DNA of 64,000 nt, taken from Escarpia spicata (lineage: Eukaryota; Annelida; Polychaeta; Sabellida; Siboglinidae). The notes beneath the pieces were generated by a model. The model saw nothing but the letters and a program-made list of their open reading frames with translations, ran no database searches and was not told where the DNA came from. Position 1 is the first letter of the stretch. The number at the start of each line of letters is the position of its first letter. This document shows positions 1 through 64,000 of the stretch, in pieces. The stretch is taken from positions 53,752,622 to 53,816,621 of the forward strand of contig OZ023213.1 in assembly GCA_963995525.1 (NCBI GenBank), written 5' to 3'. The position numbers were made by a program, and so were the translations under genes.

Positions 1-299
1 AAACAGTGCCACACACCTGCTCAACTTCGATTTCGTCCGTCGAAGACGCGACAGTCGCGACGTTGTTGTTCATGATGTCGATGACGTTGTTCACGGCAGA
101 CAATAGGACTGTGCAGGAAGGCGGCGGTAATGACGCCGAAAACATCGCTTGTCACGTGACCGTCGTTCCTCAATCGCACGTCACATCACTCAGCCTGCAA
201 CGATACACCTTCGTGAGTTCGTCACAGCTTGCAAAACTAGAGCATTGCATCTATATGCACCTAGAATACACCCCCTACAACAATGCATTCCATGTTTGT

Positions 300-655
<356 letters not shown>

Positions 656-1344
656 ACAGACACAAATCTGTTATTATAATAATAAACTCATTGCCCCAGC
701 AATTAAAATCAGTTACGTCCCGGGTAAAACAAAAACCATTGGAAGATTTGGTGCTATCTGTATTTAAATAATTGTTTCTTTATTCCGTATTATGCAGACC
801 GTGGGTCTGGATGCACGACAAATCCCACGGGGAATTAGAGAATACGAAGCACGTGCTGTTGCCAATTTATTTTGTTATAATAACGCGATGTAAACAAACA
901 ATAAGATGACACTTGACAGGAGTCTAACATCGGTAATCCACGTGTATATGCACTGCATCCGTCGTTATGCTAGATAGTTCATTTGATTCATAATACTATA
1001 CTGCCAAATTTACGATTGCAAGATAGTATCGATCCACTAACCGCAAAGTTGATAATTATTGCAATATACACAACAGTGAAGAAACAAGTCCAGGACGTTG
1101 GCAACGCTAGAGTTTCGTAAATACACGCGTTCCCACTAACCATTTATGTTTTGTTGTCGCCAGTTATGGAATGCAGCAGAGAATGATTTCCTGATAAATC
1201 GAACATAAATCGGCAATGCCGCCAACCGGAGAATGGATGACCACTCATTTTGTCCTCTGATAAAGGTAAACAACTTTAAGTAACTCTCTTCGATTTTATA
1301 GAAATGATTCACCAACAAGTACATTACTTCGGGTTGTCCATGGA
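656..1344. other. Unique AT-rich spacer
   Basis: No gene, RNA or element recognised on either strand. The longest frames are short and lack homology. Confidence 0.5.
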
Positions 1345-2755
1345 AACGAGTGTCACATTCAATGGGTATGTACCTACGACACTAGACGGTGTCAATTTCA
1401 GTGGGTCTGTTGACCGTCGACATTAGACGGTGTCACATTCAATGGGTCTGTTGACCTACGACACTAGACGGTGTCACATTCAATGGTTATGTACCTACGA
1501 CACTAGACGGTGTCAATTTCAGTGGGTCTGTTGACCTACGACATTAGACGGTGTCACATTCAATGGGTCTGTTGACCTACGACACTAGACGGTGTCACAT
1601 TCAATGGTTATGTACCTACGACACTAGACGGTGTCAATTTCAGTGGGTCTGTTGACCTACGACATTAGACGGTGTCACATTCAATGGGTCTGTTGACCTA
1701 CGACACTAGACGGTGTCACATTCAATGGTTATGTACCTACGACACTAGACGGTGTCAATTTCAGTGGGTCTGTTGACCTACGACATTAGACGGTGTCACA
1801 TTCAATGGGTCTGTTGACCTACGACACTAGACGGTGTCACATTCAATGGTTATGTACCTACGACACTAGACGGTGTCAATTTCAGTGGGTCTGTTGACCT
1901 ACGACATTAGACGGTGTCACATTCAATGGGTCTGTTGACCTACGACACTAGACGGTGTCACATTCAATGGGTACGTACCTACGACACTAGACGGTGTCAC
2001 ATTCAGTGGGTCTGTTGACCTATGACACTAGACGGTGTCACATTCAATGGGTCTGTTGACCTACGACATTAGACGGTGTCACATTCAATGGGTCTGTTGA
2101 CCTACGACACTAGACGGTGTCACATTCAATGGTTATGTACCTACGACACTAGACGGTGTCAATTTCAGTGGGTCTGTTGACCTACGACATTAGACGGTGT
2201 CACATTCAATGGGTCTGTTGACCTACGACACTAGACGGTGTCACATTCAATGGGTATGTACCTACGACACTAGACGGTTTCACATTCAGTGGGTCTGTTG
2301 ACCTATGACACTAGACGGTGTCACATTCAATGGGTCTGTTGACCTACGACACTAGACGGTGTCACATTCAATGGGTATGTACCTACGACACTAGACGGTG
2401 TCACATTTAGTGGGTCTGTTGACCTATGACACTAGACGGTGTCACATTCAATGGGTGTGTTGACCTATGACACTAGACGGTGTCACATTCAGTGGGTCTG
2501 TTGACCTATGACACTAGACGGTGTCACATTCAATGGGTCTGTTGACCTATGACACTAGACGGTGTCACATTCAATGGGTCTGTTGACCTACGACACTAGA
2601 CGGTATCACATTCAATGGGTCTGTTGACGTATGACGCTAGACGGGTCACATTCACTGGGTCTGTTGACCTAGGACATTAGACGGTGTCATATTCAATGGG
2701 TCTGTTGACCTATGACACTAGCTGATGTCGCATTCAATGGGTATATTGACGATGA
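1345..2755. repeat. 39-41 bp minisatellite with trimeric higher-order structure
   Basis: The unit has the core ACACTAGACGGTGTCACATT followed by variants of CAATGGGTCTGTTGACC. About 35 copies. From about 1435 to 1975 three variants recur in fixed order with a 120-bp super-period. Confidence 0.97.
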
Positions 2756-2989
2756 AGCTTTGCCGTAATCATGAGTGTCGTCATCTTGGTAATCCGCAGT
2801 CGCATTACAGCGTGTTATTATCACAAGCGTTGTCATTGATCTAAAAAGATTGATTACGTTAACCCGCTCAGCTAATCTGACACCGCCTGTTAGTGATATA
2901 AATACTAGCTAGAGCGGGCCACCGAGGAAACGGCTCATTGTAAGTGCAGCTAACGGACGACTGGGTCGTGCCTTAAGCCGTATACGCAA

Positions 2990-3295
2990 CATCAGGTCGG
3001 CGACTTTGATGTCTCTTTGAATCAAATGTACATGAAGCTCGGAGTGGCGACCTTGATGTCTTGATCGTTGAATAACGTTGAACACACAGCTACAAGTCGG
3101 CGACCTCGATGTCTCATTGACCCACGCGCAGTTCGCAGTCGGCGATCTGGACGTTGATGCCTCGGAGAATCAGGTTGTACAGCAATGTACGAAAAGGTCC
3201 AGGTCGGCGACCACGATGGGTCGTTGAATCACGGTATACGCACAACTTGGAGTCGGCGACCTCGATGCCTTGTCGAATCACGTTATCACAGGCGT
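2990..3295. repeat. Degenerate ~55-60 bp repeat, about 5 copies
   Basis: Copies share AGTCGGCGACCTCGATG and TTGAATCACG, heavily diverged. Overlapping reading frames at 3114-3682 have no recognisable homology. Confidence 0.7.
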
Positions 3296-3824
3296 AGTCA
3301 GTAGAGATCTCAACGTAACTATTCGCATCGACCAGAATAAACACGCCTACTCCTTCAATTGGAAGCACTGTGTACGCAGTTGTCGTCAACACGGCTCGAG
3401 GACGCGCGTTTCCATCAATCCTTATCACCCGCCAGCTCGTGGGGATCGCAATTGAATTGCGCCAAAGAGAAAGTGAATCATGGAGACGAGTTGCCGTCCT
3501 GCCGACCGCGTGCACAGCGGGTGCGGAGCTGCTCACTGAACACGCTGGAACCTAACACAATCACCGAGAGACGACAGCCTTCGAGTGCAGCGACTGTTCA
3601 GTCAACGGGCCAACATCCTTTCGTCGGCATAGTTGTTCCAGCTACCACGCAAGTTGGACACCAAAACAGATTGGCTCAATGAAGTATCAGTGAACCGTCT
3701 TCAAAAGCCATCATTGGCCTAATGAAGTATCAATGGGCCATCTTCATTAGCCACCTTTGATCCAATCACGTTTTGCTAGCTGTGATTCAAAGGCTGATTT
3801 AATTATACCGACTCACGTGACCTC

Positions 3825-4580
3825 TGTATAGTAGCTACAACAGGTCTAGTAGCTACAATAGGTGTAGTAACAAGAACAGGTGTAGCTACAACAGGTGTAG
3901 CAGCAAGAACAGGTGTAGTAGCTACAACAGGTGTAGTAGCAAGAACAAGTGTAGTAGCTACAGCAGATGTAGTAGCTACAACAGGTGTAGTCGTTACAAC
4001 AGGTGTAGTAGCTACAGCAGATGTAGTAGCTACAACAGGTGTAGTGGAAAGAACAGTGTAGTATCTATATAAGGTGTAGTAGCTACAACGGGTGTAGTAG
4101 CAAGAACAGGTGTAGTAGATACAGCATGTCTAGTAGCTACAACATGTGTAGTATGTACCACAGGTGTAGTAGCTACAGCAGGTGCAGTAGTGATAACAGG
4201 TGTAGTAGCTACAACATGTGTAGTAGCTACAGCAGGTGCAGTAGTGACAACATATGTAGTAGCTACAACAGGTGTAGTAGCTACAACAGGTGTAATAGCT
4301 ACAACAGATGTAGTAGCTACAACAGGTGTAGTAGCTACAGCAGGTGCAGTAGTGATAACAGGTGTAGTAGCTACAACAGGTGTAGTAGCTACAGCAGGTG
4401 CAGTAGTGACAACATATGTAGTAGCTACAACAGGTGTAGTACCTACAACAGGTGTAATAGCTACAACAGATGTAGTAGCTACAACAGGTGTAGTAGCTAC
4501 AGCAGGTGCAGTAGTGACAACATATGTAGTAACTACGACCTACGTAGTAGCTACAACAGGTGTAGTAGCTACAGCAGCAA
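3825..4580. repeat. 18-bp minisatellite
   Basis: Unit GGTGTAGTAGCTACAACA, about 40 copies with variants (GATAACA, GTGACAACATA). Because 18 is a multiple of 3, several frames stay open, producing artefactual Ser/Cys/Tyr- or Val/Thr-repeat frames. Confidence 0.97.
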
Positions 4581-4924
4581 TTGTTTCAGTCGTGCTGAAG
4601 CTCCGGTAGACCCCCCCCAATGTAAATTTCGTTCCCGCTCCACTGCACAGATGTCTTCGTAATCATTTCATACCAACCTACCTTAAGAAGCAACCAAAAC
4701 GTCACTCAATGTGGCGCCGAGTTTCAGTAGTAGGTGAATCCCTCAAGGACAGAGAGGCGATTGTTTGGTCAAGTCATCACTATGGTGACCGAAACATGGA
4801 CCACTGCAACAATGCATCGCATCGTTTAATTACTACGAGTTGTAACAAAGCAGACACCTATAATTGCAGTGTGTTTGACCGTGACTCCTGATAGACGTTG
4901 AACTTATCCTCTAACCGGAAATCA

Positions 4925-5125
4925 CATCTGACGTTGATTCGTAACTCTAACTCTATTCATAACCCTGACCCTTACTCTAACAGTAACCCTAACCATAACT
5001 CTATCCACGACCCTAAGACTAATTATATCCATAGGCCTAACACTAACTCTAAACGTAACCATAACCTTACCTCTACTTACAACCATAACCTTAACTCTAT
5101 CTATCATTCTGTCCCTAACACAGCC
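4925..5125. repeat. Degenerate telomere-like interstitial repeat
   Basis: Repeats of CTAACC/TAACCCT with frequent substitutions (AACCCTGACCCTTACTCTAA), consistent with decayed TTAGGG-type sequence. There is no sign of a chromosome end. Confidence 0.6.
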
Positions 5126-6180
5126 TGGAATTGCTAAACATGATAAACAGCAAAAACGCACGACATGGAATTATGTGTTATTGTTGTCATAGCAACATGT
5201 ACCACCGAGCTCATCCATCAAAAAAATCCCCTAATAATTGTATTCTCTCTTGAACAACTATCTTTTCGTCATTAATTTCATGGAAATTAATGATTGTAGT
5301 ACACAGCCAACCTGAAATACTAATTGAAAAGAGCACTAGAGTAGTCTGTATCAGCTTTGTGACGATCGTTTCGAGAATAATTGTTCATGAATACGAATAA
5401 TAGTAGTAATAATAGCATTCAATAACGCCTATATCCCCAGGATTCTGAGCTCAGAGGCGCGACATAGCATCATCAACATGCAGCAATCGGAAAAAAGACC
5501 GTACAGTCGATATATATGCCATGTTATTCTAATGATCCTTTCCAATTCCTTCACTGCAGTTTGGTCGAATTCACTGAGCGGTATGAACGATTATTTGGCT
5601 TGTAGCAGTGGTGAATATTTGTTAACGAATAATCTTCGCGCAGTATATGCACCGTGACTTAATGTTTCTCAGAGAAGGTGAGATGGTGTTCGGTTGAACA
5701 CATATCTGCCACTTAGATCTCTTTCAGCAGCTCTAGGACTAGATAATGCGCTGTAGAAGAAGTTACTTTTGCTTTTATACACCACAAAAGGTTTATTCTT
5801 GACATAAAACGGTTTGTGCAGAGTGTCCGTGACAACACTGTGAAGTAGAATAAGGAAACATTCCTGTTAATTTACTTTTATTTAAACAACAGTAACCCGT
5901 GTGAGATAATCGGTGGGAGGTAATCCGTGGAAGATAATCCGTAGCAGCCGAGATAGTCATGGCGAGTTATCCTCCGACCTACTGAATTTTCGATGTATTT
6001 TAATTGTCACAAATAGCCTTTACGGGTTCAATGGATAATCACAGTATATACGTTCTTATTATGGACCAGGTGCGGTAACTCTGCTGGCATGAGGGCGGCT
6101 TGTGTGGCGGACAGATGGGACTGTGTCAGGGCTTTCCTGCTCCGTCTAGTGTACGTACCTCTTGGAGGCTTACACAACAA
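5126..6180. other. Unique spacer
   Basis: No gene or known element seen. It includes a short GATAATCCGTGGGAG-like direct repeat near 5905-5945. Confidence 0.45.
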
Positions 6181-6184
6181 CGTC

Positions 6185-7425
6185 GTGACACGATGAGTTA
6201 TTACTCGTGTCCTCCACTCAACGTGGGGACATGATCACTTGTTACTTAATGTCCTCCAGTAAGTATGGTGATACGATCACTTGTTATTTACGTCCTTCAC
6301 TTAACGTGGTGATACGATCACTTGTTATTTATGTCCTTCACTTAACGTGGTTATAAGATCACTTGTTATTTATGTCCTTCACTTAACGTGGTGATACGAT
6401 CACTTGTTATTTACGTCCTTCACTTAACGTGGTGATACGATCACTTGTTATTTATGTCCTTCACTTAACGTGGTTATAAGATCACTTGTTATTTACGTCC
6501 TTCACTTAACGTGGTGATACGATCACTTGTTATTTACGTCCTTCACTTAACGTGGTGATACGATCACTTGTTATTTATGTCCTTCACTTAACGTGGTTAT
6601 AAGATCACTTGTTATTTATGTCCTTCACTTAACGTGGTTATAAGATCACTTGTTATTTATGTCCTTCACTTAACGTGTTGATACGATCACTTGTTATTTA
6701 CGTCCTTCACTTAACGTGGTGATACGATCACTTGTTATTTATGTCCTTCACTTAACGTGGTTATAAGATCACTTGTTATTTACGTCCTTCACTTAACGTG
6801 GTGATACGATCACTTGTTATTTACGTCCTTCACTTAACGTGATGATACGATCACTTGTTATTTATGTCCTTCACTTAACGTGGTGATACGATCACTTGTT
6901 ATTTACGTCCTTCACTTAACGTGGTGATACGATCACTTGTTATTTATGTCCTTCACTTAACGTGGTGATACGATCACTTGTTATTTATATCCTTCACTTA
7001 ACGTGGTGATACGATCACGGGTTATTTACGTCCTTCACTTAACGTGGTGATACGATCACTTGTTATTTACGTCCTTCACATAACGTGGTGATACGATCAC
7101 TTGTTATTTACGTCCTTCACTTAACATGGTGATACAATCACTTGTTATTTATGTCCTTCACTTAACGTGGTGATACGATCACTTGTTAGTTATGTCCTTC
7201 ACTTAACGTGGTGATACGATCACGTGTTATTTACGTCCTTCACTTGACATGACATGGTGATACGATCACTAATTACTTATGTCCTCCACTTAACATAGTG
7301 ACATGATCATTTCTGACTAATGTCCTTCACTTAACGTGATGACATGATAACTTATAATTATGTCCTCCACAGAACTTTGTGACACTGTCATTTATTACGT
7401 GTGTCCTCCACACAAAGTGTGACAT
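6185..7425. repeat. 41-bp minisatellite, about 30 copies
   Basis: Unit built from CACTTGTTATTTACGTCCTT plus CACTTAACGTGGTGATACGAT. Two main variants (GTGATACGAT, GTTATAAGAT) alternate. The edges are more diverged than the centre. Confidence 0.97.
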
Positions 7426-7429
7426 GATA

Positions 7430-7590
7430 ATTTATTTCCAGTGTTGCTTGTCTGACATTGTCTAAATCAGTCCAACTGACTCCGATGTTGTCTGTCAGAA
7501 TCACATTAGAGCGACCTGTTTTGCGAGAGCCCGAGGGTTTCCACTGAAGAACTCTATTTGCTTTGTCATCATGGCACTTCACGGCGGTGG
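7430..7590 (-). mobile_element. Degenerate RTE tail fragment
   Basis: The minus strand reads VLQWKPSGSRKTGRSNVILT, then VSWTDLDNVRQATLE, resembling the conserved tail after the RT domain of RTE elements (W-x-P-x-G-x-R-x-x-G-R). It is short and diverged, directly beside the 41-bp minisatellite. Confidence 0.4.
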
Positions 7591-7726
7591 AGATCCGTAG
7601 TAGATTGCAGGAAATCAGTGTTCGAAATTAATGCCGACTCGGAGGCCCGTCAAACATTTCGTCGGGTCGGTATCTTTGAAAAAGTGCCGGCCCGCAGGAT
7701 GACAGAATTTTTTAAAGAAAATAATG

Positions 7727-8137
7727 GAGCATTTGTTTAGTATCCGGGCCAACCTCGATTTCGTCATTATATCTACAGGTTTGCCTAAATGTTATACATC
7801 AGTGGTTTAGTTATATAATTCAAGATCATCCCAGGCATATTTGTATTACGAAACCTTTGCGTCTAAGCACACTTTTGAGGCCCAAAGTGCGACCCGGTTT
7901 GCGTCAGTGTGCACCACTGCGGCCGCGCGTTACCGCACTGAGCGATATAGCAGCGTATGTTGTTCAAACTGGGTTGCTCTTTGGGCTTCAAAAGTGTGCT
8001 AATACGCGATATTATTGTAACGTAAATATGCATGGGATGATGTTGAATAATGGCAATAACATATGAGATATCAAAATTATGCAAAAATGTTGTTGTAACG
8101 ACGACGTCGAGGTGGGGGCGGATACTAGACAAGTGCC
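7727..8137. mobile_element. Foldback MITE, copy 1
   Basis: Terminal inverted repeats of roughly 190 bp surround a short centre. Left and right share CACTTTTGAGGCCCAAAG versus CTTTGGGCTTCAAAAGTG, and AACATCATCCCAGGCATATTT-type blocks. Outer ends resemble GGCACTTGTGTAGAATCCGG. The same family is at 38.1 and 60.1 kb. No coding capacity. Confidence 0.7.
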
Positions 8138-8139
8138 AA

Positions 8140-9045
8140 CATTGGTGACATTTGTGTATTTCCAACGGGAAATATAACGTAAGCATGGTACAAAAATAAA
8201 AAATGTCGAGCTGATCACTGCTGATAGGTCGATTGAGTTTAGTTTCGTAGTGCTGGCACAGTGACATGGGTGAAACGTTCGCAACCGCATGAAGCCATAC
8301 ACAGTGTCAGCCATCATCACCGTCCAGTTGGATTCACCCGAGGATGTCTAAATTCAAATCCGAGTTGTACTCGGACAGTGAGTTCAACTCTGATTCAGCT
8401 GGAGTCACTGTCAGTGACTGTAGCGAGTGGTTCTTACAGCCTGACAGTGCCGCTGCTCATGCAGATGATGGCCACAGTTCAGAGTAATCCCATGCATACA
8501 TTCGTCTTGTGGTGTATGTTGTAATTTGCAACATTGATGTTTTTTCTGTCAACAATAAACTGTTGCCTATGTTGTTATTTTATTCGCTGGTTCATTAATC
8601 TGAATATCGTAAATATGCAGGAGTATGAGGACAGACTTGGCCTGAAGTAGTATATTAATAATTATCATGCGTTACTGCTGCTAAACTATATTCTCGTGTA
8701 ATTATGTTAAGTTTTGTATGGGACCACCAACTTTTGAAAGTTGAAGGTACGACTGACCACCAACTGTTCAGCAAAGGTAACACTGATTAGAATTCCTGGT
8801 TGGTAATTGAAAGAGCTAGGACACGTTATAGGTTTTGTGCAGTAGTCTTGCATTTGTCTTCAAGTGTTTTCTCGAGTGTTTATGTCGGCAACCACGATTC
8901 ACAACGATAATAATTATGATGAGGTTTGGTTCAACCGTGGTCTTGAAGTTTCGTGGGTTCATATTGGCAGTTGCACAACGTATTCCAACATACACACTGC
9001 TGCAAGGTTTATTGCTGCGACTAATAAACCTTTCGTATCCTTAGC
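8140..9045. other. Unique spacer
   Basis: No recognisable gene or repeat family; only short non-homologous frames. Confidence 0.4.
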
Positions 9046-9049
9046 AGTG

Positions 9050-9370
9050 TCAACAAACACACACAGACATGCACATATGTACACAAGCACGCGCGCACGC
9101 GCACACGCACACACGCGCACACGCACACACGCACACACGCACACACGCACACACGCACACACGCACACACGCACACACGCACACACGCACACACGCACAC
9201 ACAGGTACACATACACAGAAACATACAAACACCCACACACATAAACACAGAAGCGCGCGCGCTCGTACACACACAAAGACACACACACACACACGCACGC
9301 GCGCACACATACCCATACACACACACACACACACTCACGCACAATCACACGCACATGCACACGCACACGC

Positions 9371-9405
<35 letters not shown>
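9050..9405. repeat. (CA)n / ACACGC microsatellite
   Basis: CA-rich with regular CACGCA interruptions, followed directly by the 9-bp array. Confidence 0.97.
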
Positions 9406-9406
<1 letters not shown>

Positions 9407-9520
9407 AGACCACGAAGACCACGAAGACCACGAAGACCACGAAGACCACGAAGACCACGAAGACCACGAAGACCACGAAGACCACGAAGACCACGAAGAC
9501 CACGAAGACCACGAAGACTA
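9404..9520. repeat. (GAAGACCAC)n 9-bp repeat
   Basis: About 13 near-perfect units. The period is a multiple of 3, so all frames stay open (Glu-Asp-His on one strand). This is an array artefact, not a gene. Confidence 0.97.
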
Positions 9521-10014
9521 CCAGACAATGGACATACAGAGATAAATGCAGTGACGGACGGTGCAGTAGGGCGGACGGAAGGTTGTGTGACCTCGATGGC
9601 AAATGCACTGGCTGCCCGCAGTTGCGGCCAATCAGCTGTCTGGTGTACTTTGCCCTTAATGTTGTTGCCCTCTTCACTCCCATGGTCGACATTGCATTGC
9701 AGACGATGACACAACAAATCCATCGCAATAGATGTCATCTGTTGCTTTGTGTTAACTTTGCGTTAACATTCTGCCTATGCACCGATTTCTCTTTCACATA
9801 ATCACAACTGAAAATGTATTGAAAATGCTATATTCCACCGACTTAGTGAATAATGCTTAACCCCTCGTCTAATAATGGTTAATCTATCGCCTAATAATGG
9901 TTAAATCAACGTTTGGTAATAGTTAACCCCTCGCCTAATGTATTTGCTATTGATCGAAAATAATAAATGTATGTTTATTTATTTATGATTCCACCAATAT
10001 AGGACATCACCAAA

Positions 10015-10352
10015 AGGTAAGATCACATTATGTACATCCAGTGGGTCCAACGACGCAGTGTATTGCACAGTCGGCCTGCTCGGCGTCTCTCACATGGGAA
10101 CAGGATCCAATGGGTTAGAGATGGAGAGCACCACGCTGTACGTCCACGACATTTACACCCAGTGTGAGATATTTTGCATCCCCTGGCATAGACGCCAGAT
10201 AGAAGGGACCAGCGGCATTTTGTGTCTCTTCCGACAGACGCAGGCAACGTGAGCTGAACAAAACTGTCTAAGTTTCGAAACGGCGGCAGGTGGAATCGAA
10301 CCACCGTCCACTCGATCGACAGTCCGGCGCTCTACCGCACGACCGCCGTTCC
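10015..10352 (-). mobile_element. Candidate tRNA-headed SINE or tRNA pseudogene (head at 10280-10350)
   Basis: The minus strand contains box-A-like GCGGTAGAGCGCCGGAC and a perfect box B, GGTTCGATTCC, flanked by a T stem GGTGG/CCACC. An acceptor-like stem AACGGCGG/CCGCCGTT closes the ~70-nt head. The D arm is short and the anticodon arm does not pair well, so no amino acid is assigned. Downstream sequence (GTCTATGCCAGGGGATGCAA) may be a SINE body. The body limits are guessed. Confidence 0.4.
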
Positions 10353-10504
10353 CTAAGATCAAGATCATATTTATCACACTTTGTGTTTGGTAAACATTAA
10401 TCAATACAAAATGTGTATTGCGTTAACACATTAACGTGGGAATTGACCGCAAAAGCGTATTGCAGTACAGATATGGGTGTCGCAACTCGGTATCCACGCA
10501 TTCT

Positions 10505-10915
10505 TACGTGAAGGTTGTTACGTCTAATAGACGCACAATGAGATACATTTGATAGGTCAAATTGACACACAACGAGTTACCTTTGATAGGACAAACTGAC
10601 ATAAAATGAGTTACATTTGATAGGTCAAACTGACACATAGCAAGTTACCTTTGATACGTCAAACTGACACAAAATGAATTTCATATGACACGTCAAACTG
10701 ACACACGACGAAGAACATTTGACACGTCACAATGAGACACAGCTAGTTACATTTCAAATGTCAAACAGAACCACAACGAGTTATATTTTATACGTCAAAA
10801 TGGCACAAAACGAGTGCCATGTGGACCTATAGAGTGGTGGTCTCCATCGACGCGTAAAACTGACACAGTGAGTCATATTTGATACGTCAAACTGACACAC
10901 AGCGAGTTACTTACC
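10505..10915. repeat. ~37-bp degenerate minisatellite
   Basis: About 9-10 copies of TTTGATACGTCAAACTGACA followed by CACAACGAGTTAC. Confidence 0.9.
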
Positions 10916-11134
10916 TTAAAGTCTCAATGGCGCCTTGCGTGTGACGGCGTCTTGCTGGCCTTCTGTGTCTCCAGACCTGCGAGTTGTCACCGCATGTGAC
11001 CGTCGCTCCTGCCGCTATTGATTGTCATGGTCGGCGTCACGAACTATCATTGTTGCATAATTATCATTCTGCATTGGTGCGACACATTGGGTGCGTGCAC
11101 TCGTAAATATTCATGGCCATGCAGCAATCAGCGC

Positions 11135-11520
11135 GGTAGAGTGAGTAGGGGAGAGTTTATGTGCTCGGTGTCAACGCTCTAGTGTGAACATGGCCGAGTT
11201 TATATTCTCGTCGTCAGCGCTGCACTGTGAACATGAGGGAATTTACATTCTCGTTGTCAGAGATGTTTTGTGAACAAGAGTGAGTATATAAGCTCGTCGA
11301 CACCGCTGTAGAATGAATATGATTCAGTTTATATTCTCGTCGTCAGCGCTAGAGTATAAAACATAAGTGAATCTATATGTTCGTCGTCAGCGCTGAAGTG
11401 TGAACATGGAAGGCGAGATTATATTCTCTTTGTCAGCACTGTAGTTTAAAGACGGGTGAGTTTATATTCTCGTCGTCTGCGCTATGGTGTGATCCTGGGA
11501 GAGTTCATATGCACGTCATC
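11135..11520. repeat. ~58-bp degenerate minisatellite
   Basis: About 6-7 copies of GAGTTTATATTCTCGTCGTC followed by AGCGCTGTAGTGTGAACATG. Confidence 0.9.
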
Positions 11521-11794
11521 GTATCACGATTCACCCATACAAGCACTGCACAAACACCAGTGCGCATTCTCGACATGCCGTCAAGGCTGCTTCTTGAAGG
11601 ATTATTCGAAGAAGTTACTGGTTAATAACACGTAGTTTTACCTACCTGTGCTTAATTGTACACTAGAAAATATAACGTCAACTGGCTTTCAGTTCGTCGA
11701 TAACAATGTCATACGCGTGTGAAGTGTCGCGTCTGGCCGCAGTATCGAAAACTTGTGTCTGTAATAGAACCTTGTAAATCAATGCCAACTCTAA

Positions 11795-12135
11795 TCGGCG
11801 AATACAGGTGTATCCCAACACCGTCGACTCTATAGGCGAGTACACGTGTATCCTAACACTGTCACCTCTACAGGCGAATACACGTGTATCCCAACAATGT
11901 CAACGCTACAGGCGTATACACGTGTATCCGAACACTGTTACCTCTACAGGCGAATACACGTGTACCCAAACAATGTCAATGCTACAGGCGTGTACACTTG
12001 TGTCCTAACACTGTCACCTCTACAGGCGAGTACACGTGTATCCCAACAATGTCAATGCTACAGGCATGTACACATGTATCCTACCACTGTCATCTCTACA
12101 GGCGAGTACACGTGTATCTCAACACTGTCAAATTC
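11795..12135. repeat. 38-bp minisatellite, about 9 copies
   Basis: Unit containing TACACGTGTATCCCAACA and CTACAGGCGAG. Overlapping frames shift register between copies, as expected for a noncoding array. Confidence 0.95.
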
Positions 12136-12139
12136 ATGA

Positions 12140-13200
12140 GGCGAGCACGTGGTGTTGGTTGCTATACCGCGTCATTTACGTAGATCGCAATTTCAGTGCG
12201 ATGAATGCGTTTGCAGGTGTACCTCGTTCTCGTCTGGTTATAGCTCCATCTTGTTGTCGTCCACTGGCGCCGGCAACAGCACGGTTGCCTCTGAGAGACG
12301 GGTCGATGGTCGCCGTCGCAGAGACGCAGACACATGGGGCGAGCTCTAGTCGCCTAGTGAGAACTACCACACTGCGCAGTGGAAATGTCGGCACCGCACC
12401 GCAACGTATAAATGGTTGGCGACTGGAGCGTGAACCGACACTCTCGTTGGGCGAATAACAGGTGTCAACGACAGAGCGTCGAACGTCGATTTCACCCGAC
12501 CAATCCTTATCCTTCCTCTCTCGACGACCGCATCTCCGCCTCTCTTGTCGCAGTGTCGTTGTCGTGACAGCGGTCACACTCGTCGCAACGACTGTCTCTG
12601 GTCGTCGTCCTGTGCGATGTCGCGCGTCGACCGATGTGTGCCTATGATGCGGCGTCCGAGTGAACAGCTCGGAGACGTCGCAAGCTCTCTGTCTAAGTCT
12701 TCATTACTCGGCCGCGTCACCCCGCGTCCGGCTGCCCGCTAAGAAACGAATGAACATCCGCCGTTACCGCCACCGCCGCCGCCACCGCCGCCAGCGCCGT
12801 GGCCGCCGCCAACGTCGTCGTGTCCCCGTCGTGAATATCGAGCGCTGTTTTAAGACGGCTCCATGCAACAGATTCGACGACGATACGACCGCGCCTGGTT
12901 CGTTCACTCGGGCCGCCTGTGTGAGGCGATCGCTGCCTGGCCAGATTATCTTTGTACTCGTTTACCGGCGGTAGTAGATAATGTGCCGGCGGTAGTAGCG
13001 GCTGTACCGGCGGTAGTAACGGCTGTACCGTTGTTAGTAACGGCTGTATCGGCGATAGTAGCGGCTGTATCGGTGGTAGTAGCGACTTTGGTGTGTCTTA
13101 GGTCGGATGTTGCATGTTTGTGTCGTGTGGCGTGTGTTTTGAGTGGGACATTCCGCATCCATGCTGCTTTAGTTCATGTCAATGCGGACCAATGAAATTG
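12140..13200. other. CpG-rich region with short codon-like repeats
   Basis: GC- and CpG-rich compared with its surroundings, with a CCGCCACCGCCG tract (12760-12810) and an 18-21 bp GGCGGTAGTAACGGCTGTACC repeat (12965-13080). It may be a CpG island or first exon of an unknown gene, but no reading frame is recognisable. Confidence 0.35.
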
Positions 13201-13361
13201 CCGCCGGTGAATGTGACAAATGTTGTACTGATCTGGTCACTCACAAACCAAGACAACTGAGGCGTTCTGGATAGCAAAGGACACGACATTTTGTTTATAA
13301 ACGACATCACAAAGTTACACATATGATTTAATTTCGGAACCACAAAGACCATGATACATTA

Positions 13362-13678
13362 GCACTTTTCGCCCGACCCGACCAGATCCGATCATACCAA
13401 ACTCCCTCCGACTTCAGTGTATCCACTACACCGACCAACATTGACTGTGCTATACCCAAAGCTGGCGTGACGTCATAATCACGTAAGCTTGAACAGTTTC
13501 GAATATGTCAGATTGACACCGACTAGTTCCGACGTAGTCGAAAGTTTTCAAGTTTGCGTGATTATGACGTTACACCGGCTTTGAGTATAGCGCAGTCGGT
13601 GTCGGTCGGTGTAACGTATACACTGCAGTCGGAGAGAATCTGGTCTGATCGGATCTGGTCGAGTCGGGCGAAAAGTGC
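13362..13678. mobile_element. Foldback MITE of a second family
   Basis: A 317-bp inverted repeat with ends GCACTTTTCGCCCGACCCGA and, inverted, GCACTTTTCGCCCGACTCGA. Arms of about 120 bp share the GATCCGATCA and CGTCATAATCACG blocks. No coding sequence, and only one copy was seen in the window. Confidence 0.7.
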
Positions 13679-13829
13679 CATGCAGTGTATTATGACGTTT
13701 CAACTTGCACTAAATGGCTGGTGTTTTATTTATGTTTATTACATTGTATGGTTAACCTTGTAACGTTGTGGAAGTACAACACTTGTGAGTGTATTAAATA
13801 ACGTGTTTGCAGATGCTTGGAAGGATCGT

Positions 13830-14990
13830 GTATTGTATTGTATTGTATTGTATTGTATTTATTCAGATTCTAACAGGTCCAGGGGACCCAGTAACACGAC
13901 TGATAAATGAAACAATACATATAAATAATAAAACAATAATAGAATAATAAAAACAATAAGAACAATAAGGACATAAAAACACACAATATCATCATCAAAT
14001 ATACCAGGCAAACATATGTTATACATATAAATGTCTTTGAATTGAGGATCTAAATGGTTCAGCTCCTGAATATATATCACTTGGATCTCTTAAATACAAT
14101 GTGTTGAAAGTAGTAATACATCTATTCAAAACACAGTGTTTAATGTTGATTCTGCTATTGGAAACTCTAAAAGGGATGTAGTTTCGTAGAGATCGCGAAG
14201 GACAGTGAAATTGGATAGCCCCTACCAGATGCGACGAGTCTAGTTGGAAGTGCACACACTTGTGTAAAAACATAAGATCTGCAACTTGTCTACGATGTTG
14301 AAGGGAAGGTAGTCTAAAATTATGGCAAAGCTCAGGATAGCTGTCAGAGAAGTACTGTATTTTGGATTTGTAACATATATATTTAATGAATTTCTTTTGA
14401 ACTCGTTTGATTTTGTCAATAAACGGACGTTGCCAGGGATTCCAGATAACACTGCAATACTCCAACTGGCTTCTGACTAGAGATATATACAAGGATCGCA
14501 AAGCCTGTACATCGGTATATGTTGTGAAAACGCGATTAATAAAACCACTCATCTTAAAAGCTTTACAAACACAACGATTAATATGATCTATAAAAAATCA
14601 AACTGTCGGTCAATGTGATACCGAGATCTTTGACAGCGGTGACCTTGGGCAGAGACTGGCTTAAAATCGTGTAGTCACAGGATATACGTTTCTTTTTGTT
14701 AGTGAATGACATTATGTAGCATTTCTCAACGTTAAGTTTAAGGTGCCATGTCTCACACCAAAGACATACACTGTCCAGATCCTTCACCAACTGACAATCG
14801 GTCACGTAATTTCTTTAAATAATGTGGAATCTTCGACATTTCACATGAATCAACATGATTAGTGAGATCGTTAATATACAAGATAAACAGAAGTGGTCCT
14901 ATTTGTGAACCTTGTGGTACACCAGACAACACTGGCTTCCAGTCAGGTGTTTTGGCTTCGAGGACCACGCGTTGTTTTCGGTGTCGATGT
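13830..14990 (-). mobile_element. Jockey-like non-LTR retrotransposon, 3' end, degenerate
   Basis: On the minus strand, reverse-transcriptase pieces appear in order: GVPQGSQIGPLLFILYINDL, then WHLKLNVEKCYIMSFTNKKK, then SLYISLVRSQLEYCSVIWNP with IKRVQKKFIKYI. Frames are broken between them. The element ends in a TTGTA-type tail (AATAAATACAATACAATAC on the element strand) at 13830-13862. The 5' part is missing, as in typical 5'-truncated copies. Confidence 0.8.
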
Positions 14991-15167
14991 CAAGCAGCGA
15001 CAGTGGTAGGCAACAAGTGACAGACTCTCCGGTAAGACACTCTATTTTATTGGCCATTTTGGAATGACGCTGTTCATTCACCAACTTTCGACCTGGAACC
15101 ACAGGACTTCTGAAGACGGTGGGAAGGAGAGATGGTGTTGGAGAAAGTTCGCGGTGTCGAGGAAGGT

Positions 15168-15420
<253 letters not shown>

Positions 15421-18400
15421 ATCGGTTAAATAAATAAATCAAATATGTTAAATAAGTTAAATAAGTTACAACAGTTTTTAAAAAGTTAAATCATCTCACA
15501 AATCATCTCAGGCTCACTCAGTGTCAGACTGGCAGAGATGGAGGAAAACGAAGCTCAGTTACTTATTCATTAGTCTTATTGACGAGGGAACAAAAAAGTT
15601 TCGAGTGCGGTTCAATTTGCAGTGAGGGAGTTGAAAGCGGCGGGCAGAAGGAAGTAGTTTATAGCAGATAGTGTTGGAGATATCTCGCGTTGTCCATGAC
15701 GGCGTTGTTGGAGATTTTTCGCGATGCCGTTCAACAATTTAGTTGTGGTGTCAATTATTGATGTTATGATTACTCTCGCTATACGTCACGATTTAAAATC
15801 AAACAGAACTAGTTCCTCCAAACAGAATTAGTTCCTTTGAAGCGGAACTAGTTCCCTCCAAGCGGAACTCATGCTTCCGCGCGGAGGGGGTAAGTCTACG
15901 AGCCTGGTATATACGACGTAGTTGATTCAGAGTAGTCGTGGTGGTTAGCGACAGGTGTTTCAATCACAATAAATCATACACAGTTTATACATTTATAGAC
16001 CAAGCTATTGTTGTAAGCTGTCGATTAAAGACAGATGGTCTAACAGGAATCAGGCGAGTTCGGTCTGAATCCGATTAAGGTTTAATAATAGGACTAGTTG
16101 TTCAAGAAACGATAACCGGCTGTTGTGAGTTGGCAAACATTTCAGTAGGGGCGGTGCAGAGTTAATGGCCATATCCTGGGATAAAATGTGCTGTGTTCCA
16201 CAATAACAAATGATGTATGCACTTTCAGATGATGCTATTAAAATACGTTTATGAATCGCATAAGAGCGTACAAGATAAAAAGAACTTCTAAATTTGCTGT
16301 CTTACGGAAACTGCCGAGTGACAGCGGCGTGAGATTCCGTGACGTCACTTGTGAAAACAGCCGCCAGCCTGGACCGCCCTGACTGATTGACCGCCGCCCC
16401 GCGCGTGACCCGCCTCGTGTAAACAACTCATACAATGGTGGCCGGTGAGTTGAGAGCGGTGTCTCTTCCGTTACCGAGACCAGTGCATACGATGAGCAAA
16501 TATATTTTCGTGACAGTGATGATGACATTTGAGAGATTAATGTTGTTTCTGCTGATGTTAGATTGCCTGGTGTCGGTGCGATGCTACGTATACAGGCCGA
16601 GGCATAAACCTGTCGTGAGAGTCCGGCAACTCACTGACGGCTGGCTGTTGAGTTTGTTGTGGTGAAATGGCCAGTGGTGTTACTGTGGTACTCTACTCTT
16701 CCACCTCATAAGATATATCCATCGGCAGATCTGAACCACAAGCGATGCTATTCGCCGTAGGCGTAGCATGGATCCCGTCCTTTACATACAACATTTTCAT
16801 TTTCTGCCGACAAATTTGAATTTCCAGTCAAACCCTGAATTGCCACTGTTTTCCACAACACATATCTTCATCACAATTATTCATGTTAATGATAAAAAAT
16901 AGCTGAAATATAATTATAATGAAATAACATTTAGCCGCGTAGACCGTGAGACCGACTGACCGTGCAACCGGTTCCACGAGTGACGTCACGTATCTGCGCC
17001 GTCGGACGTTTCCGGAAAACAGACATTTCCAGGTTTGCAATGTGACCGGTCACTGTTTAAGACCAATTTTATCAATGTTTTGGCAAACATGTGGCTTCGA
17101 ATTTGTGATAACATTGAATAACCCACATGTACAAGTATATTTACATAATTCTCTGGAAAAAACATTTGGACAAGATATGCCCTTTAAAGCAACTACGTGG
17201 TAAGGATACATCAAGTTTGTATTCCAACAGCATTGCTAAACGGCGCACATTGTACAGGTACATATACACATTTTGAAATTGAAATCTAAAATATACAATA
17301 CAAATTAACAAAATAGCTAAGTAACAAAATGTACATTTTGCAAAAACAATTGCGATGGGAAAGGACACTCCTACAAAGATCAACACTGTTTGGAGGCAAG
17401 CAAAGTAAAACATTACATATCCATTATGTATCTAAGCCTAAGTTAAAAAAAACCTCGAATAATGGTTATCTCAACACTTTTTTTAAAGTCTTTCTTTTGC
17501 ATACCGTGTTTGATGATTGTTATGTTGATGTGTTTCGTGTCTTGTGTGCGCGTATAAGCACGCGTACGATTATACAAAATGAAATACTGTATTGTACTTT
17601 TATGAATTGTGTTACACTCATTTTTTTTTTTTTTAATTCACTTGGCACATGTAGCAGTTTAGTATAATGCACAGATTACTGACATGGACTGCCTAAAACA
17701 GCAACAGGCTATATTATTGTTCAGGGTTACGTAACTTTATATACATAAGAATCGTTATGACACCTTATACAATAATGGCCATCGCTAATGGTCAAAGTGC
17801 CAATAGCGAGGAAAAATCTGTTTAAGAAATCGTTTATTTTCTGTGAAATTTTTATTTTAAATGCTAGTATTAAGTAAACTGTTTGCAGCAGAACATGTAT
17901 GAAATGGTGTGATATGAGTGTTTTATTTATTTAATCATTATTATTTAAATATTATTTTTAATACAAATTTGTAGTGCAAATTATTATGTGTTTTACCAAT
18001 TTTATGCGTTATATCAATTTTATTACTGACATTTCAGTGTGTATCTAAAGGAAAATTTCCGTTTTTAAATCGATTTTTTTCAACGGACAAAAAGATTATT
18101 GAATCTTGAAACACATTGTGTCTCCGACCGTTTATTAGTTACATTATTTGTAGCCTTGTATTTGCATAAACTGGCATAAAACATACCGGCTCCACCTCCT
18201 CGGAGTACATTTTGTAAACATATCTAGCTCACATCGTCTTTCTTCGCAGAGTTCATCTGCGGGAAAAAACAAATTACTAGGTATATGGCAAAATGGCGGT
18301 GAAACGAGGTTGCATCATATTTCACAATATTTGAGATTTAGTTGGATTGTGTTAGCCGACTAATAGCATTGGAAAACATCGGTCAACAAGCTTATTTTGT

Positions 18401-19185
18401 TGCCGCTGCTCGGAAATACGACATTATTTTAGACGTCGGACCTATGTTGTGCTTTGTCATGTTGGAAAATGTTAATTACTCATGTAAAGGCCCTAGACAA
18501 GAATGTTTTGTTAAAATGTTGATACAGATAAATGTTTAGATCAAATTTCCCGTCGCAACCTTTTTGTGAAGTCGCTGTACTAGGCTCTGTAACGACTAAG
18601 TAATTCTACCAGACCGTCATCACCGGTGGACGGTAGGATGACGTCATTCTACAAGAATGTCGTCCCCAGAAGGATGGCGTCAAGACAGCACAATACGTCA
18701 GAATGAATTCGAGGTAAGGGTATCAGATCGTCGTCCCCAGAAGGATGGCGTCAAGACAGCACAATACGTCAGAATGAATTCGAGGTAAGGGTATCAGATC
18801 AGGCCTGAGAATTTCGTCGATGAACCGATGTGGATTATGGTTCCAGTTAATCTCGACCGGAGTTATGTAGTGCCCAATCACACACTGACCACTTCACTTG
18901 TATGGTCTCCTTCCAGCAAGATAACACACTTCCTTCTAACAGTTGAGTTGCTGCTTTGATGGTTGTGGCCTGTAATCACGATACCAAGGGAAGGTGATTG
19001 ATGTTTTGGCGAGCTTCAGAGGGTGCACATCGAAGTGGATTGTTGGCGAGCCTCACGGGAGGTGCAAATGGAGTATTTTGGAAGGCATCAGTCCCCAATA
19101 TTCATCACCTTCCGACACCAGTGGATAATATTACCATTGCACAGATATGCGTAAAACGAAAGTGGGACGTTTCGTTTGACTCTGA
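15421..19185. other. Mostly unique intergenic sequence
   Basis: No gene recognised. Two TGACGTCA (CRE-type) palindromes occur at 16340 and 16981 in moderately GC-rich stretches. An exact ~70-bp tandem duplication lies at 18655-18800. The remainder is AT-rich and featureless to me. Confidence 0.4.
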
Positions 19186-19189
19186 CTAC

Positions 19190-19745
<556 letters not shown>

Positions 19746-20119
19746 ATGTGTTTACTCTTCCAAGTTTGTAAGACAACGTAATAACACACTATTTTATAAA
19801 GAGTACGCGTCACGTCCAGAGTAACACAGTCGTGGTCATCGAGCGGGACTGAACGTATTGGCCATCGTTGCGGTAGTCAGCGTTCTCTCGCTCACACGAA
19901 CTAATGAGATCAGTCAAAGCAGTATTTATGCAAATTGAGCAGCAGCTGGCACGGATACGGCGCCGAGCTGACACGTACAGTCGATTTTAGACGACTTAGA
20001 ACCATTTGGCGCTGACACTTATTCAGTTACATCGGTCGACGGTGATACAATTGGCGTCGTTCTCACACACGCCGGTAGCAGGCGCTGTTCAGTTATGTTC
20101 TGCTTGGAAGGTATGCATA

Positions 20120-20300
20120 CATTCATCGTATACGCTAGCACACGTCGCGTACACCAACATACACATCACGTACACCAACACACACTCTGCGTACACCGAC
20201 ACACACAACGGGTACACCGACATACACATCGCGTACACAGAAACGTACATCACGTACACAAATACATTTTCATGGCATAGACCGATACATACATCACATC
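20120..20300. repeat. ~21-bp repeat
   Basis: About 8 units of TACACCAACATACACATCACG with variants. Confidence 0.85.
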
Positions 20301-20461
20301 GCGTAACTGTCTTGTTATGCTAGGTGTACTATTGGATTTAGTGTATTGTTGGGTGTACTGCTAGATTTAATGGCTTCCTTCTTCTGGCATGACAGAAGGC
20401 AGTGAAGTGTGTACAGCGTGTTCTCACACCATCTCTAAAGGAAATTATGTTTCAATGGCTG

Positions 20462-21118
<657 letters not shown>

Positions 21119-21654
21119 TCGATTTATCTACGTGGCGAAATCCACTAAAACGACATAACAAACTTCCAGTACAAATACGTAGGAAATCCTCTGCACCTCG
21201 CCCTATCAAATACAGTGGGTCCTATGATATGGGGGCGATCAAAATTGGGTCGCCAAGCCACGTTGAATGGGTCGTCAAGAGACTATAGTGACTGCTCCAA
21301 CTTTTCTTTATTGTTTTTCTTGTCCGTATCAGATGCATGCGAGACTTATTTATGCCAAATCTTGCATGACTATTTAACACCGTATATAGCAGCATCACAT
21401 GGCATTTCTAATCCTTGCGACATTCGATGTAATATCGATCGTCTCCAGGCTTCTAGTATGAGCGCACTGTGCGAAAATCGGTGCCATTTTATTCACCCTA
21501 TATCGATGCCTGCGTCAATAAACTAGTAATTCAAGATGATTTAGTAATTCCTATAAGTTCGGCAAACACATTCAAAATAATGTTATCGTTTATTTATGTT
21601 ATATATTCATGCTACTTAAGGTATTATTTATCACGTTTATTGTTTGAGTCGCCA

Positions 21655-22370
21655 AGCACGTCCACGCGTTTACAACTGGAATACTTAAACAAGGTCACCT
21701 ACCTAGGCAGCAGTATCAGTCTACAAGGAGGTGCAGAAGAAGACATCAAAACACAATTGGGAAATGCCACGTCAGCAATATACAATGGCTATGGAGATAC
21801 TCAGCGTACTCTCGACAATGAAACTCAGAATCTACCAGAGCAATGTCCTCTCTGTGCTCCTGTACGGCTCGGAGTACTTGCGCACGACACACCAACACAC
21901 CAACACACCAACACACCAACACACCAACACACCAACACACCAATAGACTCACCAACTTCCACAACACCTGCTTAAGGAAGACACTGAAAGTATTCTGACC
22001 CGAGACCATCAACAACACGAGACTCCGCCAAGCAACAAATTAACAACATATCTGCCTCACCCTGAACAAGGAAGTGGACATGGCTCGGTCACGTCTACAG
22101 GATGAGCAGCGACATGCCGACAAAACCATCACTGACCTGGACGCCAGAAGGATATAGAAAAAGAGGCAGACTAAAAACAACTTGGCGACGAATAACAGAA
22201 GAAATGAAGACTGCTAGGCTGACCTGCGGCACAGCAGCAAGGAGAGTCCAAGACAGAGGGGTCTGGGCTGACCTGCGGCACTGCAGCAAGGAGAGTCCAA
22301 GACAGAGGGGTCTAGATCTTGTGCGAGCATTATGTGCCACACGGCACGAAGAGGATAAGTAAGTATGTAT
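21655..22370 (+). mobile_element. RTE-like retrotransposon, RT C-terminal region, degenerate
   Basis: Typical RTE C-terminal motifs occur in several frames: VTYLGSSISLQGGAEEDIKT, KLRIYQSNVLSVLLYGSEYL, LTWTPEGYRKRGRLKTTWRR and VRALCATRHEED. They are interrupted by an 8-bp CCAACACA array (21890-21945) and a tandem duplication of about 51 bp (22219-22315). A TATG/GTAC microsatellite follows at 22360-22430. Confidence 0.8.
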
Positions 22371-22439
22371 GTAGGTATGTATGTTATTGTATGTATGCCT
22401 GTACGTACGTACGTACGTACGAGTATGTATCAACACTCC

Positions 22440-23225
22440 TGTGCGCGTTTCCATCCGGAGGATGTCATCCTTTTGCTTTGATGCGGCAGCAGTCTCTTTA
22501 AGGTTGATCCTGTTTTTTGCAGTAGAATGTGTTGAAAGTGCCCAGCAACACAAAATAACATATCTGACTTTTCAAAGAACAAAACTGTTCATGGATTGGA
22601 TGAACGTTTCAGCATCTGATGTTCCTGTGGGAGTATTCTTCAGTGTTGTTCAGCTGCCAGAGTGTCAGCCTCTGGTGTGTCATGTTGTACTAATACCGAA
22701 CATTTACAGTTTGTTGATCTTTTTCGCGTTTGTCTAATTGTTTTCCGTAGGCAGATTTTGGTATTGGAGGTTTTTCCCAAAGAAATCCGAAGAAATAGTT
22801 TGTTTGGACATGATGATGGCGGCGCAATGATGACGCCTCGTTTTGATTTAGCGAAATGTGAAAATTATCATACGTTGGTTTCATGTGCTTTTTCGACTAA
22901 AAGTCACTATATAACATAATATAAGATAGCTTATTATGCCTGTACAACGTACTTGGTGTACACTTCATGGGTAATTCGATACAAAACATCATATACACAA
23001 ATCATAATTTATTTAATATTGTCTCAGTCAGATTATGTCAAGAGTTAATGGCTGTTAATGGCTGCTATGGTCGTTGGCACAAAGGACCACCTCATTCGAC
23101 TCGTCCTTGCCTTGTATAGGCACGCAGTCGCCTTCCCGGTGGCAGCAACTTGAAGCACTTGGACAATGGGTGATCTTTGTCTTTCATAACTGATTTTGCT
23201 TTAGCCAGGATGCATGTTAGACTGT
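22440..23225. other. Unique spacer
   Basis: Nothing recognised apart from short uninformative frames. Confidence 0.4.
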
Positions 23226-23229
23226 TGCC

Positions 23230-24205
23230 GATTTTCTGGGCTCTTTTCACAATTCTTTCAAGGATGTTTCTGTGACCGGCTTTCGTGCATGGGTACCTCT
23301 TCGCATCTCTTTCAGGGTGCTTTCTACTGTTGACTTGTAGTAGAGTTCCAGTATGGTTCTGTCGATCTGGAAACTGCCCAGCATCCTAAGTTGGTACAGT
23401 CTCTGGTTGCATCGCTTAGCACAGCTGTTCACGTGTTCGGACCAATTGAGATCATATTGCATGGTCACACCCAAGTATCGGAATGACCGAACAATTTCAA
23501 CGTCTTCCTCATTGATCTTCACTGTTGTAGAGGGTGCAGCATTTCTCCTGAAATTAATCACCATCTCTTTGGTTTCTTGGCGTTCAGCATCAAATGGTTG
23601 TCGATGCACTAAGTCACAAGCTGTCGGATTTCATTTATGTAGGCTGCTTCGTCTTCACTGGAGATCACGCCTACGCAGGCAGTATCATCTGTGTATTTCA
23701 GGAGGAGGCATGTTTCAGATGTTGCAGTACAATCGCTCGTGTAGATGGAGAAGAGTATCGGCGAGAGAACCGTTCCTTGAGGCGCGCCGGTGTTCAGGGG
23801 CAGCATGCTGGATCGGTGATTCCCAATGGTGACGTACTGCTGACGATCCACAAACAAGTCAAGGATCCACTATCGGATAAACGCATTGTCATGTAGCACT
23901 GATGTGCATATGGTGTTGAAAGCCAAACTGAAGTCCAGAAACAGGATTTTTGTTTACGTGCCAGGAGTCTTCAGGTGTTCCAGAACCGAGTGGTGCACGG
24001 TGAGACGTGCATCCGGTACGCCAATTGCATTGGGTGGGAGATGCGAGAGAGTTCGTGACTGAGGTGGTCAAGAACGAGTATTTCGAAAGTTGTCATTATA
24101 ACTGGTGTCAGTGCCACAGGTCGATAGTCATTCAATGTGTGTTTCGTGAGCGCCGCGTTTCGCGATAAAGGAATACGGCCAATAATGATTGTAACACGCA
24201 TGTTG
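23230..24205 (-). mobile_element. CR1/Rex1-like non-LTR reverse transcriptase, pseudogenised
   Basis: In minus-strand order: LNDYRPVALTPVIMTTFEIL, then GAPQGTVLSPILFSIYTSDC with KYTDDTACVGVISSEDEAAY, then KEMVINFRRN and VRSFRYLGVTMQYDLNWSEH. These are RT blocks with an altered catalytic box (YTDD for YADD). Frames are broken at least twice. Confidence 0.75.
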
Positions 24206-24244
24206 TTGTAAACAGCGTTTCCGATGATCAGTTTTGACTGTAAG

Positions 24245-24504
24245 CTGATGTATACATATGTATGCGTATGTATGCGTATGCGGGATAGTTAACGTTTTGT
24301 TCTTAGACGGCAAATAGTTATATATATATGTATATATATATATGTATATATATATATAATGTATACATTATATATACATTATATATATTTTCCTCTTAGA
24401 CGGCAAATAATTATATATATATATATACATATATCACGATTTATATATATAAATATATATATAAATCGTGATATATGTATATATATATATATATATATAC
24501 ATAT

Positions 24505-24555
<51 letters not shown>
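24245..24555. repeat. (TA)n with internal palindromes
   Basis: TATA-rich tract including the inverted pair ATATATCACGATTTATATAT and its complement around 24425-24480, and a duplicated TCTTAGACGGCAAATA flank (24301, 24395). Confidence 0.95.
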
Positions 24556-24559
<4 letters not shown>

Positions 24560-25189
24560 GTTTCAGAGCAAAACGTGATATATCTATTTTCTTCGTTTTC
24601 AGAAAAAGTCATTTTTGTGCTTCATCCTCAAAGATTAAATAACAACTTGTAAATTAAGTTGATATATATTTAGAATTCATAATCATAGAGAATGATGGCA
24701 AACTCTGAAATAGTTGTTGCACATTTGTTACGTAAAATGTTATTTTTAATGTTTTGTTATCAAAACTCTATATTCATACAGCGCGCGCCGTCAATTCTCG
24801 TAGCGGCATGGCGGTGCTGATTGGCAGAACATGGAGATGTCGCGTTTTAACAAAAAAGACGGATGGCACTTATCGTGTTTTGAAAACAAACGCTCTTTTG
24901 TGGGGGTTGATTGCGTGTTTCTATAAATTAAATAGTATCCTAGCTCAAAATGTGTTCAAGCAAACGTTTATTCCTTTTTGCAAGTTCCTTGCCTAAAACC
25001 AATATGCTAAATTTGTTAACACGTTGTATGGACATCATTCACTTAAATAACATGTACTTTTCAAATTTAGTCGATTGCTTCATCTAATTTTTCCATCAAA
25101 CTTCATTCCAAAAGTGTCACGTAGTTTGACTTTTTCTCATAAACATAGTCGTGTTTCATGAACCTGTGTCCGTTTTAATACATGCTGAA

Positions 25190-27440
25190 CAGAAATCAGT
25201 ACAATATGAACCTCTGGGATCTAGTGATCATAACCAGATCCATTTTAATATAAAAGTACAGTCAGGGAATAATGATAAAAAGCAACGGAGGAGAAACTTC
25301 AACAAAGGCAAATTTATATAAACAGATGAGAAAATATTTAGCACACATAGTCATAGACTGGACTACCTTAATGAAGAACAAGACAGCAACAGAATGTTGG
25401 ACCGTTTTGAGAGATGAGATTGAGGGTATTATTGGAATATTTTCCCCCTGAAAAAGCAAGGGAAGATCGATCAAATGATCCAGAAAGAAACATCTTTCAA
25501 AGGAGGCTATACGTAAGACTGCTTACAAACAAATTATATGGAGAGTTTATAGAGACACTGGAAATACAGAAGACTACAACGACTACAAAGAGACCCTTAA
25601 CCTATTAGAAATTAGAAAATTTAAACGAACGTTTGAGCAAAACTTGGCTAATGATATAAACAATGACAGCAAGAGTTTCTACACTGATGTAAGAAGTAAA
25701 CAGAAGGTTCGAGATAAAGTGGGACCACTTGAAAACAGTGCAGGAAACGTAATATCTGATGGGTTTCAGATGGCAGAGGCCCTAAAAAGGCTTGCATGAG
25801 TATTTCAGCTCAGTGTTTACCACATAAGAGATCAGTTCACTGCCAGTATCCATTACAAAATTTGAGATGATGAATCAGATCACTTAGGGCAGTTGTTTGT
25901 TACTCCTGAAATTGTATCAAGGAAAATTAAGATGATGAAAGAAAACAAATCACCTGGAGTTGATGGGATATTTATAATTGTACAACAAATCAGTATACCA
26001 CTTGCAATATTCTTTAACTTGTCACTTAAAGAGGGAATCGTTCTACTAGAATGTAAAAGAAGCAAATATTACTCCATTATTTAAAAAAGGATCGAGGAGC
26101 AAGACGGAGAATTAGACCAGTTAGTTTAACATCAGTTTTATGCAAATTACTAGAAACACTTATAAGAGATCACATGGCGGAATTCCTTGTAAAACACAAA
26201 TTAATAAATGTATCTCAACATGGGTTCTTAAAGGCTAGGTCTTGTCTAACCAATATGTTGTTTTTTGAAAGAAATTACAAAGTGGGCAGACGATGGGTCA
26301 CCAGTGGATGTTGTCTACTTGGATTTTCAGAAAGCATTTGAGAAAGTGTCACATCAAAGATTGTTGCTTAAACTTACAGCACATGGCATAGGCGATGTTG
26401 TGATCTGCTGGATAGAAACATGGTTGGCAGACAGAGACGGAGTGTAATAGTAGAGGGGGAGATTTAAAACTGGAAACCAGTTTTGACTGTCAGTGTTGGG
26501 CCCTATCTTATTCTTGATATATATAAATGATTTGGATGACGATATATCAAGCAAAGTACTGAAATTGGCAGACGATACTAACGTGTTCAAAGGAGTTAAA
26601 ACAGACGATACTAACGTGTTCAGAGGAGTTAAAACATGCAGATAAACACACTTTACAAGATGATCTGGCCAAATGGTCTGAAAAACAACAAATGTTATTC
26701 AATTTTGGGAAATGTAAATGCATTCACATAGGACATGGAAATGTGAACAAAGAATACGTAATAGGTGATACCATATTATCAGGTAAAACAATAAAGGAAA
26801 AGGATTTAGGAGTGACAGTTTGTGCTGACATTGCTGCTTCAAAGGTTAACCAAATACTAGGGCTAATTAGAAGAAATATCACATATCAGGACAAACAGCT
26901 GTTTGTGCCGCTGTACAAAGCAATAGTTAAAGCTCATTTGGAATATTGTATACAAGCATGGAGGCCATATTGTAAGAAGGACATAGATAAGCTAGAAAGA
27001 GTGCAACGAAGAGCAACTAAGCTGATTCCTGAACTAAAAGATCTTGGTTATGAAAGACGCCTATTAGAATGTGGGTTGACAACATTAGAGACTAGGAGAC
27101 TAAGAGGAGACCAAATAGAAGTTTTAAAAATATTGAATGGTTATGAAGATATTAATAGAAATATTTTCTTCCATCTCAAAGGCATTAGTCAAGGAACAGT
27201 GTAGGTTAGATGTGAGAAAATACTCATTCTCTCAGAGGAAAATATATAACTGGAACAAATTATCTGATGATTGTGTTAATGCTAGCAGTGTGAACATGTT
27301 CAAAAATTAAATTGACAGCTATCTGGGGAGGGCGGGTTATACATAGTTGGACAATTATTGGACTCTCGATAAGCCGAAGGCTTCCTTGTCCACATGCTGT
27401 CTGCAGCTTGTAGCTCTGGGTAGCAGTCTTGTAAATTCTT
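25190..27440 (+). mobile_element. CR1/L2-like LINE, nearly full RT region, frameshifted
   Basis: It starts inside the end of an endonuclease domain (EPLGSSDHNQIHFNI). RT blocks follow: NKSPGVDGI, VDVVYLDFQKAFEKVSHQRL, KLADDTNVF and NQILGLIRRN, then LEYCIQAWRPYCKKDIDKLE with RVQRRATKLIPELKDL. Small indels break the frame, including a 34-bp tandem duplication after LADDTNVF near 26570. The 3' end, with the TTGGACTCTCGATAAGCC block, matches the element at 47.7-48.6 kb, so they are one family. Confidence 0.85.
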
Positions 27441-27444
27441 GTCA

Positions 27445-28325
27445 TTCACATATTACCATTTTTAAAGATAGCGCCCGTGCGCAGCTCCACATTGTCGAGT
27501 TCTTCGTGGTATTTCCATTGGAGCTCCTTAGCTTTGACGTGCACCGCTCTGTCAAGTGTACGTACGTTGCATGGGACTGTGTGTCATGTTCGTTCATAGT
27601 TGTCACTAGAGACATGGTTTTATAAATCACAGCATTCCATTCAATCCAAGATGTCAACTATTGGTCCTGAGATGAGACAACCATAAACACTAGCCCTAGT
27701 TAAAATACAAAAGCCTTTCTTGATGCAATTGCTCCAACTTGTACCAACTCTGCATGCCATACTGTATTGCCATATGTATCGCGAGGGTGCGGACCATGCG
27801 TAATGATGCGCACCCTCTGGTGGAGATCTACAGCTCCCTTAATAGAACTGTTGGATATGATTTCTGGAGGAGGTGAAGTCTATGGCCGTGAGCTCCCCGA
27901 ATCGTTGATACACTGCCTCATCAGTAGCATGCGTCATGTCATGCAACATCTACTTCTATTACAAACATTGCTCGGTCAACGAAATGATAACTGCAGTGGG
28001 GATTCTATAGTAGGGTACTGGCTTCAAGATAATGTCAAAGTGATACAGTGTCACGATATTTTAGTAGTTATGATGCAATATTCAGCCAAACGAGTGATTA
28101 ATAAGTAACTACAAGAAGATTTCATGCTTACATCTAATACTTTGATTCAACTGATATTTTTTTAATGTTTTATAGGCTTAGATTACAAACGATATTTTAG
28201 ATAGTCACATCGACATGACGTGAGTGGAGAAACCACTCAACCAATCACATTGTATTCATCTTCTTCTTAGCGCCCCATGTGCCACACTGCTGTCCAATGT
28301 GTGGCAAACTCGGGACTAGGGGCCG
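27445..28325. other. Unique spacer between LINE remnants
   Basis: No gene recognised on either strand. Confidence 0.4.
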
Positions 28326-28329
28326 TTTC

Positions 28330-29318
28330 TGTCTTTGTACTCGCATCCTTTCGGTGTGATTGATCCTAGAGGATCAAAGCTGTATACGGGAATTGCTCGT
28401 GTACGAGAAGCAATGACGACCAGTGTCTGCAAATGTCTTGTCCATGCACTTGTGACATCCAGAATTGATTATGGAAATGCGATGCTGTTTGATATACCTG
28501 ACCGTCTGCTGCAACGTCTAGAGAGAGTCCAACGGTCAACCGCTCGTGTTGTGATGCAACTTCGATGAGGTGACCGGCGATCTATCACTGCGGTCCTGCA
28601 ACAGCTACACTGGCTCCCAGTGAGAAAGCGCATCGAGTACAAGTTACTCATGGTTGTACACACGGCACTGTATGCAGGCACGCCAGTGTATCTCGCGTCA
28701 CTGCTACACCGTCACGCACCACGCAGGACCCTACGCTCTGGCGGTGGTCTGCTTCTGGATGTTCCACGCGTGACCCTAGAACGTTATGGTCGCCGGGCGT
28801 TTGCATGTGCTGGGCCGACATTGTGGAACTCTCTGCCTATGGAACTACGCGCGATTGAGAACACTAGACAGTTTGGAAAATTATTGAAGACATTTCTGTT
28901 CTCAAACTAATATAATCAGACATCATTTAACCTATGCATTATTCATCCATATAGTTTTAATAAATATTTAGTCTTATTTATCTCAGAATCACATTTTAGT
29001 ATCTAATCAAATTATTTAATGTAAATTAGGCTTTTATTTTTATTTTTTCCAGTAGGTTCAGCTATTCAGCACTTTTGCTAATCGTTTATTTTATCGTTGC
29101 ATTTACCCGTAATATTACTATACTTAGGTTTATATATATATATATATACAGTATATACTAGGATATTGTTTGCTAATTTTATTTATTTTCTTATTTATTC
29201 TCTTAAATGTGTTTTTATGCTTCTTAGATGATTGCCAATTTGTAAACACCCGTGAACGGGGGTCATTAGTCCCGGATTTGATGGTGTATAAATAAAGTTT
29301 ATTATTATTATTATTACG
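28330..29318 (+). mobile_element. CR1/L2-like LINE 3' end with ATT tail
   Basis: Blocks: HALVTSRIDYGNAMLFDIPD with LERVQRSTARVV, then a TGA (28566-28568), then LHWLPVRKRIEYKLLMVVHT and RRAFACAGPTLWNSLPMELR. The noncoding 3' end finishes in (TTA)n at 29290-29315 after AATAAAGTTTATT. It is a different family from the 25-27 kb element. Confidence 0.8.
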
Positions 29319-29867
29319 ATGGGCACTCACTAGGACATCCCAAAATATGAGGTGAGAGATGTCACACTGTATGATCTACTAAAATAATATCACTTAAAAA
29401 GATGATCACAACATTTCTCTATCATCCCAAGTGTATTTTAATACAGTTCAAACAATGTTTGAAATATAAAAACAAACGTTATATAGCACCGTATCTAGTC
29501 CAGACACTTTACACATTACTCCCTGGTAGCCTTGTTCAATCAAACAACATCACGACTTCCCTATTAAGCACAGTTTTTGTAAATAGATACAGTAAAACTT
29601 GTTCTGCATGTGAGCAAGGGTAAAAGACGTCTAGCCACCTGGATCACACCATTGTCTAACTCAAACATGTCATATCAGCCCAGGAATATGCGATGAGAGA
29701 TGTCACATTAACTCAGGAAAACAACATGACAGATGTCACATGAGACTTAAGTAAGATTCTTGCTATGTACATCCATAATACATGAGTGCGTCTATTTGTG
29801 TTCACATTGAAGGCCCACATGCAGTGTCATACACAGGTTTACTCCACGAGCCAAGTCATAAACTTTG

Positions 29868-29975
29868 TGTGTGTGTGTGTGTGTGCATGCATGTGTGTGC
29901 ATGTGTAGGTATGTGTGTTTGCGCATACGTGTGGTGTGTGAGCATGTTTGTGTGTACGAGCGTGTGTATGCGAGC
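29868..29975. repeat. (TG)n microsatellite, interrupted
   Basis: Imperfect GT-rich tract with GCATGT and GAGCGT interruptions, just before the 58-bp array. Confidence 0.9.
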
Positions 29976-30009
29976 ACTCAATTCTTCACATTCTGTATTT
30001 CTGTTGTTC

Positions 30010-31066
30010 ACATCCCACCACAATGTCAACCTTTGAGGATGCATCAAAGGCTACTTGTACGGACACGACATGTCACCACAATGTCAACCTTTGAGGATGC
30101 GTCAAAGGCTACTTGTACAGACACGACATGCCACCACAATGTCAACTTTTGAGGATGCATCAAAGGCTACTTGTACGGACACGACATGCCACCACAATGT
30201 CAACTTTTGAGGATGCATCAAAGGCTACTTGTACAGACACGACATGCCACCACAATGTCAACTTTTGAGGATGCATCAAAGGCTACTTGTACGGACACGA
30301 CATGCCACCACAATGTCAACCTTTGAGGATGCGTCAAAGGCTACTTGTACGGACACGACATGCCACCACAATGTCAACTTTTGAGGATGCATCAAAGGCT
30401 ACTTGTACGGACACGACATGCCACCACAATGTCAACTTTTGAGGATGCATCAAAGGCTACTTGTACGGACACGACATGCCACCACAATGTCAACCTTTGA
30501 GGATGCATCAAAGGCTACTTGTACGGACACGACATGCCACCACAATGTCAACCTTTGAGGATGCATCAAAGGCTACTTGTACGGACACGACATGCCACCA
30601 CAATGTCAACTTTTGAGGATGCGTCAAAGGCTACTTGTACGGACACGACATGCCACCACAATGTCAACCTTTGAGGATGCGTCAAAGGCTACTTGTACGG
30701 ACACGACATGCCACCACAATGTCAACCTTTGAGGATGCATCAAAGGCTACTTGTACGGACACGACATGCCACCACAATGTCAACCTTTGAGGATGCATCA
30801 AAGGCTACTTGTACAGACACGACATGCCACCACAATGTCAACCTTTGAGGATGCGTCAAAGGCTCCTTGTACGGACACGACATGCCACCACAATGTCAAC
30901 CTTTGAGGATGCGTCAAAGGCTCCTTGTACGGACACGACATGTCACCACAATGTCAACCTTTGAGGATGCGTCAAAGGCTCCTTGTACGGACACGACATG
31001 CCACCACAATGTCAACCTTTGAGGATGCATCAAAGGCTCCTTGTACGGACACGACATGCCAAAAGG
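30010..31066. repeat. 58-bp minisatellite with an internal hairpin, about 18 copies
   Basis: Unit begins CACCACAATGTCAACCTTTG. Each copy contains CCTTTGA-GGATGCG-TCAAAGG, a 7-bp stem with a 7-nt loop; variants with CTTTTGA keep pairing by G-T. It lies just downstream of the MAPKAPK5 stop, so it could be in its 3' UTR or beyond. Confidence 0.97.
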
Positions 31067-31317
31067 GAGATACCTCTGTAGTGATCTAAATTCTGGCAAT
31101 TTCCTATCCGAATCTTGTGTACATATGATTCAAATCACTACATGGAGTGACTCATCTTCCCATATCTGCTTCCGTGTAAACAAACACACCCGTCTCTGTA
31201 CATATGGAGCTGCTTCTGTTACTTTCCACTGGACATTGCCATATTCATTGTGTTACCACACCAGCATGCCATTTCCGTACATATGGAAACCTAGCTTAAG
31301 TATTGATGGTTAGAAGT

Positions 31318-31385
31318 GCTTAGCCGTGGACAGCCATGGTCAGGCGTGGTCAGCCGTGGTTAGCCGAAGCCAGCTGTGGTCAGCT
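31318..31385. repeat. ~12-bp repeat overlapping the MAPKAPK5 stop codon
   Basis: Five to six diverged units of GTGGTCAGCC. On the gene strand the units read GGCTGACCACG, and the TGA stop lies within the first of them. Confidence 0.7.
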
Positions 31386-31483
31386 AGGCTGTGAGGTTGT
31401 GGGGCTGTGTAGTGTCCGCTGGATGAGGTCACTCAGTGACTGTGCGAGGTGCAGGGTGTCTGTCTTCTCCCCCAGCGACTGGC
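31380..31483 (-). CDS. MAPKAPK5: MAPKAPK5 terminal exon 12 with stop codon
   Basis: The acceptor GTCTCAG joins in phase 1 to exon 11. It encodes aa 401-433, with EKTDTLHLAQSLSDLIQRTL aligning to human DKVDRLKLAEIVKQVIEEQ and a Ser/Thr-rich tail before TGA. Homology is modest but position, phase and length fit. The TGA sits at the edge of a ~12-bp repeat that continues into the 3' UTR. I did not identify a polyadenylation signal. Confidence 0.82.
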
Positions 31484-34400
31484 CTGAGACAAACATGTCA
31501 GCATGTGTCATACATGTCAGCATGTGTCAAATATTTCAGCATGTATCATACACCTCATTCTGTCACACACATAATTTTGTGTCACACATGTCATCATGCG
31601 TCACACATGTCATCACGTGTCACACATGTTATCATGTGTCATACATGGCACTCTCTGTCATACACGTCATCATATGTCACACAGGTCAGCTTGAGTCAAC
31701 ATGTAATCTTGTGTCTCATGTGTTAGCTCCTGTCACACCCCAGTGTCACAGAAACAGTGTTAGAGACTACACAGCTCATCATTCTAATGTCACACAATAA
31801 TAGAATAGCGAATCACCATCCAATGTCATAAACACAGTATTAGAAACTACACAACTCACCTCCCAATGTCACAAACACAGTATTAGAGACAACACAACTC
31901 ACCTCCCAATGTCATAAACACAGTATTAGAGATTACACAACTCACCATCCCAATGTCACACAATATTAGATATTACATACTCACCATTACAATGTCACAT
32001 ACACAGTATTATATACTACACAGTTCACCATTCCAATGTCACATACACAGTATTAGAGACTACACAACACACCATCCCTATGTCACAGACACAGTAATAG
32101 AGTCTACGTTACTCACAATCTCAATGTCACACACAGTATTAGAGACTACACAACTCACCATCCCAATATCACAAAGTATTACATACCACACAGTTCACCA
32201 TTCCAATGTCACATACACAGTATTAGAGACTACACAACACACCATCCCTATGTCAGACACAGTATTAGAGTCTACGTTACTCACAATCTCAATGTCACAC
32301 ACAGTATTAGAGACTACACAACCCACAATACCAATGCCACAAAGTATTAGAGACTACACAACTCACCATACCAATGTCACAAAATATTATATACTACACA
32401 GCTCACCATTTCAATGTCACATACACATTATTAGAGACTACACAACCCACCACGCCAATGTCACAAAGTATTAGAGAGTATACTAGTCGCCATACTAATG
32501 TCACAGAGTATTAGAGACGACGCAACTCACCATACCAATGTCACAGACACAGTATTACAGACTACACAACTTACCATTACATTGTCACATACACATTATT
32601 ATAGAATACAAAATTCACCATACCAATGTCACAAAGTATTAGAGAGTACACAACTCACCATCCCAATGTCACAAAGCATTATATAAACAACTCACCATAC
32701 CAATGTCATAAAGTATTAGAGACTACACAAGTCACCATACCAATGTCACTGACACATAATTACAGAAAACACAATTCACCATTACAAAGTCACATACACA
32801 GTATCATAGACTACACAACTCACCATACCAATGTCACATACACATTATTAGAGACTACACAACTCACCACCTCAATGTCACAGACACAGTATTAGAGACT
32901 ACACAACCCACCATACCAATGTCACAAAGTATTAGATACTACACAACTCACCATGCCAATGTCACAAAGTATTACCGACTACACTAGTCGCCATACCAAT
33001 GTCACAAAATATCAGAGACTACGCAACTCACCATACCAATGTCACAGACACAGTATTACAGACTACACAACTTACCAATACATTGTCACATACACATTAT
33101 TAGAGAATACAAAATTCACCATACCAATGTCACAAAATATTAGAGAGTACACAACTCACCATCCCAATGTCACAAAGTATTCTATACTACACAGCTCACT
33201 ATTGCAATGTCACATACACAGTATTAGAAACTACACAAGTCACCATTCCAATGTCACATACACAGTATTAGAAACTACACAAGTCACCATACCAACATAA
33301 TTCACCATTACAAAGTCACATACACAGTATCATAGACTACACAACTCACCATACCAATATCACAAACACAGTATCAGAAACTACACAACTCATCACACAT
33401 TGTCACAAACACAGTATTGGACACTACATAACTCACTACCCAATGTCACAAACATAGTATTAGATACTGCACAACTCACCTCCCAATGTCACAAACACAG
33501 TACTAGACACTACACAACTCACAATCCCAATGTCAAAACGTATTATATACTACAAAGCTCACCATTTCAATGTCACATACACAGTATTACAGACTACTCA
33601 ACTCACCATACTAATGTCACAAAGTATTAGAGTCTACACAACTCACCAACTCAATGTCACAGACAGAGTATTATCAACTACACAACTCACCATGTCAATG
33701 TCACAGACACAATATTAGAGACTACACAAGTCACCTTACCAATGTTGCAAAGTATTAGAGAGTAACCATCCCAATGTCACAAACTATTATACACTAAACA
33801 ACCCACCACACCAATGTCATAAAGTATTAGAGACTACACAACTCACCATCCCAATGTCACAGACACAGCATTATCAACCACACAACTCACCATCTCAATG
33901 TCACAGACACAGTATTAGAGACTACACAACTCACCATGCCAATGTCACAAAGTATTAGAGACTACACAACTCACCATCCCAATGTCACAGACACAGTATC
34001 AGAGACTACACAAGTCACCATACCAATGTCACAAAGTATTAGAGACTACACAACTCACCATACTAATGTCACAAAGAATTAGAGACTACACAACCCACCA
34101 TAGCATTGTCACAAAGTTTTAGAGACTACACAACTCACCGTACCAATGTCACAAAGTATGAGAGACTACACAAGTCACCATACCAATGTCACAAAGTGTT
34201 AGAGACTCCCAATGTCACAAAGTATTAGAGAGTAAACAACTCACCATCCCAATGTCACAAGGTATTATACACTATACAGCTCACCATTCCAATGTCACAT
34301 ACACAGTATCAGAGACTACATAACTCACCATACCAATGTCACACAGTTTTGAGACTACACAACTCACCATACTAATGTCACATACACAGTATATTAAAAA

Positions 34401-35754
34401 CTATACAACTCGCCATACCAATGTCAAAAAGTATTAGAGAATATACAACTCACCATAACAATGTCACAAAGTATTAGAGACTACACAACTCACCATCCCA
34501 ATGTCACAGACACAGTATATTAAAAACTACGCAACTCACAATCCCAAAGTCACACAATATTTGAGACTACACAACCCACCATTACAATGCCACAAAGCAT
34601 ATAATTAGAGACTACACAACTCACCATTCCAATGTCACAGACAGTATTAGCGACTATACAACTCACCATTCCAATGTCACAGACAGTATTAGCGACTACA
34701 CAACTCACCATTCCAATGCCAGCGATCCAGTATATCAGTGAGCGAAACGCAGTCGGTGTTATGATCACATGCTCGGCGCAACAACTGGTTCAGTGTTTCT
34801 GTGTCGTCAGTGGCGCCATCTAACGGGAGCAGGAGGTAGCATGCATGGCAAATGTCACTCTCTACTTCTATAACATGTTTCTCAATACAAACGTTACCAG
34901 GTCATTCTTTTCATGGCACTAGATTACTCTGTTGGAAGTAAAATACTGGTTGTGTTTTAGAAACCTCACACTGTCACTTCCGGTAGCTGCAATTTGTCTT
35001 AGCCCAGATTCAAATTTTTATTAACACAAATATGATGTGAATTTGTTGACCAGCAAGATAAAACATCAGTGAGACGTTTTTATAATAAACGTGATTTCAC
35101 CTGACTGATAGTCGTACAGTGGTCAATGCAAGGTGCAGTATTTGGTGATGACCACTGTTGGGACTGACCAGTATTAGTGCTGACCACTGTTGGGACTGAC
35201 CAGTGTTGGTGCTGACCACTGTTGGGACTGACCAGTGTTGGTGCAGACCATTGTTGGGACTGACCAGTGTTGGTGCTGACCACTGTTGGGACTGATCAGC
35301 ATTGGTGCTGACTACTGTTGGTGCTGACCACTGTTGGGACTGACCAGTGTTGGTGCTGACTACTGTTGGTGCTGACCACTGTTGGGACTGACCAATGTTG
35401 GGACTGACCACTATTGGGACTGTTTGTGTGATCAGTGAACGAATCAAGACACTGACTCACCGACTAATGCAATAGACGGCAATACCTACGGACCTGACGT
35501 TATGAGGACACAATGGGTTATGACATCTACTAACCTGGTGTTTTGAGGATGCAGTGGGCTATGACGTCACGCAGGGTTTTAATTGCCATGCTGTTTGAGG
35601 TTTGCTTTGAGGGACGTTCAGTTTGTGGATTATCTTGCGATCCACATCTAAAATGTGGGACACTCTGTGTAGTTAGCAGAAGAGATAAGACAGCCTTGTG
35701 TACAAGTTTGTGTGTGTGCGTGTGTGCGTGCGTGTATGTTTGTGTGTGTGTGTA

Positions 35755-35790
<36 letters not shown>

Positions 35791-38700
35791 TGTACATGTG
35801 TGTGTGTGTGTGTGAGTGAGTGTGCATGTGTGTGTGTGTGCATGTGTGTGTGTGTGTGCATGTGTGTGCCTGCGTGTGTGTGTATGTGTGGGAGCGCACA
35901 TGTGTATTTGTGTGTGTGTCTGTGTGTGTGCGTGCACTCGTGTGTGCATGTACATTCTAATACCACATATTAATTCAGTGTGAATAACGTAAACATTATG
36001 TCTTGTCAGGTCAGAAAGCATTTAGGAATAGAGTTAACACATTTAGTTATGAATGTCCCTACATGTTGTTTACATTTTAACTGTTTATTTTGTATAAAAT
36101 GTAAATGATACACCTTTATGAAAGTGATAAGATGTGACTGTGAGTATTGGCCAGCCTGGAGGCAGTGGTGAGGATGTTGAGCCACGGCAAACAAACAAAC
36201 AATCAAACAAACAAACAAACAAACACACCACACAAGACATGCATCACACACAAGTGCAGTCATCCACACATCACACTGGCAACAACAGCACACACAGCCT
36301 TCAAGACAGCAAAACACAAAGAAATGTTATGTTGGAAGCAAAAGTCAGCCCCTCTCCCCGCATGATGTCCACCACCCCATGGATATCACTGGCACCCCAT
36401 GGACATCACCCCATGGACGCCATCCCACGTCTCTATCCCAAGCCACACACTATGGCCTCACCCCATGGACACCACCCCATTGCCCTAGCACAAGCCACAC
36501 CCTATGGCCCCACCCCATACACACCACCTCATTGCCATAGCCCAGGCCTCACCCCATGGACACCACCACATGGACATCACCCCCTGGACACCACATCATG
36601 GACATAACCCCATGGACACCACGACATGGACATCACCACATGGACACCACGACATGGACATCACCCCATGGACATAAACCCATGGACACCACCACATGGA
36701 CATCACCCCATGGACATAACCCCATGGACACCACCACATGGACATCACTCCATGGACATCACCCCGGCCTCAGGTGTGCAGATTACCTGGACTGGAGTCG
36801 TTTGCGCATGATGGGGTTGTTGACCTGGGCGATGGGTTTCAGGGTGACGCGGTTGTCTGGCATCCTCATACTGGTGAGGGTCTCTGAGTACGCCTGCTGC
36901 ACCTCCGCCAGGCTCGACTACACAGAGGACAGAGGTGAGACGGGAGAGAGAACAGAGAGGGGAAGAGGTAGGGAGGGGGAGAGGTACGGAGGGAGAGAGG
37001 GAGGGAGGAGGAGAGGGAGAGAGGGAGGGATGGAGAGAGGGAGTGAGGGAGGTAGGGATGGAGGGAGAGAGGGAGGGAGAGAGGGAGGGAAGGAGAGAGG
37101 GAGAGAGAGAGGGAGGGAGGGAGCAAAGATTGTGTATGAAATAGCAAAACAGGCTTAGTGAACCCCCTATTGGGACGATTAGCAAGTATGTAACATCCGG
37201 TCTTGTATCCTAGCAATGGCCCTTGGCGGGCTATACACAACTGCCAGAAAGCGTGTCAGCGTCTATTGTATTAAAACAAGAAAAACAATCCACTATTTTT
37301 TTCAGCTGTGCATCTTTGGCTGGTCACCCTAAGAACTTGTATATTACTCTCAGCAGACCTGCCTACCCCAAAAACTTCCTGTCAGTAAATCATCTTCCTA
37401 TTTACACTGATTTTCAGGAATATAGGCTTGTTGTCAGTAATAGTTCAGAACCGTGTGAGATATTGTCACGAAAAGAACACCACTGTCAGTAATACTTTAA
37501 TACTGTGACTATGACGATAGTTGCACCTGTTTTGTAGTGTTCAGTTAACAAGGTAAGGTAGATGTTCATAACCAGCATTGATGGAAATCAAACGTGAAGA
37601 AGCGTAACTGTAATGTAAATGAGTCTATACACATTGTAATTATGATTTTATGTAAATTTCAAGAACTTGACAAATTATAACAATGCATCACGTCATTATC
37701 TATTTGTGGTGTCATTAGGATTAATATTAGTTGCCGGTATACCTAGGGCCAGGTTATAGACTATACAGTATAGTAGCTTGACTAGATCAAAGACAAATTC
37801 ATGCCGGGGGACGACAAAACCATTATGTTACGCTAGTCATCGACATCGTCTAGACTCTAGTCTACTCAACTCTAGTATATAAGCCTATCCCTGTATTATA
37901 GGCTGTAAATGATATACTAAACTCAATAAATACACTAACTTAGTCTTAGTACAGTCAGTTGGCCTAACACTACAAGTACAACACCCACTACTCTGTCACT
38001 AGTACTAGTTTAACGACGTAGTCAGTACCTGCATTTATCCCGGCCACCATGTGACCATGTGAAATGGAAAATAAATTTTGCGTATCCGGCAGTATGTAAA
38101 GCCGACTCGGCACTTGTGTATAATCCGGACCCACTTTGATTTTGCTGTTATAACCTGTGTTTTACCTAACTTTGATACATCAGAGCGTTAGTTCCATCAT
38201 TCAACATCATCCCAGGCATATTTATATTATGAAAATATTGTGTCTTAGCGCACCTTTGAAGCCCAAATAGTGACCCGGTTTGCACTAGCCTGCACCGCTG
38301 CGGTCGTGCGTTACCACATCGCGCTCGTAGAATGAGCGATATATTGGCGTATGTTGTTGCAAATAGGGGCGTTATTTATGCCTCAAAAATGTGCTAACAC
38401 GCAATATTTTTAAACGTAAATATGCCTGGGATAATGTTGAATAATGGAACTAACGCACTGAGGACGTATCAAACATTTAAAGTTAGGCAAAACTCAAGTT
38501 ATAAAGGCAAAATCGAGGTGGGTCCGGATTCTACACAAGTGCCGCCGACTCCCTTCTTTAAACTTGACAATACGGGCCATGTTTGCGTGCATGCTGTTAT
38601 AAACGTTTGCACGTTTCTTCTTGGATTCTGTTATAAACGTTTGCACGTTTCTTCTTGGCTGGTAGTGGTGCCGTTTCGATCCCCGGCATCATTTCGTGCT

Positions 38701-40330
38701 GCATGAGTTATTTTATGACTAATGGTCCCAATATGGAACTTCCATTACAGACACAACGGTGGTGCCACCTTCAGGAAGGAGTTGCCTTAAAATATAAAAA
38801 CGTAGTTATTCAACCCAAATAAAATATGTTATCAGTAGTGAGGGATGTTCCCTAAAATCAGGAGTTCTCTTGAGGGGTGATATCTAGTGAGTGGTGATAT
38901 AGACTAACAATGATATCTAGTGAGTGATGATATCTACTGACAGTGATATCTAGGGAGGGATATATCTCATGAGGGGTATTATCTAGTGAGGACTGATCTC
39001 TAGTGAGGGGGTGATATTTTGTGACAGGTGATATCTACTGAGGGGTTGATACCTAGTGATAGGTGATATTTAGTGACGGATGATATCTACTGAGGGGTAA
39101 TATCTAGTGAGTGGTGATCTCTAGTGAGGTGTGATATCTTGTGAGGTGTGATCTCCAGCGAGGGGTGATCTTTAGTGAGAGGTGATATCTATTTGGAGTG
39201 ATATATAGTGAGGGATGATATCTGGTAAGGGGTGATCTCTAGTTAGGGGCAATATCTAGTGAGGGGTGATATCTAGTGAGTGGTGATCTCTAGTGAGTGT
39301 TGATATCTACTGAGGGTGATATCTATAGAGGGGTGATCTCTACTGAGGGCGATATCTAGCGAGGGGTGATCTCTAGTGAGGGGTGATATCTAGTGATGGG
39401 TGGTCCTTAATGAGTGACATACCTTGTCCATCATGATGGCCGGAGAGAGAAGCTGTGTGTCAGGCGCGTCCCGCAGCCACGGGTGGTCAAGGACCTGGCG
39501 GATGGTCAGTCGTGCTTCAGGGTCAACCAGCAGAAGTCTGCAGCCACAGTGGACACAATGACTGACCACAACAACAGTGGTTCACCCAAACCTCACACAA
39601 GTAGACACTGGATCACCCACAGGTATATGTAGCGAAGAAAGCAAGACCACCCACCTAGCGACGAGATCCTTGGCCGAGTGTGATATGTGGGCCCAGTCTT
39701 CGTCAACGAACTCATAGTTTCCTGCAAGAATCTTTTTCTTCATTCCGCGACTGATCACCTTCGTAGGGGTCTCCGAGTAGAAGGGTGGGTACCCCGTCAA
39801 CATGATGTACACCAGCACCCCCAGACTCCACATGTCACAGCTCTGTTGGGGGTAAACACAGATCATAGCTCTGCTGGGGTAAACACAGGTCACAACTCTG
39901 TGGGGGGTAAACACAGGTCACAGCTCTGTGGGGGGCTCCATAAGAGTATACATGGCAATGCCATTTTGGGGGCAAAAATACACGTTTCAAGATGGGATGC
40001 AGTTTCTTATGTTCCGCCGTATGTCCTGTGGATGCAATTTTGTTCTGGCTCAAACTGGTCTGATGGTCCGATTTTGGCAGTTTGTTTGTTGTATATTTAC
40101 AAAGATGAAACTGTTGACCAAACAAACACAAATGTATTTCAAAACCCAGCTACTTTGTAATTTGACAAAAAACAATTTCACTTGGTGGTGCCACCTACTG
40201 AGTGAACTGGTTTGATACAATAAGTCATGAAGACAGCAGTGCATGTTAACTCGACTGGAGATTTGTTCTTGTGAAGGTGGCCACAAATTAGGTGTGTAGA
40301 TATCTGTGCAGAATCCTTTGAATAATCAAC

Positions 40331-40361
<31 letters not shown>

Positions 40362-43300
40362 TCTACATAGATATATTGGACAGTATAGCAAGTGTCTCAG
40401 TACTCCCATACCATCAGTGCATGTTCATTTTAGTTACGCCACATCAATTCACAAATATTTGAACCCCATTTCTTTGGGTACACCCCATTTATGAGAACCT
40501 ATGACCACTGCCATACGCTGATTGGGTACCTTGTCATATGTGTACGGCTGTCCTTTAGGCAGGATGTACCAACTTTCTTACTGTGACTAAGTACCTTGTC
40601 ATATGTGTACGGCTGTCCTTTAGGCAGGATGCAGTATTTTTCTCTCGCTTGTCTTTGCTGTGCTTCTAGGACCTGCATAATTTACGCACACATTCCAACA
40701 GTTATACAAAATATGTAAACAATGACATAAGTTGTACAACTTATGTACATGATAACATTACAACACAGCCATTCATTCCGTGTTGTCAGTTTTAATATTC
40801 CGTTGAACTATCATGCAATTGATCATTGTCATGTAATTACTCAACATTTTAGTATTACATTACCATTTTGTATACTACATTAATACAAAAATATACTATG
40901 TAAAAAGTATTATAGTTAAAAGTACATGTTAGTTTTGTCACAGCGAAATGTGCTTGAACAACAACTTGTGCAATGAACAACTATTTGACCAATAAAATGA
41001 CTGTATCTAGAAAGAGAAACACATAATTGTGCTGCCTAGTTCAACAAACCCCTAAGTACATATTTGTAATTTAAGCGAGAAAACCCCATTCAAAGTTTGA
41101 ACAGTATATTCCATGCTTAACGTGCTTCGCATATCAGTTTTGTTTTGCCATCTCGACTGACCAGTTGCCTCAGGTCATCTTCCATGTACATTTGTCAACT
41201 TTTTAATGATAATTAATTATGCAGTCAGATAATTAGTCAAAAATGCTCTTTTTGTGTATCAGACAGTTTTTTATCCTCCGAATCCAGCTTTCCAAGGTCG
41301 AATCGAGCGGCCACTTTAATTTTCCCTGTTTGCTCAACATATGTCTTCCCTCTGTTCCTGCGCCACTGACGCACCTGCTTTGCCCAGGTTTCAGGGTTTC
41401 TAACAAGCTTCCTGCTTCGATCAGTATCCATTTGAAACAGCTAAAAATCACACTCGTATACACTAAAAACCGATCAAAAACAAGAAGAAATATGGAGGCT
41501 GCGCTCGTTGTGAACAACAGACAGGTCACGGCTAGTTATTGGTTAGAACCTGCTATCACCTGCGAGGACTTAAGGGTTTGTTCATCCACTATATTTTGCC
41601 ATTCAGAGCACCCAGTAAAACAAGGATAGCAGGACTTGGGTGCATGAAATCATTAATATTAGTAAGTAGCAGTACAGATGGATAGTAGCGGCACTTGTTG
41701 ACCAATCACAAATATTTTTCCCAAAAATGGACTAAGGGGGTTGTTGAACTAGGCAGCACAATTGTATCAATGTCGATATTCCCCAAGGGGTCACAGGGAG
41801 TGAAATAGGGGTGTCATCATTACCATAGGGGCCATGTAGTAGGGGGTGAAGTAGGGGTGTCATCATTACCAGAGGGGCCATGTAGTAGGGGGTGACATAG
41901 GGGTGTCATCATTACCAGAGGGGCCATGTAATAGGGGGTGAAATAGGGGTGTCATCATTACCAGAGCGGCCATGTAGTAGGGGTGAAATAGGGTTGTCAT
42001 CAATACCAGAGGAGCCATGGTAGTATGGGGTGAAATAGGGGTATCATCATTACAAGAGGGGCCATGTAGTAGGGGGTGAAATAGGGGTGTCATCATTACC
42101 AGAGGGGCCATGGTAGTAGGGGGTGAAATAGGGGTATCATCATTACCAGAGGGGCCATGTAGTAGGGGGTGAAATAGGGGTGTCATCATTACTAGAGGGG
42201 CCATGTAGTAGGGGGTGAAATAGGGGTGTCATCATTACCAGAGGGGCCACTGTAATAGGGGGTGAAATAGGAGTGTCATCATTACCTGAGGTGCCATAGT
42301 AGTAGGGGGTGAAATAGGGGTGTCATCATTACCAATGGGGCCATGTAGAAGGGGATGAAATAGGGGTGTCATCATTACTAGAGGGGCCATGTAGTAGGGG
42401 GTGAAATAGGGGTGTCATCATTACCAGAGGGGCCATGTAGTAGGGGGTGAAATAGGGGTGTCATCATTACCAATGGGGCCATGTAGTAGGGGGTGAAATA
42501 TGGGTATCATCATTACCACAGGGGCCATGTAGAAGGGGATGAAATAGGATGTCATCATTACCAGAGGGGCCATGTAGTAGGGGGTGAAATAGGGGTATCA
42601 TCATTACCAGAGGGGCCATGTATTAGGGGATGAAATAGGATGTCATCATTACCAGAGGGGCCATGTAGTATGGGGTGAAATAGGGGTGTCATCATTACCA
42701 GAGGGGCCACTGTAATAGGGGGTGAAATAGGAGTGTCATCGTTACCTGAGGTGCCATAGTAGTAGGGGGTGAAATAGGGGTGTCATCATTACCAGAAGGG
42801 CCATTTTGTAGTAGTGAAATATGGGTGTCATCATTACCAGAGGGGCCATGTTGTAGGGGGTGAAATATGGGTGTCAACATTACCTAAGGGGCCAAGTAGA
42901 AAGGGGTGAAATAGGGGTGTCATAATTACCTGAGGGGCAACATAGTAGGGGGTAAAATGGGGGGTCATCAGGGTGCCATCATCCACTTTGGCAAAACCGA
43001 AATCTGAGAGTTTCACCATCGCTTGCTGCAAGCACACAGAGACATGGTTTCAGGTTTAACATGATTTCATGTGATTAAAATGCACAGTAACGACCACCAG
43101 CAGCCAGTGAACAAGACAGACTCAAGCTTGTCAAGAGCAACTAATTTTGAAACTACGTGTAATCTATCCCTTTGTTTTAAGTATATATTATCTTGGTAAT
43201 GACAATGATATATGTGTATATTTAGGTAAAAGTAACCAATAGTGAAAGAATTAACACATTGTAAATTAAACATAGAGATAAATTATACACAAATCAACAT

Positions 43301-46300
43301 AAATATATTCATGGTGTAATTTGTTAACAAATGAAAACTACTAAATAAAAACAAGTATAGTCGATACTAAAAATTTTTAAACAACAATTATTGACCAGGG
43401 ATACTCACAAAGACAAGAAGGTCGCTATCATGAGATCCACCATTAAATATATTACAAAATTAGACTAATCAATAAATAATTATTTAATAATTAATTAATT
43501 AAAAAGGAAGGTTTGGACGTAAGAATATCAAGTAAAAAAGTAGACATCATCTAGGACAACTGGTGCAACAATAAGACATACCCTAACAAATATATATCTT
43601 GAAGATATTCATATAATCACATATATTATATCTTCAGGTACTTCGAGGTCACAGTAAATGTTAGTTACTATCGATGTGACAATTCCCATACAACTGAAAC
43701 AAATTAAACAAGAATAACTAAACAACTAACAATTGAAATACTACTTGTTGACAGTAAACATGTGTTGGTTGCCTGTCGTGTATGGTCACTAGTGGACATT
43801 TGCAGTCATTAGAGGTCACTTGTGGTCACTAGAGGTCATACATGGTTACCTCAGAATTATCCTTGAGCAGCAGATTCTCAGGCTTGATGTCACGGTGCGC
43901 CACATTAAGAGAATGACACCTGTCTATGGCCAGTGCAATCTGAAACAACAACATTCAACTGTGTCATTGGGCTGTATTGAGATAATGACACCTGTCTATA
44001 GCCAGTACAATCTGAAACAACATTCAACTGTGATAGTGGGTCATATTGAGAGAATGACACCTGTCTATGGCCAGTGCAATCTGAAACAACAACATTCAAC
44101 TGTGACAGTGGGCCACATTGAGAGAATGACACCTGTCTATAGCCAGTGCAATCTGAAACAACAACATTCAACTGTGACAGTGGACCACATTGAGAGAATG
44201 ACACCTGTCTATAGCCAGTGCAATCTGAAACAACAACATTCAGCTGTGACAGTGGGCCACATTGAGATAACGAGAGAATGACACCTGTCTATAGCCAGTG
44301 CAATCTGAAACAACAACATTCAGCTGTGACAGTGGGCCACATTGAGAGAATGACACCTGTCTATAGCCAGTGCAATCTGAAACAACAACATTCAGCTGTG
44401 ACAGTGGGCCACATTGAGATAACGAGAGAATGACACCTGTCTATAGCCAGTGCAATCTGAAACAACAACATTCAACTGTGACAGTGGGCCACATTGAGAG
44501 AATGACACCTGTCTATAGCCAGTGCAATCTGAAACAACAACATTCAACTGTGACAGTGGGCCACATTGAGAGAATGACACCTGTCTATAGCCAGTGCAAT
44601 CTGAAACAACAACATTCAACTGTGACAGTGGGCCACATTGAGAGAATGACACCTGTCTATAGCCAGTGCAATCTGAAACAACAACATTCAGCTGTGACAG
44701 TGGGCCACATTGAGATAACGAGAGAATGACACCTGTCTATAGCCAGTGCAATCTGAAACAACAACATTCAACTGTGACAGTGTGCCACATTGAGAGAAGG
44801 CTTTGACTGTAAACAAGAGGACTCAAATTCAGAATATCTCAACTGAGAGTTTGATGCTCTAACCACTGTGCCACCATGTCCCAGATCTTACGTCATTGTC
44901 TTCTCACATAGTCGATGCCATTGTTGTAGCACGGACTGGGTATGTGACCTCATATAACTGTCACGCTCGCTGGTGCATGGACGTTGTTGTAGGTGTAGTT
45001 TGGCCCTGGTTCCACTGCATTGATCCAATGTCAAGTAGATAGCTTATGTCATTACTGAATGTGTGTAGTTTAGCACTGGTTCCACTGCAATGATCCAATG
45101 TCAAGTGGATAGCTTATGTCATTATTGAATGTGTGTAGTTTAGCACTGGCTCCACTGCAATGATCCAATGTCAAGTGGATAGCTTATGTCATTATTGAAA
45201 GTGTGTAGTTTAGCACTGGTTCCACTGCAATGATCCAATGTCAAGTGGATAGCTTATGTCATTATTGAATGTGTGTAGTTTAGCACTGGCTCCACTGCAA
45301 TGATCCAATGTCAAGTGGATAGCTTATGTCATTATTGAATGTGTGTAGTTTAGCACTGGTTCCACTGCAATGATCCAATGTCAAGTGGATAGCTTATGTC
45401 ATTATTGAATGTGTGTAGTTTAGCACTGGTTCCACTGCAATGATCCAATGTCAAGTGGATAGCTTATGTCATTATTGAATGTGTGTAGTTTGGCCCTGGT
45501 TCCACTGCAATGATCCAATGTCAAGTGGATAGCTTATGTCATTATTGAATGTGTGTAGTTTAGCACTGGCTCCACTGCAATGATCCAATGTCAAGTGGAT
45601 AGCTTATGTCATTATTGAATGTGTGTAGTTTAGCACTGGTTCCACTGCAATGATCCAATGTCAAGTGGATAGCTTATGTCATTATTGAATGTGTGTAGTT
45701 TAGCACTGGTTCCACTGCAATGATCCAATGTCAAGTGGATAGCTTATGTCATTATTGAATGTGTGTAGTTTAGCACTGGCTCCACTGCAATGATCCAATG
45801 TCAAGTGGATAGCTTATGTCATTATTGAATGTGTGTAGTTTGGCCCTGGCTCCACTGCAATGATCCAATGTCAAGTGGATAGCTTATGTCATTATTGAAT
45901 GTGTGTAGTTTAGCACTGGTTCCACTGCAATGATCCAATGTCAAGTGGATAGCTTATGTCATTATTGAATGTGTGTAGTTTAGCACTGGCTCCACTGCAA
46001 TGATCCAATGTCAAGTGGATAGCTTATGTCATTATTGAATGTGTGTAGTTTAGCACTGGCTCCACTGCAATGATCCAATGTCAAGTGGATAGCTTATGTC
46101 ATTATTGAATGTGTGTAGTTTAGCACTGGTTCCACTGCAATGATCCAATGTCAAGTGGATAGCTTATGTCATTATTGAATGTGTGTAGTTTAGCACTGGT
46201 TCCACTGCAATGATCCAATGTCAAGTGGATAGCTTATGTCATTATTGAATGTGTGTAGTTTAGCACTGGCTCCACTGCAATGATCCAATGTCAAGTGGAT

Positions 46301-49300
46301 AGCTTATGTAATTATTGAATGTGTGTAGTTTAGCACTGGTTCCACTGCAATGATCCAATGTCAAGTGGATAGCTTATGTCATTATTGAATGTGTGTAGTT
46401 TAGCACTGGTTCCACTGCAATGATCCAATGTCAAGTGGATAGCTTATGTCATTATTGAATGTGTCAGTGTTGAACAAGTGGTAGTTGCACTTGAGTTGTT
46501 CTGTTGATATCTTGAGTTGTTCTGTTGATATCTTGAGTTGTTCTGTTGATATCTTGAGTTGTTCTGTTGATATCTCGATGACACGACAAACTATCTGATA
46601 TTAATCGGTAGCAAGGTGAACTGTGAACATCATTGTGAGTAATTATAAAATCAAGTGACCAGGTTATGAATTTGGTTGGTTGTGTTGTTTTCCTGATACC
46701 AGCAGTTGATCAATTATTGAAATCTTTGTCAGTGGGGTTGTTTCTGTTCACACTGTATTCCACAGATCTATAATTACTTGTACTGTACATGCGTTTTTTA
46801 TTTAACGCAATCAATAATCCAGGTTTACGAACCTGTTTTGTGTACTTGGCGGCGAGGTGCTCTGTGAAGTATTTCTGCTGACTGATGCGCTCAAATAACT
46901 CACCCCCATCCATCAGCTCCATGACAATGAGAAGACGAGACCTGCAGGGTTAAAGGTAAGTGATGACTGCATTGAGCAGGGCAACCAGCTGTAGGCTATG
47001 TCTGAATTCCAGGGAAGTCATAACTAGTCAGCCGGGAGAGTGTATAAATATGATGGACTAGACAGCGGACATTAGCGGCACACTGCAGGAGTGTGGGTCA
47101 TAATATATGTGCTGCTGTTCTCTACTCTCTGTCCTGGTCTGATGGTGCAAAAGGCCCACAATGCTGCAATCATTGCAGTTCTTACATAGTATTAGTATCT
47201 GGTGTTGCACTTTACCAAAACACAACAAATCAAATTGTACATTGCTATAACTCCAAGGTGACAATTCCAAGGTAATATCTTCCCATGATGACACCATCCC
47301 AAGGTGACACTTCCCAAGGTGACACCATTCCAAGTTGACATCATACCAAGGTGACATAATCCCAAGGTGACACCATCCCTAGGTGACACCATCACAAGGT
47401 GACATCATCCCAAGGTGACATCATCCCAAAGTGACACATCCCAAGTTGACACCATCCCAAGGTGACATCATTCCATGGTGACATCATTCCAAGATGACAT
47501 CGTCCCAAGGTGAGACTGTCCCAAGATGAAATCGTCCCAAGGTGACATTGTCCCATGGTGACATCATCCCAAGATGACATCATCCTAAGATGATATCACC
47601 CCAAGGTGACACCATCCCAAAATGACACCATGCCAAGGTGACACCATGCCAAGGTGACATCATCCCAAGGTGACACATCCTAAGGTGACACCATCCCTAG
47701 GTGTCATCATCCCAGGGGCTTAGCCAGAGATTTAACAAGATTTAACAAGATTGCCATCCAGAAAATTACTCTGGATGGCAGTTGGACAAGGAAGCCTTTT
47801 GGCTTATCGAGAGTCCAATACTTTTTATCTACATGTATCCCGCCTTTTTAAGGTGTGTGTCGATTTTATTTTTAAACATATTCACGCTACTAGCACCAAC
47901 ACAATCAGGAGATAATCTGTTCCATTCATTTACAGTCCTTTGTGAGAATGAGAACTTTCTTATATCTAATCTACACTGCTCCTTTACTAATGTAGCTTCA
48001 TGTCCTCTGGTCCTTCTATCTTTCTTAACTGAGAAAAAAATGTTTCTATCAATATTTTCATAACCATTCAATATTTTAAACACTTCTATGTGATCTCCTC
48101 TCAATCTCCTGGTCTCTAGTGTTGTTAAACCACATTCTTTTAGGCGTATTTCGTAACTAAGATCCCTCAGATTTGGTATCAATTTAGTCGCTCTCCTCTG
48201 TACTCTTTCTAGCATATCTATGTCCTTCTTGCGATATGGCCTCCATGCTTGTATAAAATATTCTAAATGATGCCTCACTATTGTTTTGTACAGCGGTACT
48301 ATTAATTCTTTTTTCTTATACGCTATATTTCGCCTAATTAATCCAAGGATTTGATTTCCCTTTGACGCTGCAATTCCGCACTGCTCTGAAACCTTCATAT
48401 CAGCACTAATGGTTAACCCTAAGTCCTTTTCTTTTACAGTAGTACTTAGAACAGTACCCCCCCATTTTATATTTTACCTCTTCATTCCCATGACCTGTGT
48501 GGAGGCATTTACATTTCCCAAAATTGATCTGTCTACCTGTCTTCAAGACTGGCAGATGACTGGCCAAGACTGGTAATTACAACTGATAAGACTGGCGGAA
48601 TTTAGAAGGGGCCAGCTGACCACTAAATTAACTAATAGTTCCAAGTCTAGGGGCCCATATAAATGACTATTTCATTAGCACAACTGGTAGTGAAACAAAT
48701 CAAATGGATTAGTATTAGTAGATGGTTCAAATGAAACTGGTTAGTCATGGAAGAAAACTAAACTGACTAACAATGGCTGTGACTGATGTGAACGGCTTCA
48801 GTGCAAACCACACGTGCACTAAATGGCAAATATTTCATTAATTAGAATGGCAAAAAATTATTTCTGGATAAGGGCCTACATCATCCTAGGATGACACCAT
48901 ACCATGATGACATCATCCTAGGATGACACCATACCACGATGACATCATCCTAGGATGACACCATACCATGATGACATCATCCTAGGATGACGCCATACCA
49001 TGATGACATTATCCTAGGATGACACCATACCATGATGACATTATCCCAAGGATTCACTGACCTGGGCTCAGGTTCGTTTGGGAACTGGACCTCGTTGGCG
49101 TAGATGTCTGTGATGGAGACAATGTTGGGATGACCGCTGCAGCGGACCTGCAGCCGCAGCTCCTGCCGTGCCCGCGGCCGGTCAAGGAGACACTTGAGGG
49201 CAAACCTCTCACCTGTCTTCTTGTTCTTGCATGGCCTGTAAGGGGTCGTATCAGTATGTGGTGCAAGACTGACACAGCAGACATGCACATACGTAAGCAC

Positions 49301-52300
49301 GCATGCACGCACGCATGCAAGCATACATATGAACATACATATAACACACAAACACACAAACACGCACACACTCACTCAACCTGGGCTAACTCGAGTCATA
49401 AATTTCCTTTAGCAAAGTTGGCTAAAGGCCTGAAAGTTTCTTTAGCCAAATTCTTGTGGTGTTAGCCAAAATTAAACAAACACCATACCACCTTAATTGG
49501 ACTGACTAGACATTTAGAAATGCACCCAGTATTTGCCCCTCAGATAATATATAATGTGTATCTGTCCAGGCTGTCTTCAAGTATTATCAGCTTATACAAT
49601 GAGCAGTACTTGCGTGCACTTAAATGAAAAAATGTACATCCAGATCAGATATCAAGTTTGCAATAAACACTATTTAAACTTCTTCAAATAATTATCTTGG
49701 GATAAATTGTATAGTGTTTGTTTAAAAGTGTACACTAATGAAAAACTACTTTGATATTTTGAACAACACATGTTTATTGACATTTAACAAACACCTACTT
49801 TGGTAATCGATTTTATATTCATTCGCATCAATGTTCATAGAAAATTACCAATTACATTTCATCAACAGAATCTAACATACAGCATGTACTGTGACTATTC
49901 ATTAAAAAATATGACATTCATCACTTCAACAACGTATAACATTAATGGTCACTACATTCAAGTACTTGTCATATATAGTGATACACTATTAAATAAACAG
50001 TTTCCATCTTCTCTGGATTTCACGGCCTTGTAGTCATCAACTTCTCCACCAATCAATGTGCCTAGATCACCAGGGATCAACACTGTTGAAAATTGATCAA
50101 TTTCCATAGCATCATACATGTGCTGCAGCCTTGAGGTTCTTAAAGATGATCTGAATAAAGTGAACAAATTTGTGTCAGTAAAAATTTGAAACAACAGTGA
50201 GGGTCTGATAGCTAGTTGAAATCCAAAAATTTTTACTGGGGGGGGTGCCCAAGTCTCCTCATCCCAATTTGTTTACCCTCTCGTATTCCACATCCTAACA
50301 TTTTTTACTCCGAACATCCCACATCCAAAACCTTTGACACTTTGAGCTCATTTTATTGATGCTAATATAAAAATAATATCAGTTACACACCAACTAGTAC
50401 CAACGATTATATTGTTGAGTGTTGATGTTACTGTTTAATTATAGAAGTCAATATATACATATTGACTTTTATTAGTAAACAGTAACGTCAACTAGATCTA
50501 AACATTGTGATGGTTCTAGAATGCACTACATTAATGCTGGAAAGCATCTATCGACACTGACGCGTGATACCATGCCGGATGGCTGGTGCAATGCCAGATA
50601 GTTCAGATTTCAGAAGGCCAGACACGAGCGAAATAGCAAGTCTCGCTGTGTTGCGAGTCATATATCCACATGACATGCAAGTCATTTCAAAGATAATGTT
50701 CCATAGTTCACTGTTATCTCAAATTCATACTCTGATGCAGTATTTGTTTTACACGAATACAAAACATTAAACTTTGCGTACCTTCTGATTCTGACGCGGT
50801 CGATCGTGGCGTCCTGGAGCAGTCGTGCGTAGAAGCAGAGGAAGTAGACTTTGTTACGCTGGCAAGTGGATTATTATGTGACTAAATTAGGCCTAAGTCT
50901 TTGGAGCATGTACACATCGCACAGGAAAAAATGCTGTCAAAACATTTCACTTCAGTGTTATGTGTCAAAACGTAAATTTCTCGCAAATAAATGGCTTTAT
51001 TGCAGACTTTGAACTGACAACTAGGAAGTCATGAACACAGATATATTTTCGCAAAATTGGCGAAACCTATTAATTTCTCTTTCGCTATAAACCGAAGAAT
51101 TTCGCCTATGGCAAATTGGCGAATAGCTAGCGTGAGCCCAGACAACATACAACATACATGTCACACACATGCACGTACGCACGCACGCACACATAGATGT
51201 ACAGACATGCATGCACACAAGATACACACATACAGGCATGCACGCACGCACACACACTCGCACACATACATACATGTACAGACATGCATGCACACAAGAT
51301 ACACACATACAAACACACACACACACGCATGTACGTACACACATATATACCAACCTAACAGGGCCACTGATGCCACAACCTAGTTTCTGACTCCAGGTAA
51401 CATCGTAGTCATCCAGGATCGAGTGCACCTGGAACAGAAAACACACTGCTACAGGAGACAGAACACACTGCTACAGGAGACAGAACACACTGCTATAGGA
51501 GACAGAACACACTGTTACAGGAGACAGAACACACTGCTACAGGACACAGAACACACTCCTACAGGAGACAGAACACACTGCTACAGGAGACAGAACACAC
51601 TGCTACAGGATACAGAACACACTGCTACAGGAGACAGAACACACTGCTACAGGAGACAGAACACACTGCTACAGGACACAGAACACACTGCTACAGGAGA
51701 CAGAACACACTGCTACAGGACACAGAACACACTGCTACAGGAGACAACACACTGCTACAGGAGACAGAACACACTGCTACAGGAGACAGAACACACTGCT
51801 ACAGGAGACAACACACTGCTACAGGAGACATAACACACTGCTGCAGGAGACAGAACACACTTCTACAGGAGACAGAACACACTGCTACAGGAGACAGAAC
51901 ACATCGCTAATTCGCAATGTGTTCACCGATAATTACATTGCAGCTTATGTTGTAAACTGAACTGAATTAAATAGCATGGCATAGGTTATACCTATATGTG
52001 TACACACATTACAGCATTTCAAATGTAGGGACTTGATGCGCACTGCACAAGATGATTGATTATCTTAAAACTAACAATACAAATATTTATTAATATTTAA
52101 GTTTTAAAGCTTAATTATAATAATTATTCAAATCAAACTTCAAGTGAAGCTGAATGCCTGCGTGGTAAGCAACATGCCGTGAAATATATACAAAATATTA
52201 CTTAACAGGAAAGAAAATACAATTGTGTAGTACTATATATTTTAGAGAACTTTCATGAAATCTAATCATTTACAACTACAATAAACAATAAATATTGAGA

Positions 52301-53443
52301 CACGCCCCCGACGCTTGACAAATAAGCACCTAGAGTTTCTTTGACCATGATGCTGCGATGCTGCATCGAATGCCTGGACTGTTTCCTCGACATGTATGAA
52401 TATGTCAGCTCGATCATAGATATGTTGTTTTCTTGTATTCCCTTCGATTCAGAGTTACCCTTGTACCAACTATTACAATGCCAAACAGTGCATCATGCAG
52501 ACGAAACATTTTAGTAGTAAGTTATATACTATTGCACCAAAACAAATTCAGTGACGCAAACTAGAGTAATTTAATATTTTCAGTTTGGCAACTGGTGAAT
52601 TGGGAAGAGGTGGCAGTGCCAGTGGTGTACATCAGACTTTCTATCACAATGGCGTTGTCCATTCAATTTAATTTGTGTACTCTGCAAGGTTATTTTACTA
52701 AACTGCTGGCGTAATGTCTACTTGTCTAATACTACTGACGTTCTTGATTGTATTGCTGATGTTTACTTTTTATTAACATACTGTTTTTATGGATATTAAA
52801 AAACAAAAAACTTATTTGTTTATAAATTTATATTGTTAACTGTATATATTAATTTATTTATCTTTTAATCCCTAACGTGTCACCTATCATTTTATTAAGC
52901 ATGACAGCCCCCCAAAGTGCAACAAAATCTCCGAGCAGACTCGATCTGCTCAACGAATGGTGGCTGCCTAACAGTAACATAAAGAAGAACTAGTCTCTAG
53001 TCTAGTTTTAGATGCATAGGCCAACAAATATGCCTTTTATTTATCTTTAAAATTTAATATACTAAACGTGTAGGCCATATTAGCTTTGAATTAACTTATG
53101 TTTCTCATCTTGTTGGTTCGTCCAACATTTTAGTAATTTACTTGTAAGTAAAACGTACTGCGAATGCGTTTATGGTACAAAAATATCCGACGAATATTTG
53201 GGGTGCCGAATATTTCACCCATGACAGGAGTGAGGGATCTGTCAGGGTTGCATCTGTCAGAATACAGCAGAAGTCAAACCGGACGATTCACGTTATAAAG
53301 TGTCAAGTTATAATGATATGCAAATAATATGATAACCTGGTGGACCGTTTTGTGTTAAACTAGCTGATCTATAAGCACCCAGTTATCACTTATGTGTACA
53401 TAGTTACATTTACCTTCATCGGGATCCTCGCCTCCCCGTCCAT
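31380..53443 (-). CDS. MAPKAPK5: MAPKAPK5 (PRAK) Ser/Thr protein kinase, 12 coding exons, complete model of 433 aa
   Basis: MAP kinase-activated protein kinase 5 is a cytosolic/nuclear CaMK-group kinase activated by p38 and ERK3/4. Exons in transcript order: 53414-53443, 51355-51428, 49062-49235, 46833-46941, 43850-43939, 42930-43025, 40595-40672, 39655-39842, 39423-39537, 36787-36917, 35535-35647, 31380-31483. All have GT/AG borders and compatible phases, giving 1302 nt with stop. Visible in the model: glycine loop LGCGISGPV (26-34), catalytic Lys in FALKCLL (K49), HRD (144-146), DFG (167-169), activation-loop LMTP with T180 at the position of human T182, [22 protein letters not shown], and the C-terminal block VNNPIMRKR. 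Family members are about 470 aa. The shortfall is mostly one C-terminal segment (near NEVMQEAW in human) that I could not find. The start ATG has a strong Kozak context (AAACATGG) and an in-frame TGA three codons upstream. Introns are packed with minisatellites, several copied from the exon edges. Confidence 0.95.
31490..31735. repeat. ~20-bp repeat beside MAPKAPK5 exon 12 acceptor
   Basis: Units of TGTCACACATGTCATCATGT with variation, in the last MAPKAPK5 intron. Confidence 0.9.
31740..34722. repeat. Large 40-50 bp degenerate minisatellite in the last MAPKAPK5 intron
   Basis: About 70 diverged copies of ATGTCACAAAGTATTAGAGA followed by CTACACAACTCACCAT. On the gene strand most units read ATGGTGAGTTGTGTAG and so carry a consensus-like 5' splice site (GTGAGT) followed by TAG. 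Confidence 0.95.
35135..35425. repeat. 32-bp minisatellite
   Basis: About 9 units of TGCTGACCACTGTTGGGACT plus GACCAGTGTTGG in the last MAPKAPK5 intron. Confidence 0.95.
35494..35530 (-). repeat. Diverged tandem copy of MAPKAPK5 exon 11 end with donor
   Basis: On the gene strand GTCATAACCCATTGTGTCCT matches exon 11 GTCATAGCCCACTGCATCCT, and CAG|GTCCGTAG matches the real donor CAG|GTTAGTAG. The offset is 41 bp, with about 80 percent identity by eye. Confidence 0.7.
35535..35647 (-). CDS. MAPKAPK5: MAPKAPK5 exon 11
   Basis: Encodes aa 362-400, ending TLRDVIAHCILKTPG, which matches human KLRDVIAQCILPQAG. The acceptor is CACATTTTAG and the donor CCAG|GTTAGT in phase 1. The preceding ~25 residues are unconserved, as in other species. 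A diverged copy of the exon end and donor lies 41 bp downstream. Confidence 0.9.
35700..35950. repeat. (TG)n microsatellite in MAPKAPK5 intron 10
   Basis: GT-rich tract with regular TGCA and TGTA interruptions. Confidence 0.96.
36370..36775. repeat. Minisatellite after MAPKAPK5 exon 10 donor
   Basis: Units of CATGGACATCACCCCATGGA with ACACCAC variants. One reading frame stays open as a His/Gly/Trp repeat, but it is antisense to the gene and shows no coding signs. Confidence 0.93.
36787..36917 (-). CDS. MAPKAPK5: MAPKAPK5 exon 10 (C-terminal regulatory region)
   Basis: Encodes aa 319-362: SLAEVQQAYSETLTSMRM, then VTLKPIAQVNNPIMRKR. It matches human QQAHAEQLANMRIQDLKVSL and the VNNPILRKRK nuclear-localisation block, shortened here by one basic residue. 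The acceptor is GTGTAG and the donor CAG|GTAATC. A GGACATCACCCCAT-type array follows the donor and a GA-rich tract lies on the acceptor side. Confidence 0.92.
36930..37128. repeat. (GGGAGAGA)n purine tract
   Basis: GA-rich array on the acceptor side of MAPKAPK5 exon 10. On the gene strand it is a long polypyrimidine tract. Confidence 0.95.
37130..38095. other. Unique intronic sequence (MAPKAPK5 intron 9)
   Basis: No exon or element recognised before the MITE at 38101. Confidence 0.4.
38101..38550. mobile_element. Foldback MITE, copy 2 (best preserved)
   Basis: Outer ends GGCACTTGTGTATAATCCGG (left) and, inverted, GGCACTTGTGTAGAATCCGG (right). Each arm continues through TTTTACCTAACTTTGATA-type and CCCAGGCATATTT blocks for about 200 bp. 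This copy best defines the termini. A target-site duplication is not clear. Confidence 0.75.
38870..39415. repeat. ~17-20 bp minisatellite after MAPKAPK5 exon 9 donor
   Basis: Degenerate units of GTGAGGGGTGATATCTA running up to within about 10 bp of the exon 9 donor. Confidence 0.93.
39423..39537 (-). CDS. MAPKAPK5: MAPKAPK5 exon 9
   Basis: Encodes aa 280-318: LLLVDPEARLTIRQVLDHPW then SPAIMMDK. It matches human KPEERLTIEGVLDHPWL and the MMDK end of the kinase domain. The acceptor is GGCTGCAG and the donor AAG|GTATGT. Confidence 0.95.
39655..39842 (-). CDS. MAPKAPK5: MAPKAPK5 exon 8 (C-lobe)
   Basis: Encodes aa 218-280, starting [20 protein letters not shown] and ending AKDLVAR, the alpha-F helix and substrate-lobe core. 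The acceptor is CCCCAACAG and the donor AG|GTGGGT. Three extra copies of the acceptor plus the first exon bases lie upstream in the transcript. Confidence 0.96.
39826..39945 (-). repeat. Tandem acceptor array of MAPKAPK5 exon 8 (real site plus 3 copies)
   Basis: On the gene strand each 27-28 bp unit reads TTTACCCCCCACAG|AGCTGTGACC. Decoy acceptors lie at 39871, 39898 and 39926, with the real one at 39843. Each unit holds the acceptor and the first exon bases (Ser-Cys-Asp codons). Confidence 0.9.
40526..40566 (-). repeat. Duplicate of MAPKAPK5 exon 7 3' end with donor
   Basis: 41 bp identical to 40591-40631, offset 65 bp. It includes the codons for PYTYDK and CAAG|GTAC, so an intact second donor exists at 40529/40530. 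Confidence 0.95.
40595..40672 (-). CDS. MAPKAPK5: MAPKAPK5 exon 7
   Basis: Twenty-six codons, aa 192-217, from VLEAQQRQAREK to PYTYDK, matching human VLEAQRRHQKEK and PYTYNK. The acceptor is TTATGCAG and the donor AAG|GTACTT. The last 36 exon bases and the donor are duplicated 65 bp downstream. Confidence 0.95.
40673..41230. other. Unique AT-rich intronic sequence
   Basis: Part of MAPKAPK5 intron 6; nothing recognised. Confidence 0.4.
41237..41431 (-). CDS. Short exon-like reading frame with basic WxxxxxxxxRxxGxxY motif, possibly transposon-derived
   Basis: The 64-aa frame includes NPETWAKQVRQWRRNRGKTY followed by GKIKVAARFDL. The pattern of W, basic residues, G..Y then GK recalls the first exon of transposase-like proteins in invertebrates. 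It lies in MAPKAPK5 intron 7 on the same strand. No continuation was found. It could be a fragment or chance. Confidence 0.3.
   Translation of the reverse strand: MDTDRSRKLVRNPETWAKQVRQWRRNRGKTYVEQTGKIKVAARFDLGKLDSEDKKLSDTQKEHF
41775..42929 (-). repeat. 46-bp minisatellite derived from MAPKAPK5 exon 6 end and donor
   Basis: About 25 copies. On the gene strand the unit reads CACCCCCTACTACATGGCCC then CTCTG|GTAATGATGACACC. The real junction reads ACCCCCTACTATGTTGCCCC then TCAG|GTAATTATGACACC. The unit therefore spans the TPYYVAPQ codons, the donor and early intron. The array abuts the exon without a gap. Confidence 0.93.
42930..43025 (-). CDS. MAPKAPK5: MAPKAPK5 exon 6 (DFG and activation loop)
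   Basis: Thirty-two codons, aa 160-191, containing LSDFGFAK and [14 protein letters not shown]. T180 is the expected p38 phosphorylation site. The acceptor is CTTGCAG and the donor CAG|GTAATT. The 3' end of the exon and its donor have been amplified into the adjacent 46-bp array. Confidence 0.95.
43026..43849. other. Unique AT-rich intronic sequence
   Basis: MAPKAPK5 intron 5. A small GTCACTAGAGGTCA-like repeat occurs near 43785-43840; otherwise nothing recognised. Confidence 0.4.
43850..43939 (-). CDS. MAPKAPK5: MAPKAPK5 exon 5 (catalytic loop, HRD)
   Basis: Thirty codons, aa 130-159, including the catalytic loop VAHRDIKPENLLLKDN. The acceptor GTTGTTTCAG and the first ~44 bases of this exon are the seed of the 72-bp minisatellite immediately upstream in the transcript (43940-44800). 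The donor is GTAACC. Confidence 0.95.
43940..44800 (-). repeat. 72-bp minisatellite derived from MAPKAPK5 exon 5 acceptor and exon start
   Basis: About 11 copies beyond the real site, some 80 bp by insertion of ATAACGAG. On the gene strand each unit reads TTGTTGTTTCAG|ATTGCACTGGC, continues about 44 bases into exon sequence (IALAIDRCHSLNVAH), then diverges and meets an in-frame TGA. Confidence 0.96.
44985..46462. repeat. 70-bp minisatellite, about 21 copies
   Basis: Highly homogeneous unit starting GTGTGTAGTTTAGCACTGG, differing mainly at GGTTCC/GGCTCC and TAGCACT/TGGCCCT. On the MAPKAPK5 strand each unit contains GGATCATTGCAG|TGGAACC, an acceptor-like string. No exon match was found. Confidence 0.97.
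46478..46576. repeat. 21-bp repeat, 4 copies
   Basis: Unit CTTGAGTTGTTCTGTTGATAT. Confidence 0.93.
46833..46941 (-). CDS. MAPKAPK5: MAPKAPK5 exon 4 (hinge region)
   Basis: Encodes aa 93-129. RLLIVMELMDGGELFERISQ contains the kinase hinge, and the exon ends in TKQ at phase 0. The acceptor is CCCTGCAG and the donor GTTCGT. It corresponds to human RLLIVMEMMEGGELFHRISQ. Confidence 0.95.
47265..47720. repeat. ~15-bp minisatellite
   Basis: Degenerate units of CATCCCAAGGTGACAC next to the LINE 3' end, in MAPKAPK5 intron 3. Confidence 0.93.
47725..48560 (-). mobile_element. CR1/L2-like LINE 3' end in MAPKAPK5 intron 3
   Basis: Minus-strand reading: GNQILGLIRRNIAYKKKELI, HHLEYFIQAWRPYRKKDIDM, and a C-terminal SQRTVNEWNRLSPDCVGASS. 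The frame is open for 189 codons, so this copy is less decayed than its relative at 25-27 kb. The 3' end shares the same ACTCTCGATAAGCC block, followed by an imperfect CTTGTTAAAT repeat. Confidence 0.85.
48885..49050. repeat. ~32-bp repeat after MAPKAPK5 exon 3 donor
   Basis: Five units of CCATACCATGATGACATCAT plus CCTAGGATGACA, ending about 12 bp from the donor. Confidence 0.94.
49062..49235 (-). CDS. MAPKAPK5: MAPKAPK5 exon 3 (catalytic lysine)
   Basis: Encodes aa 35-93. KTGERFALKCLLDRPRAR carries the beta-3 lysine and matches human QERFALKILLDRPKAR. HPNIVSITDIYANEVQFPNE follows. The acceptor is CTTACAG and the donor GTCAGT. Both edges split Arg codons, in phase with the neighbouring exons. 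Confidence 0.95.
49967..50150 (-). CDS. OTU-type cysteine protease-like fragment (DGNCLFNSVS motif)
   Basis: After the acceptor CTTTATTCAG the sequence reads SSLRTSRLQHMYDAMEIDQF, then GDLGTLIGGEVDDY, then SREDGNCLFNSVSLYM. DGNCLFNSVS is the nucleophile motif of OTU-fold cysteine proteases (D-G-x-C-L). Reading stops shortly after, so either a donor (a weak GTATCA lies inside the motif) or degeneration ends it. Such OTU-like domains occur in invertebrate mobile elements and in orphan genes, and I cannot distinguish the two. Confidence 0.5.
50782..50858 (-). CDS. Exon of an OTU-like gene or transposon gene nested in MAPKAPK5 intron 2
   Basis: A 77-nt open segment between CTTGCCAG and AAG|GTACGC encodes NKVYFLCFYARLLQDATIDR. 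It ends in phase 2 and joins perfectly (AG|A) to the segment at 49967-50150. It does not resemble any MAPKAPK5 segment. It may be a host gene or mobile-element cargo; the start and other exons were not found. Confidence 0.45.
51160..51350. repeat. CA-rich / ACACACGCATG microsatellite with duplicated block
   Basis: Includes a repeated TGTACAGACATGCATGCACA block (51198 and 51275), just after the MAPKAPK5 exon 2 donor. Confidence 0.9.
51355..51428 (-). CDS. MAPKAPK5: MAPKAPK5 exon 2 (glycine-rich loop)
   Basis: Encodes aa 11-35, including WSQKLGCGISGPVR, the ATP-binding glycine loop. The acceptor is CTGTTCCAG and the donor GTTGGT splits an Arg codon (AG|G). A 22-bp minisatellite is flush with the acceptor side. 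Confidence 0.93.
51430..51905 (-). repeat. 22-bp minisatellite abutting MAPKAPK5 exon 2 acceptor
   Basis: About 21 units. On the gene strand the unit reads TGTGTTCTGTCTCCTGTAGC, ending AG. Each copy carries a polypyrimidine stretch and TAG/CAG, resembling the real CTGTTCCAG acceptor next to it. Confidence 0.94.
51906..53413. other. Unique AT-rich intron 1 of MAPKAPK5
   Basis: No exon or element recognised. Confidence 0.4.
53414..53443 (-). CDS. MAPKAPK5: MAPKAPK5 coding exon 1 (start codon)
   Basis: Ten codons, MDGEARIPMK, end exactly at a GTAAAT donor in phase 0. The next exon begins in phase 0 with VHSILDDYDVTW, which matches the human N-terminus around SILEEYSINW. The human leader is about the same length and acidic. 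The ATG is preceded in frame by TGA. This assignment rests on phase, Kozak context and position rather than on sequence conservation. Confidence 0.75.
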
Positions 53444-53754
53444 GTTTGGTCAATCCCATATCAATCAGGGGGTGTACGGGTGGCGTTATGACCTGCTGAT
53501 AGTGTTATTATATTGACAATTATTGCAATGCATTGTTCGTTGAAATCATGTAACACGTTGGACGCTATTACTTCATACACTCTCATTGATCACTATTGAA
53601 ACGTCGCTTGATTCCAACAAACAACGCGAACCGTTAACGCAACATCCCTATTTTAATTAGATTCGTCCATTTTTCCCGTAATGCGTGTCGCGTATGTTGA
53701 CCTGACAAGGATCGTAATTAAGTTGTTCCACAATAGTGTTATAGCATAGTAGAC
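53444..53754. promoter_or_regulatory. Candidate bidirectional promoter between MAPKAPK5 and USP30
   Basis: The 311 bp between the divergent start codons must hold both 5' UTRs and at least the core promoter, unless untranslated upstream exons exist. It contains scattered CpG, no convincing TATA box and no recognised element. The call rests on geometry only. Confidence 0.5.
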
Positions 53755-53890
53755 ATGCTTACTTCACACACTATGTCGACGTTATCGTTGAGTAGGAACG
53801 TTGTTTTGTTTGGTTCAGCTGCCGCAGCGTTTGTTGCCGGTGTCTATGTAATTTGGGGACCGAATCAGAAGAAGCGCACCAAGCAAAAAG
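53755..53890 (+). CDS. USP30: USP30 exon 1 (membrane anchor)
   Basis: Start codon, short leader, a single hydrophobic segment (aa 16-34), then the basic stretch NQKKRTKQKG. This is the topology of a signal-anchored outer mitochondrial membrane protein. The donor is AAAAG|GTACAA in phase 1. The leader is shorter than in human USP30, where about 30 residues precede the anchor. Confidence 0.88.
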
Positions 53891-56800
53891 GTACAATCAT
53901 AACAATGTCGATGACGTCTCTCTGACTGAGTCTGACTCTGTCTCTGATTTGGCTGTATGATACAGTGTATCTCATTCTCGGAGTCACACTCAGAGTCAGA
54001 CGTCACACAGTGTCAGTGACAGTCACTCTTGAGTCTGACTGTCAGAGTCAGACTCCAACTTAAGAGTCTGAGAGTTGGAGTCACAGTCCACTATTATAGT
54101 TATACTTAAAAGTTAAATGGCCCAGATTAGTTTCTTCCTAGTATTACTATTAGTACTGTCGTACTCACGGTACGGACTATTACTGTCCCTTTCCCTGGCT
54201 TAGGCTAACCTAGGGCCTAGGCCCTAGGCAGCTATGGCCTATGCATCACCCCAGCCCAGGGATAAGTACCTAGCCTAGGCTGTAGTAGTAGTACGTAATA
54301 CTAAAGTTGGCATAAAGTTTTATACACGTGGCAAGAACATTAATTTTGTGCCTGGTCACTGAAATCTCGTGTTCTAACACTCTTGGCCTATTTTAATACA
54401 CAACCTGATCTCACTGATTAACGTACGTGACATGCTCTGATCATAGATTCGGAACGATTAGTTTAAATATGTTATTCCTTTTAATGTATATTTTCATGTA
54501 CCTGTGTCTCGGTCGGAAATAAAAGCTTATAATAATATAAGTCATAATTATATATTAAATGTGCTTTAGCCACTAACGCATGAATGGTATTCGCGGAAAG
54601 AACGCTTTCATGATATGGATTGACAATTTCCACCGAATGACTTTGACATGTAAAAACACTTTCAAGAGTGAAATGTGACATACCCTGGTATTTCTGCCAT
54701 GTTTTCCATTTCCCATGGTGTCAGTTATTTGTTGAATAAATTATGGTTTACATGGTTGATTATATTCAGGACTTGTAAACCCCTAAGCGGGCTGGTATAC
54801 TTTTGTCTTTACTAGTCCTGCTGTCTAATACAAATATGAAGTTCTGCCCCTGCTATCAGGTGTTTGTTGTCTGCCACTAACAGGTGTTTGTTGTTTGCTA
54901 CCAACAGGTGTTCGTTGTTTGCCATTAACAGATGTTTGTTGTTGCTGTTCCAGGAACATGCCCTGGCCTGCTCAACCTTGGCAACACGTGTTTCCTGAAC
55001 GCTGTGCTCCAGGGATTGGCGCCATGTTCCTCAGTCGTCCACTGGCTCACAGAGTTTGTCGAGAAACGCACACATTCAGATTCATCGTGTTACCTGGCGT
55101 CAACCCTTCTCAAGGTGTTGAAAGGTATAATATTGGACATTGCAGACTCTACTAAAACATCCTCCTTAGTTGATTTAGCACATTACAAATCAGTTCTAAT
55201 GTTGGTGTTTACATTTGTAGTGTCTCAATTTAGTGTTAATGCATATTCAAATTAGGTCATGTAACTTGAGAAACTGATGGGCAGTTCCATCAAATGGTCA
55301 ACCTTGCCATCAGTATTTCAAATTAGGTTTATCTATATAAATAGGGTATAATTTTGAAGATTGATATGTCTTCTAGAAATGGAAATGTGATGAATTTATT
55401 ATGCCATTGCAGGAATTGTTAACTAATTAGGACAGTGTTCTGCCTAGGTCGAATTTGCAGGGCGTTACGCATTGCCCTTTTTCAGTGATGCCTTGGTACC
55501 CAAAAAAGGCAAAAAGAACGCCCTGCCTTTTTTTTATACAACGCTATGCTATATTTTGCATATAAATTTCATTAGAATATATTCTATGTTGGAATATGTT
55601 CTATATTACTGTAGGTATCCTGGTATCAAAATGTAGGCTATCCCATGCATGTACGTCCATAACAGAATACAAGCATATTTTTATTTTTGAGGTCTAATAA
55701 TTCCTTGATAAAAAAAACAGAAAAATACGCAAAGTACACTTATAGTCCGGAGTGTACATATAAGTTCTTAACTTTATTTTATTAATTATATTTTATGGTT
55801 AATAATCGTTATGGACGTACACATTTTATGTACGACCATAACACTGGATATCCATAACACAATTCTCAAAAGTGCTAAGTGGAGAAGACTGCCACATTTT
55901 GTCAGATATTTAAACAATAATTCACTGCTGCCTTCTACAGGATAGAAGCAATGTAATGACATTATTTCGTATGAAATACTGAAATATTTATTTTTATTTG
56001 ACTACATGCAGCTCTTATGAAGAAGGACATATGCGGATGAAATTCCTGAAATATAATATCCTAACAAAGGAATTTGAATTTGGCCACGGAGATGTGAAAC
56101 ACTGTGTGTCCCAAGGCAGTTCATCTTCAAGGGCCCTGTCACCTTGGTTGGATGTGGTCCATTTGGCATAGAAAACATGAAAGACATAAAATGAAAATTT
56201 GATGAACTGACACTATAATGTGTGTATCATATTCTTCTATGACAAGTTTGCTACACTTGATTTAGAAACTCATTTGCATTAAAGACCAGACCAATACTGT
56301 CATAGCCAGGGTCGTTGTGGGGACAAGCTCCCACTACATATAACGTGCCCCAGGGCATGCGTCTCACGTAGCCTCTGACAGTCAATTCCAGCTCCTGGCC
56401 TTCCTGTAACAAAACTGTTCAATGACAGCAGAAGGGGCAAAAGGCGATCATCTGATGCCTTCAAACCAGATGTTTCGGGCAGCTGGGGTTTGTCACGCTG
56501 GGAAGGCCACTCTGATTTCAAAACCCCACTGCCTTGTGGGTATTTTTGGGAGAAGAAAAGGCTAAGGAATAAACCCTACACAAATCTGAAGTGGAGCCCC
56601 AAGGCGGTCCATTACCTTTCTGGCAGCTCCTGCAGTTCCGTGGTCAGCTGGATCTAGAGGGGGACCATGGCACCAGGCAGCGCACAGTCTCCATATCTAC
56701 TTCTCGCCCAGGATTCATGATGCCAACTTCCCTCTTTCAATTTTTGTAAAAAAATGACCGTATTAAGCACACAGGACTATTGTTGTTGTCATATTTCAGT

Positions 56801-59800
56801 GTGGAAAAATTACAGTATTAAGAACACAGAACTATTGTTGTTGTCATATTTCAGTGTTGACCAATGACAGTATTGAGCACACACAGGACATGTGTTGTTG
56901 TCATGTTTGTTTTGAACAATCATAGTATTGAGCACACACAGGACTATTGTTGTTGTCATGTTTCAGTTTTGAACAATGACAGTATTGAGCACACACAGGA
57001 CTATTGTTGTTGTCATGTTTCAGTTTTGAACAATGACAGTATTGAGCACACACAGGACTATTGTTGTTGTCATGTTTCAGTTTTGAACAATGACAGTATT
57101 AAGCACACAGGACTATTGTTGTTGTCATGTTTCAGTTTTGAACAATGACAGTATTGAGCACACACAGGACTATTGTTGTTGTCATGTTTCAGTTTTGAAC
57201 AATGACAGTATTGAGCACACACAGGACTATTGTTGTTGTCATGTTTCAGTTTTGAACAATGACAGTATTGAGCACACACAGGACTATTGTTGTTGTCATG
57301 TTTCAGTTTTGAACAATGACAGTATTGAGCACACACAGGACTATTGTTGTTGTCATGTTTCAGTTTTGAACAATGACAGTATTGAGCACACACAGGACTA
57401 TTGTTGTTGTCATGTTTCAGTTTTGAACAATGACAGTATTGAGCACACACAGGACTATTGTTGTTGTCATGTTTCAGTGTTGAACAATGACAGTATTGAA
57501 CACACTGAGGACTGTTGTTGTTGTCATGTTTCACTGTTGAACAATGATAGTATTGAGCATACTCAGGACTATTGTTGTTGTGTGTTTCAGTGTTGAACAA
57601 TGACAGTATTGAACACATTCAGGACTATTGTTGTTGTGTGTTTCAGTGTTGAACAATGATAGTATTGAGCACACACAGGACTATTGTTGTTGTCATGTTT
57701 CAATTTTGAACAATGACAGTATTGAACACACTGAGGACTATTGTTGTTGTCATGTTTCACTGTTGAACAATGATAGTATTGAGCACACACAGGACTATTG
57801 TTGTTGTCATGTTTCAGTTTTGAACAATGACAGTATTGAGCACACACAGGACTATTGTTGTTGTCATGTTTCAGTTTTGAACAATGACAGTATTGAGCAC
57901 ACACAGGACTATTGTTGTTGTCATGTTTCAGTTTTGAACAATGACAGTATTGAGCACACACAGGACTATTGTTGTTGTCATGTTTCAGTTTTGAACAATG
58001 ACAGTATTGAGCACACACAGGACTATTGTTGTTGTCATGTTTCAGTTTTGAACAATGACAGTATTGAGCACACACAGGACTATTGTTGTTGTCATGTTTC
58101 AGTTTTGAACAATGACAGTATTGAGCACACACAGGACTATTGTTGTTGTCATGTTTCAGTGTTGAACAATGACAGTATTGAACACACTGAGGACTATTGT
58201 TGTTGTCATGTTTCACTGTTGAACAATGATAGTATTGAGCATACTCAGGACTATTGTTGTTGTGTGTTTCAGTGTTGAACAATGACAGTATTGAACACAT
58301 TCAGGACTATTGTTGTTGTGTGTTTCAGTGTTGAACAATGATAGTATTGAGCACACACAGGACTATTGTTGTTGTCATGTTTCAGTTTTGAACAATGACA
58401 GTATTGAACACACTGAGGACTATTGTTGTTGTCATGTTTCACTGTTGAACAATGATAGTATTGAGCACACACAGGACTATTGTTGTTGTCATGTTTCAGT
58501 TTTGAACAATGACAGTATTGAGCACACACAGGACTATTGTTGTTGTCATGTTTCAGTTTTGAACAATGACAGTATTGAGCACACACAGGACTATTGTTGT
58601 TGTCATGTTTCAGTGTTGAACAATGACAGTATTGAACACACTGAGGACTATTGTTGTTGTCATGTTTCACTGTTGAACAATGATAGTATTGAGCATACTC
58701 AGGACTATTGTTGTTGTGTGTTTCAGTGTTGAACAATGACAGTATTGAACACATTCAGGACTATTGTTGTTGTGTGTTTCAGTGTTGAACAATGACAGTA
58801 TTGAACATACCCAGGACTATTGTTGTTGTCATGTTTCAGTGTTGAACAATGACAGTATTGAACACACCCAGGACTACTGTCCAGCCGATGTGATCGCTGC
58901 CCTACGACTGCAGCGTTGGGTCATATCAGAGGACGAGCAGGTGGGTGGGGAGACTTGGTGCAGGAAAATTACCTAGTGGGTCATGTGACTAGCTTGTGGC
59001 AAGTCACTTTAGTAGCAAGATCCTCTAAGGGAAAGTCTGTATTTAGTGGCAAGTCACTGTGTTTCCCCTGGGTAAGATGATTGGCGAGATGTTAGGGATT
59101 GCTAGGGGGTTCCAGGGGCATGATCCCCTGGAATTTTTTATTTGCTTAAAAATGGTGCATTCTGAGGTATGTTTTAACCTATACTCTTGAATATAGATGG
59201 GAAGATAAACTTGTTTATTACATCACTTGTAAAAGTTGTAATCATGATTGACAAAAGTCAGTAATCATGATTGCTTTGAGTTGAGGTGTGATTTCCTCTT
59301 GACCACTGCTGGTACTCAGTTGAGGTGTGGTTTCCACTTGACCACTGGTACTCAGTTGAGGTGTGGTTTCCACTTGACCACTGGTACTTGGTTTGGTTGA
59401 TGTTTTTCTTACCCTAACCCTAGGCCTTGTGACCATATTGACAGGGTCATTGACAGGGTCATTGACAGGGTCAGTGACAGGGTCAGTGACAGGGTCAGTG
59501 ACAGGGTCAGTGACAGGGTCAGTGACAGGGTCAGTGACAGGGTCAGTGACAGGGTCAGTGACAGGGGTATCATCTGAAGATCCTTTCCCTCATCATCACC
59601 TTTAAATGATTATCATATCATAATATTATGATTGATTTGTTGTTGGTGGTTTCTGTTCCAAAAATTATACTTTATTTGCTGCTAGCATGCTATGCAATTA
59701 ATTAAACAGTCAATTCTGGAATGCCACAAAGGTATGTTTCTATTAACCGCTAGAACATTTCAAAAATTGTGTCTATAAAACAGTGTGTTGTTTAGTATAT

Positions 59801-62800
59801 CCACATTCTGTGCAAACATGTAATTGCCTAGCCCAAGGTATTGATAATCCGGTAGTATACACGGTTTTGGGCAATAGGCGTCTTACGAGATATGAACTTT
59901 CGTGGTTTATATTCATAAGTACGTCACTCGGATCAACTTTCCCAAAAGTTTGTTTGCACAACTTTGTCGGAATATGTATTGTACATTTAGCACAAGGATT
60001 TCTTACGAATCACATTCCTTATTTTGATAAAACGGAATAGAACATTAGTTGGGTAAGCTAGTGAGCACTTGTATAGAATCTGGACACACCTCGATTTCAC
60101 CTTTATAACTTGAGTTTTGCCTAACTTTGATATCAGTGAGTTAGTTCCATCATTCAACATTATCCTAGGCATATTTACCTTTAAGAATATTGCATCTTAG
60201 CACCTTTGGTGCATAAATAGCTCCCCGGTTTGTGTCAACATATGCTGCTATATTGCTAATTTGACGCACGCGATGCAGCAATGCACGACTACTGCAGCGC
60301 AGACTACCTGGTAGGTCAAACCGGGTCGCTATTTGGGCTTCAAAGGATCTGGATTCAACACAAGTGCCGACTAGTGACATAGTGTCATTAGCCTGCACAG
60401 TTTTTACTCCCACCACTGCCATAAACCAGAAATTCAACATCAGCTACACAAGAAATCTGATTTTTTGTGGGCGCATACTATAATAGTAAAATTTATCGCA
60501 AAAGACATCTTAATTCAGCTACCGTTTTCTTTGTTTTTTATCTGAGTTCCACATGTCTCCTAAACACAGTTACTGACGTTTGGGCGCCATATTACATGTC
60601 CAGATTGCTAGTATGTCAAAACTCCGCAAGATGTCGCCATTGGAGATACCGGGGATCCTGCGGAAATATTCCGTGATTGAACAACTGACAAGTGATGTCA
60701 TTCACGTTGTCCAATGGAGTTAATTCCAAAGTAAATCCTAACTGGCCCTGAGCGATGTTAAGATGACTAAACGATGTTGCTACAATTCTGCGATTTAGCA
60801 GGAATATAATTATATAAATTACTTTGTGGTGTCATTTTGCGCCGATCACCGAAAATATCACTGCGTATAGAAAAAAATGGGCGCACAAAATAGCTATGGG
60901 GTGGCAACTTCGTCATACTTTGGGCGAGGCGGTATAGAAAAATGGCAAGGCGGCCCGCCTCGCTCGTCATATACCAGGGGAAACACTGCTGTGTAGTGGC
61001 AAGTCACTTTGTCGTAGCAAGTTAGTGTAATGGAAAGTGACTTTATAGTGACAAGTAACTTTATAATCATAATGGCAAGACACTTGGTGGAGTGGCAACC
61101 GTTCCAGTAAGATAATCACCTCATACGACAACGCACCCACCATTTAATAAAATCCATCGTTAGCTTCAAGAGGCTTAAATCCAAAAATACAGTCGTATCA
61201 CTATTTCGATGAGGAGTAAACAAGTATCCTGGTGATGCATCTATATATACTGTAGTGTTAGTTCTCAATACACAGTGTCATTGTTAACAAGTGAAATCAA
61301 GATATAAACAGCAAAGTTAGGCTGGTTCTTAGAATGTCAGTGAAACAGCAAGGATGCAAGTAATCAGTTATTCAGATTAACCCAGATTCAACATGGGTAG
61401 GAATCAGTGTACTTGTGGATCCTCCTTCTCTAGTGATGACTCTGTTCTTGTAGTATTCTGGATCCCCAATCTCTACATATGAGTCTGTTTTGTAGGATTC
61501 TGGATCCTCCATCTCTAGAGATGAGCCTGTTTTGTAGATCCTGGATCCTCCATCTCTAGAGATGAGTCTGTTTTGTAGGATCCTGGATCCTCCATCTCTA
61601 GAGATGAGTCTGTTTTGTAGGATCCTGGATCCTCCATCTCTAGAGATGAGTCTGTCTTGTAGGATCCTGGATCCTCCATCTCTAGAGATGAGTCTGTCTT
61701 GTAGGATCCTGGATCCTCCATCTCTAGTGATGAGTCTGTTTTGTAGGATCCTGGATCCTCCATCTCTAGAGATGAGTCTGTTTTCTAAGATCCTGGATGT
61801 TGCATCTCTAGAGATGAGTCTGTTCTTGCAGGATGCACACGAGATGTTCCACGTGTTGACGGAGACACTTGACGAGGAAGCGACTCGCTTCCCCAGCGTC
61901 CTGCCTCTCTTTGATCTCAGTGCACTCCAGGTGAGACACATTTCTCAGTTTGTATGCCAGTAACCGTTGGCCACATCCATTATCGGGGCTAAAAACTGGT
62001 GTTCTGATCCATGTCTTATTGCTTACGATAGTTGGGCAACAAAAATGCGCAAGAAAATTGTGCAGCCTTTTCTAGCAATGTAATGATGATTATGATTCCT
62101 CTGGCAATGTAATGATGATTATGATTCCTCTGGCAATGTAATGATGATTATGATTCCTCTGGCAATGTAATGATGTTTATGATTCCTCTGGCAATGTAAT
62201 GATGATTATGATTCCTCTGGCAATGTAATGATGATTACGGTTGCTCTGGCATTGTAAGCAGGATTATGATTATTCTCACAACGTGTTATTCTGTCAGTCC
62301 TGTCATGGATCATTCTTCCTAGCATGTCACTTCTGTCGTGGATCATTCTTGTTACCATGTCAGTTGGTATGGACCATTCTTGTTACCATGTCACTTCTGT
62401 CATGGATCATTCCACCTACCATGTATTTTCTGTCACGGATCATTATTCCTGCCATGTCACTTCTGTCACATAATTCTTCCTCCCGTGTCACTTCTGTCAT
62501 GGACCACTGTACCTGTCATGTTACTGTTGTGCTGTAGGGCTGTCGGTCAGCTCAGTGCCAGCCCGCAGAGTCAGCACGCAGTAAGATTGAGGCCGACCTT
62601 CCTGTGCTGCCGCAGAGAGACTTCCGCCACCCCTTCCAGGGCCTGCTGGCCAGTCAGCTGCAGTGCAAGAAGTGTGGACACAAGGTAACATGGGTTGCCA
62701 CCCTTGGCCAGTCTCCACCATACACAACCCTTCTCCTGCTATCTCCCACCCCTCTCCCCATCCCTCTCTCCTAAATCTATCTCCTAATTATCTTTCTCTA

Positions 62801-63657
62801 TCCACTCTCCCATCCTTCTTTCCCAATCCTCTCTCTTAACCCTGTTTCCCAATCCTCTCTCCCAACCATCTCCGGGCCTCTCGTTACTGTCTCTTCCCTC
62901 CCCGAACCCTCTTTTTACACCCTTTCTCCCATCCCTCTTTCCAAACCATTTCTTTAATAAGTTTAACGTGTCTCTTTCCTAACCCTCTTTCTCTACCCTT
63001 TCTACCTTCCCTCTTTCCCAACCCTCTTTCCTTACCCTCTCTCTCTTAGTTAACCCTCTTTCCTAACCCTCTTTTTCTACCCTCTTTTACTAACTGAAAT
63101 TAAATTTGCTATGATTAACACAATTTTAAGTTCATCACATGTCACGTTTATAAATAAACCTTTTATTGAACTGCTCGTGTAATAGTTTGCAACATGTCAA
63201 CTGTCGTTTTGAATTATTTGCTACAACACAGAATGTGTGTTGTGTATTGTTTTTTCTATATATTATATACAACTATGAAACTTTGCATTCACTTCAGCGT
63301 TTCGGCTGCCATTGGCGGTGTTCATCATGGTTGTTGTTCCTCTGCTCGCCATCTGGTGAGCACGCTGTCCCTCAGTCAGTATCCCTCCTCATCTTTGTTC
63401 AACAGTGGTGTTATCTTCCCGGTCCAGATGGCCTCCTCCATCCAGCTCGCCCATCCGTCTCTCTTTCCACTACTTTGGCACTCTCACAGTCTATAACGCA
63501 GTTATTTCCTCTGCTCACCAAGTGAAAAATCAATACTAAATTATACTTCCAAATTGATGAACATTTTCATGGATACAGAATGTGACTGTGTTTGCAGTGT
63601 CCGGTGAAGCACGACACGTTTGACAGTCTCTCGCTCAGCTTCCCGCCTGCAGCTGGG
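53755..63657 (+). CDS. USP30: USP30 mitochondrial ubiquitin carboxyl-terminal hydrolase, first six coding exons (3' end outside window)
   Basis: USP30 is a cysteine protease anchored in the outer mitochondrial membrane that removes (mainly Lys6-linked) ubiquitin and restrains PINK1/Parkin mitophagy. Exons: 53755-53890, 54954-55124, 58840-58940, 61832-61930, 62538-62684, 63598-63657, all GT/AG and phase-compatible (238 aa so far). The N-terminal anchor is NVVLFGSAAAAFVAGVYVIW (aa 15-34), like human IAAALAAGIYVIWGP. The Cys box is GLLNLGNTCFLN with nucleophile C58 (human C77). DAHEMFHVLTETL matches human DAHELFHVITSSL. The first zinc pair is CKKC (C212, C215), followed by HDTFDSLSLSFP. The His and Ser of the triad lie beyond the window. 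The first in-frame ATG after TAG (53734) is 53755; M7 at 53773 is an alternative start. Introns carry acceptor-derived minisatellites. Confidence 0.95.
53891..54845. other. USP30 intron 1, mostly unique
   Basis: A degenerate GAGTCTGACTCTG direct/inverted cluster occupies 53920-54095. The rest is unremarkable. Confidence 0.45.
54847..54953 (+). repeat. 27-bp acceptor-like repeat before USP30 exon 2
   Basis: Four units of TGTTTGTTGTTTGCCACTAACAG. Each ends in a branchpoint-like CTAAC/TTAAC and CAG. The last unit becomes the real acceptor GTTGCTGTTCCAG. Confidence 0.85.
54954..55124 (+). CDS. USP30: USP30 exon 2 (catalytic Cys box)
   Basis: Starts after GCTGTTCCAG and encodes GLLNLGNTCFLNAVLQGLAP, then VVHWLTEFVEKRT and STLLKVLK. 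It matches human GLVNLGNTCFMNSLLQGLSA and TLLHLLKAL. The donor is AAAG|GTATAA. Four acceptor-like 27-bp units precede the exon. Confidence 0.96.
55125..56750. other. USP30 intron 2, unique part
   Basis: A small imperfect inverted repeat around AGGGCGTTACGC and GAACGCCCTGC lies at 55455-55530, and a TACGTCCATAACA inverted pair at 55638/55808. No gene recognised. Confidence 0.45.
56755..58839 (+). repeat. 57-bp minisatellite derived from USP30 exon 3 acceptor and exon start
   Basis: About 36 copies. Each unit holds TTGTTGTCATGTTTCAG|TTTTGAACAATGACAG, continuing through the exon-3-like coding bases. 57 bp is 19 codons, so units translate as VLNNDSIEHTQDYCCCHVS without stops. Variant 56-bp units (GTGTGTTTCAG) break the frame at three places. 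The array runs directly into exon 3. Confidence 0.97.
58840..58940 (+). CDS. USP30: USP30 exon 3
   Basis: Begins after CATGTTTCAG. It encodes VLNNDSIEHTQDYCPADV, then AALRLQRWVISEDEQ, which precedes DAHE in the same way as human DVLRMYRWQISSFEEQ. The first ~50 coding bases plus the acceptor are the seed of the long 57-bp array that fills the preceding intron. The donor is CAG|GTGGGT in phase 0. Confidence 0.93.
58941..59245. other. USP30 intron 3, start
   Basis: GTGGCAAGTCACTTT-like short direct repeats (58996, 59046); otherwise nothing recognised. Confidence 0.4.
59250..59400. repeat. ~36-bp repeat, 3 copies
   Basis: Unit GGTGTGGTTTCCACTTGACC plus ACTGGTACTCAGTTGA. Confidence 0.9.
59438..59568. 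repeat. 12-bp repeat
   Basis: About 11 units of GACAGGGTCAGT. Confidence 0.96.
59570..60060. other. Unique intronic sequence
   Basis: USP30 intron 3; nothing recognised. Confidence 0.4.
60061..60375. mobile_element. Foldback MITE, copy 3 (right arm deleted)
   Basis: The left arm matches copies 1 and 2 (GCACTTGTATAGAATCTGGA to CCTAGGCATATTTACC). The right arm jumps from GGGCTTCAAAG directly to GGATCTGGATTCAACACAAG, so its inner part is deleted. It lies in USP30 intron 3. Confidence 0.65.
60376..61395. other. USP30 intron 3, unique part
   Basis: A few GGCAAGTCACTTTGT-like short repeats near 61000-61090; no gene recognised. Confidence 0.4.
61400..61831 (+). repeat. 42-bp minisatellite running into USP30 exon 4 acceptor
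   Basis: About 10 units of GAGATGAGTCTGTTTTGTAG|GATCCTGG and following bases. The real acceptor context is GAGATGAGTCTGTTCTTGCAG|GATGC, so units mimic the splice site. One frame is open through the last ~6 units and continues in frame into exon 4. Confidence 0.95.
61832..61930 (+). CDS. USP30: USP30 exon 4
   Basis: Thirty-three codons in phase 0 after CTGTTCTTGCAG: DAHEMFHVLTETLDEEATRF then VLPLFDLSALQ. It matches human DAHELFHVITSSLEDERDRQ and LFDVHSLEQ. The donor is CAG|GTGAGA. A 42-bp array whose units contain CTGTTTTGTAG runs directly into the acceptor. Confidence 0.95.
62070..62250. repeat. 29-bp repeat
   Basis: Six units of CTCTGGCAATGTAATGATGA plus TTATGATTC in USP30 intron 4. Confidence 0.95.
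62290..62525. repeat. ~30-bp degenerate repeat before USP30 exon 5
   Basis: About 8 units of CATGTCACTTCTGTCATGGA plus TCATTCTTCC, ending at the exon 5 polypyrimidine tract. Confidence 0.88.
62538..62684 (+). CDS. USP30: USP30 exon 5 (first zinc-binding pair)
   Basis: Forty-nine codons in phase 0 after GTTGTGCTGTAG. The first part is unconserved, then DFRHPFQGLLASQLQCKKCG matches human HPFHGRLTSNMVCKHCEHQ. C212 and C215 are the first half of the structural zinc site of the USP fold. The donor is AAG|GTAACA. Confidence 0.94.
62735..63085. repeat. CCCTCTCTCC-type pyrimidine-rich degenerate repeat
   Basis: Irregular units of AACCCTCTTTCC in USP30 intron 5. Confidence 0.85.
63598..63657 (+). 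CDS. USP30: USP30 exon 6
   Basis: Twenty codons in phase 0 after GTGTTTGCAG: CPVKHDTFDSLSLSFPPAAG, matching human SPVRFDTFDSLSLSIPAATW. The donor is GGG|GTAAGT. The gene continues past the window, and I see no further exon before 64000. Confidence 0.94.
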
Positions 63658-64000
63658 GTAAGTAGCAACTCAACACACCTAAACACCACCAAACACATCA
63701 TAACATCCTATACACCGCAACCAACTCCAATGGTACAAAACCGTGAAACATAAGCTTTAAAATGGTGCTTCATTTGTTCATATATCTTTAGTAGTTTCTG
63801 ATTTATTGCTAACATGGAAGCAAACTTTAGAAAAACTATGTTTTGAGAAATAAAGTAAGTTTACTCGTATTGTCCATTATTTTTATTGATGTAAATGTAT
63901 CTATGTTATTAGTTTCTTATAGGTTATTTATCAAGTAAAATCAACTGGACTTTGAAAGACAACATTATAAGGTATACATTTCTGCCAAAATCACAAAATT
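63658..64000. other. USP30 intron 6 (continues beyond window)
   Basis: AT-rich; no further exon recognised. Confidence 0.5.

Follow-up and report, generated by a model that had tools for sequence, protein, structure and literature searches.

Tandem copies of exon-intron junctions in MAPKAPK5 and USP30 of an annelid form mirage-type minisatellites

In lancelets, tandem duplications of the intron/exon boundary have been described as mirages (PMC3087553, PMC3902484). Retinol dehydrogenase, presenilin, troponin C and PGBD5 are, by citation or report, also among the lancelet mirage genes. Length polymorphism and somatic instability belong to the reported features, with instability reported for lancelet Adh; regular splicing is reported to be undisturbed, and mirages, described gene by gene in lancelets, have been suggested to give rise to new introns (PMC3087553, PMC3902484). 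The initial annotation of the DNA studied here had rightly pointed to such amphioxus minisatellites at exon-intron borders. Tandem duplication that copies splice signals is likewise the basis of a model, attributed to Rogers, in which introns are gained by duplication of AG/GT proto-splice sites (PMC3087553). Among annelids, the intron minisatellites of earthworm metallothionein genes have a mean monomer of 178-181 bp (PMC12783039).

The window, which is the whole stretch of 64,000 nucleotides analysed here, contains the two genes MAPKAPK5 and USP30. MAPKAPK5 was traced by tblastn, using the human protein sequence as the query, as a chain of 12 exons (e2-e13); exon 1 was not located in the window by this search. 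The exons of both genes join in frame across GT-AG introns, and the two chains gave 34 splice sites in all, where about 33 had been estimated initially. A scan by eye of the first 31 kb of the window (1-31 kb) revealed retrotransposon-like fragments and repeats, and no usable further gene was seen there.

Each junction was probed with a 30-mer consisting of 15 exon and 15 intron bases, and a copy was called when at least 21/30 positions matched within 1.5 kb. Six of the 34 junctions passed this strict threshold. The e11 donor was counted as a seventh, with 20/30, or 21/30 when 20 exon and 10 intron bases were used, and the best score at the other 27 was 15-19. All six junctions that had been named as straddled in the initial annotation were recovered in the 30-mer search and the e12 donor was added; the donor that it called exon 11 may be either e11 or e12 of our chain, and both are straddled. 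The coordinates are collected in the table.

Table. Genes, junction-straddling arrays and abutting arrays in the window, and clear straddles at kinase junctions elsewhere in the genome.
Feature	Position in window	Strand	Evidence	Remarks
MAPKAPK5 coding region, e2-e13	31384..51428	-	tblastn, in-frame GT-AG chain	
USP30 exons 1-6	53755..63657	+	in-frame GT-AG joins	gene runs past window end
MAPKAPK5 e5 acceptor (e5 43939-43850), straddling	43888..44798	-	TRF	72-bp array, about 52 exon bases; 11 copies, AG intact 11/11
MAPKAPK5 e6 donor (e6 43025-42930), straddling	41795..42970	-		46-bp array, about 41 exon bases; 24 copies, GT intact 24/24
MAPKAPK5 e7 donor (e7 40672-40595), straddling	40511..40646	-	junction 30-mer	one additional copy of ~41 nt, offset 65
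MAPKAPK5 e8 acceptor (e8 39842-39655), straddling	39829..39935	-	TRF, junction 30-mer	28-bp array, about 14-21 exon bases
MAPKAPK5 e11 donor (e11 35647-35535), straddling	35482..35570	-	junction 30-mer	one diverged additional copy, offset 41
MAPKAPK5 e12 donor (e12 34819-34709), straddling	31740..34718	-	TRF	about 42-bp array, about 10-21 exon bases; 63 copies, GT intact 59/63
USP30 exon 3 acceptor (exon 3 58840-58940), straddling	56753..58880	+		57-bp array, about 41 exon bases; 36 copies, AG intact 29/36
MAPKAPK5 e2 acceptor (e2 51428-51355), abutting	51440..51903	-	TRF	22-bp array, no exon bases
MAPKAPK5 e13 acceptor (e13 31483-31384), abutting	31493..31715	-	TRF	19-bp array; 15/20 match to last 20 intron nt
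USP30 exon 2 acceptor, abutting	54853..54943	+	TRF	24-bp array; mimicry not significant
USP30 exon 4 acceptor, abutting	61416..61834	+	TRF	42-bp array; 17/20 match to last 20 intron nt
Kinase L055 donor				7 copies, about 52 bp
Kinase L036 acceptor				at least 8 copies, 88 bp
Kinase L072 acceptor				at least 8 copies, about 36 bp
Kinase L032 acceptor				2 copies, 45 bp
Kinase L041 donor				1 copy
Kinase L074 donor				1 copy

At the seven straddled junctions, four donors and three acceptors, the units hold exon bases together with the adjacent splice signal in 1 to about 63 copies. The initial claim that array units align to exon edges was thus borne out at 7/34 junctions. The best copy lay on the intron side in 7/7 cases, and the e12 donor array occupies most of MAPKAPK5 intron 12. 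These arrays are mirages as defined in lancelets: in both, the units cross the exon-intron border at 5' as well as 3' boundaries, AG or GT is kept in many copies, and the unit sizes overlap (10-160 bp in lancelets, 28-88 bp here). The copy number is greater here, up to about 63 compared with 3 or 6 in the mirage of the lancelet globin BflGb6. Unlike in the intron-gain model, the copying here concerned existing junctions and was directed inward; the exons form an ordinary chain, with no demonstrated new intron. Long intronic minisatellite arrays in annelid genes are shared with the earthworm metallothionein genes, for which the available part of the report describes no junction-straddling units and mentions exon 4 duplications that are absent from the transcript (PMC12783039).

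The initial annotation had argued that chance would not keep placing minisatellites on exon borders. This argument did not hold against the background of the introns. Tandem copies cover 46-47% of the intron positions of MAPKAPK5 and USP30, right up to the exon edge, and the density is flat toward the exon (0.46 at 20-40 nt and 0.42-0.56 across 20-400 nt). Within the exons of the two genes array positions numbered 2/90 at 40-50 nt and 0/132 beyond 50 nt. A junction-blind model built on the observed periods predicted 9.2 straddled junctions where 7 (6 strict) were seen (n=34). Random re-placement of the arrays, allowing up to 50 nt of exon, gave 5.0-6.2 expected against 7/32 junctions seen with at least 10 exon bases (P 0.19-0.42). 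When exon entry was limited to 30 nt the null fell to 3.5-4.0 (P 0.026-0.074), and at 20 nt to about 2.5 (P 0.002-0.005), so that the seven straddling arrays were then in excess; these two nulls look too strict, because the measured entry of the arrays into exons is 21-48 nt. Array ends lying 10-50 nt inside exons numbered 3-6 in the window against 3.4-5.6 expected, and 6 against 5.2 or 10.4 in the kinase sample described below. As copies, the tandem copies at junctions exceed chance; set against introns so rich in arrays, the number of straddled junctions is not clearly raised.

The same comparison was made at 85 junctions of kinase exons elsewhere in the genome, whose edges were set by HMM match and splice-motif scoring, without transcripts, and some of whose flanks overlap or contain neighbouring exons that were left unmasked. 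Straddling copies were found at 7/85 junctions (6 clear), and 7.0 were expected from the junction-blind model. The doubtful seventh match was the L033 donor, with a best copy of 29/40. Array density fell monotonically from 14.3% at 200-385 nt into the intron to 11.4% at 15-30 nt and 8.2% at the junction, and further to 3.8% at 15-25 nt inside the exon and 0/1,700 at 40-60 nt. No peak of array density was found at the 85 junctions, although the bootstrap interval of the junction/intron density ratio is wide (0.23-1.07). A smaller kinase profile (40 exons, 79 junctions, some edges poorly placed) showed a like trend. The overlap of arrays with splice sites against a null, which had been suggested as a check, revealed no clear excess of straddling in the window or at the kinase junctions.

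We consider it probable that these are mirage-type minisatellites in which short segments are duplicated blind to splice sites and selection tolerates the copies that straddle a junction. Segments of typically 20-90 bp would undergo random tandem duplication within genes and in their surroundings, and the arrays would then grow, possibly by slippage or unequal exchange. A duplication lying fully inside an exon would disrupt the protein and be lost, and one lying fully inside an intron would be neutral. After a straddling duplication an intact junction would remain at the exon edge, with the additional copies shoved into the intron; such a duplication would be tolerated because the junction at the exon edge always stays intact. 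From this tolerance it follows that array density at the junction should be near that of the intron and, once inside the exon, fade within roughly one unit length. Splice sites would be neither targeted nor spared. Donors and acceptors were affected alike (4 and 3 in the window, 3 and 3 among the clear kinase straddles). Of the processes offered initially, selection tolerating only intron-directed expansion survives; amplification of the splice sites themselves is not supported by the junctions sampled.

Tolerance does not fully explain the excess of arrays that abut exons. Random placement predicted 3.3-5.3 abutting arrays in the window where 10-12 were seen (P 0.000-0.002). Around 36 junctions of MAPKAPK5 and USP30, 12-14 array ends lay at -10..+25 nt of the exon edges where 3.0-4.9 were expected (P 0.0001-0.0006); at -50..+25 nt there were 15-19, against 6.4-10.6 (P 0.002-0.023). 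Near these junctions the array ends are about three- to fourfold above expectation. The pile-up was not significant in the kinase sample (7 vs 4.6, P 0.18; 9 vs 9.1, P 0.56), where one setting gave a raised density in the narrow -10..0 bin (4.7 per kb from 4 ends, vs a baseline of 1.5). The three abutting arrays that were initially said to mimic the adjacent acceptor all exist. Likeness to the final 20 bases of the intron was confirmed for USP30 exon 4 (17/20, reached in 0/200 shuffles) and MAPKAPK5 exon 2 (15/20, reached in 2/200), and not for USP30 exon 2 (12/20, P=0.435). Altogether 4/9 abutting arrays matched the last 20 intron nt, all of them at acceptors (MAPKAPK5 e2 and e13, USP30 exons 4 and 8). 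The shuffle test showed no mimicry at any of the four abutted donors, and no likeness to either 20-base end of the exon in any of the nine arrays (P 0.16 or more).

It is possible, if less than probable, that exon edges are no seeds and abutting arrays are old straddling arrays in decay: coding would fix the exon while the copies drift, so that similarity on the exon side goes first. Such decay would account both for the abutting mimics and for the pile-up of array ends. It agrees with 4/9 abutting arrays matching the intron end and 0/9 the exon, and with a lower exon-side than intron-side match to the functional site at the e6 donor (0.69 vs 0.91), the e12 donor (0.56 vs 0.84) and the e8 acceptor (0.57 vs 0.69). 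The exon side was, however, as similar or more so at e5 (0.96 vs 0.91), USP30 exon 3 (0.93 vs 0.88), e7 and e11. The lack of mimicry at the USP30 exon 2 acceptor and the four abutted donors and the non-significant kinase pile-up also speak against it, and mimicry could also stem from a sequence bias that acceptor tracts have in common. That exon edges shape the arrays at some loci, as places where repeats begin to grow or are stopped, appears rather doubtful.

A stronger role for the junctions, as preferred seeds of arrays through breakage linked to transcription or splicing (R-loops, break repair), is in our view unlikely. Straddling at 7/34 junctions with several more abutted across two genes, and the over-represented array ends at exon edges in the window, would suit it; yet the counts match the junction-blind model, the 85 kinase junctions lack a peak, donors and acceptors are equally affected, and the window was chosen for its striking look.

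The copies might instead be functional, as selected splice signals, intronic enhancers or alternative exons. The splice dinucleotide was intact in 127/140 copies, and 67 of these 127 scored at least as high as the real site. The MAPKAPK5 intron 12 array held 59 intact donor GTs, 27 of which scored no lower than the real donor. Upstream of USP30 exon 3, the array held 29 intact acceptor AGs, 29/29 at or above the real acceptor. Only the nearest copy at USP30 exon 3 (-57) would preserve the reading frame, adding 19 residues; use of any of the other 126/127 would cause a frameshift or introduce a stop. In conservation, the GT columns of the e12 array reach a rank of 0.82-0.90 relative to other columns, but the dinucleotide ranks at only 0.28-0.74 in the three other arrays tested. 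Splice dinucleotides are thus no clear conservation outliers, column conservation in the four arrays gives no support for selection on the copied signals, and function of the copies is very improbable. Splicing must presumably skip these decoys and use the exon-proximal copy, as judged for both genes from the reading frame in the genome sequence. Collapse or expansion of repeats by the assembler, conceivable where the copy number of near-identical arrays is read from one assembly, is extremely improbable, as the copies differ mutually (mean identity 0.73-0.94, four arrays) and the pattern recurs at kinase loci on other contigs, unlinked to the window.

The host also differs from the lancelets, which are cephalochordates. 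The mitochondrial gene order on contig C1097 (nad3-trnS-nad2-cox1-trnN-cox2-trnD-atp8-trnY-trnG-cox3) fits the annelid pattern described in PMC2639372, and speaks against a cephalochordate host. On this contig atp8 is followed by trnY-trnG-cox3 and not by atp6, which speaks against a molluscan host. Family searches of the genome gave no match to the GFP family, bearing on a cephalochordate host, or to PF14830, bearing on a molluscan one; both negatives are weak because control searches likewise gave none. Given the annelid gene order, the mirage class extends to a second phylum. Unlike in the lancelet reports, mirages were here found spread over kinase genes and measured against the intron background. 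Their presence at 6-7/85 kinase junctions (7-8%) means that they are not peculiar to lancelets, and the comparison with the intron background suggests that a junction-seeking process is generally unnecessary. If our reading is true, the exon-proximal copy is used in preference to dozens of others that are as strong or stronger, which would make these introns a sharp natural test of splice-site choice.

The window lies on contig C10 (62.6 Mb) of a genome of 1.06 Gb in 1097 contigs. Exons were placed by tblastn with human proteins as queries and by reading frame. All 12 MAPKAPK5 exons found join in frame across GT-AG introns, and the USP30 frame joins after adding exon 3; MAPKAPK5 exon 1 was not located in the window with the human protein as query. 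The two genes stand head to head and are transcribed divergently, with approx. 2.3 kb separating the outermost exons found.

Features of the region, in window coordinates; intron-side copies were counted at a match of at least 29/50 within 3.3 kb of the junction
Feature	Position	Strand	Copies or basis
MAPKAPK5 exons e2-e13	51428-31384	minus	tblastn + reading frame
USP30 exons 1-6, gene running past window	53755-63657	plus	tblastn + reading frame
USP30 exon 3	58840-58940	plus	reading frame
USP30 exon 3 from copy 57 nt upstream	58783-58940	plus	19 more in-frame residues, stop-free
Exon-containing array, e5 acceptor		minus	11 copies
Exon-containing array, e6 donor		minus	24 copies
Exon-containing array, e7 donor		minus	1 copy
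Exon-containing array, e8 acceptor		minus	3 copies
Exon-containing array, e11 donor		minus	1 copy
Exon-containing array, e12 donor		minus	63 copies; longest array
Exon-containing array, USP30 exon 3 acceptor		plus	36 copies
Two-copy tandem duplications, 33-71 bp	18659-18800, 22217-22313, 26569-26636, 38594-38658		97-100% identity
Repeat abutting USP30 exon 8 acceptor	68208 (locus L003, about 4.0-4.2 kb)	plus	unit matches 17/20 of last intron bases; array limits hand-set
Open stretch like non-LTR retrotransposon reverse transcriptase	14022-14989	minus	translation, by eye
Open stretch like non-LTR retrotransposon reverse transcriptase	25254-27201	plus	translation, by eye
Apparently two inverted adjacent gene copies with laminin- and EGF-like stretches (loci L006-L008, C10)	about 98-116 kb		translations, by eye

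Tandem Repeats Finder (TRF) gave 125 rows across the window. When the 30-mer at each of 34 splice junctions was compared with its surroundings, a copy reached the strict threshold of at least 21/30 at six junctions; a seventh, the e11 donor, scored 20 or 21 depending on the 30-mer frame, and the best scores at the remaining 27 were 15-19. Junction-straddling tandem copies were thereby confirmed, and the junctions that the initial annotation had named as carrying exon-containing copies were correct; the e12 donor is an addition, unless identical with its 'exon 11'. The two-copy duplications of 33-71 bp likely represent the starting state of such arrays.

The splice dinucleotide was intact in 127 of 140 copies, and on a simple motif score 67 equalled or exceeded the real site. 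The open reading frame was kept by only one of the 127, that at -57 of USP30 exon 3. Column conservation in four arrays did not clearly reveal the splice dinucleotides as outliers, the highest rank being that of the e12 donor GT, above 82-90% of other columns. Both results suggest that the functional site in every case is likely the exon-proximal copy.

As tandem copies, the repeats at junctions exceed chance; a general preference of arrays for junctions, as had been claimed, was not found. A tandem copy was present at 46.8% of 5,453 tested MAPKAPK5/USP30 intron positions. By distance from the exon, the fraction was 0.46 (20-40 nt), 0.42-0.56 (bins across 20-400 nt), 0.40 (600-1000 nt) and 0.57 (beyond 1000 nt). 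Inside exons this fell to 2/90 at 40-50 nt and 0/132 beyond 50 nt. A junction-blind model, weighting repeated intron positions by the chance of a unit reaching 15 nt into the exon, predicted 9.2 matches for the 34 junctions, against 7 (6 strict) observed. Arrays were also re-placed randomly within their own introns (32 junctions, scored at ≥10 exon bases). Seven junctions were seen against 5.0-6.2 expected with exon entry of up to 50 nt (P 0.19-0.42), 3.5-4.0 with up to 30 nt (P 0.026-0.074) and approx. 2.5 with up to 20 nt (P 0.002-0.005). The 50-nt null was judged fairest because arrays reach 21-48 nt into exons in one measurement and about 10-52 nt by TRF ends.

A Pkinase family search of the genome gave 137 matches, from which 52 exons on 14 contigs were sampled by a fixed rule (no stop, ≤330 bases, open frame ≤150 aa), with flanks of 800 nt for 40 and 400 nt for 12, some overlapping or containing other exons. 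Filtering on splice motifs kept 85 of the 104 possible junctions and removed 19. Tandem-copy density was 14.3% at 200-385 nt into the intron, 12.3% at 30-60 nt, 11.4% at 15-30 nt, and 8.2% at the junction; within the exon it was 3.8% at 15-25 nt and 0/1,700 positions at 40-60 nt. Seven of the 85 junctions matched, against 7.0 expected under the junction-blind model, and the junction/intron density ratio was 0.59 (bootstrap 0.23-1.07). Six matches were plain junction copies (acceptors L032, L036, L072; donors L041, L055, L074) and L033 was doubtful; exon-straddling arrays therefore recur in unrelated parts of the genome. At L055 the kinase exon ends after a DLKPE-type motif, with 7 tandem donor copies at approx. 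52-bp spacing. MAPKAPK5/USP30 are conspicuous because their introns are so array-rich (46% vs 14% in kinase introns).

We consider junction-blind tandem duplication, tolerated where copies expand into the intron, the probable explanation. One observation does not fit it. After every array had been reduced to a single 45-bp unit, the array ends lying within -10 to +25 nt of 36 MAPKAPK5/USP30 junctions (including two USP30 exons beyond the window) numbered 12, 14 and 13 at three settings, against 3.0, 4.9 and 4.1 expected (P 0.0001-0.0006). In kinases this zone held 7 ends where 4.6 were expected (P 0.18) or, at another setting, 9 where 9.1 were expected (P 0.56), the -10 to 0 bin being locally high at one setting (4 ends). 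On one reading the abutting arrays are decayed mirages, i.e. lancelet-type minisatellites that duplicate an intron/exon boundary. Among nine abutting arrays, the four that resemble the last 20 intron bases are all at acceptors, and none of the nine matches the exon; copies at e6, e8 and e12 diverge more from the coding exon than from the intron, but those at e5, e7, e11 and USP30 exon 3 do not. Another reading is a selection effect, the window having been picked by a reader seeking exactly such arrays. That splice junctions are preferred array seeds is improbable, although we weighted it slightly upward, and junction-blind duplication slightly downward, because ends over -50 to +25 nt were also in excess in MAPKAPK5/USP30 (15, 18 and 19 against 6.4, 10.6 and 8.8; P 0.0018-0.023). 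Amplification of splice sites themselves, as first proposed, thus mostly gives way to a simpler explanation, while the underlying observation stands.

A COX1 search matched contig C1097, where a 4.3-kb locus has the order nad3, trnS(tct), nad2, cox1, trnN, cox2, trnD, atp8, trnY, trnG, cox3 start. Apart from cox1 and the tRNAs, genes were identified by judging their translations, and one further weak tRNA call inside cox1 on the opposite strand was disregarded. By eye, AGA = Ser and AAA = Lys best suited conserved sites. This order, without trnE, is the usual annelid arrangement. Lancelets have many GFP family members; a family search of this genome gave no match, nor did its controls. Only annelids and their relatives have nad3 placed between nad1 and nad2, and Sipunculus has cox1-N-cox2-D-atp8-Y-E-G-cox3 without the nad3 move (PMC2639372); atp8-atp6 occurs in hetero- and hoplonemerteans, a brachiopod and a chiton (PMC3368773). 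The mitochondrial gene order, as judged from this contig, is annelid, which indicates an annelid genome.

Lancelet mirage genes also include PGBD5 and troponin C (PMC3902484). Among the matches listed from the open-licence literature, no title or abstract start was recognised as reporting mirages outside lancelets. Earthworm metallothionein genes contain intron minisatellites, for which an excerpt of the source mentions no junction-straddling units, unlike the MAPKAPK5/USP30 arrays (PMC12783039). The arrays described here extend the known mirage phenomenon to a second phylum.
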